64,000 bases of DNA from Lolium rigidum (taxonomy: Eukaryota; Streptophyta; Magnoliopsida; Poales; Poaceae): contig NC_061510.1 of NCBI RefSeq assembly GCF_022539505.1, positions 38,589,047 through 38,653,046 of the forward strand. Direction: 5' to 3'. The notes beneath the pieces are model-generated. The model was not told the DNA's origin and did not search any database. It was given only the letters and a program-made list of their open reading frames with translations. The position numbers and the translations under genes are program-made. The first letter of the stretch is position 1; each line of letters opens with the position of its first letter. This document shows positions 1-64,000 of this stretch, piece by piece.

Positions 1-1003
1 TATTTTGGGCTGGATAAAAAACAAATCTGATATGGTTTATAGATCTACACTTTTGTTATTTTTGTGTAGCTCAAAATACAAAGTATTTGAAGTTGACTTT
101 TTGCATGTTTGTGGGATACATCATTAACTACATACATATTTTTCCCAGGTTTTTTAAAAACTTAAAGTTATATTTTCTCTTTTTTTGATACCGGACCAAA
201 TCTCTGTCCTGGAAATAAGCGTTATTTTCCTTTTTATTATTTTTATATTGTAAAGCGTTATTCTCTTTGACAGCGTAGGCCACTCTGGGGCTATGGGCCG
301 CTTGGCAGGCCATCAATCATCGCGGGTAGCGGTATAGGTCCAAACAAACAATGGGACGCCTTTTTTGTTTTTCCGGAGAAAAAGACTCTCTTTGCCCTTC
401 ATCAGTGTTGTAAATAAAGGAAAACAAATATCGTGGGAAGCAACACACTAGGAGAAAAAAAACTGGCTGAAAGAATATGTATGGGTTACGACTTACGAGG
501 ACCTTCCTTTCTCATGGATCCAACCCCATCGATATTCATCTAAGAAATTGTAAGTTGGTGATAAAAAGAGTTTCTCCCGATTTTCCAATCTCATCTCAAA
601 ATAGGTAAGCAGCGGAAGGGTAATTAATAAAATACTTCGTCCGTTTCAAATTAAGTGACATTCAAAACTATACTTGTCACTGAACGGAAAAAGATGTTGA
701 AAACAAAAGCTAGATCGTCTCGAAATAATAATGCAAATGAGGACGTACGGCGGCGAAGGAGGCAGCGACGACATGTTCTGTTCCCAGCGGTTACGATCAA
801 CACCACCCGTTGGTCACGCACGCAAGCAAACGCGATTATGTTTGCGATCGCCGAGTCTTGCTGATTATGCTTGCTCCCTACTCCCCCTATGTCTATCACA
901 TCCGTCTATATATATAGCGTGCGCGCAGACCGTGCAGTTGGACTTGAAAACGTTTTTATAGTAGCGTGTAAAACTAGGAATCCACCATCAACGCAGCAGT
1001 ATC
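1..1003. other. Intergenic DNA without a recognisable gene
   Basis: No open reading frame here resembles a known protein, and the short ones are scattered over both strands. Around 641-680 the sequence reads like one end of a Stowaway-type MITE (a 'cttcgtccgtttcaaattaagtgacat' style motif), but I could not find its partner end, so this stays a weak suggestion. Confidence 0.5.
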
Positions 1004-1699
1004 ATGTATGTATGTATCCTTTTTTTTTTGCGGGAATAGAAAATGGCATTAAAGCTTGAGTCTTACAAAGAGGGACAGAAGAAAGCAAAAAATTACACAT
1101 AGGTCCCTCCAGACCCCGATGTCAACGCCGACAAGGACGAGCCGGTGGCGCGCCGGATCCGCCGCTGCTCCTCTAACGCCTTGGAATGGAAGCAGCCCCC
1201 ACGCGGCCGGGAAGTCGCCGGACAATGGCCCCTGAGGACCTACATCCGAAGCCATCGTCTTCATCGCCAAGCTCCACGCCATCTTCATCTTCAAGATCGC
1301 TCGGTACCAGATCGGCCGCCTCCGATCTGCACGGGGAAGAAGAACTCGGCCGATCCGCAGAACGCCGAGCTCGAGGAAGACACACGCACGCCGCCGGAGC
1401 TCCAGGGAACACCACCGACGAAGGAGAGAGGCGCCGTCTTCAAAACCCGCATCGCCGGCGTCTCCTCCTCCACAACACCGACGAGCGGAACCCTAGGAGA
1501 GCCTACACTATGTACAAACAGGGAATCGGCGATTCGCCGTCCTCCCGCCGCCGGAGCGGCCGCCGGAGGGCGGAGAATCACCGACCCCTTGCTCGCGAGG
1601 TGGAACCCCTGGTGGATCTCAAGAAATCGCCCTGCTCACTGTAGCGGGAGAGGGGAACGGTCCAAGCTCCGTTCTACTCGTTATGTATGTATGTATCCT
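1004..1699 (-). mobile_element. Short retroposed sequence with 17-bp target duplication and oligo-T edge
   Basis: The 17-mer ATGTATGTATGTATCCT occurs at 1004-1020 and again, identically, at 1683-1699. The insert between them starts with a run of T at 1021-1029, that is, a poly-A tail if read on the minus strand. Long target duplication plus a poly-A edge is the signature of target-primed reverse transcription by a LINE machinery. The body (about 660 bp) is GC-rich from 1140 to 1660 and holds only short, unconvincing ORFs on both strands. It could be a 5'-truncated LINE, a SINE-like element or a processed pseudogene; I do not recognise the coding content. The repeat has tetranucleotide (ATGT) periodicity, so chance similarity is somewhat more likely than for a complex 17-mer. 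Confidence 0.6.
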
Positions 1700-2514
1700 A
1701 AACGGATAAAACTTCTTTTTCTCCTGGATTATTACTAGTCCGTCTGTACATAAAAAGCCCAACAATATCAAAATTTGGAGAGACATAACGGAGATAGTCG
1801 AAAACTGCAAAGGGAGATCGAGCTACATGTAGCCATTGTTTTTAAAAAATCGGAAATTGTGGTCGGTTACACCAGGTGATTTTTCTTTTCTTTTTTGTTA
1901 CGGAACCAAAATCAAATATTACAAAAAAAAAGGAGGTGGGACGTGGGCGATATCACACACGCCCAGGCCGGCAGGCTGTAAGAGCATCTCCAGAGCGTCC
2001 CCCAAAGTGTCCTCCAAAGAGATTTGAGGCGCGTCGGGCAAAAAATCGTTCTCAGTTGCGCACCCCAAAGCCTCCTTTTGTCCGGCGTGGCCTAATATGG
2101 TGTTCGGCGCCCCGAGCCCGTCCCCGCTACACAGGGGACGCTCCCGGCATGACGGACACAATGAAAAGCGAGGCGGACTCCCACCTATCGGCGACTATTT
2201 CCATAACTGTTGGTTCGTGCCTTTTATTTCTCGTTGCGCCTTCCCTCCCCCGCCTCCCACCTCTCCGCCGCCGCTTGATTTGCCAGCCGTTTCGACGGTT
2301 GATCTCTTATGAGTCGGCACCATCGTCGTAGCTGGCTCTCTCGCCGGCCTTTTCGCCTCCGCCGCTTCGCCAGCGCGTCCCAAAACGCGGCGTCAAATCT
2401 ACCCCACCTCCGCGCACATAAGGTGTTCGACAACTTGTCAGGTAGGCGCGATAGGCCGCTGTTCGTTGACTCGTCTGTCGTGGCGCAATTTTAACCATTA
2501 ATTTTGCTTCAGAC

Positions 2515-2811
2515 ATGTATAGCGACGACGAGATGCTTGTCCGATTGCTGGAGGATGAGCAAGCCTTCGATGACGACACCCGGGAGCATTTGCTGATCAT
2601 CGCGTCCCTCCAGGACATGATTGACGCTGAGGCGGAGAAGCGGAAGAGGCCGCGCCGCGGAGGATCAAAGCCGGGGAGAAAGAAGTCGAAGCCCCGGCAT
2701 AGGATGGAGGGGCATACCATGCTGCACAACGACTACTTCGCATATGAGGCAACACATGCCGAAAATTTTCGGCGCCGGTATAGGATGAGTAAGGGTTTGT
2801 TCATTAATATT
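2515..2811 (+). pseudogene. Harbinger transposase, N-terminal piece
   Basis: The reading frame starts at the ATG at 2515 and encodes an acidic N-terminus (SDDEMLVRLLEDEQ), a basic stretch rich in Lys and Arg, and the segment before the DDE core that in plant Harbinger transposases precedes the GV/REYD region. After about 99 codons the frame is cut at 2812, where sequence typical of an LTR edge begins (TGTCAACACCC); a stop follows at once. Piece 2 resumes the same protein family at 23785. By comparison with the usual spacing of the family, roughly 30 codons appear to be missing between the two pieces, so the break is an insertion plus a deletion. Non-functional as it stands. Confidence 0.82.
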
Positions 2812-3226
2812 TGTCAACACCCGGATTTTTAAGTCCAGATGCCTATTATGTCATTCATCGCAATCCCAGGAATATTATTGTTGCGAGGCATAATAGTTAA
2901 GTATCACAGTCATCATTCATTACAAACCATATTGTCTTACAACTTGAATCACATGATTCATATTACACAAATAGTTGATCTATTGATCAACGAACAAACA
3001 CAAGTTCATAGCGGAAGCGTAAAGATAAAGGGACTCTCTAGTCCACAGGCCAACGCTTGATGTCAGAAGACTCCTAGTTGTCGTAGGCGTCCTGCTGATC
3101 ATCTCCTTGGTAGTTCTGTTCGTCTTCATACTTTGGCCATTTGAATAGCCAGGGATAAAGCCGTGAGTACTTTAAGTACTCGCAAACTAATACTAGGGTA
3201 AGTGCTAGCAATTTTAGTAAGGGGTG
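2812..3226 (-). repeat. Gypsy-type LTR, 3' end of the minus-strand copy (part 1)
   Basis: At 2812 the Harbinger sequence stops and a stretch starting TGTCAACACCC begins. Read on the minus strand it ends ...GGGTGTTGACA, a plausible LTR terminus. A palindromic GAGTACTTTAAGTACTC block lies near 3165-3183, similar in position and style to the block near 47198-47215 in the right-hand Gypsy LTR. The LTR is interrupted at 3227 by a complete element and continues at 11340. Orientation is inferred from a TATAAATA box on the minus strand in the second part. The 5 bp outside the terminus (2807-2811, ATATT) would be one target duplication; its partner is not present. Confidence 0.6.
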
Positions 3227-4811
3227 TGATATGTCTCAAACGTATCTATAATTTCTTATGTTCCATGCTACTTTTATTACAATACTTGAATGTTTTATAC
3301 ATACTTTACAGCATTATTATACATTTTCCGGCACTAACCTATTAACAAGATGCCGAAGTGCCAGTTGCTGTTTTCTGCTGTTTTTGGTTTCAGAAATCCT
3401 AGTAAGGAAATATTCTCGGAATTGGACGAAATCAACGCCTAGGGACCTATTTTTACACGAAGCTTCCAGAAGACCGAGGGGGAGACGAAGTGGGGCCACG
3501 AGGTGGCGACACACCAGGGCGGCGCGACCTGGGCCCTGGCCGCGCGGCCCTGTTGTGTGAGCCTCTCGTGTCGCCCCCTGACCTACCCTTCCGCCTACAA
3601 ATAGCCTTCGTCGCGAAACCCCCCTTTACCGAGAGCCACGATACGGAAAACCTTCCAGAGATGTCGCCGTCGCGAATCCCATCTCAGGGGATTCAGGAGA
3701 TCGCCTCCGGCACCCTGCCGGAGAGGGGAATCATCACCGGAGGGGCTCTACATCATCATGCCCGCCTCCGGATTGATGCGTGAGTAGTTCATCCTTGGAC
3801 TATGGGTCCATAGCGTAGCTAGATGGTTGTCTTCTCCGCTTGTGCTATCATTGTTTTAGATCTTGTGAGCTGCCTAACATGATCAAGATCATCTATTTGT
3901 AATGCTACATGTTATGTTTGGCGGGATCCGATGAATATAGAATATTATGTTAAGTTGATTATCAATCTATCATATATGTGTTGTTTATGTTCTTGCATGC
4001 TCTCCGTTGCTAGTAGAGGCTCGGGCCAAGTTGATACTTGTAACTCCAAGAGGGAGTATTTATGCTCGATAGTGGGTTCATGCCTCCATTGAATCTGGGA
4101 CAGTGACGTAAAGTTCTAAGGTTGTGGATGTGTCGTTGCTACTAGGGATAAAACATCGATGCTTTGTCTAAGGATATTTGTGTTGATTACATTACGCACC
4201 ATACTTAATGCAATTATCTGTTGTTTACAACTTAATACCGGAAGGGGTTCGGGTGATAACCTGAAGGTGGATTATTTAGGCATAGATGCATTCTGGATAG
4301 CGGTCTATGTACTTTGTCGTAATGCCCTGATTAAATCACATAGTAATCATCATTGATATGTATTGAATCTTTATTTGTCAATTGCCCGCCCGTAATTTGT
4401 TCACCCAACATGTTAGTTATCTTATTGGAGAGACACCTCTAGTGAACTCGTGGACCCCGGTCCATTCTTTTACATCTGAATACATTCTACATCGTTTTTA
4501 CTGTTCTTTGCAAACAAACACCATCTTCCACTCGATACGCTTAATCCTTTGTTTTCAAGCAAGCCGGTGAGATTGACAACCTCACCGTTACGTTGGGGCA
4601 AAGTACTTTGATTGTGTTGTGCAGGTTCCACGTTGGCGCCGGTTTCACCGGTGTTGCGCCGCACTACATTCCTCCACCAACGACCTTCACGTGCTTCTTG
4701 GCTCCTACTGGTTCGATAACCTTGGTTTCTTTCTGAGGGAAAAACTTGCTGCTGTGCGCATCACACCTTCCTCTTGGGGTTCCCAACGGACGTGTACATT
4801 TACGCGCATCA
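3227..4811 (+). repeat. 5' LTR of the left Athila-like element
   Basis: The LTR is 1585 bp, begins TGATATGTCTCAAACG and ends GCGCATCA. It matches 9747-11334 (3' LTR) almost throughout, and 49572-51163, 56194-57786 and the reverse of 22234-23784 more distantly. Most differences from the 3' LTR fall at CAG/CTG-type sites (see findings). The short ORFs inside it are LTR noise. Confidence 0.92.
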
Positions 4812-4823
4812 AGACTGTTTTTC

Positions 4824-4841
4824 TGGCGCCGTTGCCGGGGA
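4824..4841 (+). promoter_or_regulatory. tRNA-Asp primer-binding site
   Basis: TGGCGCCGTTGCCGGGGA, 12 bp after the LTR end, is the complement of the 3' end of plant tRNA-Asp including the CCA tail. This is where minus-strand DNA synthesis is primed in many Athila-type elements. Confidence 0.88.
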
Positions 4842-5069
4842 GATCAAGACACGCTGCAAGGGGAGTCTCCACTTCCAATCTCTTTACTTTGTTTTTTTGT
4901 CTTGCTTTACTTCATTTTTTATTTACTGTCCTGTTTGCTTCATATTAAAAACACACAAAAAAATTAGTTACTTTACTTATTGTTTTGTTTACTTGTTCTA
5001 TATCAAAACACAAAAAAATTAGTTACTTGTCTTTACTTTATTTGCTTACTTTACTTTATTACTGTTATA

Positions 5070-6053
5070 ATGGGTACTCCTGAAAATACTAAGTTGTGTG
5101 ATTTCACTAGCACAAATAATAATGGTTTTATATGTACTCCTATTGCTCCACCTGCTACTACAGCAGAATTCTATGAAACTAAACCTGCTTTACTGAATCT
5201 TGTTATGAGAGAGCAATTTTCTGGTGTTAGTACTGATGATGCTGCTGCCCATCTTAATAATTTTGTTGAACTTTGTGAAATGCAAAAGTATAAGGATATA
5301 CATGGTGATATTATAAAACTGAAATTGTTTCCTTTCTCATTAAGAGGAAGAGCTAAAGATTGGTTGCTTTCTTTGCCTAAGAATAGTATTGATTCATGGA
5401 CTAAGTGTAAAGATGCTTTTATTAGTAAATATTATCCTCCTGCTAAGATTATATCTTTGAGAAGTAGCATAATGAATTTTAAACAATTTGATAATGAACA
5501 TGTTGCTCAAGCATGGGAGAGAATGAAATCTTTGGTAAAGAATTGCCCAACCCATGGACTGACTACTTGGATGATCATCCAAACCTTTTATGCAGGATTG
5601 AATTTTTCCTCGAGGAACCTATTGGATTCAGCTGCTGGAGGTACTTTTATGTCCATTACCCTGGGCGCCGCAACTAAATTACCTGATGATATGATGATCA
5701 ATTACTCTGAATGGCACACTGAAAGAACTCCTCAAGGTAAGAAGGTAAATTCTGTTGAAGAAACCTCTTCTTTGGGTGATAAGATTGATGCTATTATGTC
5801 TATGCTTGCAAATGGTAGATCTCATATTGATCCTAATAATGTTCCTTTAGCTTCATTGGTTGCTCAAGAAGAAAATGTTGATGTGAATTTCATTAAGAAC
5901 AATAATTTCAACAACAATGCTTATAGGAATAATTATGGTAACAACAACTATAGGCCATATCCTTCTAATAATGGTAATGGTTATGGTAATTCTTACAACA
6001 ATAATAAGAGTGTACCATCTGTTCTTGAAGTGATGCTTAAAGAAATTTATTAG
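5070..6053 (+). CDS. Gag of the left Athila-like element (3' end frameshifted)
   Basis: The ATG at 5070 starts a 327-codon frame with the plant retrotransposon Gag domain at about residues 40-190, including the segments FVELCEMQKYK, LFPFSLRGRAKDWL and AAGGTFM. The C-terminal part is Asn/Tyr-rich. The frame ends early because a run of A near 6042-6046 is one base longer than in the right-hand copy (near 52486-52490), where the frame reads on. I chose the ATG at 5070 over one at 4980 because the right-hand copy has its ATG at the matching place (51505). Gag would assemble the cytoplasmic particle. The frameshift may be real or a sequencing error. Confidence 0.8.
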   Translation: MGTPENTKLCDFTSTNNNGFICTPIAPPATTAEFYETKPALLNLVMREQFSGVSTDDAAAHLNNFVELCEMQKYKDIHGDIIKLKLFPFSLRGRAKDWLLSLPKNSIDSWTKCKDAFISKYYPPAKIISLRSSIMNFKQFDNEHVAQAWERMKSLVKNCPTHGLTTWMIIQTFYAGLNFSSRNLLDSAAGGTFMSITLGAATKLPDDMMINYSEWHTERTPQGKKVNSVEETSSLGDKIDAIMSMLANGRSHIDPNNVPLASLVAQEENVDVNFIKNNNFNNNAYRNNYGNNNYRPYPSNNGNGYGNSYNNNKSVPSVLEVMLKEIY

Positions 6054-7168
6054 TACACAAACTTCTTTCAATAAAACTGTTGAAGAAAAGCTTGGTAAAA
6101 TTGATGTTCTTGCTTCTAAGGTTGATAGTCTTGCTCTTGATGTTGATCTTTTAAAATTGAAAGTTATGCCTGAGGAAGTTAAAGATGCTAGGTTTTCTAA
6201 AACAAATGCCATCCAAGTTCGAATTAATGATAATATTAGAATGTTGGCTGAATTGCATGCTAGGTGGGATAGAGAAGAAAAAGAAAAACTTGCTAAAGAA
6301 AATAATGTAGCTAAAGTATGGACTATTACCACCACTAGTAATGTTGATTCTTCACATGTTGATGCACCTCCTACTATCAATGGTAAAATAATTGGTGTTG
6401 GCAATGTTTCTACTCCTAGTGCAAAGCGTACAAAATTGCTCCAAATCTGCTAAACTCGCGTTTGTGATAAAACCGCTGAAATTTTTCAAAATATTGGTGA
6501 CAATGATTCCATTGCTGTAGAACATAATGGTTTAGATTTTGATGATTGTCATATTACTGAAGTTATAAAGTTCTTACAAAAACTTGCTAGAAGTTCTAAT
6601 GCTAGTGCTATAAATTTAGCCTTTATAAAACATATTACAAATGCTCTCATTAAAGCTAGGGAAGAGAAATTAAAACTTGAAGCTTCTATTCCTAGAAAGT
6701 TAGAAGATGGTTGGGATCCCATCATTAAGATGAAATTCAATGATTTTGAGTGTAATGCTTTATGTGATCTTGGTGCAAGTATTTCTGTTATGCCTAAAAA
6801 GATTTATGATATGCTTGACTTGCCACCATTGAAGAATTGTTATTTGGATGTTAATCTTGATGATAATGTTAAAAAGAAACCTTTGGGGAGGATTGATAAT
6901 GTGCGTATTACGGTTAACAATAACCTTGTCCCCGTTGATTTTGTTGTCTTGGATATCGAATGCAATGCATCTTGTCCTATTGTGTTGGGAAGACCTTTTC
7001 TTCGAACCGTTGGTGTCTATTATTGATATGAGGGAAGGTAATATTAAATATCAATTTCCTCTCAAGAAAGGTATGGAACACTTCCCTAGAAAGAGAATGA
7101 AGTTGCCTTTTGATTCTATTATTAGAACAAGCTATGATGTTGATGCTTCTTCTCTTGATGTTACTTGA
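6054..7168 (+). pseudogene. Gag tail and retropepsin-like region, frameshifted
   Basis: Downstream of the Gag stop the coding similarity continues in other frames. A coiled, charged segment lies at 6157-6453 and a retropepsin-like domain at 6730-7026 with the motif CDLGASISVMP (the Athila-type version of the aspartic-protease DTG box) and VLGRPFLRT. The right-hand copy shows the family's natural end, ...SYDVDTSTLDVT and a stop at 53621; here the frame is broken near 7016. No reverse transcriptase, RNase H or integrase motif follows. The aspartate is present, so the protease fold may be intact where the frame is. Confidence 0.75.
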
Positions 7169-9746
7169 TTTGCACTTTCTCGCGCTAATCGGAAAGGCAT
7201 TAAAGAAAAGCACTTCTTGGGAGATAACCCATGTTTCATTTTATTTACTGTATTGTTGAGTCTTGGAAGTTGTTTACTACTGTAGCAACCTCTCCTTATC
7301 ATGTTTTTGTGCCAAGTAAAGTTTCTATGTTAAAGTTGATGATAGATTTGGATCGCCACGCGTAAACGACATTGTTGTCCGTCACGAATTCTCGGCAGAA
7401 GTCTCCGTAAAAAATCGAATAAATCTGCAAATTTACGAGCGTGATCCTCATATATGTACGCAACTTTCATTAGTTTTGAGTTTTTCCATTTGAGCAAGTT
7501 AAGTGCCCTGCCGAATTCATCTTTACGGACCGTCTCGTTTTTGATAGATTCTGTCTTTTATTTCGCATTGCCGCTTTTGCTATGTTGAATGAGTTTCTTT
7601 GTTCCATGAACTTTCAGAAGCTTTGTGCAATGTCCAGAAGTGTTAAGAATGATTGTGTCACCTCTGAATATGTGAATTTTTGGTTATGCACTAACCCTCT
7701 AATGAGTTTGCTTGAAGTTTGTGTGAAGGAAGTTTTCAAGGGTCAAGAGAAGAGGATGATATACTATGATCAAGAAGAGTGAAAGGTCTAAGCTTGGGGA
7801 TGCCCCGTGGTTCATCCCTGCATATTTTAAGAAGACTCAAGCATCTAGCTTGGGGATGCCCAAGGCATCCCCTTCTTCATCGACAACATTATCGAGTCAC
7901 TTCTAGTGAAACTATATTTTTATTCCATCACATCTTATGTTCTTTACTTGGAGCGTCGGTTTGTTTTTATTTTTGTTTTGGTTTGAATAAAGTTGGATCC
8001 CACCATCCTTATATTGGAGATATTACGCTCGCTTTTTCATATGGAACACTTGTGTTCTTAATTGTGCTTTAATGTTCATGGCGAAGGCTGAAATTGCTTC
8101 GTTAAATTGCTATTTGGTTGGAATCGCAAAATGCTGCATATGGTTTGGATTAACTTGGCAATTGTTTGAGCTCTCATAGATCATGTTTCAGCTCTTGCAT
8201 CATGTAGTTTAATCTATTAATGAAGAACTACCGTAGCTTGTTTAATTTGGTTTGCATGATTGATCTCTCTAAGTCTAGATATTTTCGGGTAAAATGTTTG
8301 AACAACAAGGAAGACAGTGTAGAGCCTTATAATGCTTGCAATATGTTCTTGTGTGATTTTTGCTGTACCTGTTCATACTTGTGTTTGCTTCAAACAACCT
8401 TGCTAGCCCAAACCTTGTACTGAGAGGAAATGCTTCTCGTGCATCCAAACACCTTGAGCCAAAACCCATGCCATTTGTGTCCACCATATCTACCTACTAT
8501 GTGGTATTTTTCTGCCATTCCAAAGTAAATTACTTGAGTGCTACCTTTAAAATTTCATTCCTCTACCTTTACAATACATAGCTCATGGGACAAATAGCTT
8601 AAAAACTATTGTGGTGATGAATATGTAGTTATGTGTCTTAATTCTTATAAGTTGCTTGTTGAGCGGTAACCATGTTTCTGGGGACGCCATCAACTTTACC
8701 TTTGTTGGATATCATGTGAGATGCTATGCATGTTCGTCTTGTCCGAAGTAAGTGCAATTTCATGATCAAATGGTTTGAGTATGCATATGTTAGAGAAGAA
8801 CATTGGGCCGCTAACTAAAGCCATGTATCATGGTGGAAGTTTCAGTTTGGACATACAACCTCAATCTCTTATGAGAATATTAACTGTTGTTGAATGCTTA
8901 AGCATTAAAAGAGGAGTCCATTATCTCGTTGTCTATGTTGTCCCGGTATGGATGTCTAAGTTGAGAATAATCAAAAGCGAGAAATCCAATGCGTGCTTTC
9001 TCCTTAGACACTTGTACAGGCGGCATAGAGGTACCCCTTTGTGACACTTGGTTGAAACATATGTTATGCGATGATAATCCGTGTCTTCCGAGCTAAGTAG
9101 GACAAGGTGCGGGCACTATTAGTACTCTATGCATGAGACTTGCAACTTGTAGGAAGTATTATGCATAGCACATATGAATTATTACTACCGTTGACAAAAT
9201 TGTTTCTATGTTTTCAAAACAAAAGCTCTAGCACAAAAATAGTAATCCATGCTTCCTTCTGCGAAGGGCCATTCTTTTACTTTATGTTGAGTCAGTTTAC
9301 CCACTTCTTTCTATCTTAGAAGCAAACACTTGTGTTAACTGTGTGCATTGATTCTTACATGTTTACTTATTGCACCTGTTATATTACTCTATGTTGACAA
9401 ATATCCATGAGATATACATGTTACAAGTTGAAAGCACTCGCTGAAACTTAATCATCCTTTGTGTTGCTTCAATTCATTCTACTTAGAATTTATTGCTTAC
9501 GAGTTAGTTCTTATGCAGCTCTTATTGATACTTGTCTTGAAAGTACTATTCATGAAAAGTTTTGCTATATGATTAATTTGTTTAGTCATTATCTTTGTTA
9601 GCAATCTTTTGTTCAGATCACTCCATTCATCTCATATGCTTTACAATAATGTTGATCAAGATTATGTTGGTAGCATGTCACTTCGAAATTATGTGTGTTA
9701 TCGTTTACCTACTCGAGGGCGAGTAGGAACTAAGCTTGGGGATGCT
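7169..9746 (+). other. Non-coding 3' half of the left Athila-like element, with polypurine tract
   Basis: This 2.6 kb has no sense ORF of note. It contains three copies of the purine-rich motif AAGCTTGGGGATGC or a close variant (about 7791, 7850 and 9732); the last abuts the 3' LTR at 9747 and is the likely plus-strand primer. The same layout recurs at 53622-56193. The antisense ORF seen in other copies (minus strand, around 7340-7600 here) is broken by several CAG/CTG-type changes. Confidence 0.7.
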
Positions 9747-11334
9747 TGATACGTCTCAAACGTATCTATAATTTCTTATGTTCCATGCTACTTTTATTAC
9801 AATACTTGAATGTTTTATACATACTTTACAACATTATTATACATTTTCCGGCACTAACCTATTAACAAGATGCCGAAGTGCCGATTCGTTGTTCTCGCTG
9901 TTTTTGGTTTCAGAAATCCTAGTAAGGAAATATTCTCGGAATTGGACGAAATCAACGCCTAGGGACCTATTTTTACACGAAGCTTCCAGAAGACCGAGGG
10001 GGAGACGAAGTGGGGCCACGAGGTGACAACACACCAGGGCGGCGCGGCCTGGGCCCTGGCCGCGTGGCCCTGTTGTGTGGGCCCCTCGTGACGCCCCCTG
10101 ACCTACCCTTCCGCCTACAAATAGCCTTCGTCGCGAAACCCCCTGTACCGAGAGCCACGATACGGAAAACCTTCCAGAAACCCCGCCGTCGCGAATCCCA
10201 TCTCGGGGGATTCAGGAGATCGCCTCCGGCACCTCGCCGGAGAGGGGAATCATCACCAGAGGGGCTCTACATCATCATGCCCGCCTCCGGATTGATGCGT
10301 GAGTAGTTCATCTTTGGACTATGGGTCCATAGCAGTAGCTAGATGGTTGTCTTCTCCGCTTGTGCTATCATTGTTTTAGATCTTGTGAGCTGCCTAACAT
10401 GATCAAGATCATCTATTTGTAATGCTACATGTTGTGTTTGGCGGGATCCGATGAATATAGAATATTATGTTAAGTTGATTATCAATCTATCATATATGTG
10501 TTGTTTATGTTCTTGCATGCTCTCTCGTTGCTAGTAGAGGCTCTGGCCAAGTTGATACTTGTAACTCCAAGAGGGAGTATTTATGCTCGATAGTGGGTTC
10601 ATGCCTCCATTGAATCCGGGACAGTGACGTAAAGTTCTAAGGTTGTGGATGTGCTATTGCTACTAGGGATAAAACATCGATGCTTTGTCTAAGGATATTT
10701 GTGTTGATTACATTACGCACCATACTTAATGCAATTATCTCGTTGTTTACAACTTAATACCGGAAGGGGTTCGGATGATAACCTCGAAGGTGGATTATTT
10801 AGGCATAGATGCATGCCTGGATAGCGGTCTATGTACTTTGGCGTAATGCCTTGATTAAATCACATAGTAATCATCATTGATATGTATTGAATCTTTATTT
10901 GTCAATTGCCCGCCTCGTAATTTGTTCACCCAGCATGTTAGTTATCTTATTGGAGAGACACCTCTAGTGAACTGTGGACCCCGGTCCATTCTTTTACATC
11001 TGAATACATTCTACTCGTTTTTACTCGTTCTTTGCAAACAAACACCATCTTCCACTCGATACGCTTAATCCTTTGTTTTCAGCAAGCCGGTGAGATTGAC
11101 AACCTCACTGTTACGTTGGGGCAAAGTACTTTGATTGTGTTGTGCAGGTTCCACGTTGGCGCCGGTTTCACTCGTGTTGCGCCGCACTACATTCCTCCAC
11201 CAACAACCTTCACGTGCTTCTTGGCTCCTACTGGTTCGATAACCTTGGTTTCTTTCTGAGGGAAAAACTTGCTGTTGTGCGCATCACACCTTTCTCTTGG
11301 GGTTCCAAACGGACGTGTACATTTACGCGCATCA
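9747..11334 (+). repeat. 3' LTR of the left Athila-like element
   Basis: The 1588-bp LTR begins TGATACGTCTCAAACG, ends GCGCATCA, and is followed directly by the target duplication GGGTG at 11335-11339. See the 5' LTR for the comparison. Confidence 0.92.
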
Positions 11335-11339
11335 GGGTG

Positions 11340-14152
11340 CTAAGCTCTAGTTTATTTGCATAAAGCCAATTTTAGTTCACCATTATTTGATAAAGACTTA
11401 TTCATGTGCTAACTAACTCAAGTGGGAACATTAGTGTCATTCCCACAACATTGTTGTGATTCAAATTCAAGTCACCATTCACCATTCATTTTATCAACAT
11501 TTTCAAGAATCTAACACTGGAAACTGTATGGCCTTTCCAACTGTCCGTAACCGTGGACACGGCTATTCGAATAGGTTTACACTCTGCAGAGGTTGCACTC
11601 TTGTGCCACAACATTTGATTTCATCCATCGGGATACCCCAAATCATCGTAACACAGTACGCGGATCATCAACCATAACCTTTCATTTACACACCCTAGTA
11701 TGAGCACCTCTCCCCATGAGCTTGGCCTCCCAGTGAAGACCAATTGTCCACCTGGGAACTGCACAGGGCTTGGCCGTACAATTCACCTCAATTCACATCA
11801 TTTCTCAACAACGGAGGTAGCCTCAGCATAACCCCTATGATGTGTATTCAGAGGGAACCCATACTAAGATGTATAAATTTCTAGTTAAGCCCTTACCCAT
11901 AATCAGGTATTGTGGGGGTACTGATGAATTGGAAAGATATCACATCCAAACCAATATTAGTTTTTAATCAAAAATCACTATCTTCTCTTGGTCATATTCA
12001 CCTTCAAAATTCATTCAATGGAATGTATCATCATTCCAAAGTTTCAATTTCTTTTCCAGTCACATGTTCCCATCTAGAGTAGTCAAGTTTTAATATTAGC
12101 ACTAGCATCTAGTCATGAGGGGTGCTAACTAATTGTAATGCTAGTTAGGCTAAGTTTGATACTCTTGTAGTATTCTAGACTTAGTGAATCATGAATCAAA
12201 AAGGTACTTTGATAAAACCAAAGCAATAAAGCTTGTAAGTAAAAGCTTGTAGTAAAACTTGGGATGGGTTCATGAGCATTAGAAAAGATGAGTGTGCCTT
12301 GTTCTTGGTAGAACTTTGCACTTTGCAAGAATATTAGCTTGCCTTGATAGTTCTCAAAGTTTTCCTCCTCCGATCCACCTCTTGGTAGCAACCTTCTTCC
12401 TCCGGGTATTCTCCGGTACTAGCGTCTAAATTTGAATACGAGGTATAATCACTCAACTAATTCAATGGCTATTCCAAACATCACATATATTCACACAAGC
12501 TACTCTAAACGCACAACTAATAGAATTAAGGTGCATTGGTTGGGTTGTTTGAGGAAAATAATTTCCTCTCATTACATATGTAAGTGATAGTTTCCATAGG
12601 GTTCTTGAGAAATAATTTTCTCTCATTGAAATCTTCTTAAGATTTAATTTCTCAACAATCCTACATGAATTTCATATTGACCTAAGTCAACCATTCATGA
12701 TCATTAATTGAGAAAATAATTTAAATGAGGTAGACCACCTCATACCATTTAATAATTTCTACCAATGATTTAACTCTCCAAGTATTTCATATAAGAGTGT
12801 TTGACCAGGGGTGCAAACATCACATGAATTCACTTGGGACAAGATTTAAATGAAGTATAATACTTCATATGATTTGCATAATAGTTTTGGACAATATCAC
12901 TTTAATAAAATAGCCATATTTTCCATTAATTAAACTAGGGCATGATCATGCAAAGTGACCACACCATTTTCTTGCAGAAACAATTAGTGTAAGTCAAATG
13001 TGAGCTATTGGAGTTGGAATTAATTAAATATCTATTTTGGTTGATTTTTAATAATTATTTGAATATGAAAAAGTCCCTGCCTTCTTCTTTTTATATTTTT
13101 ATTTCTACAATAGATCTTGAGGTGAGACCAGTGGCATGTTGTAGATATTTTTACTAGCTTTCCAACAATATAAAGTTTGCTAAATTTGGCCAAGCCAAAC
13201 AGATTCTATGAATTTTCAAAGTTGGGTCCAGTATTGAATTTGAACTAAATCGTTTAAACTAGATTTGAATTAAAAGGGCCGGCGGGAAACACAGTTGGGC
13301 CTAATTGGATTTAAACGGCCCAAGGCCAGCCCACCACGCATCCACGACGCGCAGGCTGCCTGACGGGTGGGGGCCACTCGTCAGCGACTCTTAAAAGCCG
13401 AATCGGTATGAGCTATTGTGGGGCGTAGGATTAGAACGCATATCAACGGCTCAGAGCCATCGTTTTCTCCGGCGAGATGCCGAGCGTCTGGCGGCGAGCC
13501 TAGGGGGTCGGAGGGCTAACCGTAGGTCCGGCGAGCGGCGGCGGTGTTCTGTTCGAGGTTGTCGAGGACGAGGAAGAAGCTAGAAGCAGTGGCGCAGCTC
13601 GAGGAGGCTCCAGTCGATGGCGATTGCTGCAGAGCTTCTGCGGCTCTGGTCGCTCGATTGAGCTTGCTCCGGCGACGATCGGGTGAGTGGAGTGGCGGTG
13701 GAGAGTCAGGGATGGGAGGAGAGGAAGGTGTGGTGCCTGGATTGCTCTGGGGAACTCGGTATTTATAGGAGAGCTTGGGTGCTGCGAGGCAGGGTTGAAG
13801 TCGACAAGCGCGCAGCGGTTCCGGCGAGGGTTGGGGCTAGGCGAGGGCACAGGATCGTTTCGCGTATCCAGGCGATGCGAATGGCGGCGACAACACGGTC
13901 GGGCGGCGTTGGATGGCGACGCATTGCTTCCGTGTCTGCGGGCGGCGTTCACGGGATCTTCGTCGTCGCCTCCGGCGGCGGCGGTCCAGGGGCTGGTCGT
14001 GAGCGTGTCTGGCGCGGCTGAGGTGTCACGGCGGTGCTCGACGAAGTGCTGGCGGGGCTAGGGGCTGCGCGTGCTGGTGGGGTGGCGCGTGGCCAGTACG
14101 CGCCCACGGCGTGTCCACGCGCGACGCGAGCGATATCACTGAGCGTTCTGGG
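11340..14152 (-). repeat. Gypsy-type LTR, part 2 (truncated upstream)
   Basis: This continues the LTR interrupted at 3226. AT-rich sequence to about 13250 is followed by GC-rich sequence from about 13270, the same architecture as 57879-59290 in the right-hand Gypsy LTR (shared 'tttacactctgcagagg' block at 11576 and 47448, GGCC-rich blocks, and a leader). On the minus strand a TATAAATA box at 13760-13767 precedes a CT-rich leader. The sequence stops at about 14152, where an unrelated Athila-like fragment starts without LTR or target duplication, so the upstream part of this LTR has been lost. The ORFs at 13500-14061 are GC-rich LTR reading frames, not genes. Confidence 0.6.
13760..13767 (-). 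promoter_or_regulatory. TATA box of the Gypsy LTR
   Basis: TATAAATA on the minus strand, followed downstream by a pyrimidine-rich leader. It is the best clue to the orientation of this LTR. Confidence 0.5.
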
Positions 14153-15832
14153 TAACTGCTGAAATTTTTCAAAATATTGGTAACAATGATTCCATTGCTG
14201 TAGAACATAATGGTTTAGATTTTGATGATTGTCATATTACTGAAGTTATAAAGTTCTTACAAAAACTTGCTAGAAGTCCCAATGCTAGTGCTATAAATTT
14301 AGCCTTTACAAAATATATTACAAATGCTCTCATTAAAGCTAGGGAAGAGAAATTAAAACTTGAAGCTTCTATTCCTAGGAAATTAGAAGATGGTTGGGAG
14401 CCCATCATTAGGATGAAATTCAATGATTTTTAGTGTAATGCTTTATGTGATCTTGATATTTAGTATTTCTGTTATGCCTAAAAAGATTTATGATATGCTT
14501 GACTTGCCACCATTGAAGAATTGTTATTCGGATGTTAATCTTGCCGATAATGTTAAAAAGAAACCTTTGGGGAGGATTGATAATGTTCGCATTACGGTTA
14601 ACAATAACCTTGTCCCCGTTGATTTTGTTGTCTTGGATATCGAATGCAATGCATCTTGTCCTATTGTGTTGGGAAGACCTTTTCTTCGAACCGTTGGTGT
14701 CTGTTATTGATATGAGAGAAGGTAATATTAAATATCAATTTCCTCTCAAGAAAGGTATGGAACACTTCCCTAGAAAGAGAATGAAGTTGCCTTTTGATTC
14801 TATTATTAGAACAAGTTATGATGTTGATGCTTCTACTCGATGTTACTTGATTTGCACTTTCTGCGCCTAGCTGAAAGGCGTTAAAGAAAAGCACTTCTTG
14901 GGAGATAACCCATGTGTTTATTTTACTACAGCAATTTTTGTTTTGTTGAGTCTTGGAAGTTGTTTACTACTGTAGCAACCTCTCCTTATCATGTTTTTGT
15001 GCCAAGTAAAGTTTCTATACTAAAGTTGATGTTATATTTGGGATCGCTGCGCAGAAACAGCATTGCTGTCTGTCACGAATTCTGGCACAAGTCTCTGTAA
15101 AAAATTCAAAAAAATCTGCAAATTTACGAGCGTGATCCTCAGATATGTACGCAACTTTCATTAGTTTTGAGTTTTTCCATTTGAGCAAGTTAGGTGCCCA
15201 GTCCAGAAGCATCTTTACGGACTGTTCTGTTTTTGAAAGATTCTGTCTTTTATTTCGCATTGCCGCTTTTGCTATGTTGAATGAGTTTCTTTGTTCCATT
15301 AACTTTCAGAAGCTTTGTGCAATGTCCAGAAGTGTTAAGAATGATTGTGTCACCTCTGAATATGTGAAATTGTGGTTATGCACTAACCCTCTAATGAGTT
15401 TGCTTGAAGTTTATGTGAAGGAAGTTTTCAAGGGTCAAGAGAAGAGGATGATATACTATGATCAAGAAGAGTGAAAGGTCTAAGCTTGGGGATGCCCCGG
15501 TGGTTCATCCCTGCATATTTTAAGAAGACTCAACCATCTAAGCTTGGGGATGCCCAAGGCATCCCCTTCTTCATCGACAACATTATCAGGTCACTTCTAG
15601 TGAAACTATATTTTTATTCTGTCACATTCTTATGTTCTTTACTTGGAGCGTCGGTTTGTTTTTATTTTTGTTTTGTTTTGAATAAATTTGGATCTCGCCA
15701 TCCTTATATTGGAGATATTACGCTCCGCTTTTTCATATGGAACACTTGTGTTCTTAATTGTGCTTTAATGTTCATGACGAAAGCTTATTGCTTCGTTAAA
15801 TTGCTATTTGGTTGGAATTGGAAAATGATGCA
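14153..15832 (+). mobile_element. Internal fragment of a third Athila-like copy, same strand
   Basis: The sequence matches about 6469-8100 of the left element from the end of Gag through the retropepsin-like domain (MPKKIYDMLDLPP at about 14474) to the double AAGCTTGGGGATGCC block (15482, 15541). It has no LTR at either end. The left edge abuts a truncated Gypsy LTR; the right edge abuts an inverted copy of the same 3' region at about 15833 with only a few bases of shared sequence (CATAT). The retropepsin motif is damaged near 14455-14465, where the region coding for the catalytic aspartate is rewritten. A relic of rearrangement, not an insertion with intact ends. Confidence 0.72.
15015..15299 (-). 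CDS. Antisense 94-codon ORF in the 3' region of an Athila-like copy
   Basis: On the strand opposite to gag-protease an uninterrupted frame of 94 codons begins MEQRN, has the core LLKWKNSKLMKVAYISEDHARK and a Cys-rich tail DRQQCCFCAA, and ends at 15015. The copy at 53781-54065 has a frame of the same length, start and end with about 20 substitutions. I do not recognise a protein family. The protein would be basic and small. Antisense ORFs have been described in other plant Gypsy lineages (Ogre/Tat), so function is possible but unproven; conservation could also reflect a constrained nucleic acid on the sense strand. Confidence 0.35.
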   Translation of the reverse strand: MEQRNSFNIAKAAMRNKRQNLSKTEQSVKMLLDWAPNLLKWKNSKLMKVAYISEDHARKFADFFEFFTETCARIRDRQQCCFCAAIPNITSTLV

Positions 15833-16342
15833 TATTCAGAGATGACACAATCAGTCTTAACACTTCTGGACATTGCTCAAAGCTTCTGAAAGTTAATGGA
15901 ACAAAGAAACTCATTCAACATAGCAAAAGCGGCAATGCGAAATAAAAGGCAGAATCTGTCAAAAATAGAACAGTCCGTAAAGACGAATCTGGCAGGGACA
16001 CTTAACTTGATTAAACGGAAAAAACTCAAAACTAATGAAAGTTGCGTACATATATGGGGATCACGCTCGTAAATTTTCAGATTTTTTCGGTTTTTTTACA
16101 GAGAGCTCTGCGAGAATTCGTGACAGACAGCAATGCTGTTTCTGCGCAGCAATCCAAATATAGCATCAACTTTAGCATAGAAACTTTACTTGGCACAAGG
16201 TTGCTACAGTAGTAAACAACTTCCAACTTTCCAAGACTCAACAATACAGTAAATAAAATAAAACATGGGTTATCTCCCAAGAAGTGCTTTCTTTATAGCC
16301 ATTAAGATGGGCTCAGTAATTTCGATGATACTCTCGCAAGAA

Positions 16343-16849
16343 TTAAGAGTTGAAGCAAAAGAGAGCATCAAAAAGCAAATTCAAAATGCGTTTAAGCCTA
16401 AACCACTTCCTATTAAAAGGAATCTTGTAAATAAACAAGTCATATAAGCATAATGCAATAAGCATAGAAAGGCAACACAAGCGCAACTTCAAGATTCTCA
16501 ACATAAAGAGGGGAAACTTAATATTATTAAGATGCATATAACCATGTTTCCCTCTCTCATAATAACTTTCAGTAGCATCATGAACAAACTCAACAATATA
16601 ACAATCACATAAAGCATTCTTGTCATGAGCTACATGCATAAAATCATTACTCTCCACATAAGCATAATCATTACTACTAATTGTAGTGGGAGCAAATTCA
16701 ATAAAGTAGCTATCATTATTATTCTCATCACCATAATCATCATATATAGGAGGCATATTGTAATCATAATTAATTTTCTCCTCAATGCTTGGGGGACTAA
16801 AAACATCATGCTCCTCAAAACCAGCTTCCCCAAGCTTAAATTTTTCCAT
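16343..16849 (-). CDS. 168-aa acidic protein of the inverted Athila-like element
   Basis: The frame starts MEKFKLGEAGFEEHD and is rich in Asp, Glu, Asn and Tyr through about residue 110 (PPIYDDYGDENNNDSY), followed by a more hydrophobic, Leu/Cys/Phe-rich end that may include a membrane-like segment (residues about 118-150). I know no function. It occupies the place where gag-protease lies in the sister copies, so it looks like a swapped-in module of a non-autonomous element. The Mutator-like element inserted a few bases upstream of this ATG. Confidence 0.5.
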   Translation of the reverse strand: MEKFKLGEAGFEEHDVFSPPSIEEKINYDYNMPPIYDDYGDENNNDSYFIEFAPTTISSNDYAYVESNDFMHVAHDKNALCDCYIVEFVHDATESYYERGKHGYMHLNNIKFPLFMLRILKLRLCCLSMLIALCLYDLFIYKIPFNRKWFRLKRILNLLFDALFCFNS

Positions 16850-17162
16850 AGCTTTAGCAATAGGGATTTCTATTTTCGTGCCCTCGGTTCCTTAGTTGTG
16901 CTCAGTTTTCCCCAGCTCCTTAGTTTTTCCTCAGTTTTACCCAAACGTTTGTCTGAAACCATCACACGTGATGTAACGGCCGGTTGCCCGACGGTTGACC
17001 ATTATCTTCTGACTAGTGGGGCCACGTAGAGCCTGCAAAGACACGTCAGACCATCCATCTTTGTTTGACCGTAAGCATCGTTGTATCCCTGACCAAAACG
17101 CGAACGAGTGGGCCTTCGGTATATCAAATGACAAGTGGGGCCATGATGCTGATACAAGGGGC

Positions 17163-17760
17163 AATACACGGGTAGGATTAGATTTTTAAACGGAGCTCTA
17201 CAGCGATGGCACGGAGGAGGTGGCATGCGGGGTGCCGAGATGAGATCGACGTCCACAAAGAGCCGCATGAGGCGAGACCGGACGCATTAGATAGATATGA
17301 ACTAGACGCGTTTAACCATGCAAAGAAGAGAAGAAATGGTCGACGACATCGACGACCACCTCAAAACTTTGACGCGACCGTGTCGGACACGAACGCGAGC
17401 AATGTAGAGAAAACTAGTGTCTCTCCTTTCGGCGTGTATAGGTGGGTGCTAGGAGAGTGTGGTGGCGAAGGGAAAGACCTCGCGGCGGTCCGTGGCGTCC
17501 GGCATAGCGGGTCGGCGTGGCCGTGCCCACAGCGGCGTGCATGCATGTTCGGCATTGGCATCGGCATGTACGTTCGGCATTGGCCTTGGCGGTATCTCGC
17601 GGTGTGTCGGTGATCGAATGAGGGGACGGGATTGAGGGTGCATCCCGACGTTGACCTAGCAGTGGCGGCGAGCATAGCCGTTCTGACCATGCCGATATCG
17701 GCATCGGCATCGTTTGGAGGCTGTGGTGCTCGAATCAAGTTGGGATTTGTTTCTCGTAGG
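17163..17760. other. GC-rich cargo block of the Mutator-like element
   Basis: GC-rich sequence with overlapping ORFs on both strands (for example 17206-17613 plus and 17361-17780 minus), none recognisable. A run of near-repeats of 'ggcatcggcat/cggcattgg' occurs at 17546-17600 and 17690-17710. It may be a captured gene fragment, but I see no splice sites or domain to support that. Confidence 0.35.
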
Positions 17761-18324
17761 CCAAAATGAATTTGAAACAAGTTTCATGTTGAAGGTTAGG
17801 TAACGAAAGTTTGTAACTATCCCAAAATTATACTAGCGCCATGGTGAGGTTCTTTTTGATAGAGCTATACGGTTGGGCAAACTTTTTTGACACTTTTTAG
17901 ATAGGGTTCCTTGTTGTTACACGTATGGCATCATGTATGGAAAATTTGTGGTCATTTGGAGATGTTCGAAAAAATCACTTTGCTTAAGCGCATGCCGTTT
18001 CGTCTCGCTGAAACCTGACTTTTCTAACAAGGTGATTTTTTCTACCTTCTCTAAATAACCTCAAATTTCATACAACTGATCTTCTATACATAGATAGATA
18101 GATTGTTTCGTTTTTACATTTTTCGAACTTTTTATTTCCCTTTATAATACCCAATTGATTTTCGGGTCAAAACCTCGAAAAACGGCATCATGTATGGCAT
18201 CATTTCACCCTAAATTTCAAATTTTACGAAACTTTCCCTTTTAGATATTCCTTGTTGTTATAGGTATGCCATCATGTATGCCAAACTTGGTTAGGTCTCA
18301 CTGAAACCAGCTTTTGTAACAAAT
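17761..18324. other. AT-rich stretch without a gene
   Basis: No ORF or element end is seen. Short phrases recur (for example 'ttccttgttgtta' at 17909 and 18249, 'ggcatcatgtatgg' at 17928 and 18185), suggesting old local duplication inside the Mutator-like element. Confidence 0.4.
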
Positions 18325-18815
18325 TAGGTGCTGGTTTATCATTTTTTTTGCGTGAAAAGTAATGGCAACAACAAATCGGTGATGGTTTATCATTTTTTGC
18401 GTGAAAAGTAATGGCAACAACAAATCGGTGATGGTTTATCATTTTTTTTGCGTGAAAAGTAATGGCTACAACAAATTATTGATGGTTTATCATTTTTTTG
18501 TGTGAAAAGTAATGGCAACAACAAATCGGTGATGGTTTATCATTTTTTTTGCGTGAAAAGTAATGGCTACAACAAATTGTTGATGGTTTATCAGTTTTTT
18601 GCGTGAAAAGTAGTGGCAACAACAAATCGGTAATGGTTTATCATTTTTTTTGCGTGAAAAGTAATGGCTACAACAAATTGTTGATGGTTTATCATTTTTT
18701 TGCGTGAAAAGTAATGGCAACAACAAATCGGTGATGGTTTATCATTTTTTTTGCGTGAAAAGTAATGGCTACAACAAATTGTTGATGGTTTATCATTTTT
18801 TTGCGTGAAAAGTAA
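18325..18815. repeat. Minisatellite, about 10 units of about 50 bp in alternating dimers
   Basis: A unit of roughly 50 bp containing GGTTTATCATTTTTTT, GCGTGAAAAGTAATGGC and ACAACAAAT is repeated head to tail. Two variants alternate: one with GGCAACAACAAATCGGT and one with GGCTACAACAAATTGTT, giving a higher-order period near 100 bp. The apparent minus-strand ORF across it is just the repeat being read in frame. Confidence 0.85.
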
Positions 18816-19759
18816 CGCCTAAAATAGTTTATAATTTTTAGCGCGTGAAAATTAATACAGAAAACCGCCCTTCAGCGTACTTAGAGGGTGGAAGCTAATT
18901 AACCGCCAACAGAGAGAGAGAGAGGGGTTATCCTGCCTGTTCCCTATATCATACGATCAACGGTCGGCGGGCACGATCCGCGTGACATGGGCTAGACCAA
19001 TCAGGGCGATGATGCACGTCTGCGAGAATTTGTGAAGAGAGAGGGCAAAACTGAGTACTATCAAGAAACCAAGGGCACCTGAGTAGTAAACAGACTAAGG
19101 GATTCAAATTTGAGATTTAAAAAATGGAAAATGTGTGTTTTGTACAATGAAACCCATCTTGGCCTACCTCAAACTATTTGCAATACCAATATACATCGAG
19201 TGTGAGAATTGTGGCCTCATTTAGACAAAGTATGATTTGGGGGAAGCTGTTTTGGGAAGGGCTTATTGTGGAAAACCATGCACCTTCATAGCTACTAGGT
19301 GATTTGAGAAGTGGCAATTTGTGGTAAAACTTGATTTATCTATGATTTATCTATGATTTGAGAAGTGGCAATTTGTGGTAAAGACTCCATGAGTAAGTGC
19401 CACTCTTTTTCGAATTTTTTTGCACATTAAATGACTCATTTAACTAGTTAATCCCATTTGTTGACTCTCTGTTGACCAGCCACTTGAGGGTAAAACTGAG
19501 TATATTGCACTAGCCAGTATTAGCACTCGAGGGGAAATTGAGCACACAAAAAATGCTAGTATAAGACTCGAGGGTATACCTGAGTATATCTAAATTTCCA
19601 GGGTTAGACTCGAGGACACGTGCAATTGTTGACGCGTAGACGCGGGTCGCGGTGGAGAAGTCGAGACGTGCAATCGTGGACGCGTGTCGCATTGCGAAGT
19701 CCAAGACGTGCAGACGTGCACCTGTGCACGCGTAGGACGCGGGTCGCATTAACCACCCC
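18816..19759. other. Non-coding interior of the Mutator-like element with end-like motifs
   Basis: No gene. Near 19042-19098 and again near 19490-19615 short phrases resemble the inner part of the element's own terminal repeats ('aaactgagta', 'aagggcacctgag', 'actcgaggg'). Upstream of 19760 repeated 'gacgcgggtcgc / gacgcgtgtcgc' phrases (19634-19750) precede the TATA-like site. Confidence 0.4.
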
Positions 19760-21170
19760 TCGCCTTTATAGACGCCTCCTCGCACTCTCTCTGTCACTCT
19801 CACTCGCTCACGCATCGCCAACTCTCTCACGTCCCATCATCTTCTCCAAAGCAAAAAACCCTCTCTCTCTCCCTCTTCCTCTTCCTCCGCCGGAGAGATG
19901 GACAAGGAGAATGCCAATCCCATCGTCGAGGTTGGCTCAAAGCGCGACGCCTCCATCTTCGGCGCCGTCCCCTCTACGGACGACGACGCCGCCGCCGTCG
20001 TCGCCGGTGCATCGGAGGCTGCGCCGCCGGTGGCGGTCGGATCCCGGCGGGATGGGACCCCTACGACCCCGTGCCGTACGTCCCGCCCCCGAACCCCTAC
20101 GACACCTCCCTGGAGGACCCATGGAACGAGGTAACTACGGTTTGCTTCCTTTTTTGTTCCCCATTCCTTTTTGAACCCTATTTTTGCTGGTGTAGATGGA
20201 TCTGTAGATGGATGAGTATTGGGCTAATATTTGCGCCGATTTTATTCCATTTTGTTTTGATCACTTCTTGATTTCGTTTAAGATTTGGGGTTCGGCTGTT
20301 CGGTTAATTTATGCAAGTAATATTGGATCTCAATCGGTTAATTTATGCAAGTAATCATGGGATCTCAATCGGTTATTTTATGCACTAATCAAAAGATATC
20401 AACCGTTTAATTTTGCAAATAATCTCGAATGTGTTCAAGTTCAGATCTAGTTCAGATCTAGAATCTGTTTCTTTGCCTATGATGAATGGTTGGGCACAAA
20501 TTTTTACAGGGAGGGTTCAGCGAACCATTGCTGTGTACAAATCTGTTGTGCATGAGCTTTCGTTCGCTAACTCCTTCCCTATAGATATATAATCATGTCC
20601 ACTCTAACTGAGGCTGACTCTGTTTTTCTTAACTTTGTTATCATGTACGTTAGTCATCGTTGCAACTCATTCACTAGTTTCTCGTTTGATATGGATCGGA
20701 TGTACGGCGGCGACGTCGGCGAGCGAAGAGGAGGAGGACGTCAAGACTCGCCGAGTCTTTGCGGAGGCTGCAGGGTCGGCGATACATCTCCTACTTCGCC
20801 AAGGAGGTGTACGGGTGCCCCTTCGCACCGGGAGACTCGGCGCCACGGACTTCAAGCTGCCTCGTCACGCATGCGAGAACATCGGCAACACCTTCCCCAA
20901 AGTCGGCACGACGGTGAACGTCCACTCCTTCCGCGCCAAGCACGGGCGCTCGGCATGCACCTCCGCGGCTTGCGGCGGGTGGAGATCTCCGCCGGGCGCA
21001 TGCCTCCGCTCAAGCCCAAGGCTCCCAAGGGGAGCAAGAGCAACAAGTGGAGGCGGAGCCGGATGGGGTAGGCGGAGTCTCGGACGTGTCTGCTGCTGCT
21101 GCTTGCCTCCTAGTTTGTTGTTGGGATCCCTTTGTTGTTAGCTAGGGATCCCTTGTTGTTATGTTAGTAT
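19760..21170 (+). pseudogene. Captured, frameshifted two-exon plant gene of unknown function
   Basis: A TTTATA box (19766-19771) and a CT-rich leader precede an ATG at 19898 (MDKENANPIVEV). A different frame near 20058-20130 reads DPYDPVPYVPPPNPYD and ends at a good donor (GAG/GTAACT at 20131), so a single-base shift has broken exon 1. After an AT-rich intron, a second coding block at about 20690-21071 shows, in shifting frames, RRYISYFAKEVYGCPF, then DFKLPRHACENIGNTFPKVGT, and finally HLRGLRRVEISAGRMPPLKPK and a stop at 21071. The Cys and His pattern could be a zinc finger, but I cannot assign a family. Several frame changes make it a pseudogene. Promoter, leader, intron and 3' region all lie inside the Mutator-like element, which suggests capture of a whole gene. 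Confidence 0.6.
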
Positions 21171-21809
21171 GATGGTGCTTGTGAAGAACTCATTACTATG
21201 TTGGCTGCTTGTGTATGCAGCCTATTATCTATCCATATTATCTAGGGATTATCTATCCCTAGTCTACTATATTTTGTTGGCCGTACTTAGTTTTCTTGAT
21301 TTACTATGACTTGTGAATTTATCGTACATTATCGTGGAGATTTGCTTCTAGATTTAACTACATACATATGGACCGAGAGGAGTACTAGATTTGCTGCCAT
21401 ATTGGGCAAACAACGAGGGCCAAAAGACACAAATAATTGAAGAAAGTCAGAAATGCAAGCTTCTCTAGATTTTATACTAATTTGGTGAAAAGGACAGAGA
21501 GAAAGAGGGGAAAAAGGTGCACTTAATAATGCCAATTTTAGGCCGAGAGAGACAGAACCCAGCTCCTGCTCACGTGCAACCAAACGCTTCTCGTCCTGTC
21601 CCACGCGGTCCCTTTCTACCAGACCCACGCGACGCGGCCCCACAAGACGCGGCCCCACACGTGACAGAACTGTCAACTAAACGGGAATCCTGCCGTCGAG
21701 TCGCATACACGGGTTTCAAACAAGGGCTTGGGGAAAACTGGTGAAAAACTAAGGAGCTGGGGAAAACTGAGTACAACTAAGGACCTGAGGGCACGAAAAT
21801 AGAATTCCC
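21171..21809. other. 3' flank of captured gene and right inverted terminus of the Mutator-like element
   Basis: No gene. From about 21590 GC-rich sequence leads into the terminal repeat; 21700-21809 is the inverse of the left end of the element. Confidence 0.5.
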
Positions 21810-21834
21810 TTAGCAATAATGGTGTTCAAAGAGT

Positions 21835-21966
21835 TCATGCTAATAACATTGCTACAACTATTTTGCAAACAAAGTTCCATGGGTTTTTAATTTTCTCTTC
21901 AAACACATCATGTCCTAATTCAAGATAAAGTTCATAAAGATCTCTAATTTTTTTGTTGTTTTCCAT
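21835..21966 (-). CDS. 43-aa small ORF downstream of the leader in the inverted element
   Basis: A short minus-strand frame starts MENNKKIRDLYELYLELGHD and stops at 21835. It lies about where gag starts in the sister copies, and would have been followed by the 168-aa ORF before the Mutator-like element inserted. It looks amphipathic. No family recognised; it may be a relic or an upstream ORF. Confidence 0.35.
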   Translation of the reverse strand: MENNKKIRDLYELYLELGHDVFEEKIKNPWNFVCKIVVAMLLA

Positions 21967-22204
21967 TATGCCTAACTAGTGAAAATAAAAACAAGTACAG
22001 GACTAGACATGATAACAAAATAAATTAAATGAAAGTAACTAATTTTTTTTGTGTTTTTGATATAGAACTAGTAAATAAGACAGAAAGTAAAGTAACTAAT
22101 TTTGTTTTTTGTTTTTAATATGAAGCAATAAAGTAAAGTAAAGCAATACAAAAACAAAGTAAAGAGATTGGATGTGGAGACTCCCCTTGCAGCGTGTCTT
22201 GATC

Positions 22205-22222
22205 TCCCCGGCAACGGCGCCA
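22205..22222 (-). promoter_or_regulatory. tRNA-Asp primer-binding site (inverted element)
   Basis: The minus strand reads TGGCGCCGTTGCCGGGGA, 11 bp after the LTR end, identical to the site at 4824-4841. Confidence 0.88.
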
Positions 22223-22233
22223 GAAAAAGTGCT

Positions 22234-23784
22234 TGATGCGCGTAGATGTACACGTCCGTTGGGAACCCCAAGAGGAAGGTATGATGCTCACAGCGGCAAT
22301 TTTTTCCTCAGAAAGAAACCAAGGTTATCGAACCAGTAGGAGCCAAGAAGCACGTGAAGGTTGTTGGTGGAGGAGTGTAGTACGGCGCAACACCAGTGAA
22401 ACCGGCGCCAACGTGGAACCTGCACAACACAATCAAAGTACTTTGCCCCAACGTAACAGTGAGGTTGTCAATCTCACCGGCTTGCTGAAAACAAAGGATT
22501 AAATTTATCGAGTGGAAGATGGTGTTTGTTTGCAAAGAACAGTAAGAACAGTAGAAGGTATTCAGATGTAAAAGAATGAACCGGGGTCCACTGTTCACTA
22601 GTGGTGTCTCTCCAATAAGATAACTAACATGCTGGGTGAACAAATTACAGGCGGGCAATTGACAAATAAATATTCAATACATATCAATGATGGTTACTAT
22701 GTGATTTAATCAGGGCATTACGACAAAGTACATAGACCGCTATCCAGCATGCATCTATGCCTAAATAATCCACCTTCAGGTTATCATCCGAACCCCTTCC
22801 AGTATTAAGTTGTAAACAACAGATAATTGCATTAAGTATGGTGCGTAATGTAATCAACACAAATATCCTTAGACAAAGCATCAATGTTTTATCCCTAGTA
22901 GCAACAGCACATCCACAACCTTAAAACCTTCTGTCACGATCCCAGATTCAATGGAGGCATGAACCCACTATCGAGCATAAATAGGAGTTACAAGTATCAA
23001 CTTGGCCAGAGCCTCTACTAGCAACGGAGAGCATGCAAGAACATAAACAACACATATATGATAGATTGATAATCAACTTAACATAATATTCTATATTCAT
23101 CGGATCCCGCCAAACACAACATGTAGCATTACAAATAGATGATCTTGATCATGTTAGGCAGCTCACAAGATCTAAACAATGATAGCACAAGCGGAGAAGA
23201 CAACCATCTAGCTACTGCTATGGACCCATAGTCCAAGGATGAACTACTCACGCATCAATCCGGAGGCGGGCATGATGATGTAGAGCCCCTCCGGTGATGA
23301 TTCCCCTCTCCGGCAGGGTGCCGGAGAGCGATCTCCTGAATCCCCCGAGATGGGATTCGCGGCGGCGGCGTCTCTGGAAGGTTTTCCGTATCGTGGCTCT
23401 CGGTACAGGGGGTTTCGCGACGAAGGCTATTTGTAGGCGGAAGGGTAGGTCAGGGGGCGGCGCGAGGGGCCCAGACCACAGGGCCGCGCCGCCCTATGGT
23501 TTGGCCACCTCGTGGCCCCACTTCGTTATCCCTCCGGTCTTCTGGAAGCTTCATGGAAAAATAGGACCCTGGGCGTTGATTTCGTCCAATTCCGAGAATA
23601 TTTCCTTACTAGGATTTCTGAAACCAAAAACAGCAGAAAACAACAACTGACACTTCGGCATCTTGTTAATAGGTTAGTGCCGGAAAATGTATAATAATGC
23701 TGTAAAGTATGCATAAATCATTCAAGTATTGTCATAAAAGTAGCATGGAACATAAGAAATTATAGATACGTTTGAGACGTATCA
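22234..23784 (-). repeat. 5' LTR of the inverted Athila-like element
   Basis: This 1551-bp LTR reads TGATACGTCTCAAACG from 23784 on the minus strand and ends GCGCATCA at 22234. It is closest to the LTRs at 3227 and 9747. The next base to the right (23785) is Harbinger transposase. Confidence 0.9.
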
Positions 23785-23907
23785 ACCGCCGCCATGAGAA
23801 TCCTTGCATACGGAGCACCTGCTGATACACAAGACGACTACCTTCGCATGAGTGAGTCTACTGCCATTGAGTGCATGTACAAGCTTTTCCGAGCTGTGGT
23901 GAGAAAG
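23785..23907 (+). pseudogene. Harbinger transposase, middle piece
   Basis: This 123-bp stretch reads TAAMRILAYGAPADTQDDYLRMSEST...FRAVVRK in one frame, the segment that in plant Harbinger transposases lies between the N-terminal region and the DDE core. It is too short to stand out as an ORF. Its right end, GAAAG at 23903-23907, is the target duplication of the solo LTR; the same frame resumes at 26168 without loss. Confidence 0.85.
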
Positions 23908-26167
23908 TGAAAGATCGAGATGTCGCCTAGAGGGGGGGGTGAATAGGCAATTAAAAACTCTTACGGATTTGTCTTGTATAAATGCGGAATTAAACTATTG
24001 TTTAGTTTACAAGCACAAACCCTAGATATGCTAAGCTCAACTAAGTGTAATAATAATAACTAGAGCTAAGCAAGATAGGCACAAGATATATGTAGCACAA
24101 GTGATAGCAAGATATATGTACTTCAAGCACGATGGCTATCACAAGGAAAGAGAGCTCGGGTATAGAAATAACCGAGGCACACGGAGACAAGGATGTATTC
24201 CCGTGTTCCCTTCCTTTGCAAGAAGGTACGTCACGTTTGGAGTAGTGGAGGTCCCACGAAGGATTCCCCGCGCCACGAAGGCTCACCCTATTCTCCGAAC
24301 CACACCCACGAAGGATAATGGCCCTTTCCTTATGGTTAGCTTTTCCTCCGCTCCGGAGATGGCAAGCTCCACAACCACTTCACAAGCTCCACGAAGGGGA
24401 AGCCCGGGCCTCTTCACAATCTTCTTGAAGAGATCACCGGAGCACCAAGCACCAAGCCAACTAGGAGGTTTCCCTCCAAGAGTAACAAGCTCACGGTCTC
24501 TCACTCGAACTAATCGTGGTGGAGATCTCAACACTATGCAATGATGCAAAGCAAGAACACTAGAGGTGTTCAAGTCCTTCACTCTCAAATCCCACCCAAA
24601 CAACAAATGCTAGGATGACATTGGAGAGGAAGAACAATGGGGAAAGTCAACAAAAGACTCCAAGATCTAGATCCCAAGAGTTCCCCTCACTTAGAGGAGA
24701 AATGGATTGGTGGAGGTTGTAGATCTAGATCTCCTCTCTTAGATCCCTCAAGAATGAGCAAGACTCATGGGAGGGAACAAGAGAGAGAGCAAGTTCTTCA
24801 AAGGCAACAATGGAGGAGAGAGAATAAGAAGAACTGACTCAAAGGTGGAAGAAGGGCTATTTATAGCCCAAGAGAAAATATAACCGTTGGGGAAAAGTTG
24901 GGCTGAGTCAACCATCGAGGAGGCCGGTCAACCGGGCCTGAGGCCGGGCCGTCCGGCCCAGGGCCCGGTCAGACCGGGACACAGACCGGACCAGCCGGTC
25001 CAAACCGGTCGGCAGGCCGGACCCCGACCGGGGTCACTTTGTATCGTCCAGGAGGTCACCCGGTTGGCGCCCGGTTGGCGACCGGTTGGCAACCGGTCGA
25101 CCGGACAGCACGCCGGGCCCGCCGGTCTGTAGGCCGGCTGACCGGGCGGCAGACCGGAACCGGCCGGCGCATGGGCAGGTCCGACCGGGTCCCTGACCGG
25201 GTGAGCCCGAAAACATGTTATACAAAAACTGTGATAACTTTTGTGTCCGGACCCCGATTGACATGAAACCAATTTTGTTGGAAATATGGAGACTCCTCAT
25301 AGAACTTTTTAGATGATTTTAGAGAGGGAGTCTCCCACCGTCAAGAAACGGTGAAGACGTCCAAACTCGAAAACGCAATAGAAGATGCATCCGGATTCCG
25401 TTTTCGATGAACTTGGGCTTGTTGTAAAGCTAGCAACAAGCTCAAGAACCTCACATGAGAGAAACACCAAGAAGAAATAAGGATATGCAAAGTATGCAAA
25501 GGATTGAGCTCCCTAAGACGATGCGATCAAGTTACTCAACCGAAAGCCCCTCTTAATAGTGCGGCTATCTATCCTATAATCCGGTCTCCCAACATCCACC
25601 TTGAGACCGGTAAAAGGAAAACCTAGCAAGGCCATACCTTTGCCTTGCGCATCCCGCTCGATCTTGATGATAACTCTTCAAGCTTCACTCAAGTCGGAAT
25701 GCCTCACTTGATCAATGTTGCTTTGTGAAGACTCACAAATGCTCCCCCATACACTATGATGGGAAAGCCCAATTGATGCACATCTTCACATGTCCATTAA
25801 CACCAAATGGACGACAAGCTTCAAGCATGTGATCCACTCAAGATGCTCATCTTGAACTTGCCCAACTCAACCTTGTATCTTCTCACACTCACTTAAGATA
25901 GAGCATGGCTAATATTGAGTTCCACATAAGAACTCCATCTTAATTTCTTCTTCTTGATCATATCACATATATATCTTCATACCGATGATCTTGATGCCAA
26001 TACACAAGGTATACCTTTATCTTCATGGCATCCATATTTGAATCCAACACATGGAGTACAAGTAATACCTATGGAATATTTCTTCATATAAACTCAATGA
26101 AAACATTAGTCCATAGGGGTTGTCATTAATTGCCAAAACCACACATGGGGGCAATGTACCCTTACAG
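23908..26167 (-). mobile_element. Solo LTR of a Copia (SIRE/Maximus-like) retrotransposon
   Basis: The sequence begins TGAAAGATCG and ends CCCTTACA, flanked by the 5-bp duplication GAAAG (23903-23907, 26168-26172), and interrupts the transposase reading frame exactly. On the minus strand it starts TGTAAGGGTACATTGCCCCC, followed by 'atgtgtggttttggcaattaatgaca', which I recall as the start of SIRE/Maximus-type Copia LTRs. The 2.26 kb has no internal region, primer site or ORF of note, so it is a solo LTR left by recombination between two LTRs. A GC block at about 24915-25205 is packed with ACCGG/CCGGT words. Confidence 0.85.
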
Positions 26168-26987
26168 AAAGTTTGGCAAATACTACTTGAGAGGGCCAAC
26201 TAAAGAAGAGACTGCAAGGATCATGGCACAAAATGTTGCGAGAGAATTCCCTGAAATGCTTGGAAGCATCGATTGTATGCAATGGTCATGGAAGAACTAC
26301 CCGTTTGCCTGGCAAGGTATATACAAAGGCCGTTATGGATATTGCAGTGTGGTGCTTGAAGCTGTGGCAGATTATGACCTGTGGATTTGGCATTCTTTCT
26401 TTGGCATGGCGGGATCACACTATGACATCAACGTGTTGCAACAGTCTTCGGTGTTCAGAAAACTAGTGGAAAATCATGCTCCACCATGCTACTATGAGAT
26501 CAATGGCCACCAATATACCAAAGGCTATTATCTAGCCGATGGTATATATTCAAAATGGGCCATTTTTGTCAAAACAATCTCGGCTCCATCAGGTCTGAAG
26601 AATTGCCAATTTGCTTCACGACAGGAGGCTTGCAGGAAGAATGTCGAGCGGGTATTTGGTGTGCTTGAAGCTCAATTTGCAATTGTCCGGTACCCTCCTC
26701 TAAGCTGGTCTCATGACCAAATGCGGGAGGTGATGCAGGCTTGTGTGATCATGCACAACATGATCATCGAGGATGACCGCAAGAATCATGGCAAGGGACA
26801 TGGTGGTCCCTATGAGTGTCAGGGCCCTCTTGCGGAGGTTGATCATGAGTTGCCTGCGGAATTTGCTGATTTTCTCGTCATGCACTCAGAGATCCGTGAT
26901 AGCAATGTTCACGAGCAACTTCAAAATGATCTCGTTGAGCATATGCGGAGGATCAAAGGATTATCAGCAAATGCCATGGCACCTTGA
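26168..26987 (+). pseudogene. Harbinger transposase, DDE catalytic domain (C-terminal piece)
   Basis: The frame continues KFGKYYLRGPT and carries the DDE nuclease core. The first Asp is in GSIDCMQW (codon 26271-26273), the second in SHYDINVL (26424-26426), and the Glu in NVERVFGV (26646-26648), all in place with the family's spacing. CVIMHNMIIED follows and the protein ends ...NAMAP at 26987. The domain itself is open, but it has lost its N-terminus to the solo LTR and other insertions; the ATG at 26130 lies inside LTR sequence, so any product would be artificial. Substrate in an intact element would be the transposon's inverted ends. Confidence 0.88.
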
Positions 26988-27253
26988 TCTAGCCCCATTT
27001 ATTACATTTGTTTAGTTGTTTTATTGTTTGTTGTATTTTAATTTGAAAACAATCTCGGCAAACATATTTATTTGTATGCTATATTTAATAAATGGTTGTG
27101 TTTTCGAAAACCCTATAAAAAAGTTTGGGGGACGCGACTGGGGAGCGATGTCCCCAGAACGCGGCACGAACAAAACACGTCCCCCAAACGCTCGATCCGG
27201 TGCCGTTTGGGGGACGCTTTGGGGAACGTGGTTGGAGATGCTCTAACATGTTT

Positions 27254-27943
27254 AGGGCATGGCCAACGCTCCATGCTGGATTACTTCCCTAGCCATCCAC
27301 GTAGGTTCGGGTGGCCCCAAAGTGGTAATCATATAGCTTGCAGAGCAAAGTAGTCTCCTGCAGGAGATGTTACCTCTTCATAGCAAAAGGTTGGCTAGAC
27401 AGACGCATGCAAGACTCGAAGGAGGATGACCATGTGAGACAGAGAAAAAGCTGAAACAATATCACAAAAAATGCTGCCACCGTTGGATGGTTGTGATACT
27501 TAATAGTTGCTCCATATATTTTAATCTGTATTAAATAATGGGAAAGCAGCATACCACTGCTCCTATAAATCATGCCCCTAGGGCATGGCCAACGCCTAGC
27601 TCCAACTTACTGCCATGTCAGACTCGGATGTCAGATCTCAGGTTCGGTAGTCGCTTCGCAGACAAAGTAGTGTCTTGCAGGGGAGGCTGCCTCCTTCGAC
27701 GTTAATGGAAAGAAAAAGAGCAAAAGTTGTAGAGAGAGAGGAGATCAAGCCTAAAGGTAGAACCAAACGGGACATGCGCACTCACATGGAGAAGCAACAG
27801 AATATTGGTAGAGAAAAGGTGGGTCCCAAGTGAAGTAGTGGCTTCCGCCGTGAGAGTTTTGTTTCAACTACTACTTCATTTTTATTTATTATTCTTTTAG
27901 ACATGGAGCGACATCAAGCGTATGCCATCATAGCTCATGCCCT
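27254..27943. repeat. Two adjacent related MITE-like repeats
   Basis: AGGGCATGGCCAACGC occurs at 27254-27269 and 27580-27595. Each starts a block whose end is an inverted CATGCCC (about 27571-27579 and 27936-27943). The blocks are about 325 and 363 bp and share further phrases ('agactcg', 'caaagtagt.tc.tgcagg'). TTA lies just outside the left end of the first and the right end of the second, which would suit Tourist-like MITEs. No coding capacity. Confidence 0.5.
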
Positions 27944-29800
27944 TAGCTACCTAGGAGGCTCACCGGCGGGAAAAAGGTGCAGTGGGCATTATAAAGTATA
28001 AACACGAAACCACCAACCTATCTTATTTCTACTCTTTCTCTGAGTCACATCCAACACCCTAGAAACAAAACAAAAGACACATTCAGAAACACCATGTACC
28101 AGGGTGAGCAGAGAAATATATACATCGCAGAAATATATACGTCATGTAACCATAAACTAATGTACATAAAAAATTGGAGCTAGATGTAAGCTCTTTTACG
28201 TCTACATACAAGCTTTTTTTGCATGCATATACAAGATAATATACATCTATACATCTAACTAGCAGGTAAAAGACACTATACTACTAGGTACTAGCTAAAA
28301 TATACATCTAGATATATGATTTTTTACATCTAGATAAAATCTATTATACATCTAACCACAAACTTATACATCAAAGATCTAACTAGCAGGTAAAAAGATA
28401 CATCATAGTAGCCTAAATATGAATCTAGATATATGCTACTACATCTGTCCATAATTGGATGTCTCAGCTTTATCAAAATATATATGTATTTAGACGTGTT
28501 TGTGTTTAGATACATGCAAATTGTGATGTGTGAGTATTTTACATCTAGATATCAGCATTTTATGTGCATATAGAAGCTAACATTAGAAACTAAGATGGAT
28601 CCAGTATAAACAGAACATACATCCACCTAGTCCTGATATACACATATGTATAAGACAAGTTACACTGAGATAGAAGGTAATATACATCTACAAATAGGAG
28701 CTACCATCTCACAGATACGTAATATACATCTATAAATGAACTGATATAGATTTATAAAAAACGACCCCTTACGGGTGCACACTGCAATTGAAGCAAACTA
28801 CCACTTATATTCAATGCTTACATACATGGCAAAGAAAAGCAAAACACAACAGTAGTTAAAATGAGATAACATGGATAACAGAGGATAAACAACAGGTAAT
28901 ACAACAAAGTAACTTCTCCTTGCTGAATCCAACAAGCCTGTGTTATTGCAGCAAACATTTGTTCATCAGTTTGCAAGGTAGAAACCACATATGCATCACT
29001 AGATGCAGAAATCACGGCCCATGCCCACAAAAAATTAAAACTACATCAAATATCTAGCTCAATAACAACAGGATCATAAGCAAAATTGTGAAGAACTAGT
29101 ATGATTTCTCATACTCGCCTTAGTAACAAATGGAACCATAGCTTGACGGGAATGAAGGGAAACCGCCCTCTTGCCCTACTGTAGTGTGCGCCTCTCGTCG
29201 TCGTTATCGCGGGATGAGGAGAACCGTCCCACAACCAGATCCTCTTCCATCGTGTCCGTGCTCCCACCATGCGACCAACGTTGCATCCACCACATCCACT
29301 ACCGAGCTTGGGTTCCCCTATCGAGGTGCATCAGCGGTGTGATGGACCTGGAGGAGGTGCGACTCGGTGGGAAATCAATGGAGGAGTTCGATACGGTGTC
29401 ATGCCAGTGAGAGGGGGGCGGCGGAAGCGGCCGGAGCCGGCCAGAAGCGGTGGCGCGTGGCATCCGGACTTCGCTTGTGAAGCAGTAACAGGGAACAGAG
29501 TGGCTTGTGAAGCAGTAACAGGGAACAGAGTGGAAGCATGCGATGGGGAGGCGCGGGTGGTGCTGGGTGTGGTGGATGGCGGCGCCAACGAGGTAGGGGC
29601 CAGGATCAAAGCAACAGGTACAGAGGATTTGGGAGAAAAAGCAAATGGGTGATACGCTCTCTCTCCGTGGGCGGAGGCACCGAGAAATGTCGTTGACTTG
29701 TGGCTAATGGTGGGGGATGGCGCTATCGTGAGGTACGCAGAGTGAGTACAGGATAAGTGAAGTTTGTGGTCAGCCAGGATAACCTCAAAATCACGAGTAC
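27944..29800. other. Intergenic stretch 3' of CDC48
   Basis: No gene is supported. From about 28100 to 28740 the sequence is full of degenerate 'tacatcta' words on the plus strand. At 29473-29532 a 30-bp unit starting GCTTGTGAAGCAGTAACAGG is exactly duplicated in tandem inside a GC-rich patch (29170-29660) whose ORFs I do not recognise. The CDC48 3' UTR probably occupies the last 100-200 bp. Confidence 0.45.
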
Positions 29801-29985
29801 TTGTTTTTCAGTAGGGTAGAAAACAAATTCAAGACGACAGGGCAAATAACCAGCAGATTATCAGTGCATCCCAATATCAACTTAAATAAGTACGTTGTCT
29901 GCCCGCGTCTTCCATACAAAGCATGACATAACGAGTGTATGAAGGAAAGGAAATCGTCGGTAAGTTAATGGTACAGCAACAGGAT

Positions 29986-34386
<4,401 letters not shown>

Positions 34387-34488
34387 CTAGGTTTCGGCGG
34401 CTCCGGGTGGTAGTTGCGGGGAGCGGTGGAGATATTGTTCCGCCGTGCGAAGAAAAAGTGAGGAGGCAGGCCGGGGGATTAGTTTACC

Positions 34489-34494
34489 TATATA
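34489..34494 (-). promoter_or_regulatory. Candidate TATA box of CDC48
   Basis: TATATA in the context CTATATAGG on the minus strand, about 135 bp upstream of the CDC48 ATG, followed by a C-rich leader. Only position and motif support it. Confidence 0.5.
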
Positions 34495-34799
34495 GCTTCT
34501 TTCTTGGAAGAGGGGTTTGGGATTCACCCCGGCTCGGGGAACGAGTTCTACACGGAGTCGATGACGTGCGGGGCCGGGACTCTTCGTGGCCCACCGGTCA
34601 GTGAGGTGGGGTTCTGTGCGGGCTCGGAGTCCCGATCGGGGAGCGTTCGGGTGGGGTACACGTGGAAGGCTCTAGAAGGTGTGCTCGTCTCGACTCGACT
34701 CGTGTGTGTAAAGAAGGAAATAGTTGTTGGATCGGGGTCGGATGGAAGATGATCTCCCTTCACAAGTTTGGTATCTTCACGACGAAGGATAGCTTGTAA

Positions 34800-34935
34800 C
34801 CGTGCTGTTCGTGGAATCGAATTGTCTTTCCGTTTTTTATCCATCATCAGTGTTTGGATCCATGTATGTTTAGACAAAACTGAGTCAATTATTTGGAACT
34901 TGATAGTACAATTATTTGGGACAGAGAGAATACTC
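34800..34935. repeat. Stowaway-like MITE end
   Basis: Read on the minus strand, 34933 leftward gives 'ggagtattctctctgtcccaaataatt', the usual look of a Stowaway MITE end, followed by a second 'ccaaataattgactcag' phrase at about 34900. The other end is unclear. Confidence 0.35.
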
Positions 34936-35124
34936 CGGTTACCACGGAATACATGAACTGGACAACAGGATTCGTAGAAGAAGCCAAGAAATTTTTTTTT
35001 TTTTTGAAAATAACCACCATATATTAAGCACGCAAGCCCGCCTCATTAAAAACCTTCCAGTCCCCTTCGGTACCCTGGAAGGAAAAGAGTGCGTCTGAAA
35101 ACTTGCGGCTATTAGAAGACAAAG

Positions 35125-38100
35125 TCAAGTTACATCAAGGGCGATCAGCTCCAACACGCAGGGAGGAGCTGCATCAAAAAGTAAACCAGAAAACCCTGAC
35201 TTGCCTAACTGAGCTAGAACATGGGCTACACCATTACACACCCTATCAATTTTAGAGATCGAGATATCCTGATAAATATGTAACAACTCTCGGGCTTCAG
35301 CCATTAGAGCCCATCCTCCTGAATGGTCATCCATGGAGCCAGAGATAGTTTGAACAATACGAAGACAATCAGATTCCAGGATCGCAGGCCAGCGACCCAA
35401 ATCTATCAAATGCTTCAAACCAGCTAACAAGGCCAGCAATTCCGCTTGTTCAGCAGTGGCACATGCAGTAACAAATCTCCATTCAGATAAGATAGTCCTT
35501 CCACTACTGTCTCTAATAATAATTCCAAGGCCAGCCGTCTTTGATGTACTGTCCCATCCAGCATCCACATTGGCTTTCACAAAACCCTCCGACGGGGCTG
35601 TCCACGAGGTAATACCCAGAGGACCCGCATTAGATATAGGAGCCGAAGTGTCAATAGAAGTCTGAGTGAAGGATAGATGATAGCTAACAAGATAGGATAC
35701 CGAGGCAGAAATCGAAGCTTTACCGTCTCCATGAACCACGTTATTTCTGTGGTGCCAAACCCGCCATAGCAAAAAGATAACCTTAGACCTCATAGATTTT
35801 GAAATACCCTCCAAGAGATGAAGTAGCCATTCTTTCCCCGTATATTGGAATGACTCCTCAGGTGGGAGATGCCAGTGGCTTCTCAGTTCATGTCGCAGAG
35901 CTCTAGCAAGGGTGCAACGAACAAGAGCATGGAAACCATCCTCTACCTCGCAACCGCAGATAGCACAGACCGGGGTGACCGATGGCATTCGCCGGTGTAG
36001 ACCAGAACGGACAGCCAAGGTGGCAGTAGCCGCCTTCCAGGCAAAGATGCGAACCTTTTGGGGTACTTCCGCCTTCCAAATTAGATTCCAAATGCCACGT
36101 TCGCCCACTGATTCCGATGAACTTTGTCCTGGGTTCACACTCAAGAGAGCTGATTGCATGCCTAGGCGATACGCCGATCTGACAGAGAACGAGCCGTTAC
36201 TTTCGCCGCTCCAAGCAACAAAATCCTCACATGCCCTAGCAGGGATCTTGATCGATAGGATAGTTTCAGCATCCCATGGGTAAAAAATTGCGCGGATAGT
36301 CTGTTCGTCCCAAGTCCTTGAAACAGGATCAATAAGCTCTGATACCCACTTTTTCCTTGAATTACTACGCCGACCATCCACCTTCATAGCATCCTGTCTA
36401 GGTAACCAGTTATCACGGAATATTTTCACTTTACTTCCCGATCCAATGCGCCAGATCACACCTTTCTTCAGTAATTCTAAGCCATGTAGAACTCCCTGCC
36501 ATGTTTGGGATTGATTTTGAATAAAGGCTGTGTCAAGTAAATCCCCTGTAGGATAATACCTAGCTTTAAGCAAACGAGCACACAGGCTATCCGGGTACTG
36601 AATTAGCCTCCATGCTTGCCTTGCAAGTAGTGCTTGATTAAAAATACGGAGGTCCCTGAAGCCCATACCGCCACATGATTTTGGTCTTGTAATTTTATCC
36701 CAGGACATCCAATGCATTCTTCTTCGGTCCTCCTCATCTCCCCACCAAAAATTCCGAATAATCTGAGACAAATCCTCAATAAGCCCATAGGGAAACTTGA
36801 ACACTCCCATAGCATATGTAGAGATGGACTGAAGAACTGATTTAATAAGGATTTCCTTTGCACCAGAGGACATGTACTTTTCACACCAATCAGTAGCATG
36901 TTTTGAGAATTTTTCTTTTGTAGATTTGAACTTTCCTTTTTTTAATCTCCCTTCAGGAACTGGTAGCCCAAGGTATTTTTCTTCGAAGCAAACAGTATCA
37001 TACTTCAGGATTCCTTTTAATTCCGATTGCACCTCAGGGGAGCATTTATCTCCGTACATGATTGAACATTTTCCCAAACTCACCAACTGTCCAGTTCCTT
37101 GCTCATATTTATCCAGAATAGATTTGATCACCATACCTTGATCAACGGTTCCCTCAAAGAATAACAGACTGTCATCTGCAAACAGCAGATGAGAAATACC
37201 TGGAGCTCTTCGGCATATATGAAATTCACGGAGAGCATTGCACTCTATTTCCTTCCTAATCAGGCAGGATAAACCATCAGCCACAAAGAGAAATAAGTAT
37301 GGAGAAAGAGGATCACCTTGGCGGATACCGCGGGATGGGGTGAAAGGGTCCAACATATTTCCGTTAAAGCGAATCGAGAATCGCACAGTGGTGACACACG
37401 CCATCACCCACCGTATCCATTGTCTATGAAAGCCCAACTTCGCTAAAACCCCTTCGAGAAAACTCCAGTCCACTCGATCATACGCCTTGGCTAAATCCAA
37501 TTTATACGCACAAAAATTCCTCCGTGCCGCTGAACCCGATTGAATAGAATGAATACACTCAAAAGCCATGAGTGCATTATCAGTTATAAGACGTCCAGGG
37601 ATAAAGGCACTTTGGGTCGGCGAAATTATGTCTTGCAAGATAGGACGAAGCCGATTCACGAGGCACTTAGATATCACTTTGAAGATCACATTACATAAAC
37701 TTATTGGACGAAAATCCTTCAGTTCCTCTGGGTCATTCTTTTTAGGAATTAAGACAATCGCAGTGTCATTGACCTCTGCAGGCATAATACCATCATGGAA
37801 AAAACGCTGCACCGCCTTGACAATATCATCACGCAACAGGCCCCAATTCCGCTGAAGAAAACGTGCAGGAAAACCATCAGGCCCGGGAGCTTTAAGGGGA
37901 CCAATTTGGAAGAGAGCATCACCGATCTCTTTTTCAGAAAACGGGGCACACAAGTCTGCATTCATGTCATCAGTAATACACCGGTCAAGCAGCCCCGTTA
38001 TAATATCCGGGTTTATGTTCTCATCTTTAGCGTAGAGGTCTTGGAAAAAATCCCTAGCCATATTCTCCATCTCAACAGTGTCAGACGTCCAAGTACCGTC

Positions 38101-39243
38101 ACTTCTTTTCAGCTTGCGGATACTATTCTTTTTCTTCCTCCAAGATGCTCTTCGGTGGAAGTACTTTGTGTTCTTATCTCCTTCGCGGAGCCAGGCAATA
38201 CGGGAACGTTGCATCCAGAAAATTTCCTCACGATAGAGGAGTTCATCCATCTCTTTTTCAAGCCCCACCCTCTTAAGAACACTCTCTGCATCATTGAATT
38301 GGCGCAGATTATCAAGCAACTCCCTCTTCTTTTCAATCTCTTTTGGTATAGATTTAAACTTCGTGTGCTTCCAGCTATACAGACTAGACATCATCAAGCG
38401 GAGAGACGCAGAAACATCCCCCAGATCATTGCACGGGACACGGCGGGACCAGGCTTCCTCTACAGCAGCCGGCAGGGAAGGTTCCCTCTCCCACACAATC
38501 TCATATCTTCTCACAGGACGCTCACACCGACAGTTGGTCGCATTTTCGATGGATAGCAGAATAGGGCAGTGGTCCGACCGAGAGGAGGCAATATGCCTCA
38601 GCCGATGATCTGGGAACATACGAGACCACTCCGTAGAAGCAACCGCACGGTCAAGCCGGACTCTGACATTGCGATCACCTTTCTGCTTGTTATCAAAAGT
38701 CCAGGGGTTGCCCACAAATCCAATATCATATAAGTCACAGTGAGACAGAACTTCTCTGAAATCCATCATAAGTCTCTCAGAGCGGGGGGTACACGAGAAG
38801 TGCTCCTCCTGCCACATAGCTTCATTAAAATCGCCCATCATAAGCCAAGGCTTACTAGAATTGTCTTTGATCTGTCGCAACTTAGTCCACATAAGATGAC
38901 GATCCACTGGTTTCGGTTCTCCGTAGACAAAAGTAGCTCTCCACATGTGATCATAAGGGCCACCGCTAACGTGAACATCAATATGGCGTTTACTGAAAGA
39001 CAGAAGATCAACAGTAACATCTTCCATCCAATATAGGGCAATGCCGCCTCCTTTTCCATCTCCAGAAACTTGGTAGCAGTGTTTCATACCAATTCTATAG
39101 CGGAGATTCTCCACTCTTTCCTTACTCTGCCTCGTCTCGCAGATGAAAACGAGGCTGGGCTTGTAGGTCTGCACTAGGCAGACGAGTTCTTGAACGGTCG
39201 CAGCTTGCCCGATGCCACGACCATTCCAGCCTAAGGTCGTCAT
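35125..39243 (-). CDS. LINE ORF2: endonuclease, reverse transcriptase and RNase H, 1372 aa
   Basis: This protein nicks target DNA and copies the element RNA at the nick. An apurinic-type endonuclease occupies about residues 1-230, with GDFNE near 137 and SDHCPI near 222. Reverse transcriptase follows at about 440-760, including the catalytic FADD box at about 688-691. A zinc-binding reverse-transcriptase-associated domain lies near 1050-1115 (CAICGCEVEDGFHALVRC). A C-terminal RNase H domain at about 1220-1350 has NVDAGW near 1225, AEQAELLAL, ESDCLRIV and the AHVLAQ segment. The C-terminal RNase H is found in some plant L1 clades. The ATG at 39243 overlaps the ORF1 stop as ATGA. No stop or frameshift is seen, so the enzyme may be active. 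Confidence 0.95.
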   Translation of the reverse strand: MTTLGWNGRGIGQAATVQELVCLVQTYKPSLVFICETRQSKERVENLRYRIGMKHCYQVSGDGKGGGIALYWMEDVTVDLLSFSKRHIDVHVSGGPYDHMWRATFVYGEPKPVDRHLMWTKLRQIKDNSSKPWLMMGDFNEAMWQEEHFSCTPRSERLMMDFREVLSHCDLYDIGFVGNPWTFDNKQKGDRNVRVRLDRAVASTEWSRMFPDHRLRHIASSRSDHCPILLSIENATNCRCERPVRRYEIVWEREPSLPAAVEEAWSRRVPCNDLGDVSASLRLMMSSLYSWKHTKFKSIPKEIEKKRELLDNLRQFNDAESVLKRVGLEKEMDELLYREEIFWMQRSRIAWLREGDKNTKYFHRRASWRKKKNSIRKLKRSDGTWTSDTVEMENMARDFFQDLYAKDENINPDIITGLLDRCITDDMNADLCAPFSEKEIGDALFQIGPLKAPGPDGFPARFLQRNWGLLRDDIVKAVQRFFHDGIMPAEVNDTAIVLIPKKNDPEELKDFRPISLCNVIFKVISKCLVNRLRPILQDIISPTQSAFIPGRLITDNALMAFECIHSIQSGSAARRNFCAYKLDLAKAYDRVDWSFLEGVLAKLGFHRQWIRWVMACVTTVRFSIRFNGNMLDPFTPSRGIRQGDPLSPYLFLFVADGLSCLIRKEIECNALREFHICRRAPGISHLLFADDSLLFFEGTVDQGMVIKSILDKYEQGTGQLVSLGKCSIMYGDKCSPEVQSELKGILKYDTVCFEEKYLGLPVPEGRLKKGKFKSTKEKFSKHATDWCEKYMSSGAKEILIKSVLQSISTYAMGVFKFPYGLIEDLSQIIRNFWWGDEEDRRRMHWMSWDKITRPKSCGGMGFRDLRIFNQALLARQAWRLIQYPDSLCARLLKARYYPTGDLLDTAFIQNQSQTWQGVLHGLELLKKGVIWRIGSGSKVKIFRDNWLPRQDAMKVDGRRSNSRKKWVSELIDPVSRTWDEQTIRAIFYPWDAETILSIKIPARACEDFVAWSGESNGSFSVRSAYRLGMQSALLSVNPGQSSSESVGERGIWNLIWKAEVPQKVRIFAWKAATATLAVRSGLHRRMPSVTPVCAICGCEVEDGFHALVRCTLARALRHELRSHWHLPPEESFQYTGKEWLLHLLEGISKSMRSKVIFLLWRVWHHRNNVVHGDGKASISASVSYLVSYHLSFTQTSIDTSAPISNAGPLGITSWTAPSEGFVKANVDAGWDSTSKTAGLGIIIRDSSGRTILSEWRFVTACATAEQAELLALLAGLKHLIDLGRWPAILESDCLRIVQTISGSMDDHSGGWALMAEARELLHIYQDISISKIDRVCNGVAHVLAQLGKSGFSGLLFDAAPPCVLELIALDVT

Positions 39244-40430
39244 TGGGCCCGGCGGTCCTCCTCGAGGGAAGCCGCCGATTTTGCCAAATCATTATCAGAA
39301 GTGTCAGTCTTCCGTAGCTTAGTACGATCCCGGGGGTTGACGTAGCCTGGAGGTGGAGGTGGGACAGACAAGTCCCCCAATTCAGCGCCAGGAATGGTTG
39401 TTCCCGGCCTAGCATCCCCCAGGACCCCCATATCCAGTTGCTTTTTAGCCGCTGCAGCTTCATGATCATTCTTATCTTCATCCATGTGAGCCGTTTTTTC
39501 AGGACTTGTTGCAGAATCCTCCAAATCCTCCGTGTTATCTAGAGCAGCATCTTGAGACGAGCGTTTTTTTGCCGAAGTTTTCAGTCCCCCATGGCCAGAG
39601 AAACCCCCACGGGTAGGCTCACGAGGGGTACGTCGCTGTTCCATGTTTTGAAGGTTACTTCTCCTAGTGGCAAGCATCCAGCTCCCATATTGAAGATCCT
39701 TGGCCTCCCATGCCCCATCACCACACTCCTCGTGGTCATGCCCGAGGAGGCCGCAATGCTTACAGAAATATGGGATTTTTTCATACTTAACCGGCAGCCT
39801 CTTTCTCCCTTCTCCTTCAATCATAAGAGATACAAAACGCATCAAAGGTTTGCCAACATCAATTAAAACCCGCAGGCGCACATAATTCCCCTCAAAATAC
39901 AGCTTTGGATTCATCTGAACCTCTTTAGTCTTGCCAATCTTCCGAGCGAGATCATCTAGGACATTAGTTTTCCGATAAAGCTCTGGGATACCATGAATCT
40001 GCGCCCATATATATAAACCATTGAAAGGTATCTTCTCAGGATCCTCTTTGCCATCATAATCCTCGATCAAAACAGCCCAGCCACGAAAGGTCCATGGCCC
40101 TTGGTGGACAACTTTCTTCCAATCTCCAAGGCAATGCATCTGGAAGATGAACAGGTTTTCCCCTGCCTCCCTGCAGGTTGGATCCTTGGAGAGATTCCAA
40201 ATCGCTTTCATCTTGCCAAATAAAGCTTCTGAACTAAACGAACGAGTAGTGTGCACTTTACCGATTGCTAACCAACGAGCGTCCTTCTGGAACTCCTTCA
40301 CAGCATCAACCGCGATCACCACATCATCCAGTTCATCTTCCCGGAGCTCCAGGTGAGCCAGCATGTCGTCCAGATCCTCTTCTTTCCCCGTCATCGCTGG
40401 CGACGAAGAAGAAGCCTGAAGATCCGTCAT
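39240..40430 (-). CDS. LINE ORF1: DUF4283 / CCHC zinc-knuckle RNA-binding protein, 396 aa
   Basis: Nucleic-acid chaperone and particle protein of the LINE. The start MTDLQASSSS at 40430 is preferred over an in-frame ATG at 40514, because the upstream 28 codons are low in family resemblance; either is possible. A DUF4283-type domain fills about residues 25-190 (WNLSKDPTCREAGENLFIFQ, GPWTFRGWAVLIED, NPKLYFEGNYVRLRVLIDVGKP). A zinc knuckle CX2CX4HX4C (CKHCGLLGHDHEEC) lies at about 223-236. The charged, Ser/Pro-rich tail ends at 39240. Its stop overlaps the ORF2 start by two bases, suggesting reinitiation for ORF2. Confidence 0.92.
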   Translation of the reverse strand: MTDLQASSSSPAMTGKEEDLDDMLAHLELREDELDDVVIAVDAVKEFQKDARWLAIGKVHTTRSFSSEALFGKMKAIWNLSKDPTCREAGENLFIFQMHCLGDWKKVVHQGPWTFRGWAVLIEDYDGKEDPEKIPFNGLYIWAQIHGIPELYRKTNVLDDLARKIGKTKEVQMNPKLYFEGNYVRLRVLIDVGKPLMRFVSLMIEGEGRKRLPVKYEKIPYFCKHCGLLGHDHEECGDGAWEAKDLQYGSWMLATRRSNLQNMEQRRTPREPTRGGFSGHGGLKTSAKKRSSQDAALDNTEDLEDSATSPEKTAHMDEDKNDHEAAAAKKQLDMGVLGDARPGTTIPGAELGDLSVPPPPPGYVNPRDRTKLRKTDTSDNDLAKSAASLEEDRRAQ

Positions 40431-40815
40431 CGCCGAAACCCTAGATGTACGACCAGGAAGGTATACAAGAGGCGGGGAACACGGAAAGACACAGATGCGG
40501 ATGCGGGGGTACACAGGCGTGGGATGGGTGGAGAAAGCTCGAAGAATTGATGGGAATCGAAACCGATCTCACGGAGGCGACGGAAATCGCCCACCGGAGC
40601 ACAAAACCCTAACGAGAGGGTACGGAGCTAAAAATTCTTCTTACTTCTACGGCATGTTGTCTACCTGCTCGGCATGAAGCAATCCTGGTGATGCGCGCAG
40701 CGGGGACAAGGGCGACGGGTTTGTTTGATCTCTTCAATCATGGAGCATCATGGTGTCGTCGCGTACGCCCGTGCTAGCTGCTGCGTCCGGACAGGGTTAA
40801 GAAGCCAAGAAATTT

Positions 40816-41430
40816 GGTGTAACATCGTACGAAAAAAGTAAGTTAAATTGCTTGGAAACAATACTCGAATGCCTACGGAATTGCTTTTCTGTTTGGACTC
40901 CTTTGGATACACTCTGTTCTAGGTCATAGTGCCGTCAGAAAAAAAAATTACTCCTACGAGACTGTGCTCGAAATCTCGAATAAACCTGTCATATGGTGCA
41001 AACAGATGCAATTCGGTCGTATGCTTCTTGTGTTTCACCGGACTCTTCCTCTGAAGCTCATGTGCTCCATAAGTGCTGCTGCCTACAGAAAGCACACAAA
41101 TTTCCTCTACTCTCTCAGGATTGTTCCGACGAAATCAGTCGTTCAAGCGTAAACAGTACAGGCCATTGACGCGTCACGCTGTCTGCGGATAGCATGGCCA
41201 GCAACTTCGCCTTTAGGCTATGTATGATTCGTCTTCGAAAAAACTAAACAAAAGATTCTTTCTGCAGTTAACACGGTTTATAATACAGTTGACACAAAAG
41301 CTTTACATTATCCTCTGTTTTCAAGCAATGCCCAGACTCTCGTATGGATTGGCATCAAACTTTACATGGGTGCAGACTTCTGTGTGTGTCACTCGCTCAC
41401 TCACTCTGCAGTATACACCAGCGCTCATCA
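40816..41430. other. Region between the LINE and RABF1
   Basis: Before the LINE arrived this was continuous with 34355-34977, the DNA between CDC48 and RABF1. It should contain the RABF1 3' UTR (minus strand, just left of 41431) and distal CDC48 upstream sequence. No ORF is convincing. Confidence 0.5.
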
Positions 41431-44400
41431 TCACGACGTTGTTGGCTTGGGTAACCTCTTTGCAATTTCCTGTCCCAGGAACATGATTTCGTTAGGATGG
41501 TGTTGACAAAGTGTTCTCGATGGCAGCAGTAATACAGATCCAAAGCGTAAGCGGGGAATTCAACATAAGAGAAGCATTTAAAAATTGCGACAAGCCCCTA
41601 GAATTGTTTTGCGTAACTGGCCTCTCGAGAAAGAAAATTAAGATTATAAAAAACAAAATGAGATGGTATGAGTTGATATTGGTTTTTCGATGTAGTTCTG
41701 GTCCATGAGATGACTCATCCATAAATGATTTGACAAAATTTCTAAAGTCTAAGGCTTTGAGACATTAGATTTGATTACTTTGTCAAAAAAAAAACACCGC
41801 AATTATCACCACAATTGTTAACCAGCTAGTATAACTTATTGACTGATAATCTTCTACATTATGCCTAATAAAGTTGCCAGATGTACTCAGCCGCATACCT
41901 CGAATACTTGATTTATATTATCAGCTGTTTTTGCTGACGTCTCCATGAAAAGCATGCTATTCTTCTCCGCATACTCTTGTGCATCCTTCAGAAAGTGCAC
42001 AAGATCATCAAAACAAAAGTAATCATTGCGACTTCACAATGAAGTACATGCTCATACCTGAGAAGCTACACTTCTACTTTCATGTAGATCAGCTTTGTTA
42101 CCAACCAGAACCATGATAATACCAGAATTACCATGTTTTTGAAGTTCCTGCAGTATAGGAAATATGAAAGGGAATTTGAATATACGGCAGCCAAAATGAA
42201 TATAAACAGTGGGATACATAACGGACTTCACAACTCTAATCTGTAAGGTACACTTCGATTATGTTCACAACCAATTCTGTTATGCAGGAATTATCCAGAT
42301 AGAACATGGTCATCTCCAACATATTTTAAATATATAAGCACTTCAGCAGTCTTAGAGTATTGAGCATAAGAAAATCTAGTACTAAAGGAATGGAAAGCAA
42401 AGAACTGAATAAAAGAGAGTTAGCATAGTTCACCTTCACCCAATATTGTGCTTTCTTAAATGATTCTGGATTAGTTATATCATAGGCAATAATAGCAGCA
42501 GCAGCTCCCCTGTAATAAAGAGGTGCCAAGGCAGCATACCTGAAATTGACAGGTTATCTTATCAGTCATGACTTCTCAACAACTTGTTAAATACCTATCA
42601 TTATAAGATGGTTAGAGCAAAAAAAAATGTACCTCTCTTGTCCAGCGGTATCCCAGATTTCAAACTTCACTATTGTCGAATCCTCCAATGCCAATGTTTG
42701 CGATAAAAACGATGCACCAACAGTTACCTGAAATTATTTAAAAAATAATAATGGAACTTCTGAAGCAAGAGAAATGCATCCAAGTCAAGTAACATTTCAG
42801 TTACCTTGGAAGTCGGATCGAACTGGCCACGAACAAATCGAAGGACGATGCAGCTTTTTCCAACACCCGAGTCCCCGAGCAATACCAGCTGCAACGTGAA
42901 GATAATGAGAACATCAAACAGAGCCACTAACCATCATTAGACACGATACATGCATTCAACAGGGCCAGCCATGAAATAAATTACTGGACAGAAGGAAAAC
43001 AGAGTTTCAAATCGTTCATGTGCATAAATATATCTCCGCTTCTGTTTTTGTCACGCTATCAAAAAGAGTCACATTCCCAGGGTGAACAAAACAGGAGTCT
43101 GTTCAAACAACAACACTGTAATTTTGTGAAAAATGATAAAATGTTTCAAACAATGTGATTCTTTGGAGGCTGTCAAAACATGTACAAGCAACAAATGTCA
43201 AATGGTATGGTTTACATCTTATGTTTATTGACAATTGTACAGAACGTGCAACCAAAGCTTAATGTGGCACATTGGTCATGGAACATACCTAATTTTAAAA
43301 ACATCCACGCATAAACACGCTATTTGTATGCACATATAGGTATATCCTGCCCCATGGGGATCAATGCTACCCAGAAAGGTGTTGCACCAATATGAATGTA
43401 GATCAAATTAATTGTGGAATAGTTAAAGAACGGGCGCATGAAGCAGCTGGCGGATTCTATTTTATTGGCCACCGAAATATCCAAAATCATCCAGTTAACA
43501 CCAGATATTCACGCTAAAAAAACACCAGATTTTTATAGACTAAAAATGTTGAGCTGAGCAACAGCATGATTCCCACCTTGTACAACAGAGCTTGTCCATA
43601 CTAAAATGATTTCCAGTTTCACTTATAAATATAAGACAGAACATATAAATATTACGGTAGGCAACAAGTAGACGATACAAACATCGATGCAATGTATTTC
43701 GCTGTATTCTACTGAAGGGGTATATTATATAGTACACATAGAAATAGGTGGACGAAGTTCAGTTGACCTGATAAGCTGGCGCAGAATACTACCAATCCAT
43801 ATACACTAGACCCTAGAGGAATTCTTATCCAGATCAAGAGTGCAGAAGAAAAAGTTAGTACGTTTTGAACGTTGTTCCAAGCTATCATATATCTGAATCT
43901 GGCCAGTGGTCTGTCTTCTGTACACTACCAGATGGTGTGGCTTAAATTAATTGTTGGCTCTAATGTCATGCAAGGGGAAACTATGGTTGCAAATACTTGC
44001 AATTGCTTGTCCTGATACCGCAAGCAACGACAATATAAGCAGGCGCAGACAGAAGGGGGGGGAGGTACCTTTCTCATGAATTATGCCAAATTTTAGAAAC
44101 ATCCACACATAAACAAGCTAGGACATATAGGCATATCCTGCCCCATGGGGATCAATGCCTACCCAGAAAGGTGTTACACTAATATGTATGTCAGATCAAA
44201 TTAATAGTGGAATAGTTAAAGAATGGACGCATGAAGCAGCTGACAGATTCTATTTTATAGGCCACAGAAATATCCAAAATCATCCAGTACAACACCAGAT
44301 ATCCTAGAGTAAAAATGTTGAGCTGAGCAACTGCATGATTCCCACCTTGTACAACAGAGCTTGTCCATACTAAAATGATTTCCAGTTTCACTTATAAATA

Positions 44401-45241
44401 TTACGGTAGGCACAAGTAAACGATACAAACATCAATGCAATGTATCTCGCTGTATTTTGCTGAAGGGGTATATAAGTAGTAGTACCCATGGAAATAGGTG
44501 GACGAGGTTCAGTTGACCTGTTAGGCCGATGCAGAATACTACCAATTCATATACACTAGACCCTAGAGGAATTCTTATCCACATCACGGTGCAGAAGGAA
44601 AATAGTATGTTCTGAATGTTGTTTCCAAGCCATCATATTTCTGAATCTTGCCAATGGTCCGCCTTCTCTAAATCAATTGTTGGCTCTAACGTCATGCAAA
44701 GGGAAACTATGGTTGTAAACACTTGCAATTGCTTGTCCTGGTACCGCAAGCAACGACAACATAAGCATGCGGACAGAAGGGGGGAAAGGGTACCTTTGCA
44801 CGCAACTCGTTTGAGTCTGTAGCAGGAGAGCTGCCGTCGATGTTCCTCAGCCCTCCGGTACTTCCAGCAGCTGCACGCATGACAATACAGTAAGTAGTTG
44901 ACTAATTCCTCTGCTCCAGCTGCAAGCTCTCGCACTCCATCTGCGGACACGCCGTTCTAACGAATCCTAGAGATTTATTACCGGCAGTTGAAGAGTGTTC
45001 TCTACCCTATTAAATTGAGGAAAATATGTGGCCTGACCAATATTAGGAGGCATCAACCCCAGCCGGGAAAACATTAATACCGATCGAGGCTCGAATTAAA
45101 GCTACGAACAGCATCAGACATCTATCCTAACACTCGAGGCACGGCAGCCGCAGCAGGCCACTGTCAGACGAAGAACGAATTGCATCGAAAAGATCAAAAG
45201 AGGAACGCCAACCAACCTGGCACGGAGGAGGAGCAGCCCAT
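41431..45241 (-). CDS. RABF1: RABF1/ARA6-type Rab5 small GTPase, 200 aa
   Basis: Plant-specific Rab5 GTPase that works on late endosomes and the plasma membrane in vesicle traffic. Eight GT-AG exons: 45241-45217, 44870-44794, 42888-42805, 42727-42633, 42539-42434, 42147-42058, 41985-41899, 41469-41431. They join in frame to 200 codons plus TGA, near the roughly 202 of Arabidopsis ARA6. The N-terminus MGCSSS gives a myristoylation glycine at 2 and a palmitoylation cysteine at 3. GTPase boxes are GDSGVGKS 39-46, WDTAGQE 87-93, NKAD 146-149 and ETSAK 174-178. The C-terminus ends RLPKPTTS without prenylation cysteines, the ARA6 hallmark. Exons 1 (25 bp) and 8 (39 bp) are tiny. Intron 2 (1.9 kb) contains a tandem duplication. 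Complete and probably functional. Confidence 0.95.
43286..44800 (-). repeat. Tandem duplication of about 0.73 kb in RABF1 intron 2
   Basis: Unit one (about 43286-44070) and unit two (about 44085-44800) share long matching phrases: 'tatcctgccccatggggatcaatg' type sequence at 43345 and 44136, 'gttgagctgagcaac' at 43548 and 44314, 'ttgttggctctaa' at 43951 and 44679, 'caattgcttgtcctg' at 44000 and 44728. Unit two ends at the true exon 2 donor; unit one carries a copy of that donor (AAAG/GTACC on the minus strand at 44071-44065). Confidence 0.85.
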
Positions 45242-45693
45242 GGCCGGCGCTTCCCGGCGGCGGCGGTGTGGAACGGGGCCTGGGGTCGGGCTAGGGAGGC
45301 GGCGATCGGCTGCAGCCGGCGGGGCCGGGGACGGGGAGGGGCCGGATCCGGCGGTTGCGCTGTCCTCGGTTCGCTCGCAGGACTCCAAGGCTCTGCAGGA
45401 CGTGTTGGTGTCGCGAGAGATGCTTTGCTGCACGGGGAAAGCAAGGCCAAGTCGTTACCTGCCTGGGCTCCGTATGTCAGTCTCATGCTGTGAAAACTCT
45501 TTTTTTAGACGTATCACACTTATATTATTTTTTCTTCGAGAAACATAGTATAGACGTAGACGCTCGCAAATACCTACATACACTCACTTCTCTTCTATTA
45601 ACGTATATACACACACCTTACCCTATAAGCACCTCGGAGAGAGGGGCCCAAAAAGCTCGAAGTCACTACTAAACCTGTGCAAACGCGGTTTTA
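45242..45693. other. RABF1 upstream region
   Basis: The first 200 bp upstream of the ATG are GC-rich and probably leader and promoter. From about 45535 to 45650 the sequence ('tagacgtagacgctcgcaaatac...ataagcacctcggagaga') resembles a dispersed repeat I recall from Triticeae DNA but cannot classify. No ORF is credible; the ones on both strands are GC-rich shadows. Confidence 0.4.
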
Positions 45694-46703
45694 GAGCATG
45701 TCTAACAGACCCCTTAAAAGGAGCAAACCCGTATAATAACCGCCGTTATACGGGTTTCGGCTCTACCCGGCCGTCTAGCACACCCCGTAAAACCGGCCCC
45801 CGCATCGATTTTTGCTGTTTTCGATTACGGGGCGGGCTTCCGCCCCCTACTTGTGCGGGGTGGGAGGGGGAATAGAGGGCGAAACCAGTATCCCTTCTTC
45901 CACTGCGCGCGAACGGTTTCAACGAAACCCAACCGCTGCCGCCGCCGCTCGATCTCCTCCGCCCCGCCCTTCCCCGCCACGTCGCGGTCGGATCCCGCTG
46001 CCATGGATCCTCCGCAAGGTCCGCCATCCGCCGGCGGTCCATCTCCGACGGCCGCGGTGGTTGATGTCCCCGTCGTGGGACCGCCCAACGCCGGCGACGT
46101 GTCGGCCATGATCTCCGCCACCATCCCGTCGAAGAGGAAGAGGTTTCCGAAGCAATTCTTCGAAGGCCCTTCGCCGGCCGCAGCCCCGCCGGCGGCCAAG
46201 AAAGTGAGGATGAAGACGAAGGCGGCCGGGCGGAGGGGTGCTCCGCAGCCCAAGTTGAAGACCAAGCAGGTCAGCCGCATCGGCCTCGTGCCTCCACCGT
46301 CGTCCAAGGCCACGACCCCTCCTCCGTCCGATGCGATGCCCGCGCCGCCGCCACCCACCATGGACGTAGACAAGGTGTTCGACGTTGAGTCCACAACATC
46401 ATACATGGACATGCTCAACGACTCGGCGGTGGATTTGGACGCCGGCATCGATGGGTTCGATGGAGAGTGCAACGTCGAAGATATTGATGATGAGGAAGAG
46501 GATGAGGGTGACGAGGAGGAGGTGGTTGAGGTTGATCCGGCTGCCGCCGGTTCATCATCGACGCCAAAGCCACGCACCGCCAACTACACAGAGATCGAAG
46601 ACGCTACTTTGGTCCGTGCTTGGAGCAAGGTGGGGATGGATGCGTGCACCGGAGTTGACCAAGGCGGCAAGCGCTATTGGCAGCGCATTGAGGATCTCTA
46701 CTG
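45694..46703 (+). mobile_element. Second PIF/Harbinger element, left part only
   Basis: GAGCATGTCTAACAGACCCC at 45694 follows TTA, consistent with a Harbinger end and its 3-bp target duplication. A Myb/SANT-like ORF1 follows at 46003. The element is cut at about 46703 by a Gypsy LTR; its transposase gene and right end are not in the window. Confidence 0.75.
46003..46703 (+). pseudogene. Harbinger ORF1, Myb/SANT-like DNA-binding protein, truncated
   Basis: The likely start is MDPPQGPPSAGG at 46003; an upstream ATG at 45853 in the same frame lacks family character. Pro/Ala-rich N-terminal segments hold basic patches (SKRKRFPKQFF, KKVRMKTK) that look like nuclear signals. An acidic run EEEDEGDEEE precedes the Myb/SANT-like block NYTEIEDATLVRAWSKVGMDACTGVDQGGKRYWQRIEDLYC, with the tryptophans expected. 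In Harbinger elements this protein helps the transposase bind its ends and enter the nucleus. The trihelix-like domain is cut after the YWQRIEDLYC segment by the Gypsy LTR at about 46703; remaining codons to 46734 are LTR. Confidence 0.8.
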
Positions 46704-49571
46704 TGGTGACCCGGCATACCACTGCATGGTGTAGTATGCAAGTCTGACATAACACCAATGAAACACCGTTCCACTAGTATTACATCGCTCAGAGTGGTAC
46801 AACAGAAACATATGCGGGTCCAAGGCATGTCTATAGAATTACAACTCCGACTACGTTACGGAATATCGACACAGCCTCCTACTTTACAATGAGGTAAAAC
46901 TGCAAAATAAACTCCAGAAGAACGACTCGTAGTCTAATCCTATCACGAACTCTACTCGTAGAGTATTAAACTAGCTATAGAGGCTAAGAATAGATTCTAG
47001 CTAAATAGGAGCTAAGTTTTGGAAGCTAGTTCCTTTCTATTGCTAATCTAGGTTTTCTCCTTGTTGAGTGTGGTATCCGACTCTCCTGACATGGTCCTAT
47101 CTCTTGAAGTAGTTTTTGACTCCTCGGCCTTCGAGTTGCACGGTAGATCCTCCTTTGATGCCTCCATACCTAAGCAGGGGATTTAAGAGTGGGATGAGTA
47201 CGAGCGTACTCAACAAGTTCATTATAGGAAAGAGGTGTTTAATGCACTAGCTATAGCCATAGACCAGAAAGTCATAGGCATGCAAGTTTTTGTAATCATT
47301 TCTTCAAAAGGTTGCTTTTATTCTGAAGAGCTATGTCCGTCAGCCTTCACCGGTTGACTAGAACTTCATGGAGTTCCTTTCCTAGTAGCTGTTCGCAGTT
47401 CCATATCCCGGAACAGGGAGTGACTGGTCACAGTTCGTTACACTCTGCAGAGGTGTGTTGCTTTACCCATAAGAGATCTTAACCTTGGTGCCAACCGGGG
47501 GCGACCCGTCCACACTTCCTTTGGTGTGAGGCCCGGTATAAGTTCTTAGCCGTTCATATTCCTCCGCTACCTCGCACACCCACCCTTTGTTGCATACCCC
47601 GACCCTGGGTCCTCGTCGGTCCTCTTACACCAATTAAGGATGGACCCCGACCACGACAACAGCTTTGGGACTCGTTAACCAAACTCCTTCGCCGGTAGCT
47701 GCAACCCATCATAGACCACATTACCGTGGGGAATTAGAAGGGGATCCCCACCCTCAAGTTGTTCCGCAAGTCCGCAACCGCTACGGTAAGCACTCGCTGT
47801 ACCGTGGGGAATTAGAAGGGGCTCCCCACCCTCAAGTTGCTCCGCAAGACACAACCGCTACGGTAGCGAATCCGTTGATGTACGAGAGGTGGAAATACAA
47901 TTGGCTACTCCGTCCCACTCCGCGATCTTATGGTTAACACGGGTATTACGGCACAAGAATCACTGGACGACATTTGTTGTTTAATCCTAGATGGATATAA
48001 ACCCTTGCAATGGAACCTCCACCATATCAACACAATCCATGGTTCCATTGCCCACCACATAGTCATATTCATAGTTATGAAAATAGTGATTTTGCTTTTT
48101 ATGCAATAGTGATAAACATAGTACTTTGCAAGTAATTTGGTAAAAATACTCAAATGACATGAGCAAGCGATGAACTTGCCTTTCTTGACTGCAAGATTAT
48201 GCAGTCAAGGTCTTCGGTGCGCAATAACTCCAAATTCTGAAATAGCATCATCGTCTGATAAGGACGATGTTTAAAAGATTGGCAAGGATGCAATAATGCG
48301 TAAGTATGAGATGCAATCGTTCTAAGCGTGACCTAACCCCGATGATTTAGGATTAGTGAGTGGTAATGATTAGTTCAGGGTGTGTTACACTTTTAGAGTG
48401 ATTCACAAACAAGGTTCTTATTCAGAGTTGTGTTGTTTTAGAATCATAAGCAAGTGGTAAAATGCATAGTAACAATCATACACACCCAGGGATAATAGTT
48501 GTATAATAAGTAAAGAGCAGTTGTCAATTTTAAGTCCTATAGTGCATGGTTGATTATTACTTATTATATAATCCAAAGGAATCACTTTTGAAGAACATGT
48601 TCTTAAATAAAGAACAAGTATAACTATTTGGGTTGTGGGTTCTAGGGTTTACTATGGTTTTAAACTAGTTTCCAGAGTAAGGATTAGATGGATCCCAACA
48701 ATGTTGGATTCATCAACACCTAGGGCTTGTAAGGCTGAGTTAAGCCTAGGCATCTTGAGCAATTTATTATAAATAGTTGCTATCAAGGTTGGTATACCTT
48801 GCTGGTGATAGCTGGTTATTGGCTATAGGTCCTATTAGGCAGGGTTGTTGATTACTCTTTATTTTCTTCAAAAGAATAACTTTTGAAGAACATACTTCTT
48901 AATTAATAAGAGGTATATCAATGAGGGTTGAGGTGGTGTAGGTTTTATTATGGGATCCACTTAGATTGGTATAGTTGGCTCCTGGATACTATGGTTTATA
49001 AGTATCTAATACTAATAGGGTTTAGTGGAATATGATTAGGTGATGCACAATATTTGGCATAGTTGTTATTGGGAGTTCATCACAATGGTGTGATGCTAAG
49101 CATGGATAACTAAGCTTGGTGTCTCAGAAGATAGGATCTAGGGTTGGTCCTATTTGATCAGCTAAGCATGAATACCTGTAATACCAATGTATTAGAGATG
49201 GGCCTCTATTATTTTATGTGGACATAGGTATGTCTTTAGTTACTAATCATGGCTCTATGATTTGAAAAGGAAAGTATCATGATCACATGTTCTAACCTAG
49301 GGTTTAGGTTAGAAGCAATTTAGGGTTCACATCTAATATTGGAGTTAGGGTTCCTAATGGAGTTAGGGTTTTAGGGTTTCTCATGAAATGATAGGTTTCT
49401 AGTTTTCTCCCATATAGAACTAGGGTTTACTATCTACCATATAGTTCTATGACTAATAACTTTGTTTTGAAATTTGAAGTTATTAATAGATTCAAAATAA
49501 TATTGAATATGGCATTTATTATTTTTAAACAATTAATAATTAGGGTAATTATTAATCAGGGTTTAAATCTC
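46704..49571 (-). repeat. Tekay-like Gypsy 3' LTR, terminal part
   Basis: At about 46702-46704 the Harbinger frame ends and LTR sequence starts (TGGTGACCCGGCATACC), which is the 3' terminus of a minus-strand LTR. The rest is AT-rich non-coding DNA with a TGAGTACGAGCGTACTCA palindrome at about 47198 and a 78-bp tandem duplication at 47723-47878. It is interrupted at 49572 by an Athila-like element and continues at 57879. Confidence 0.6.
47723..47878. repeat. 78-bp tandem duplication in the Gypsy LTR
   Basis: ACCGTGGGGAATTAGAAGGG occurs at 47723 and 47801, each followed by 'ccccaccctcaagttg.tccgcaag' and 'caaccgctacggta'. Two units with a few differences. Confidence 0.8.
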
Positions 49572-51251
49572 TGATACGTCTCCAACGTATCGATAATTTC
49601 TTATGTTCCATGCTACTTTATTGATGATACCTACATGTTTTATGCACATTATATGTCATATTTATGCATTTTCTGGAACTAACCTATTAACAAGATGCCG
49701 AAGAGCCAGCTTGTCGTTTTCTGCTGTTTTTGGTTTCAGAAATCCTAGTAAAGAAATATTCTCGGAATTGGACGAAACTTTCGCCCAGGGTCCTATTTTT
49801 GCACGAAGCTTCCAGAAGACCGAAGAGATAACGAAGTGGGGCCACGAGGCAGCCAGGGGCTAGGGCGGCGCGGCCCAAGCCCTGGCCGCGCCGACCTACC
49901 CCCTAGGCCCCTCGTGTGGCCCCCCGCGTTGACCCTCCGCCTACTTAAAGCCTCCGTCGCGAAACCCCCAGTACCGAGAGCCACGATACGGAAAACCTTC
50001 CAGAGACGCCGCCGCCGCGAATCCCATCTCGGGGGTTTCTGGAGATCGCCTCCGGCACCCTGCCGGAGAGGGGATTCATCTCCCGGAGGACTCTACACCG
50101 CCATGGTCGCCTCCGGAGTGATGAGTGAGTAGTTCACCCCTGGACCATGGGTCCATAGCAGTAGCTAGATGGTCGTCTTCTCCTTGTTGTGCTTCATTGT
50201 TGGATCTTGTGAGCTGCTTAACATGATCAAGATCATCTATCTGTAATACTATATGTTGTGTTTGTCGGGATCCGATGGATAGAGAGTACTATGATTATGG
50301 TGATTATCAATCTATTGTTTATGTGTTGTTTATGATCTTGCATGCTCTCCGTTATTAGTAGAGGCTCGGCCAAGTTTTTGCTCTTAACTCCAAGAGGGGG
50401 TATTTATGCTCGATAGTGGGTTCATGCCTTCATTGAATCGGGATCGTGACGAGAGAGTTCTAAGGTTGTGATGTGCTGTTGCCACTAGGGATAAAACATT
50501 GATACTATGTCTAAGGATGTAGTTGTTGATTACATTACGCACCATACTTAATGCAATTGTCTGTTGCTTAGCAACTTAATACGGAATGGGGTTCGGATGA
50601 TAACCTGAAGGTGGACTTTTTAGGCATAGATGCAGTTGGATGGCGGTCTATGTACTTTGTCGTAATGCCCAATTAAATCTCACTATATTTATCATATCAT
50701 GTATATGCATTGTTATGCCTTTCTCTATTTGTCAATTGCCCGACTGTAATTTGTTTACCCAACATGCTTTTATCTTATGGGAGAGACACCTCTAGTGAAC
50801 TGTGGACCCCGGTCCTATTCTTTACATAGCATACAATCTACTGCAATTGTGTTTTACTGTTTTCTTTGCAAACATCTTCCACTCGATACGTTTAATCCTT
50901 TGTTACGACAAGCCGGTGAGATTGACAACCTCACTTGTTTCGTTGGGGCAAAGTACTTTGGTTTTGTTGTGCGAGATTCCACGTTGGCGCCGGAATCCCT
51001 GTTGTTGCGCCGCATCACATTTCGCCACCATCAACCTTCAACGTGCTTCTTGGCTCCTACTGGTTCGATTAAACCTTGGTTTCATACTGAGGGAAACTTG
51101 CTTCTATACGCATCATACCTTCCACTTGGGGTTCCCAACGGACGTGTGCATCTATGCGTATCAAGCTAAATTTCTGGCGCCGTTGCCGGGGATCTGAAGA
51201 AAAGTTACACCACAAAGATTTCTAACTCCCACGTCAACTACACGCCGAGCA
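49572..51251 (+). repeat. 5' LTR of the right Athila-like element, with internal primer site
   Basis: It begins TGATACGTCTCCAACG. The position matching the end of the left element's LTR is 51163 (GCGTATCA); the LTR then runs a further 88 bp, through TGGCGCCGTTGCCGGGGA at 51175-51192, to CACGCCGAGCA at 51251. Confidence 0.88.
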
Positions 51252-51261
51252 AGTAAATTTC

Positions 51262-51280
51262 TGGCGCCGTTGCTCGGGGA
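51262..51280 (+). promoter_or_regulatory. Active-position tRNA-Asp primer-binding site
   Basis: TGGCGCCGTTGCTCGGGGA, 10 bp after the LTR end, is a tRNA-Asp primer site with one inserted base (GCTCGG for GCCGG), the same kind of change that marks many CTG/CCG sites in this window. Confidence 0.75.
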
Positions 51281-51504
51281 GATCAAGACACTGCTGCAAG
51301 GGGAGTCTCCACTTCTCAATCTCTTTACTTTGTTTTTGTCTTGCTTTATTTTATTTACTACTTTGTTTGCTGCACTAAATCAAAACACAAAAAAATTAGT
51401 TGCTAGTTTTACTTTATTTACTGTCTTGCTCTCTATATCGAAAACACAAAAAAATTAGTTACTTGCATTTACTTTATCTAGTTTGTTTTATTTACTGTTG
51501 CTAA

Positions 51505-52590
51505 AATGAATACCCCTGAAAATACTAAGTTGTGTGACTTCACAAATGCAAATAATAATGATTTCCTATGCACACCTATTGCTCCACCTGCTACTACAGA
51601 CGAGAATTCTTTGAAATTAAACCTGCTTTCTTGAACCTGGTTATGAGAGATCAATTTTCTGGTGTTAGTTCTGATGATGTTGCTGCCCATCTTAATAATT
51701 TTGTTGAACTTTGTGAAATGCAAAAGTATAAGGATGTAGATGGTGATATTATTAAATTGAAAGTGTTTCCTTTCTCATTAAGAGGAAGAGCTAAAGATTG
51801 GTTGCTATCTTTGCCTAAGAATAGTATTGATTCATGGACTAAATGCAAGGATGCTTTTATTGGTAGATATTATCCTCCCGCTGAAATTATATCTTTGAGA
51901 AGTAGCATAATGAATTTTAAACAATTAGATACTGAACATGTTGCTCAAGCATGGGAGAGAATGAAAACTTTGGTAAAGAATTACCCAACCCATGGACTGA
52001 CTACTTGGATGATCATCCAAACCTTCTATGCAGGACTAAATTTTTCTTCGCGGAATTTATTGGATTCAGCTGCTGGAGGTACCTTTATGTCCATCACATT
52101 GGGGGCGGCTACAAAACTTCTTGATGATATGATAATAAATTACTCTGAATGGCACACGGAAAGAGCTCCACAAGGTAAGAAGGTAAATTCTGTTGAAGAA
52201 ACCTCTTCCTTGAGTGATAAGATTGATGTGATTATGTCTATGCTTGTGAATGGTAGATCTAATGTTGATCCAAATAATGTTCCTTTAGCTTCATTGGTTG
52301 CTCAAGAAGAAAATGTTGATGTGAATTTCATTAAAAATAATAATTTCAACAACAATGCTTATAGGAACAACTCCGGTAATAACTATAGGCCATATCCTTC
52401 GCTAATGGTAATGGTTATGGTAATTCTTATGGGAATTCTTACAATAATAATAGGAATGTACCCTCTGGTCTTGAAGCTATGCTTAAAGAATTTATTAGTA
52501 CACAAACTGCTTTTAACAAATCTGTTGAGGAAAAGCTTGATAAAATTGATACTATTGCTTCTAGAGTTGATAGACTTGCCTCTGATGTAA
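51505..52590 (+). pseudogene. Gag of the right Athila-like element, frameshifted
   Basis: The ATG at 51505 (MNTPENTKLCDF) matches the Gag start of the left copy. At about 51597-51604 extra bases (ACAGACGAG where the left copy has ACAGCAG) shift the frame; the long ORF from 51568 then carries the Gag domain (FVELCEMQKYK, FPFSLRGRAKDWL) up to about 52395, where another shift occurs in the Asn-rich tail. The coding continues in another frame at 52479-52910. Both breaks sit at or near CAG-type sites, so they may be sequence errors. Confidence 0.75.
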
Positions 52591-53621
52591 ATCTTTTAAA
52601 ATTGAAAGTTATGCCTAATAATGATATTGATAATAAGATTACTACTACAGCAAATGCCATCCAAGTTAGAATTAATGAGAATATAAGATTAATGGCTGAA
52701 TTGCGTGCTAGGTGGGATAGAGAAGAAAATGAAAAACTAGCTAAAGAGAATAATGTAGCTAAAGTTTGGACTATTACCACCACTAGTAATGCTAATTCTT
52801 CACATGTTGCTGCACCTCCTACTATCAATGGTAAAATAATTGGTGTTGGCAATGTTTCTACTCCTAGTGCAAAGCGTACAAAACCGCTCGAAATTGCTAA
52901 AACTGCTCGAAACTGCTTGTGATAAAGCTGCTGAAATTTTTTCCAACCTTGGGAACAATGATCCCATTGCTGTAGCTCATAATAATTTAGATTTTGATGA
53001 TTGCCACATCTCTGAAGTTATAAAGTTCTTACAAAAACTTGCTAAAAGTCCTAATGCTAGTGCTATAAATTTAGCCTTTACCAAACATATTACAAATGCT
53101 CTCATAAAAGCTAGAGAAGAGAAACTAAAACTTGAAACTTCTATTCCTAGAAAGTTAGAAGATGGTTGGGAGCCCATCATTAAAATGAAATTCAATGACT
53201 TTGAATGTAATGCTTTATGTGATCTTGGTGCAAGTATTTCGTTATGCCTAAAAAGATTTATGATATGCTTGACTTGCCACCATTGAAGAATTGTTATTTG
53301 GATGTTAATCTTGCCGATAATGTTAAAAAGAAACCTTTGGGGAGGATTGATAATGTGCATATTACGGTTAACAATAACCTTGTCCCCGTTGATTTTGTTG
53401 TTTTGGATATCGAATGCAATGCATCTTGTCCTATTGTGTTGGGAAGACCTTTTCTTCGAACTGTTGGTGCTGTTATTGATATGAGGGAAGGTAATATTAA
53501 ATATCAATTTCCTCTCAAGAAAGGTATGGAACACTTCCCTAGAAAGAGAATGAAGTTGCCTTTTGATTCTATTATTAGAACAAGCTATGATGTTGATACT
53601 TCTACTCTCGATGTTACTTGA
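52591..53621 (+). pseudogene. Gag tail and retropepsin-like region of the right copy
   Basis: Frames at 52479-52922, 52840-53286 and 53244-53621 follow one another. The protease box CDLGASIS lies at about 53218-53240, just before another one-base break, and VLGRPFLRTVGA at about 53437. The frame then runs through IDMREGNIKYQFPLKKGMEHFPRKR to the natural stop at 53621. This shows that the family's coding region ends about 55 codons after the protease and never had reverse transcriptase. Confidence 0.75.
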
Positions 53622-56193
53622 TTTGCATTTTCGCGCCTAGCCGAAAGGCGTTAAAGAAAAGCGCTTATGGGAGACAACCCATGTTTTTACCTACAGCAAT
53701 TTTTTGTTTTGTTGAGTCTTGGAAGTTGTTTACTACTGTAGCAACCTCTCCTTATCATGTTTTTGTGCCAAGTAAAGTTTCTATGTCAAAGTTGATGTTA
53801 TATTTAGGATCGCTGCGCAGAAACAGCATTGCTGTCTGTCACGAATCTGGGCACAGTTCTCTGTAGAAAATTCGAAAAAATCTGCCAATTTACGAGCGTG
53901 ATCCTCAGATATGTACGCAACTTTCATTAGTTTTGAGTTTTTCCATTTGAGCAAGTCTGGTGCCAGCTTTAAATTCGTCTTTACGGACTGTTCTGTTTTT
54001 GACAGATTCTGCCTTTTATTTCGCATTGCCTCTTTTGCTATGTTGGATTTATTTCTTTGATCCATTAATGTCCAGTAGCATTATGCAATGTCCAGAAGTG
54101 AAAATAATGATTGTGTCACCTCTGAATGTGTGAATTATTAATTGTGCACTAACCCTCTAATGAGTTTGCTTGAAGTTTGGTGTGAAGGAAGTTTTCAAGG
54201 GTCAAGAGAGGAGAATGATATACTATGATCAAGAGGAGTGAAAGCTCTAAGCTTGGGGATGCCCCCGTGGTTCACCCCTGCATATTCTAAGAAGACTCAA
54301 GCGTCTAAGCTTGGGGATGCCCAAGGCATCCCCTTCTTCATCGACAACATCATCGGGTTCCTCCCCTGAAACTATATTTTTATTCAATCACATCTTGTGT
54401 TCTTTACTTGGAGCGTCGGTTTGTTTTTGTTTTTGTTTTTGTTTGAATAAAATGGATCCTAGCATTCACTTTGTGGGAGAGAGACACGCTCCGCTGTTGC
54501 ATATGGACACATGTGTCCTTAGGCTTTACTCATAATGTTCATGGCGAAGTTTCTTCTTCGTTAAATTGTTATATGGTTGGAATTGGAAAATGCTACATGT
54601 AGTAATTCTAAAATGTCTTGGATAATGTGATACTTGGCAATTGTTGTGCTCATGTTTAAGCTCTTGCATCATATACTTTGCACCCATTAATGAAGAAATA
54701 CATAGAGCTTGCTAAAATTTGATTTGCATATTTGGTCTCTCTAAGGTCTAGATAATATCTAGTATTGAGTTTTGAACAACAAGGAAGACGGTGTAGAGTC
54801 TTATAATGTTTACAATATGTCTTTTATGTGAGTTTTGCTGCACTTGTTCATCCTTGAGTTTGCTTCAAATAACCTTGCTAGCCTAAACCTTGTATCGAGA
54901 GGGAATACTTCTCATGCATCCAAAATCCTTGAGCCAACTACTATGCCATTTGTGTCCACCATACCTACCTACTACATGGTATTTCTCCGCCATTCCAAAG
55001 TAAATTGCTTGAGTGCTACCTTTAAAATTCCATCATTCACCTTTGCAATATATAGCTCATGGGACAAAATAGCCTTAAAAACTATCGTAGTATTGAATAT
55101 GTACTTATGCACTTTACATTTTATTAAGTTGCTTGTTGTGCGATAACCATGCTTCTGGGGAACGCCATCAACTATTGTTGAATATCATGTGAGTTGCTAT
55201 GCATATCCGTCTTGTCTGAAGGATCTATCATTTTAGTGGTTGGAGCATGCAAAATTGTTAGAGAAGAACATTGGGCCGCTAACTAAAGCCATGAACCATG
55301 GTGGAAGTTTCAGTTTTGGACATATATCCTCAATCTCATATGAGAATAATAATCATTGCTACATGCTTATGCATTTAAGAGGAGTCCATTATCTGTTGTC
55401 CATGTTGTCCCGGTATGGATGTCTAAGTTGAGAATAATCAAAAGCGAGAAATCCAAAATGCGAGCATTCTCCTTAGACCTTTGTACGAGCGGCATGGAGG
55501 TACCCCTTTGTGACACTTGGTTGAAACATGGCATGCAAAGATCCGGTAGTCCAAGCTAAGTAGGACGAGGTGCGGACACTATTAGTATACTATGCATGAG
55601 GCTTGCAACTTGTAAGATATAATTTTCATAACTCATATGCTTTATTACTACCGTTGACAAAATTGTTTCATGTTTTCAAAATAAAAGCTCTAGCACAAAT
55701 ACAGCAATCGATGCTTTTCTCTTTGAAGGACCATTCTTTTACTTTTATTGTTGAGTCAGTTTACCTATCTCCTTCCACCTTAAGAAGCAAACACTTGTGT
55801 GAACTGTGCATTGATTCCTACATACTTGCATATTGCACTTGTTATATTACTTTATGTTGACAATATCCATGAGATATACATGTTATAAGTTGAAAGCAAC
55901 CGCTGAAACTTAATCTTCCTATGTGTTGCTTCAACACCTTTACTTTGATTTATTGCTTTATGAGTTAACTCTTATGCAAGACTTATTGATGCTTGTCTTG
56001 AAGTACTATTCATGAAAAGTCTTTGCTATATGATTCACTTGTTTACTCATGTCATTACCTTTGTTTTGATCGCTGCATTCATTACATATGTTTACAAATA
56101 GTATGATCAAGATTATGATGGCATGTCACTTCAGAAATTATCTTTGTTATCGTTTTACCTGCTCGGGACGAGCAGAACTAAGCTTGGGGATGC
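53622..56193 (+). other. Non-coding 3' half of the right Athila-like element
   Basis: The layout matches 7169-9746: AAGCTTGGGGATGC motifs at about 54250, 54307 and 56179, the last one bordering the 3' LTR. There is no sense-strand gene. Confidence 0.7.
53781..54065 (-). CDS. Antisense 94-codon ORF in the right Athila-like element
   Basis: The minus-strand frame begins MDQRNKSNIAKEAMRNKRQ, contains LLKWKNSKLMKVAYISEDHARK and ends DRQQCCFCAAILNITSTLT. It matches the frame at 15015-15299 in length, start, stop and most residues. Family unknown; a small basic protein with a CCFC motif near the end. It lies 160 bp beyond the sense-strand stop. Confidence 0.38.
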   Translation of the reverse strand: MDQRNKSNIAKEAMRNKRQNLSKTEQSVKTNLKLAPDLLKWKNSKLMKVAYISEDHARKLADFFEFSTENCAQIRDRQQCCFCAAILNITSTLT

Positions 56194-57873
56194 TGATACG
56201 TCTCCAACGTATCGATAATTTCTTATGTTCCATGCTACTTTATTGATGATACCTACATGTTTTATGCACATTATATGTCATATTTATGCATTTTCCGGAA
56301 CTAACCTATTAACAAGATGCCGAAGAGCCGATTCGTTGTTTTCGCTGTTTTTGGTTTCAGAAATCCTAGTAAAGAAATATTCTCGGAATTGGACGAAACT
56401 TTCGCCCGGGGTCCTATTTTTGCACGAAGCTTCCGGAAGACCGAAGAGATAACGAAGTGGGGCCACGAGGCAGCCGGGGGCTAGGGCGGCGCGGCCCAAG
56501 CCCCGGCCGCGCCGACCTACCCCCTAGGCCCCTCGTGTGGCCCCCGCGTTGACCCTCCGCCTACTTAAAGCCTCCGTCGCGAAACCCCCGGTACCGAGAG
56601 CCACGATACGGAAAACCTTCCGGAGACGCCGCCGCCGCGAATCCCATCTCGGGGGATTCGGGAGATCGCCTCCGGCACCCTGCCGGGAGAGGGATTCATC
56701 TCCCGGAGGACTCTACACCGCCATGGTCGCCTCCGGAGTGATGAGTGAGTAGTTCACCCCTGGACCATGGGTCCATAGCAGTAGCTAGATGGTCGTCTTC
56801 TCCTTGTTGTGCTTCATTGTTGGATCTTGTGAGCTGCTTAACATGATCAAGATCATCTATCCGTAATACTATATGTTGTGTTTGTCGGGATCCGATGGAT
56901 AGAGAGTACTATGATTATGGTGATTATCAATCTATTGTTTATGTGTTGTTTATGATCTTGCATGCTCTCCGTTATTAGTAGAGGCTCTGGCCAAGTTTTT
57001 GCTCTTAACTCCAAGAGGGGGTATTTATGCTCGATAGTGGGTTCATGCCTTCATTGAATCCGGGATCGTGACGAGTAGGTTCTAAGGTTGTGATGTGCTT
57101 GTTGCCACTAGGGATAAAACATTGATACTATGTCTAAGGATGTAGTTGTTGATTACATTACGCACCATACTTAATGCAATTGTCTGTTGCTTAGCAACTT
57201 AATACTGAATGGGGTTCGGATGATAACCTGAAGGTGGACTTTTTAGGCATAGATGCGGTTGGATGGCGGTCTATGTACTTTGTCGTAATGCCCAATTAAA
57301 TCTCACTATATTTATCATATCATGTATATGCATTGTTATGCCTTTCTCTATTTGTCAATTGCCCGACTGTAATTTGTTTACCCAACATGCTTTTATCTTA
57401 TGGGAGAGACACCTCTAGTGAACTGTGGACCCCGGTCCTATTCTTTACATAGCATACAATCTACTGCAATTGTGTTTTACTGTTTTCTTTGCAAACATCT
57501 TCCACTCGATATGTTTAATCCTTTGTTACAGCAAGCCGGTGAGATTGACAACCTCATCTGTTTCGTTGGGGCAAAGTACTTTGGTTTTGTTATGCGGATT
57601 CCACGTTGGCGCCGGAATCCCCGTTGTTGCGCCGCATCACATTTCGCCACCATCAACCTTCAACGTGCTTCTTGGCTCCTACTCGGTTCGATTAAACCTT
57701 GGTTTCATACTGAGGGAAACTTGCTTCTATACGCATCATACCTTCCACTTGGGGTTCCCAACGGACGTGTGCATCTACGCGTATCAAGCTAAATTTCTGG
57801 CGCCGTTGCTGGGGATCTGAAGAAAAGTTACACCACAAAGATTTCTAACTCCCACGTCAACTACACGCCAGCA
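56194..57873 (+). repeat. 3' LTR of the right Athila-like element, with internal primer site
   Basis: It begins TGATACGTCTCCAACG at 56194 and ends CACGCCAGCA at 57873, directly before ATCTC. The internal primer-like site is at 57798-57815 (GTTGCTGGGGA where the 5' LTR has GTTGCCGGGGA). Confidence 0.88.
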
Positions 57874-57878
57874 ATCTC

Positions 57879-60800
57879 TCAAATAATGATTTAACAAAAT
57901 AACAAATAAAGAAAATTAGTTTTAATGTTTTCTTTATTTATTTACTGGTTTTTATTTAATTTTGGATTTTTTACTAATTATTGAATTTTAATTGAATTTA
58001 GAATTAAAAATCAAGGCTTAAATAACTAGGGTTAAATAATCAATTATTTAAAAAAATAAAATTTTCATTTTATATTTTTATTGAATAGAGTTTATTTTTC
58101 TGAAGATTTTAGTATCTCATTTATATTTTTCTGAGTTTTTATGAATTAGATATGAATTTCTAAAGTTTCTACTATTTTCAGGAATATAGAAATAACTATA
58201 AATACTAAAGATACCGGTTCGTTTTGTACCCCAAACGCAGACCGGTGGGGTCTGGTCCCAGTCAGCTGCCTAGTTGGCAGTTGACTGGTTCAACCCAGTT
58301 TCGGACCCCACCGCCACATCATCTCGCCGGTCAACACGCCGACGGCGCGTCAGCGGTCGACGGCGACGACGGTACATGCCACGGGAGGATGGCCAAATGG
58401 GTCCATCAGACGCGTCTTGACGCGCTGAGGACGATGGCGGTCTCGCCGCCAAGAAATGGTCACCGGAGGAACTCCGGCGAACCTTCATGTGGCGGCGCTC
58501 GCCGGCCGAATCGCTATAACTCGCTACGGTTGATCAAATGACATAATTAAAGGACCTAAGGACGCGCGAGATCAACCTGAAGCTGAGGAGCCGCTCGACG
58601 AAGCCCGGAACGGTCGGAGATGATGGCGATTTCGAGTTTGCCGGCGAACCCGAGCAAAAGGGAATTTTGAAATTAGGCTTTCACATAGCTCCCCTGGATG
58701 CTCAGCTCCGCTAGGTCGATCTACTCATCGAGGCGCACCTCCTCGACCTCCTCTCGATTGCTAGAATGGCTCCATTCGCCCGATTCCTCTCCGGCGCCGG
58801 CGACAGTCTCCGGATGAAATCGAGAGGTAGAGAGGGATTCGGAGAGATTAGAGTGGCGTTTGGGGTAGCTAGGGTTCTGGTGGTCGTCTCCGTGTATTTA
58901 CAGGTCGAGGCGATGCCGGCAGCATCGTCAAGTCGTCGGAGACGGCCGGGATACACGGCGATGTCGGCGAGCATGTTTCGGGCACGAATCGTGGCGCGCG
59001 AGGGTAGTTTCGGACTCGTAGAGATAAGGCAGAGGCGATGGGCTAGTCAACGACGTCCGAAATGGTCCGCAACGGCGGCGCGGGACGTGGCTCGCCGCGG
59101 TGTCGACCGGACAGAGGTGGACGACGACCTCGTCCCTCCTCCAAAATATCTGGAACAAAGGGGTACGGCGGTGGTTGCTGGGCTCGTCTTGGGCTGCTTC
59201 TGGGCGGTGGCTTGGGCCGCGCTAGTGGGCTCCTGTTGGGCTGCGTTGGCCTGGTTCGATCTGGTAGGCCAGGTAAGGTCCTTTTCTTTTATTTTGTTTT
59301 TTGTTTTGTGTTATTTTCTATTTTCTGTTTTGAGGTTAATTTGAATTTTGTTTTACTTGCAGGTTTCTCATTATATTAATTCCATTAAGATGTAGTGCAA
59401 TGATCACTACATCACTATTCTATTTGAAACAAATATTTTCTATTTGATTATATTGCTTACTTGTGATCTTATTCTAAATATCAAATAGGCATGAATATAT
59501 GTGTTCTTTTTAAACTCCTTTTTCATTTGGAATATAATTCTGTTTGAATCAATTTAACTTGGTGATTTATTCATGGTAGGAATACCATTGAGTCTTGGCA
59601 ACATTCTTGACCATATGGTTGTTCATTTATATTTTGAATATGGATAGGTTTTCAAATAAATATTTTTAATAGTGACAATTCAAGTTTCCTTCTCTTTGGG
59701 ATCTAAGAATAATTTCTCAAGGCTTGCACTATTACTTAATGGCTAAGGTTTAGTCTTCCCCATGTATGGTAAAACAATTACTTGTTTTATATTTTAGGTG
59801 CTCCTCTAGTTACTAAGGATCTAAGAGTTGGTTTTATCTTATACCAGTGATCTTCTATTATTATCCTTAATCTATCATTAAAGTAACTAAAGTGACTAGG
59901 GTTCTTTTTATAGTTAACTTTGGTTATAATGATGAATGGTTTCTCACCATATTAAGTATGGAGTTTTACTCTAAGGTTTTCTTATGTTTCTTAGGTGAAG
60001 AATAAGTGGAATGTAGATGTGGTAGGGTTCTACTTATGATCACCAAGTGAATCACAAGTTAAGGTTGGGATATAAGCCTAGGGTTGCTTACTAGTTACCT
60101 CCCTATGATTTCATGTGATGAATAATATCTACTTATCCTTTTAGGGTTTAACTTATCCTCACATATCACCAAAGCATGATCATGGTTTAGGCATGATCAA
60201 CTTGTTCTTAATGTCTCAACCTCAAGTTCTTAGGGTTTATGATCATTACCCAATGGTGATGATCATGCATAGTATGGCTTCACAAAGTATCCCTAGATGT
60301 ATTTGGCTAAGGTTGTACCTATTACCACTCTCACTCCACAAGGACTTGGATTATAATCTAAGGTTCTACTCAATGAATGATGATGTGGTTATCTAAATAT
60401 GTGGTTTGCCTAAGAATTCTACCTTGCTATCTTCTGAAGCTTGTTCTTCAGGAATTCTGATAAACCTGCTTCTAGTGGTATGCCTCCACCTCCTAGCTGC
60501 TTCATCTTGGTCCTATCTAAAGCATGGATTGGCCCAACTCCTTGGTTTACTTGTATCATGGTACAAGATGATGGAATGAATGAGGTAGAGGGTTCCTTTT
60601 ATAGGCTTGGGCATGCTCTAGTATCATGACACATAGGTGGGTGACTCTTGTTTTGATTTGATGAGTAAGGTGCTTGGTTGTCATGCTCTCATCCATAGCC
60701 ATCCTTTAAGCATGAGGTGGCATAGCTTAGGATTCAAGCTATGTAGATATTTTCATCCTATGTGGCATGGATATTATCCTCTCATTTGATTTGTTTTTGG

Positions 60801-61753
60801 GATGACCAAGTGGCTTTTGTTACTAAATATCTTGTGAATGATTTTATGCTTGTGGGTGAGTCACTATATCATATATGATTGTATTTATATTTTAAGTGGG
60901 ATCAAAATGTCAAAGAAAAGTATTATACCCCAATTTTGAATGGTGATGTTTGATTTCACCAAGGCATGATCATATGAGTTTCAAAATACTCATAGTTTAT
61001 TTTATTCAAATAGTTTGAACTATAATTCGTAATGTAAATGAATTTAGTTTTGGGATATACCACATATTTAATAAGTTATGATTAAAATAACAATGTGTGG
61101 CTTTTATGCACTTAGGTCCTTGTGTTTTACCATATTTGGTAATTAGTTTTAAAGTGAATTAAATTATACCCCCAAGGTAGTTGCTCAACTTTTAAGTGTT
61201 AATAATTTAGAGTTTGTTTATTATCTCTTTGATAGGTATAGACCTCTCCCATCTCTAGGGTTTAATGATAAGCTTGTGTTAGTGTTAAATTCACAAGTTT
61301 AGTTCAAGAAATACCATGAGGTTCATGATAGAAATATTTATTTGTTAAAGATATGGAAAAGATAAGTGAAGAATGGTTTCTCCAATTATTGTTACTTGAT
61401 TTCCAATTAAATGGATGTTCACATGTTATGGCAAGGGTTACCATGATATGATCTTTAATAAGATCTAGTAGTTGTTCCTTGGTTCATATATTCTTGTGTT
61501 GGTTTTAATTCATTTGATCTAACCCCTTAGACCAAATTATCTCTACCCAAAACAAGGTTTTAACAAAGTCACATTGAGGTTTATAGCGCTTGACTTGATG
61601 AGCTACTTCAATTCCACCAAGATCAAGTGAAACTTCGATTCATCGTGATTGTTTTACTTTAAAGCGCGAAAATTCCCCGGATTTTCTATGCATGAATGCA
61701 ATGCACACATCTGTTTCCTCTCTTTTTGTAACCCCAAATCCTGGGATATTACA
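57879..61753 (-). repeat. Tekay-like Gypsy 3' LTR, beginning part
   Basis: On the minus strand the LTR starts TGTAATATCCCAGGATTTGG at 61753 and runs left through AT-rich sequence to a GC-rich block (58200-59280), then to 57879, where the Athila-like insertion lies. A weak TATA-like TGTAAATA sits on the minus strand near 58895-58902. Together with 46704-49571 the LTR is about 6.7 kb. The ORFs at 58224-59379 lie in the GC-rich leader and I do not regard them as genes. Confidence 0.65.
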
Positions 61754-64000
61754 GTCTCTACCCCTTAAACTAAACTTCGTCCTCGAAGTTTGATCTCTCT
61801 CACGTTTCGGGAGTGTGGATCTGACTTGTGCAGACTACATCTTTTCTCGAACTCCGTGGTGATCTCGTTGGATATATTTGAATATATCCCTTGTCCAGAT
61901 TCTTCCTGGAATCCAATAGGGTTTGTCTCTGAACCATGGCTTCTTACTTCAGTTACATGATTGCTTTCATTATTATAATCTTGTTTCCTTTTTCATTGAA
62001 GATTCAATGATTGGGACTTCTTCTGGTGCTGCTGGTATAATTTGAAGGCTAATTTGATAATAAACTCCTAATTGCTAAATAGGTCTTTGTTTTCCCTTAC
62101 TACCCAAAGTGCAATAATGGTACTTAGTAAGGTACTTACCATGGAATAGTTGTGATGGTTTATTTCCCTAAGAATGGATTAGATTCACTTAGTCCATCCA
62201 ATCTTGGATTATGATTGGTACCTATAACTATTTTGGGTTCTTTAGGTTCCATGAAAGGAATCTTTCAAATAGTATTTGATTCCGGTATGGTCAAACTCCT
62301 TCAGTCATTGGCCTATTTGAGGTGTATTTGGTCTATGATATTTCCTTCATCCAACTTCATTAAACTTAACTTACTTGAGCTTTCGTACTTCTGAGGAAAT
62401 ACTACTCACTTTCTCAAGTTATAGTCCACTTCTTACTTCCTCGAGGTATAAACCTCGGCTTCGGTCCGACATACTTCGAAAGTAGTGTTCAACAATCTTA
62501 TGAAAATAAGATCGAACTTCCTCTCGGTTCGGACCTTCTGCTTCTATATAGCTTAAAGTATTGAGTTACTGTATATCCAACTCAATCTTTACTCTACCCC
62601 TTAGAGTTTTCTTATGTCTTCAACTCCTTTTCTTCCAACCATTGGATTGATGGTTGGAATATTGGTCTAAGTATAGTTTATGGTTTGTACTCTTCTAGGT
62701 CTTGTGAAGAATATCTGTGGTGTATCCACTCAATTGTGGACATCCAACATGAATCCTTCGACTAAATGATTATAGGTCATAGTTGTTTGGCTGACAAAAT
62801 TTTATTTGTTCATAACTTCTTGGTACGAATAATCCAATTGCGGACTACTTGGTACCAATTGTGGCTATTTGTTATCTAAAAGTGGACTCTTTTATAGGTT
62901 CTACTCAACTGGACGAGACACCTTCTACTTTATCTCCCAGTATTGATCCTATACCAACTGCGGTCTTCTGATACCAACTGTGGTCTTCTTATATCTGCTA
63001 TGGTTTCATAGGTCATCTTCCTTCCTTCAGGGTTTATTTTGCAAGAGAACCACTAGCTGACACTATGAATATAGTATCCTGAGTGATTTGCCATGCATTC
63101 CCTCTTTTATATTGACTATGGATCTGCTTTAGCTTCACCATAATCATCATATTTCTGACCTTCATGCTTCTTCTATACTAAAGTACTCCTCTAATGAGGT
63201 TAAGCATGAATTTTGGTTGGTACTTCCTTCAAAGAATTGTGGTTACTTTCCACAATTTTGCTTCCTTCTTTTGATGAACCTTCATCTTGTCTTCAGAATC
63301 TTCAGAATTCGTCAGTTCCTCACACGAATACCATTACCCTCTAGATCTATAACATCAAGTAAGAACTTGATATTGCAACATGCGCTTGCATATCAAAGTC
63401 AAACTTCATGTATGGATCTAGTCAAACAATGAAAATCCAATAAAATCCAAGAAGATTCAGCTTTGTGCATGTAATACACACCATCATAAGCCTGAATATA
63501 ATAGTTGAGTAAGACATCTCTAAACATCAGGCTGATATGTGTAGTATATAACACCACATAATATAGGTTTATATCGTGATACTTAGCACGAATATATATG
63601 GCATGCTACTATTTGTATCAACATTTACCTGAATTGCACAATTGCAATGAGATAAACTTGAAACAAAAGGGTCTAGGGTAGTTAAGGTTAACATAATTTC
63701 CTTTGGAAGTACTTATTTAACTTCCATTTTGTTGAGGACTATTTCTCATGATATATCTAGGTTCTAACATTGCTACCCTAAACACATAACTATGGAAATA
63801 TAACTCTTATACTTCCATGTGTTCTTACCATGTAACTAGGGTTCTGATGTACTTGACACAGTTCCCATGGTTTTGGAACACAAATCTTGCTCTGTTGTTG
63901 AAGACCTGACTTATTATTGTACTCCTCCTAAGTATTTATGATGTTTTAGTCCATCACATAACGATTCTCGGTGAATCATATATGATTAACAACTCTACCA
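61754..64000 (-). mobile_element. 3' internal region of the Tekay-like Gypsy element
   Basis: Just outside the LTR the minus strand reads CTTCGAGGACGAAGTTTAG and then the purine-rich AAGGGGTAGAGAC. This 'ttcgaggacgaa...purine tract' is the classic border before the 3' LTR in Tekay-type chromoviruses. Further right the 2.2 kb has no long ORF on either strand, so the polyprotein is either degraded, absent or beyond the window. Confidence 0.65.

Follow-up and report, generated by a model that had tools for sequence, protein, structure and literature searches.

CG-bearing changes at CAG/CTG sites in Lolium rigidum retrotransposon copies most likely reflect basecalling errors

Elements in the window

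The window analyzed here is a stretch of 64,000 nt of Lolium rigidum (contig NC_061510.1, 38,589,047-38,653,046, forward strand). Self-comparison identified two LTR retrotransposons in it, A and C, which come from related families that are ~84% alike by this measure, the likeness at element level being put elsewhere at about 86%. Their LTR probably resembles that of a grass retrotransposon. A further LTR copy (B), a fragment (F) repeating part of the internal region, and a LINE used as an internal control complete the set of elements compared (Table 1). A domain search of the LINE showed that one of its frames contains endonuclease, reverse transcriptase, zf-RVT, and RVT_3 domains.

The window also holds a 285-codon ORF with a Plant_tran / DDE_Tnp_4 transposase domain (26130-26987, plus strand). 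Self-comparison further showed a tandem array with shifts of ~50 and ~100 bases together with a direct repeat of ~0.7 to 0.8 kb (18318-18815 and 43276-44797), and, adjoining fragment F, inverted copies of ~0.5 kb that are ~86% alike (14858-15364 and 15831-16319).

Table 1. Elements compared in the window, and positions near which former CAG/CTG sites carry CG-bearing forms
Feature	Position	Strand	Basis	CG-bearing forms near
Element A, 5' LTR (A5)	3227..4811	+	alignment of five LTRs	3814, 4022, 4133, 4238, 4390, 4447, 4585 (from the polarised test, not the CG-form rule), 4648
Element A, 3' LTR (A3)	9747..11334	+	alignment of five LTRs	9882, 9895, 10234, 10616, 10739, 10783, 10914, 11025, 11171
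Element A, internal part common to F and C	6471..8141	+	three-copy comparison	
Fragment F, copy of that internal region	14154..15835	+	window self-comparison	
LTR copy B	22205..23784	-	window self-comparison, five-LTR alignment	
LINE, two open frames (1372 and 424 codons)	35125..40514	-	internal control	
Element C, 5' LTR (C5)	49572..51251	+	alignment of five LTRs	50367, 50582, 50906
Element C, 3' LTR (C3)	56194..57873	+	alignment of five LTRs	56329, 56407, 56434, 56503, 56621, 56862 and 57257 (both judged from the sister LTR alone), 57621, 57682
Gag-like ORFs	4980-6053 and 51568-52590		Pfam Retrotrans_gag	
Quoted sequence pairs, as located	4216/10737, 4258/10780, 50632/57255, 49810/56431, 49880/56501, 51058/57680, 5160/51596			

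Differences between sister LTRs

The sequence-only reading of this DNA had proposed that a large share of the differences among LTR copies turn CTG into CCG or CTCG, and CAG into CGG or CGAG, and had quoted seven sequence pairs as examples. All seven were recovered, at offsets of 0 to 11 bases from where that reading had placed them; the seventh (5160/51596) is present but weaker as evidence, since it compares two different elements (~86% alike). The proposed share holds up in the two LTR pairs, where 33 of 73 difference events are of this kind and random placement would give ~4. By an automatic rule that ignores direction and also picks up some deaminations, CAG/CTG is exchanged for a new CG in 14/42 events of pair A and 19/31 events of pair C. 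In 60 random simulations per pair, each with as many substitutions, transitions, and one-base indels as the pair itself, such events averaged 2.3 (maximum 8) for pair A and 1.6 (maximum 6) for pair C. Indels show the same excess (4/9 in pair A and 4/8 in pair C, null means 0.27 and 0.23, respectively).

The alignments add a form missing from the original list, namely a length-neutral swap of CTG to TCG and of CAG to CGA. The strand symmetry pointed out in the earlier reading is correct, but it carries little weight as evidence, since each triplet is simply the other read from the opposite strand.

Direction of change at CAG and CTG

To polarise the differences, we treated a trinucleotide as ancestral when the sister LTR had it in common with one or more further copies, and scored the state of the focal copy in the four LTRs of the two pairs. 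The resulting table of trinucleotide contexts is far from even: CAG/CTG sites had changed in 28 of 80 cases, compared with 182 of 4956 in all other contexts (Fisher p about 2e-19; the polarised p-values are approximate, as one agreeing outgroup copy sufficed and adjacent trinucleotides share a change). Both strand forms are affected (CAG 10/24, CTG 18/56; 35% together). The next most changed context is CCG/CGG (17/151), and further contexts include CAA/TTG (8/222) and CTT/AAG (1/167). The differences are thus concentrated on one short methylation-target motif, as expected of nanopore errors at 5-methylcytosine.

At CAG/CTG the changes mostly gain a CG, in 21 of the 28 changes and hence at 21 of the 80 sites. 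These CG-bearing derived forms are CGG (5), CTCG (4), CCG (4), CGA (3), TCG (3), and CG (2), and the seven derived forms lacking CG are CAA (2), TTG (2), CTT, CAAG, and CTTG. Length is altered in 8 of the 28. Transitions in the CWG core account for seven changes, four of CTG to CCG and three of CAG to CGG, and this T-to-C and A-to-G direction is the same as in the E. coli rRNA genes described below and in the nanopore discrepancies of PMC6703438.

Deamination would change C to T, lose a CG or a C, and keep length, which is not the behavior seen at CAG/CTG. It is consistent with 14 of the 17 seen at CCG/CGG, where any C-to-T or G-to-A change is found at 14/151 sites and the specific step from CCG/CGG to CTG/CAG at 6/151. 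Some ordinary deamination is therefore also present among the LTR copies.

Affected and clean copies

Counted by a CG-form rule, the proportion of testable CAG/CTG sites bearing CG forms was 7/23 in A5, 7/22 in A3, 3/15 in C5, and 7/20 in C3, compared with 0/17 in copy B (Fisher p 0.01 against the 24/80 that these four LTRs give together). This 24/80 and the polarised 28/80 rest on different testability rules, and their equal denominators are a coincidence.

The internal region is uneven as well. CAG/CTG sites are altered at 12/22 in element A, 0/10 in fragment F, and 1/11 in element C; the difference between F and A is significant (p 0.004), F being testable at the 10 sites on which A and C have stayed in agreement, which are not the 12 altered in A. 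In the stretch common to A, F, and C, the rate of change is highest at CAG/CTG (12/32 vs 149/2481 elsewhere), with all 12 changes in A, seven of them bearing CG and five without it. Affected patches in element A look local. We also note that nine of its 12 altered internal sites lie within the 180-base stretch 7356-7535. When A was compared directly with C over the internal region, a comparison that at ~86% identity cannot be polarised, one of 40 one-base indels was of the CTCG type, which lends no support to element-wide insertions. Motif counts in 2-kb bins showed nothing decisive.

The LINE had been described in the sequence-only reading as having clean ORFs, and this is borne out: both frames are open across 187 CAG/CTG sites with zero frameshifts, an outcome with a chance of about 3e-9 at the length-change rate of the LTRs (8/80). 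This control covers length changes, same-length changes being invisible there without a second copy. The CDC48 frame, likewise called clean, was seen as a single ORF carrying AAA and CDC48_2 domains.

Because B, F, and the LINE are clean, the effect follows particular copies and not the motif alone, and it is patchy. Differences in the affected LTR pairs beside clean B, F, and LINE sequences form the pattern that would be expected if the error is confined to near-identical repeats. The clean copies fit correction where reads can be placed uniquely, as would presumably be the case for them.

At a number of ancestral CAG/CTG sites in the five-LTR alignment, two or more copies have changed, in part to different forms. 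Column 1187 reads CCG in A5 and CTCG in A3; column 801 reads CGG in A5 and CG in C5; column 1453 reads CCG in A5 and C3 and CTCG in A3; and column 136 reads CGA in A3 and likewise in C3, a copy from the other family. The CTCG forms at columns 999, 1044, and 1514 each occur in a single copy of the five. A misreading that tends to strike the same site repeatedly could easily yield such coincidences.

Dcm sites in E. coli rRNA genes

Dcm in E. coli methylates the second C of CCWGG, and the rRNA genes of this species are near-identical repeats of known sequence. Damaged assemblies did not stand out in a full-length 23S search sampled at evenly spaced rows, and we used targeted queries instead, each with a single altered CTG. 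They were run against 20,395 RefSeq E. coli records, and five of these searches matched 5382 records apiece. At the 16S Dcm site CTG 797, CCG was found in 43/5382 records (40 among the matches listed, each full length), CTCG in 3/5382, and TCG in 4/5382. The non-Dcm CTG at 316, queried with CCG and with CTCG, gave 0/5382 records for each. At another Dcm site (985), a query for exactly CTCG, with a flank that varies among strains, gave 0/5381 records.

Five operons hand-picked from the hits with an altered form at 797 were aligned with K-12. Dcm CCWGG sites were altered at 47/70, compared with 16/755 for other CAG/CTG sites, and at 42/65 when the selection site was left out. CG is present in 43 of the 47 altered Dcm forms, which include CCGGG (10), CCTCGG (7), CCCGG (7), and CCGAGGG, CCGAG, and CTCGG (one each). 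Of the columns that differ from K-12, 72 fall within Dcm motifs, which span far fewer bases, and 290, including 94 gaps, fall elsewhere; these operons therefore also contain errors of another kind or true differences between strains. The rRNA genes of these five E. coli RefSeq loci (L002-L006), from ‘complete’ genomes, carry extra bases beside the altered Dcm sites, and in L003 the 16S and 23S genes measure 1554 and 2918 bases, compared with 1542 and 2904 in K-12.

A unique 4.2-kb flank compared with K-12 in two of the records differs at 1/22 Dcm sites, in an ordinary C-to-T form, and has no gaps, whereas the rRNA genes of the same two records are altered at 13/28 (p 0.001). Since Dcm sites are altered in rRNA and the flank is clean, E. 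coli reproduces both halves of the pattern, namely errors at 5-methylcytosine in a CWG core and their retention in repeats, in records whose read type is not given.

Origin of the changes

The CG-bearing forms are very probably consensus errors and not mutations. Their likeliest source is nanopore basecalling at methylated CHG, with the resulting artefact kept in repeats beyond the reach of polishing. The pattern is real in the sequence and most likely absent from the plant DNA. The sequence-only reading had suggested a basecaller misreading methylated CHG, and the direction test, the fingerprint at E. coli Dcm sites, and published nanopore errors all support it.

In the chain of events we envisage, the source would be native-DNA nanopore reads, and the basecaller, probably trained on DNA with 5-methylcytosine mainly in CG, would have come to expect CG. 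CAG/CTG sites that are presumably methylated, as plant CHG, may then be misread as CG-containing forms, CTG as CCG, TCG, or CTCG and CAG as CGG, CGA, or CGAG. If the basecaller takes 5-methylcytosine as a sign of CG, the called sequence would mostly contain CG, whether by substitution, swap, or insertion; this step from training bias to CG-bearing products we infer. The consensus would retain the error because the same misreading recurs in read after read. Later correction, on the polishing history that we suppose, would reach uniquely mappable sequence such as genes, the LINE, and diverged or truncated copies, and closely similar LTR copies would escape it.

Methylcytosine deamination, by which an ancestral CCG/CGG became CTG/CAG in one copy and was kept in the other, draws on the abundance of methylated CG and CHG in plant repeats, and CCG/CGG is indeed the second most changed context (17/151, 14 of them C-to-T or G-to-A). 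As the main cause it is rejected by the direction test, in which CG is gained and not lost at CAG/CTG: gains there (21/80) far exceed steps from CCG/CGG to CTG/CAG (6/151). The earlier reading had argued that deamination could give the substitutions but not the inserted base, and CTCG, CG, and the swapped forms are indeed not single deaminations. The bias is moreover absent from copies B and F, and we consider this explanation very improbable.

A real plant mutational process, unknown so far, that converts CAG/CTG into CG forms with insertions in active retrotransposon copies would accord with a strong bias located in two elements with paired LTRs. We know of no process that does this, however, and the same forms appear at Dcm sites of E. 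coli, chiefly in rRNA repeats, while sister LTRs carry different forms at one site, as at column 1187; the idea seems extremely unlikely. Equally hard to credit is the view that related LTR families have diverged in the ordinary way, or exchanged sequence by gene conversion, and that the eye took the result for a pattern. With families A and C ~84% alike, some of the differences must be genuine, but the bias is strong inside the LTR pairs of one element (19/31 events in pair C), and the trinucleotide-context table disfavors this reading. Gene conversion also lacks a source, as the CTCG forms at columns 999, 1044, and 1514 are each unique to one of the five copies, and no sampled copy could therefore have donated them.

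Implications

Such errors, if unnoticed, distort work on plant repeats. Artefact-type events make up 14/42 and 19/31 of the differences in the LTR pairs, so insertion ages based on LTR divergence would come out too old; CHG and CG counts in young elements would be off, and reading frames could appear broken. The fingerprint, in which one copy gains CCG, TCG, or CTCG at CTG, or their reverse complements, can be scanned for in any assembly and could serve as a rapid quality check. Some RefSeq ‘complete’ E. coli genomes carry it in their rRNA genes. Because the miscalls mostly contain CG, it is also conceivable, though we hold this tentatively and as somewhat less than an even prospect, that CCG, TCG, and CTCG, where unpolished repeats of a public plant assembly retain them, give a site-by-site footprint of methylated CHG in the sequenced plant.

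Comparison with known systems

Motif-bound nanopore errors are best documented at Dcm sites. According to PMC6703438, A-to-G misreads made up 68.0% and 72.3% of the discrepant variants in nanopore data from two isolates, and T-to-C misreads 29.7% and 20.8%; Dcm sites accounted for nearly all of them. PMC6591954 places ~70% of Klebsiella consensus errors from then-current ONT basecallers in Dcm motifs and states that taxon-trained models removed nearly all of them. PMC8235852 gives 401 shared SNPs (A to G in 187, T to C in 203; 98% at the Dcm motif), and the differences left over lay mainly in rRNA and insertion sequences, where polishing with short reads could not settle them.

The pattern in the window resembles these Enterobacteriaceae errors at CC(A/T)GG in its T-to-C and A-to-G changes in the middle of a CWG core that carries 5-methylcytosine there and presumably here, and the bacterial errors likewise leave residues in repeats, namely rRNA genes and insertion sequences, after short-read polishing. 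It differs in that the motif here is any CAG/CTG (plant CHG) and not CCWGG. Insertions and swaps are plain in the window, whereas the Dcm papers, in the text accessible to us, describe transitions; at Dcm sites insertions and swaps come from our own E. coli alignment.

Two further cases lie near. In Listeria, PMC10687267 describes motif-bound errors at GCAGC/GCTGC and GCTGG, consensus mismatches that are likewise explained by short motifs with a CWG core; this case is bacterial, and its authors suspect novel modifications. The literature searched, in which few subscription journals were covered, yielded no description of a motif-level error at plant CHG. The main text of PMC9749173 does not use the term CHG or describe a motif-level pattern, which sets it apart from the window. 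It does, however, name methylation patterns unlike the training data as a likely cause of the lower accuracy of nanopore reads from plants with generic basecallers. The probable artefact is of a known kind, found here at plant CHG sites.
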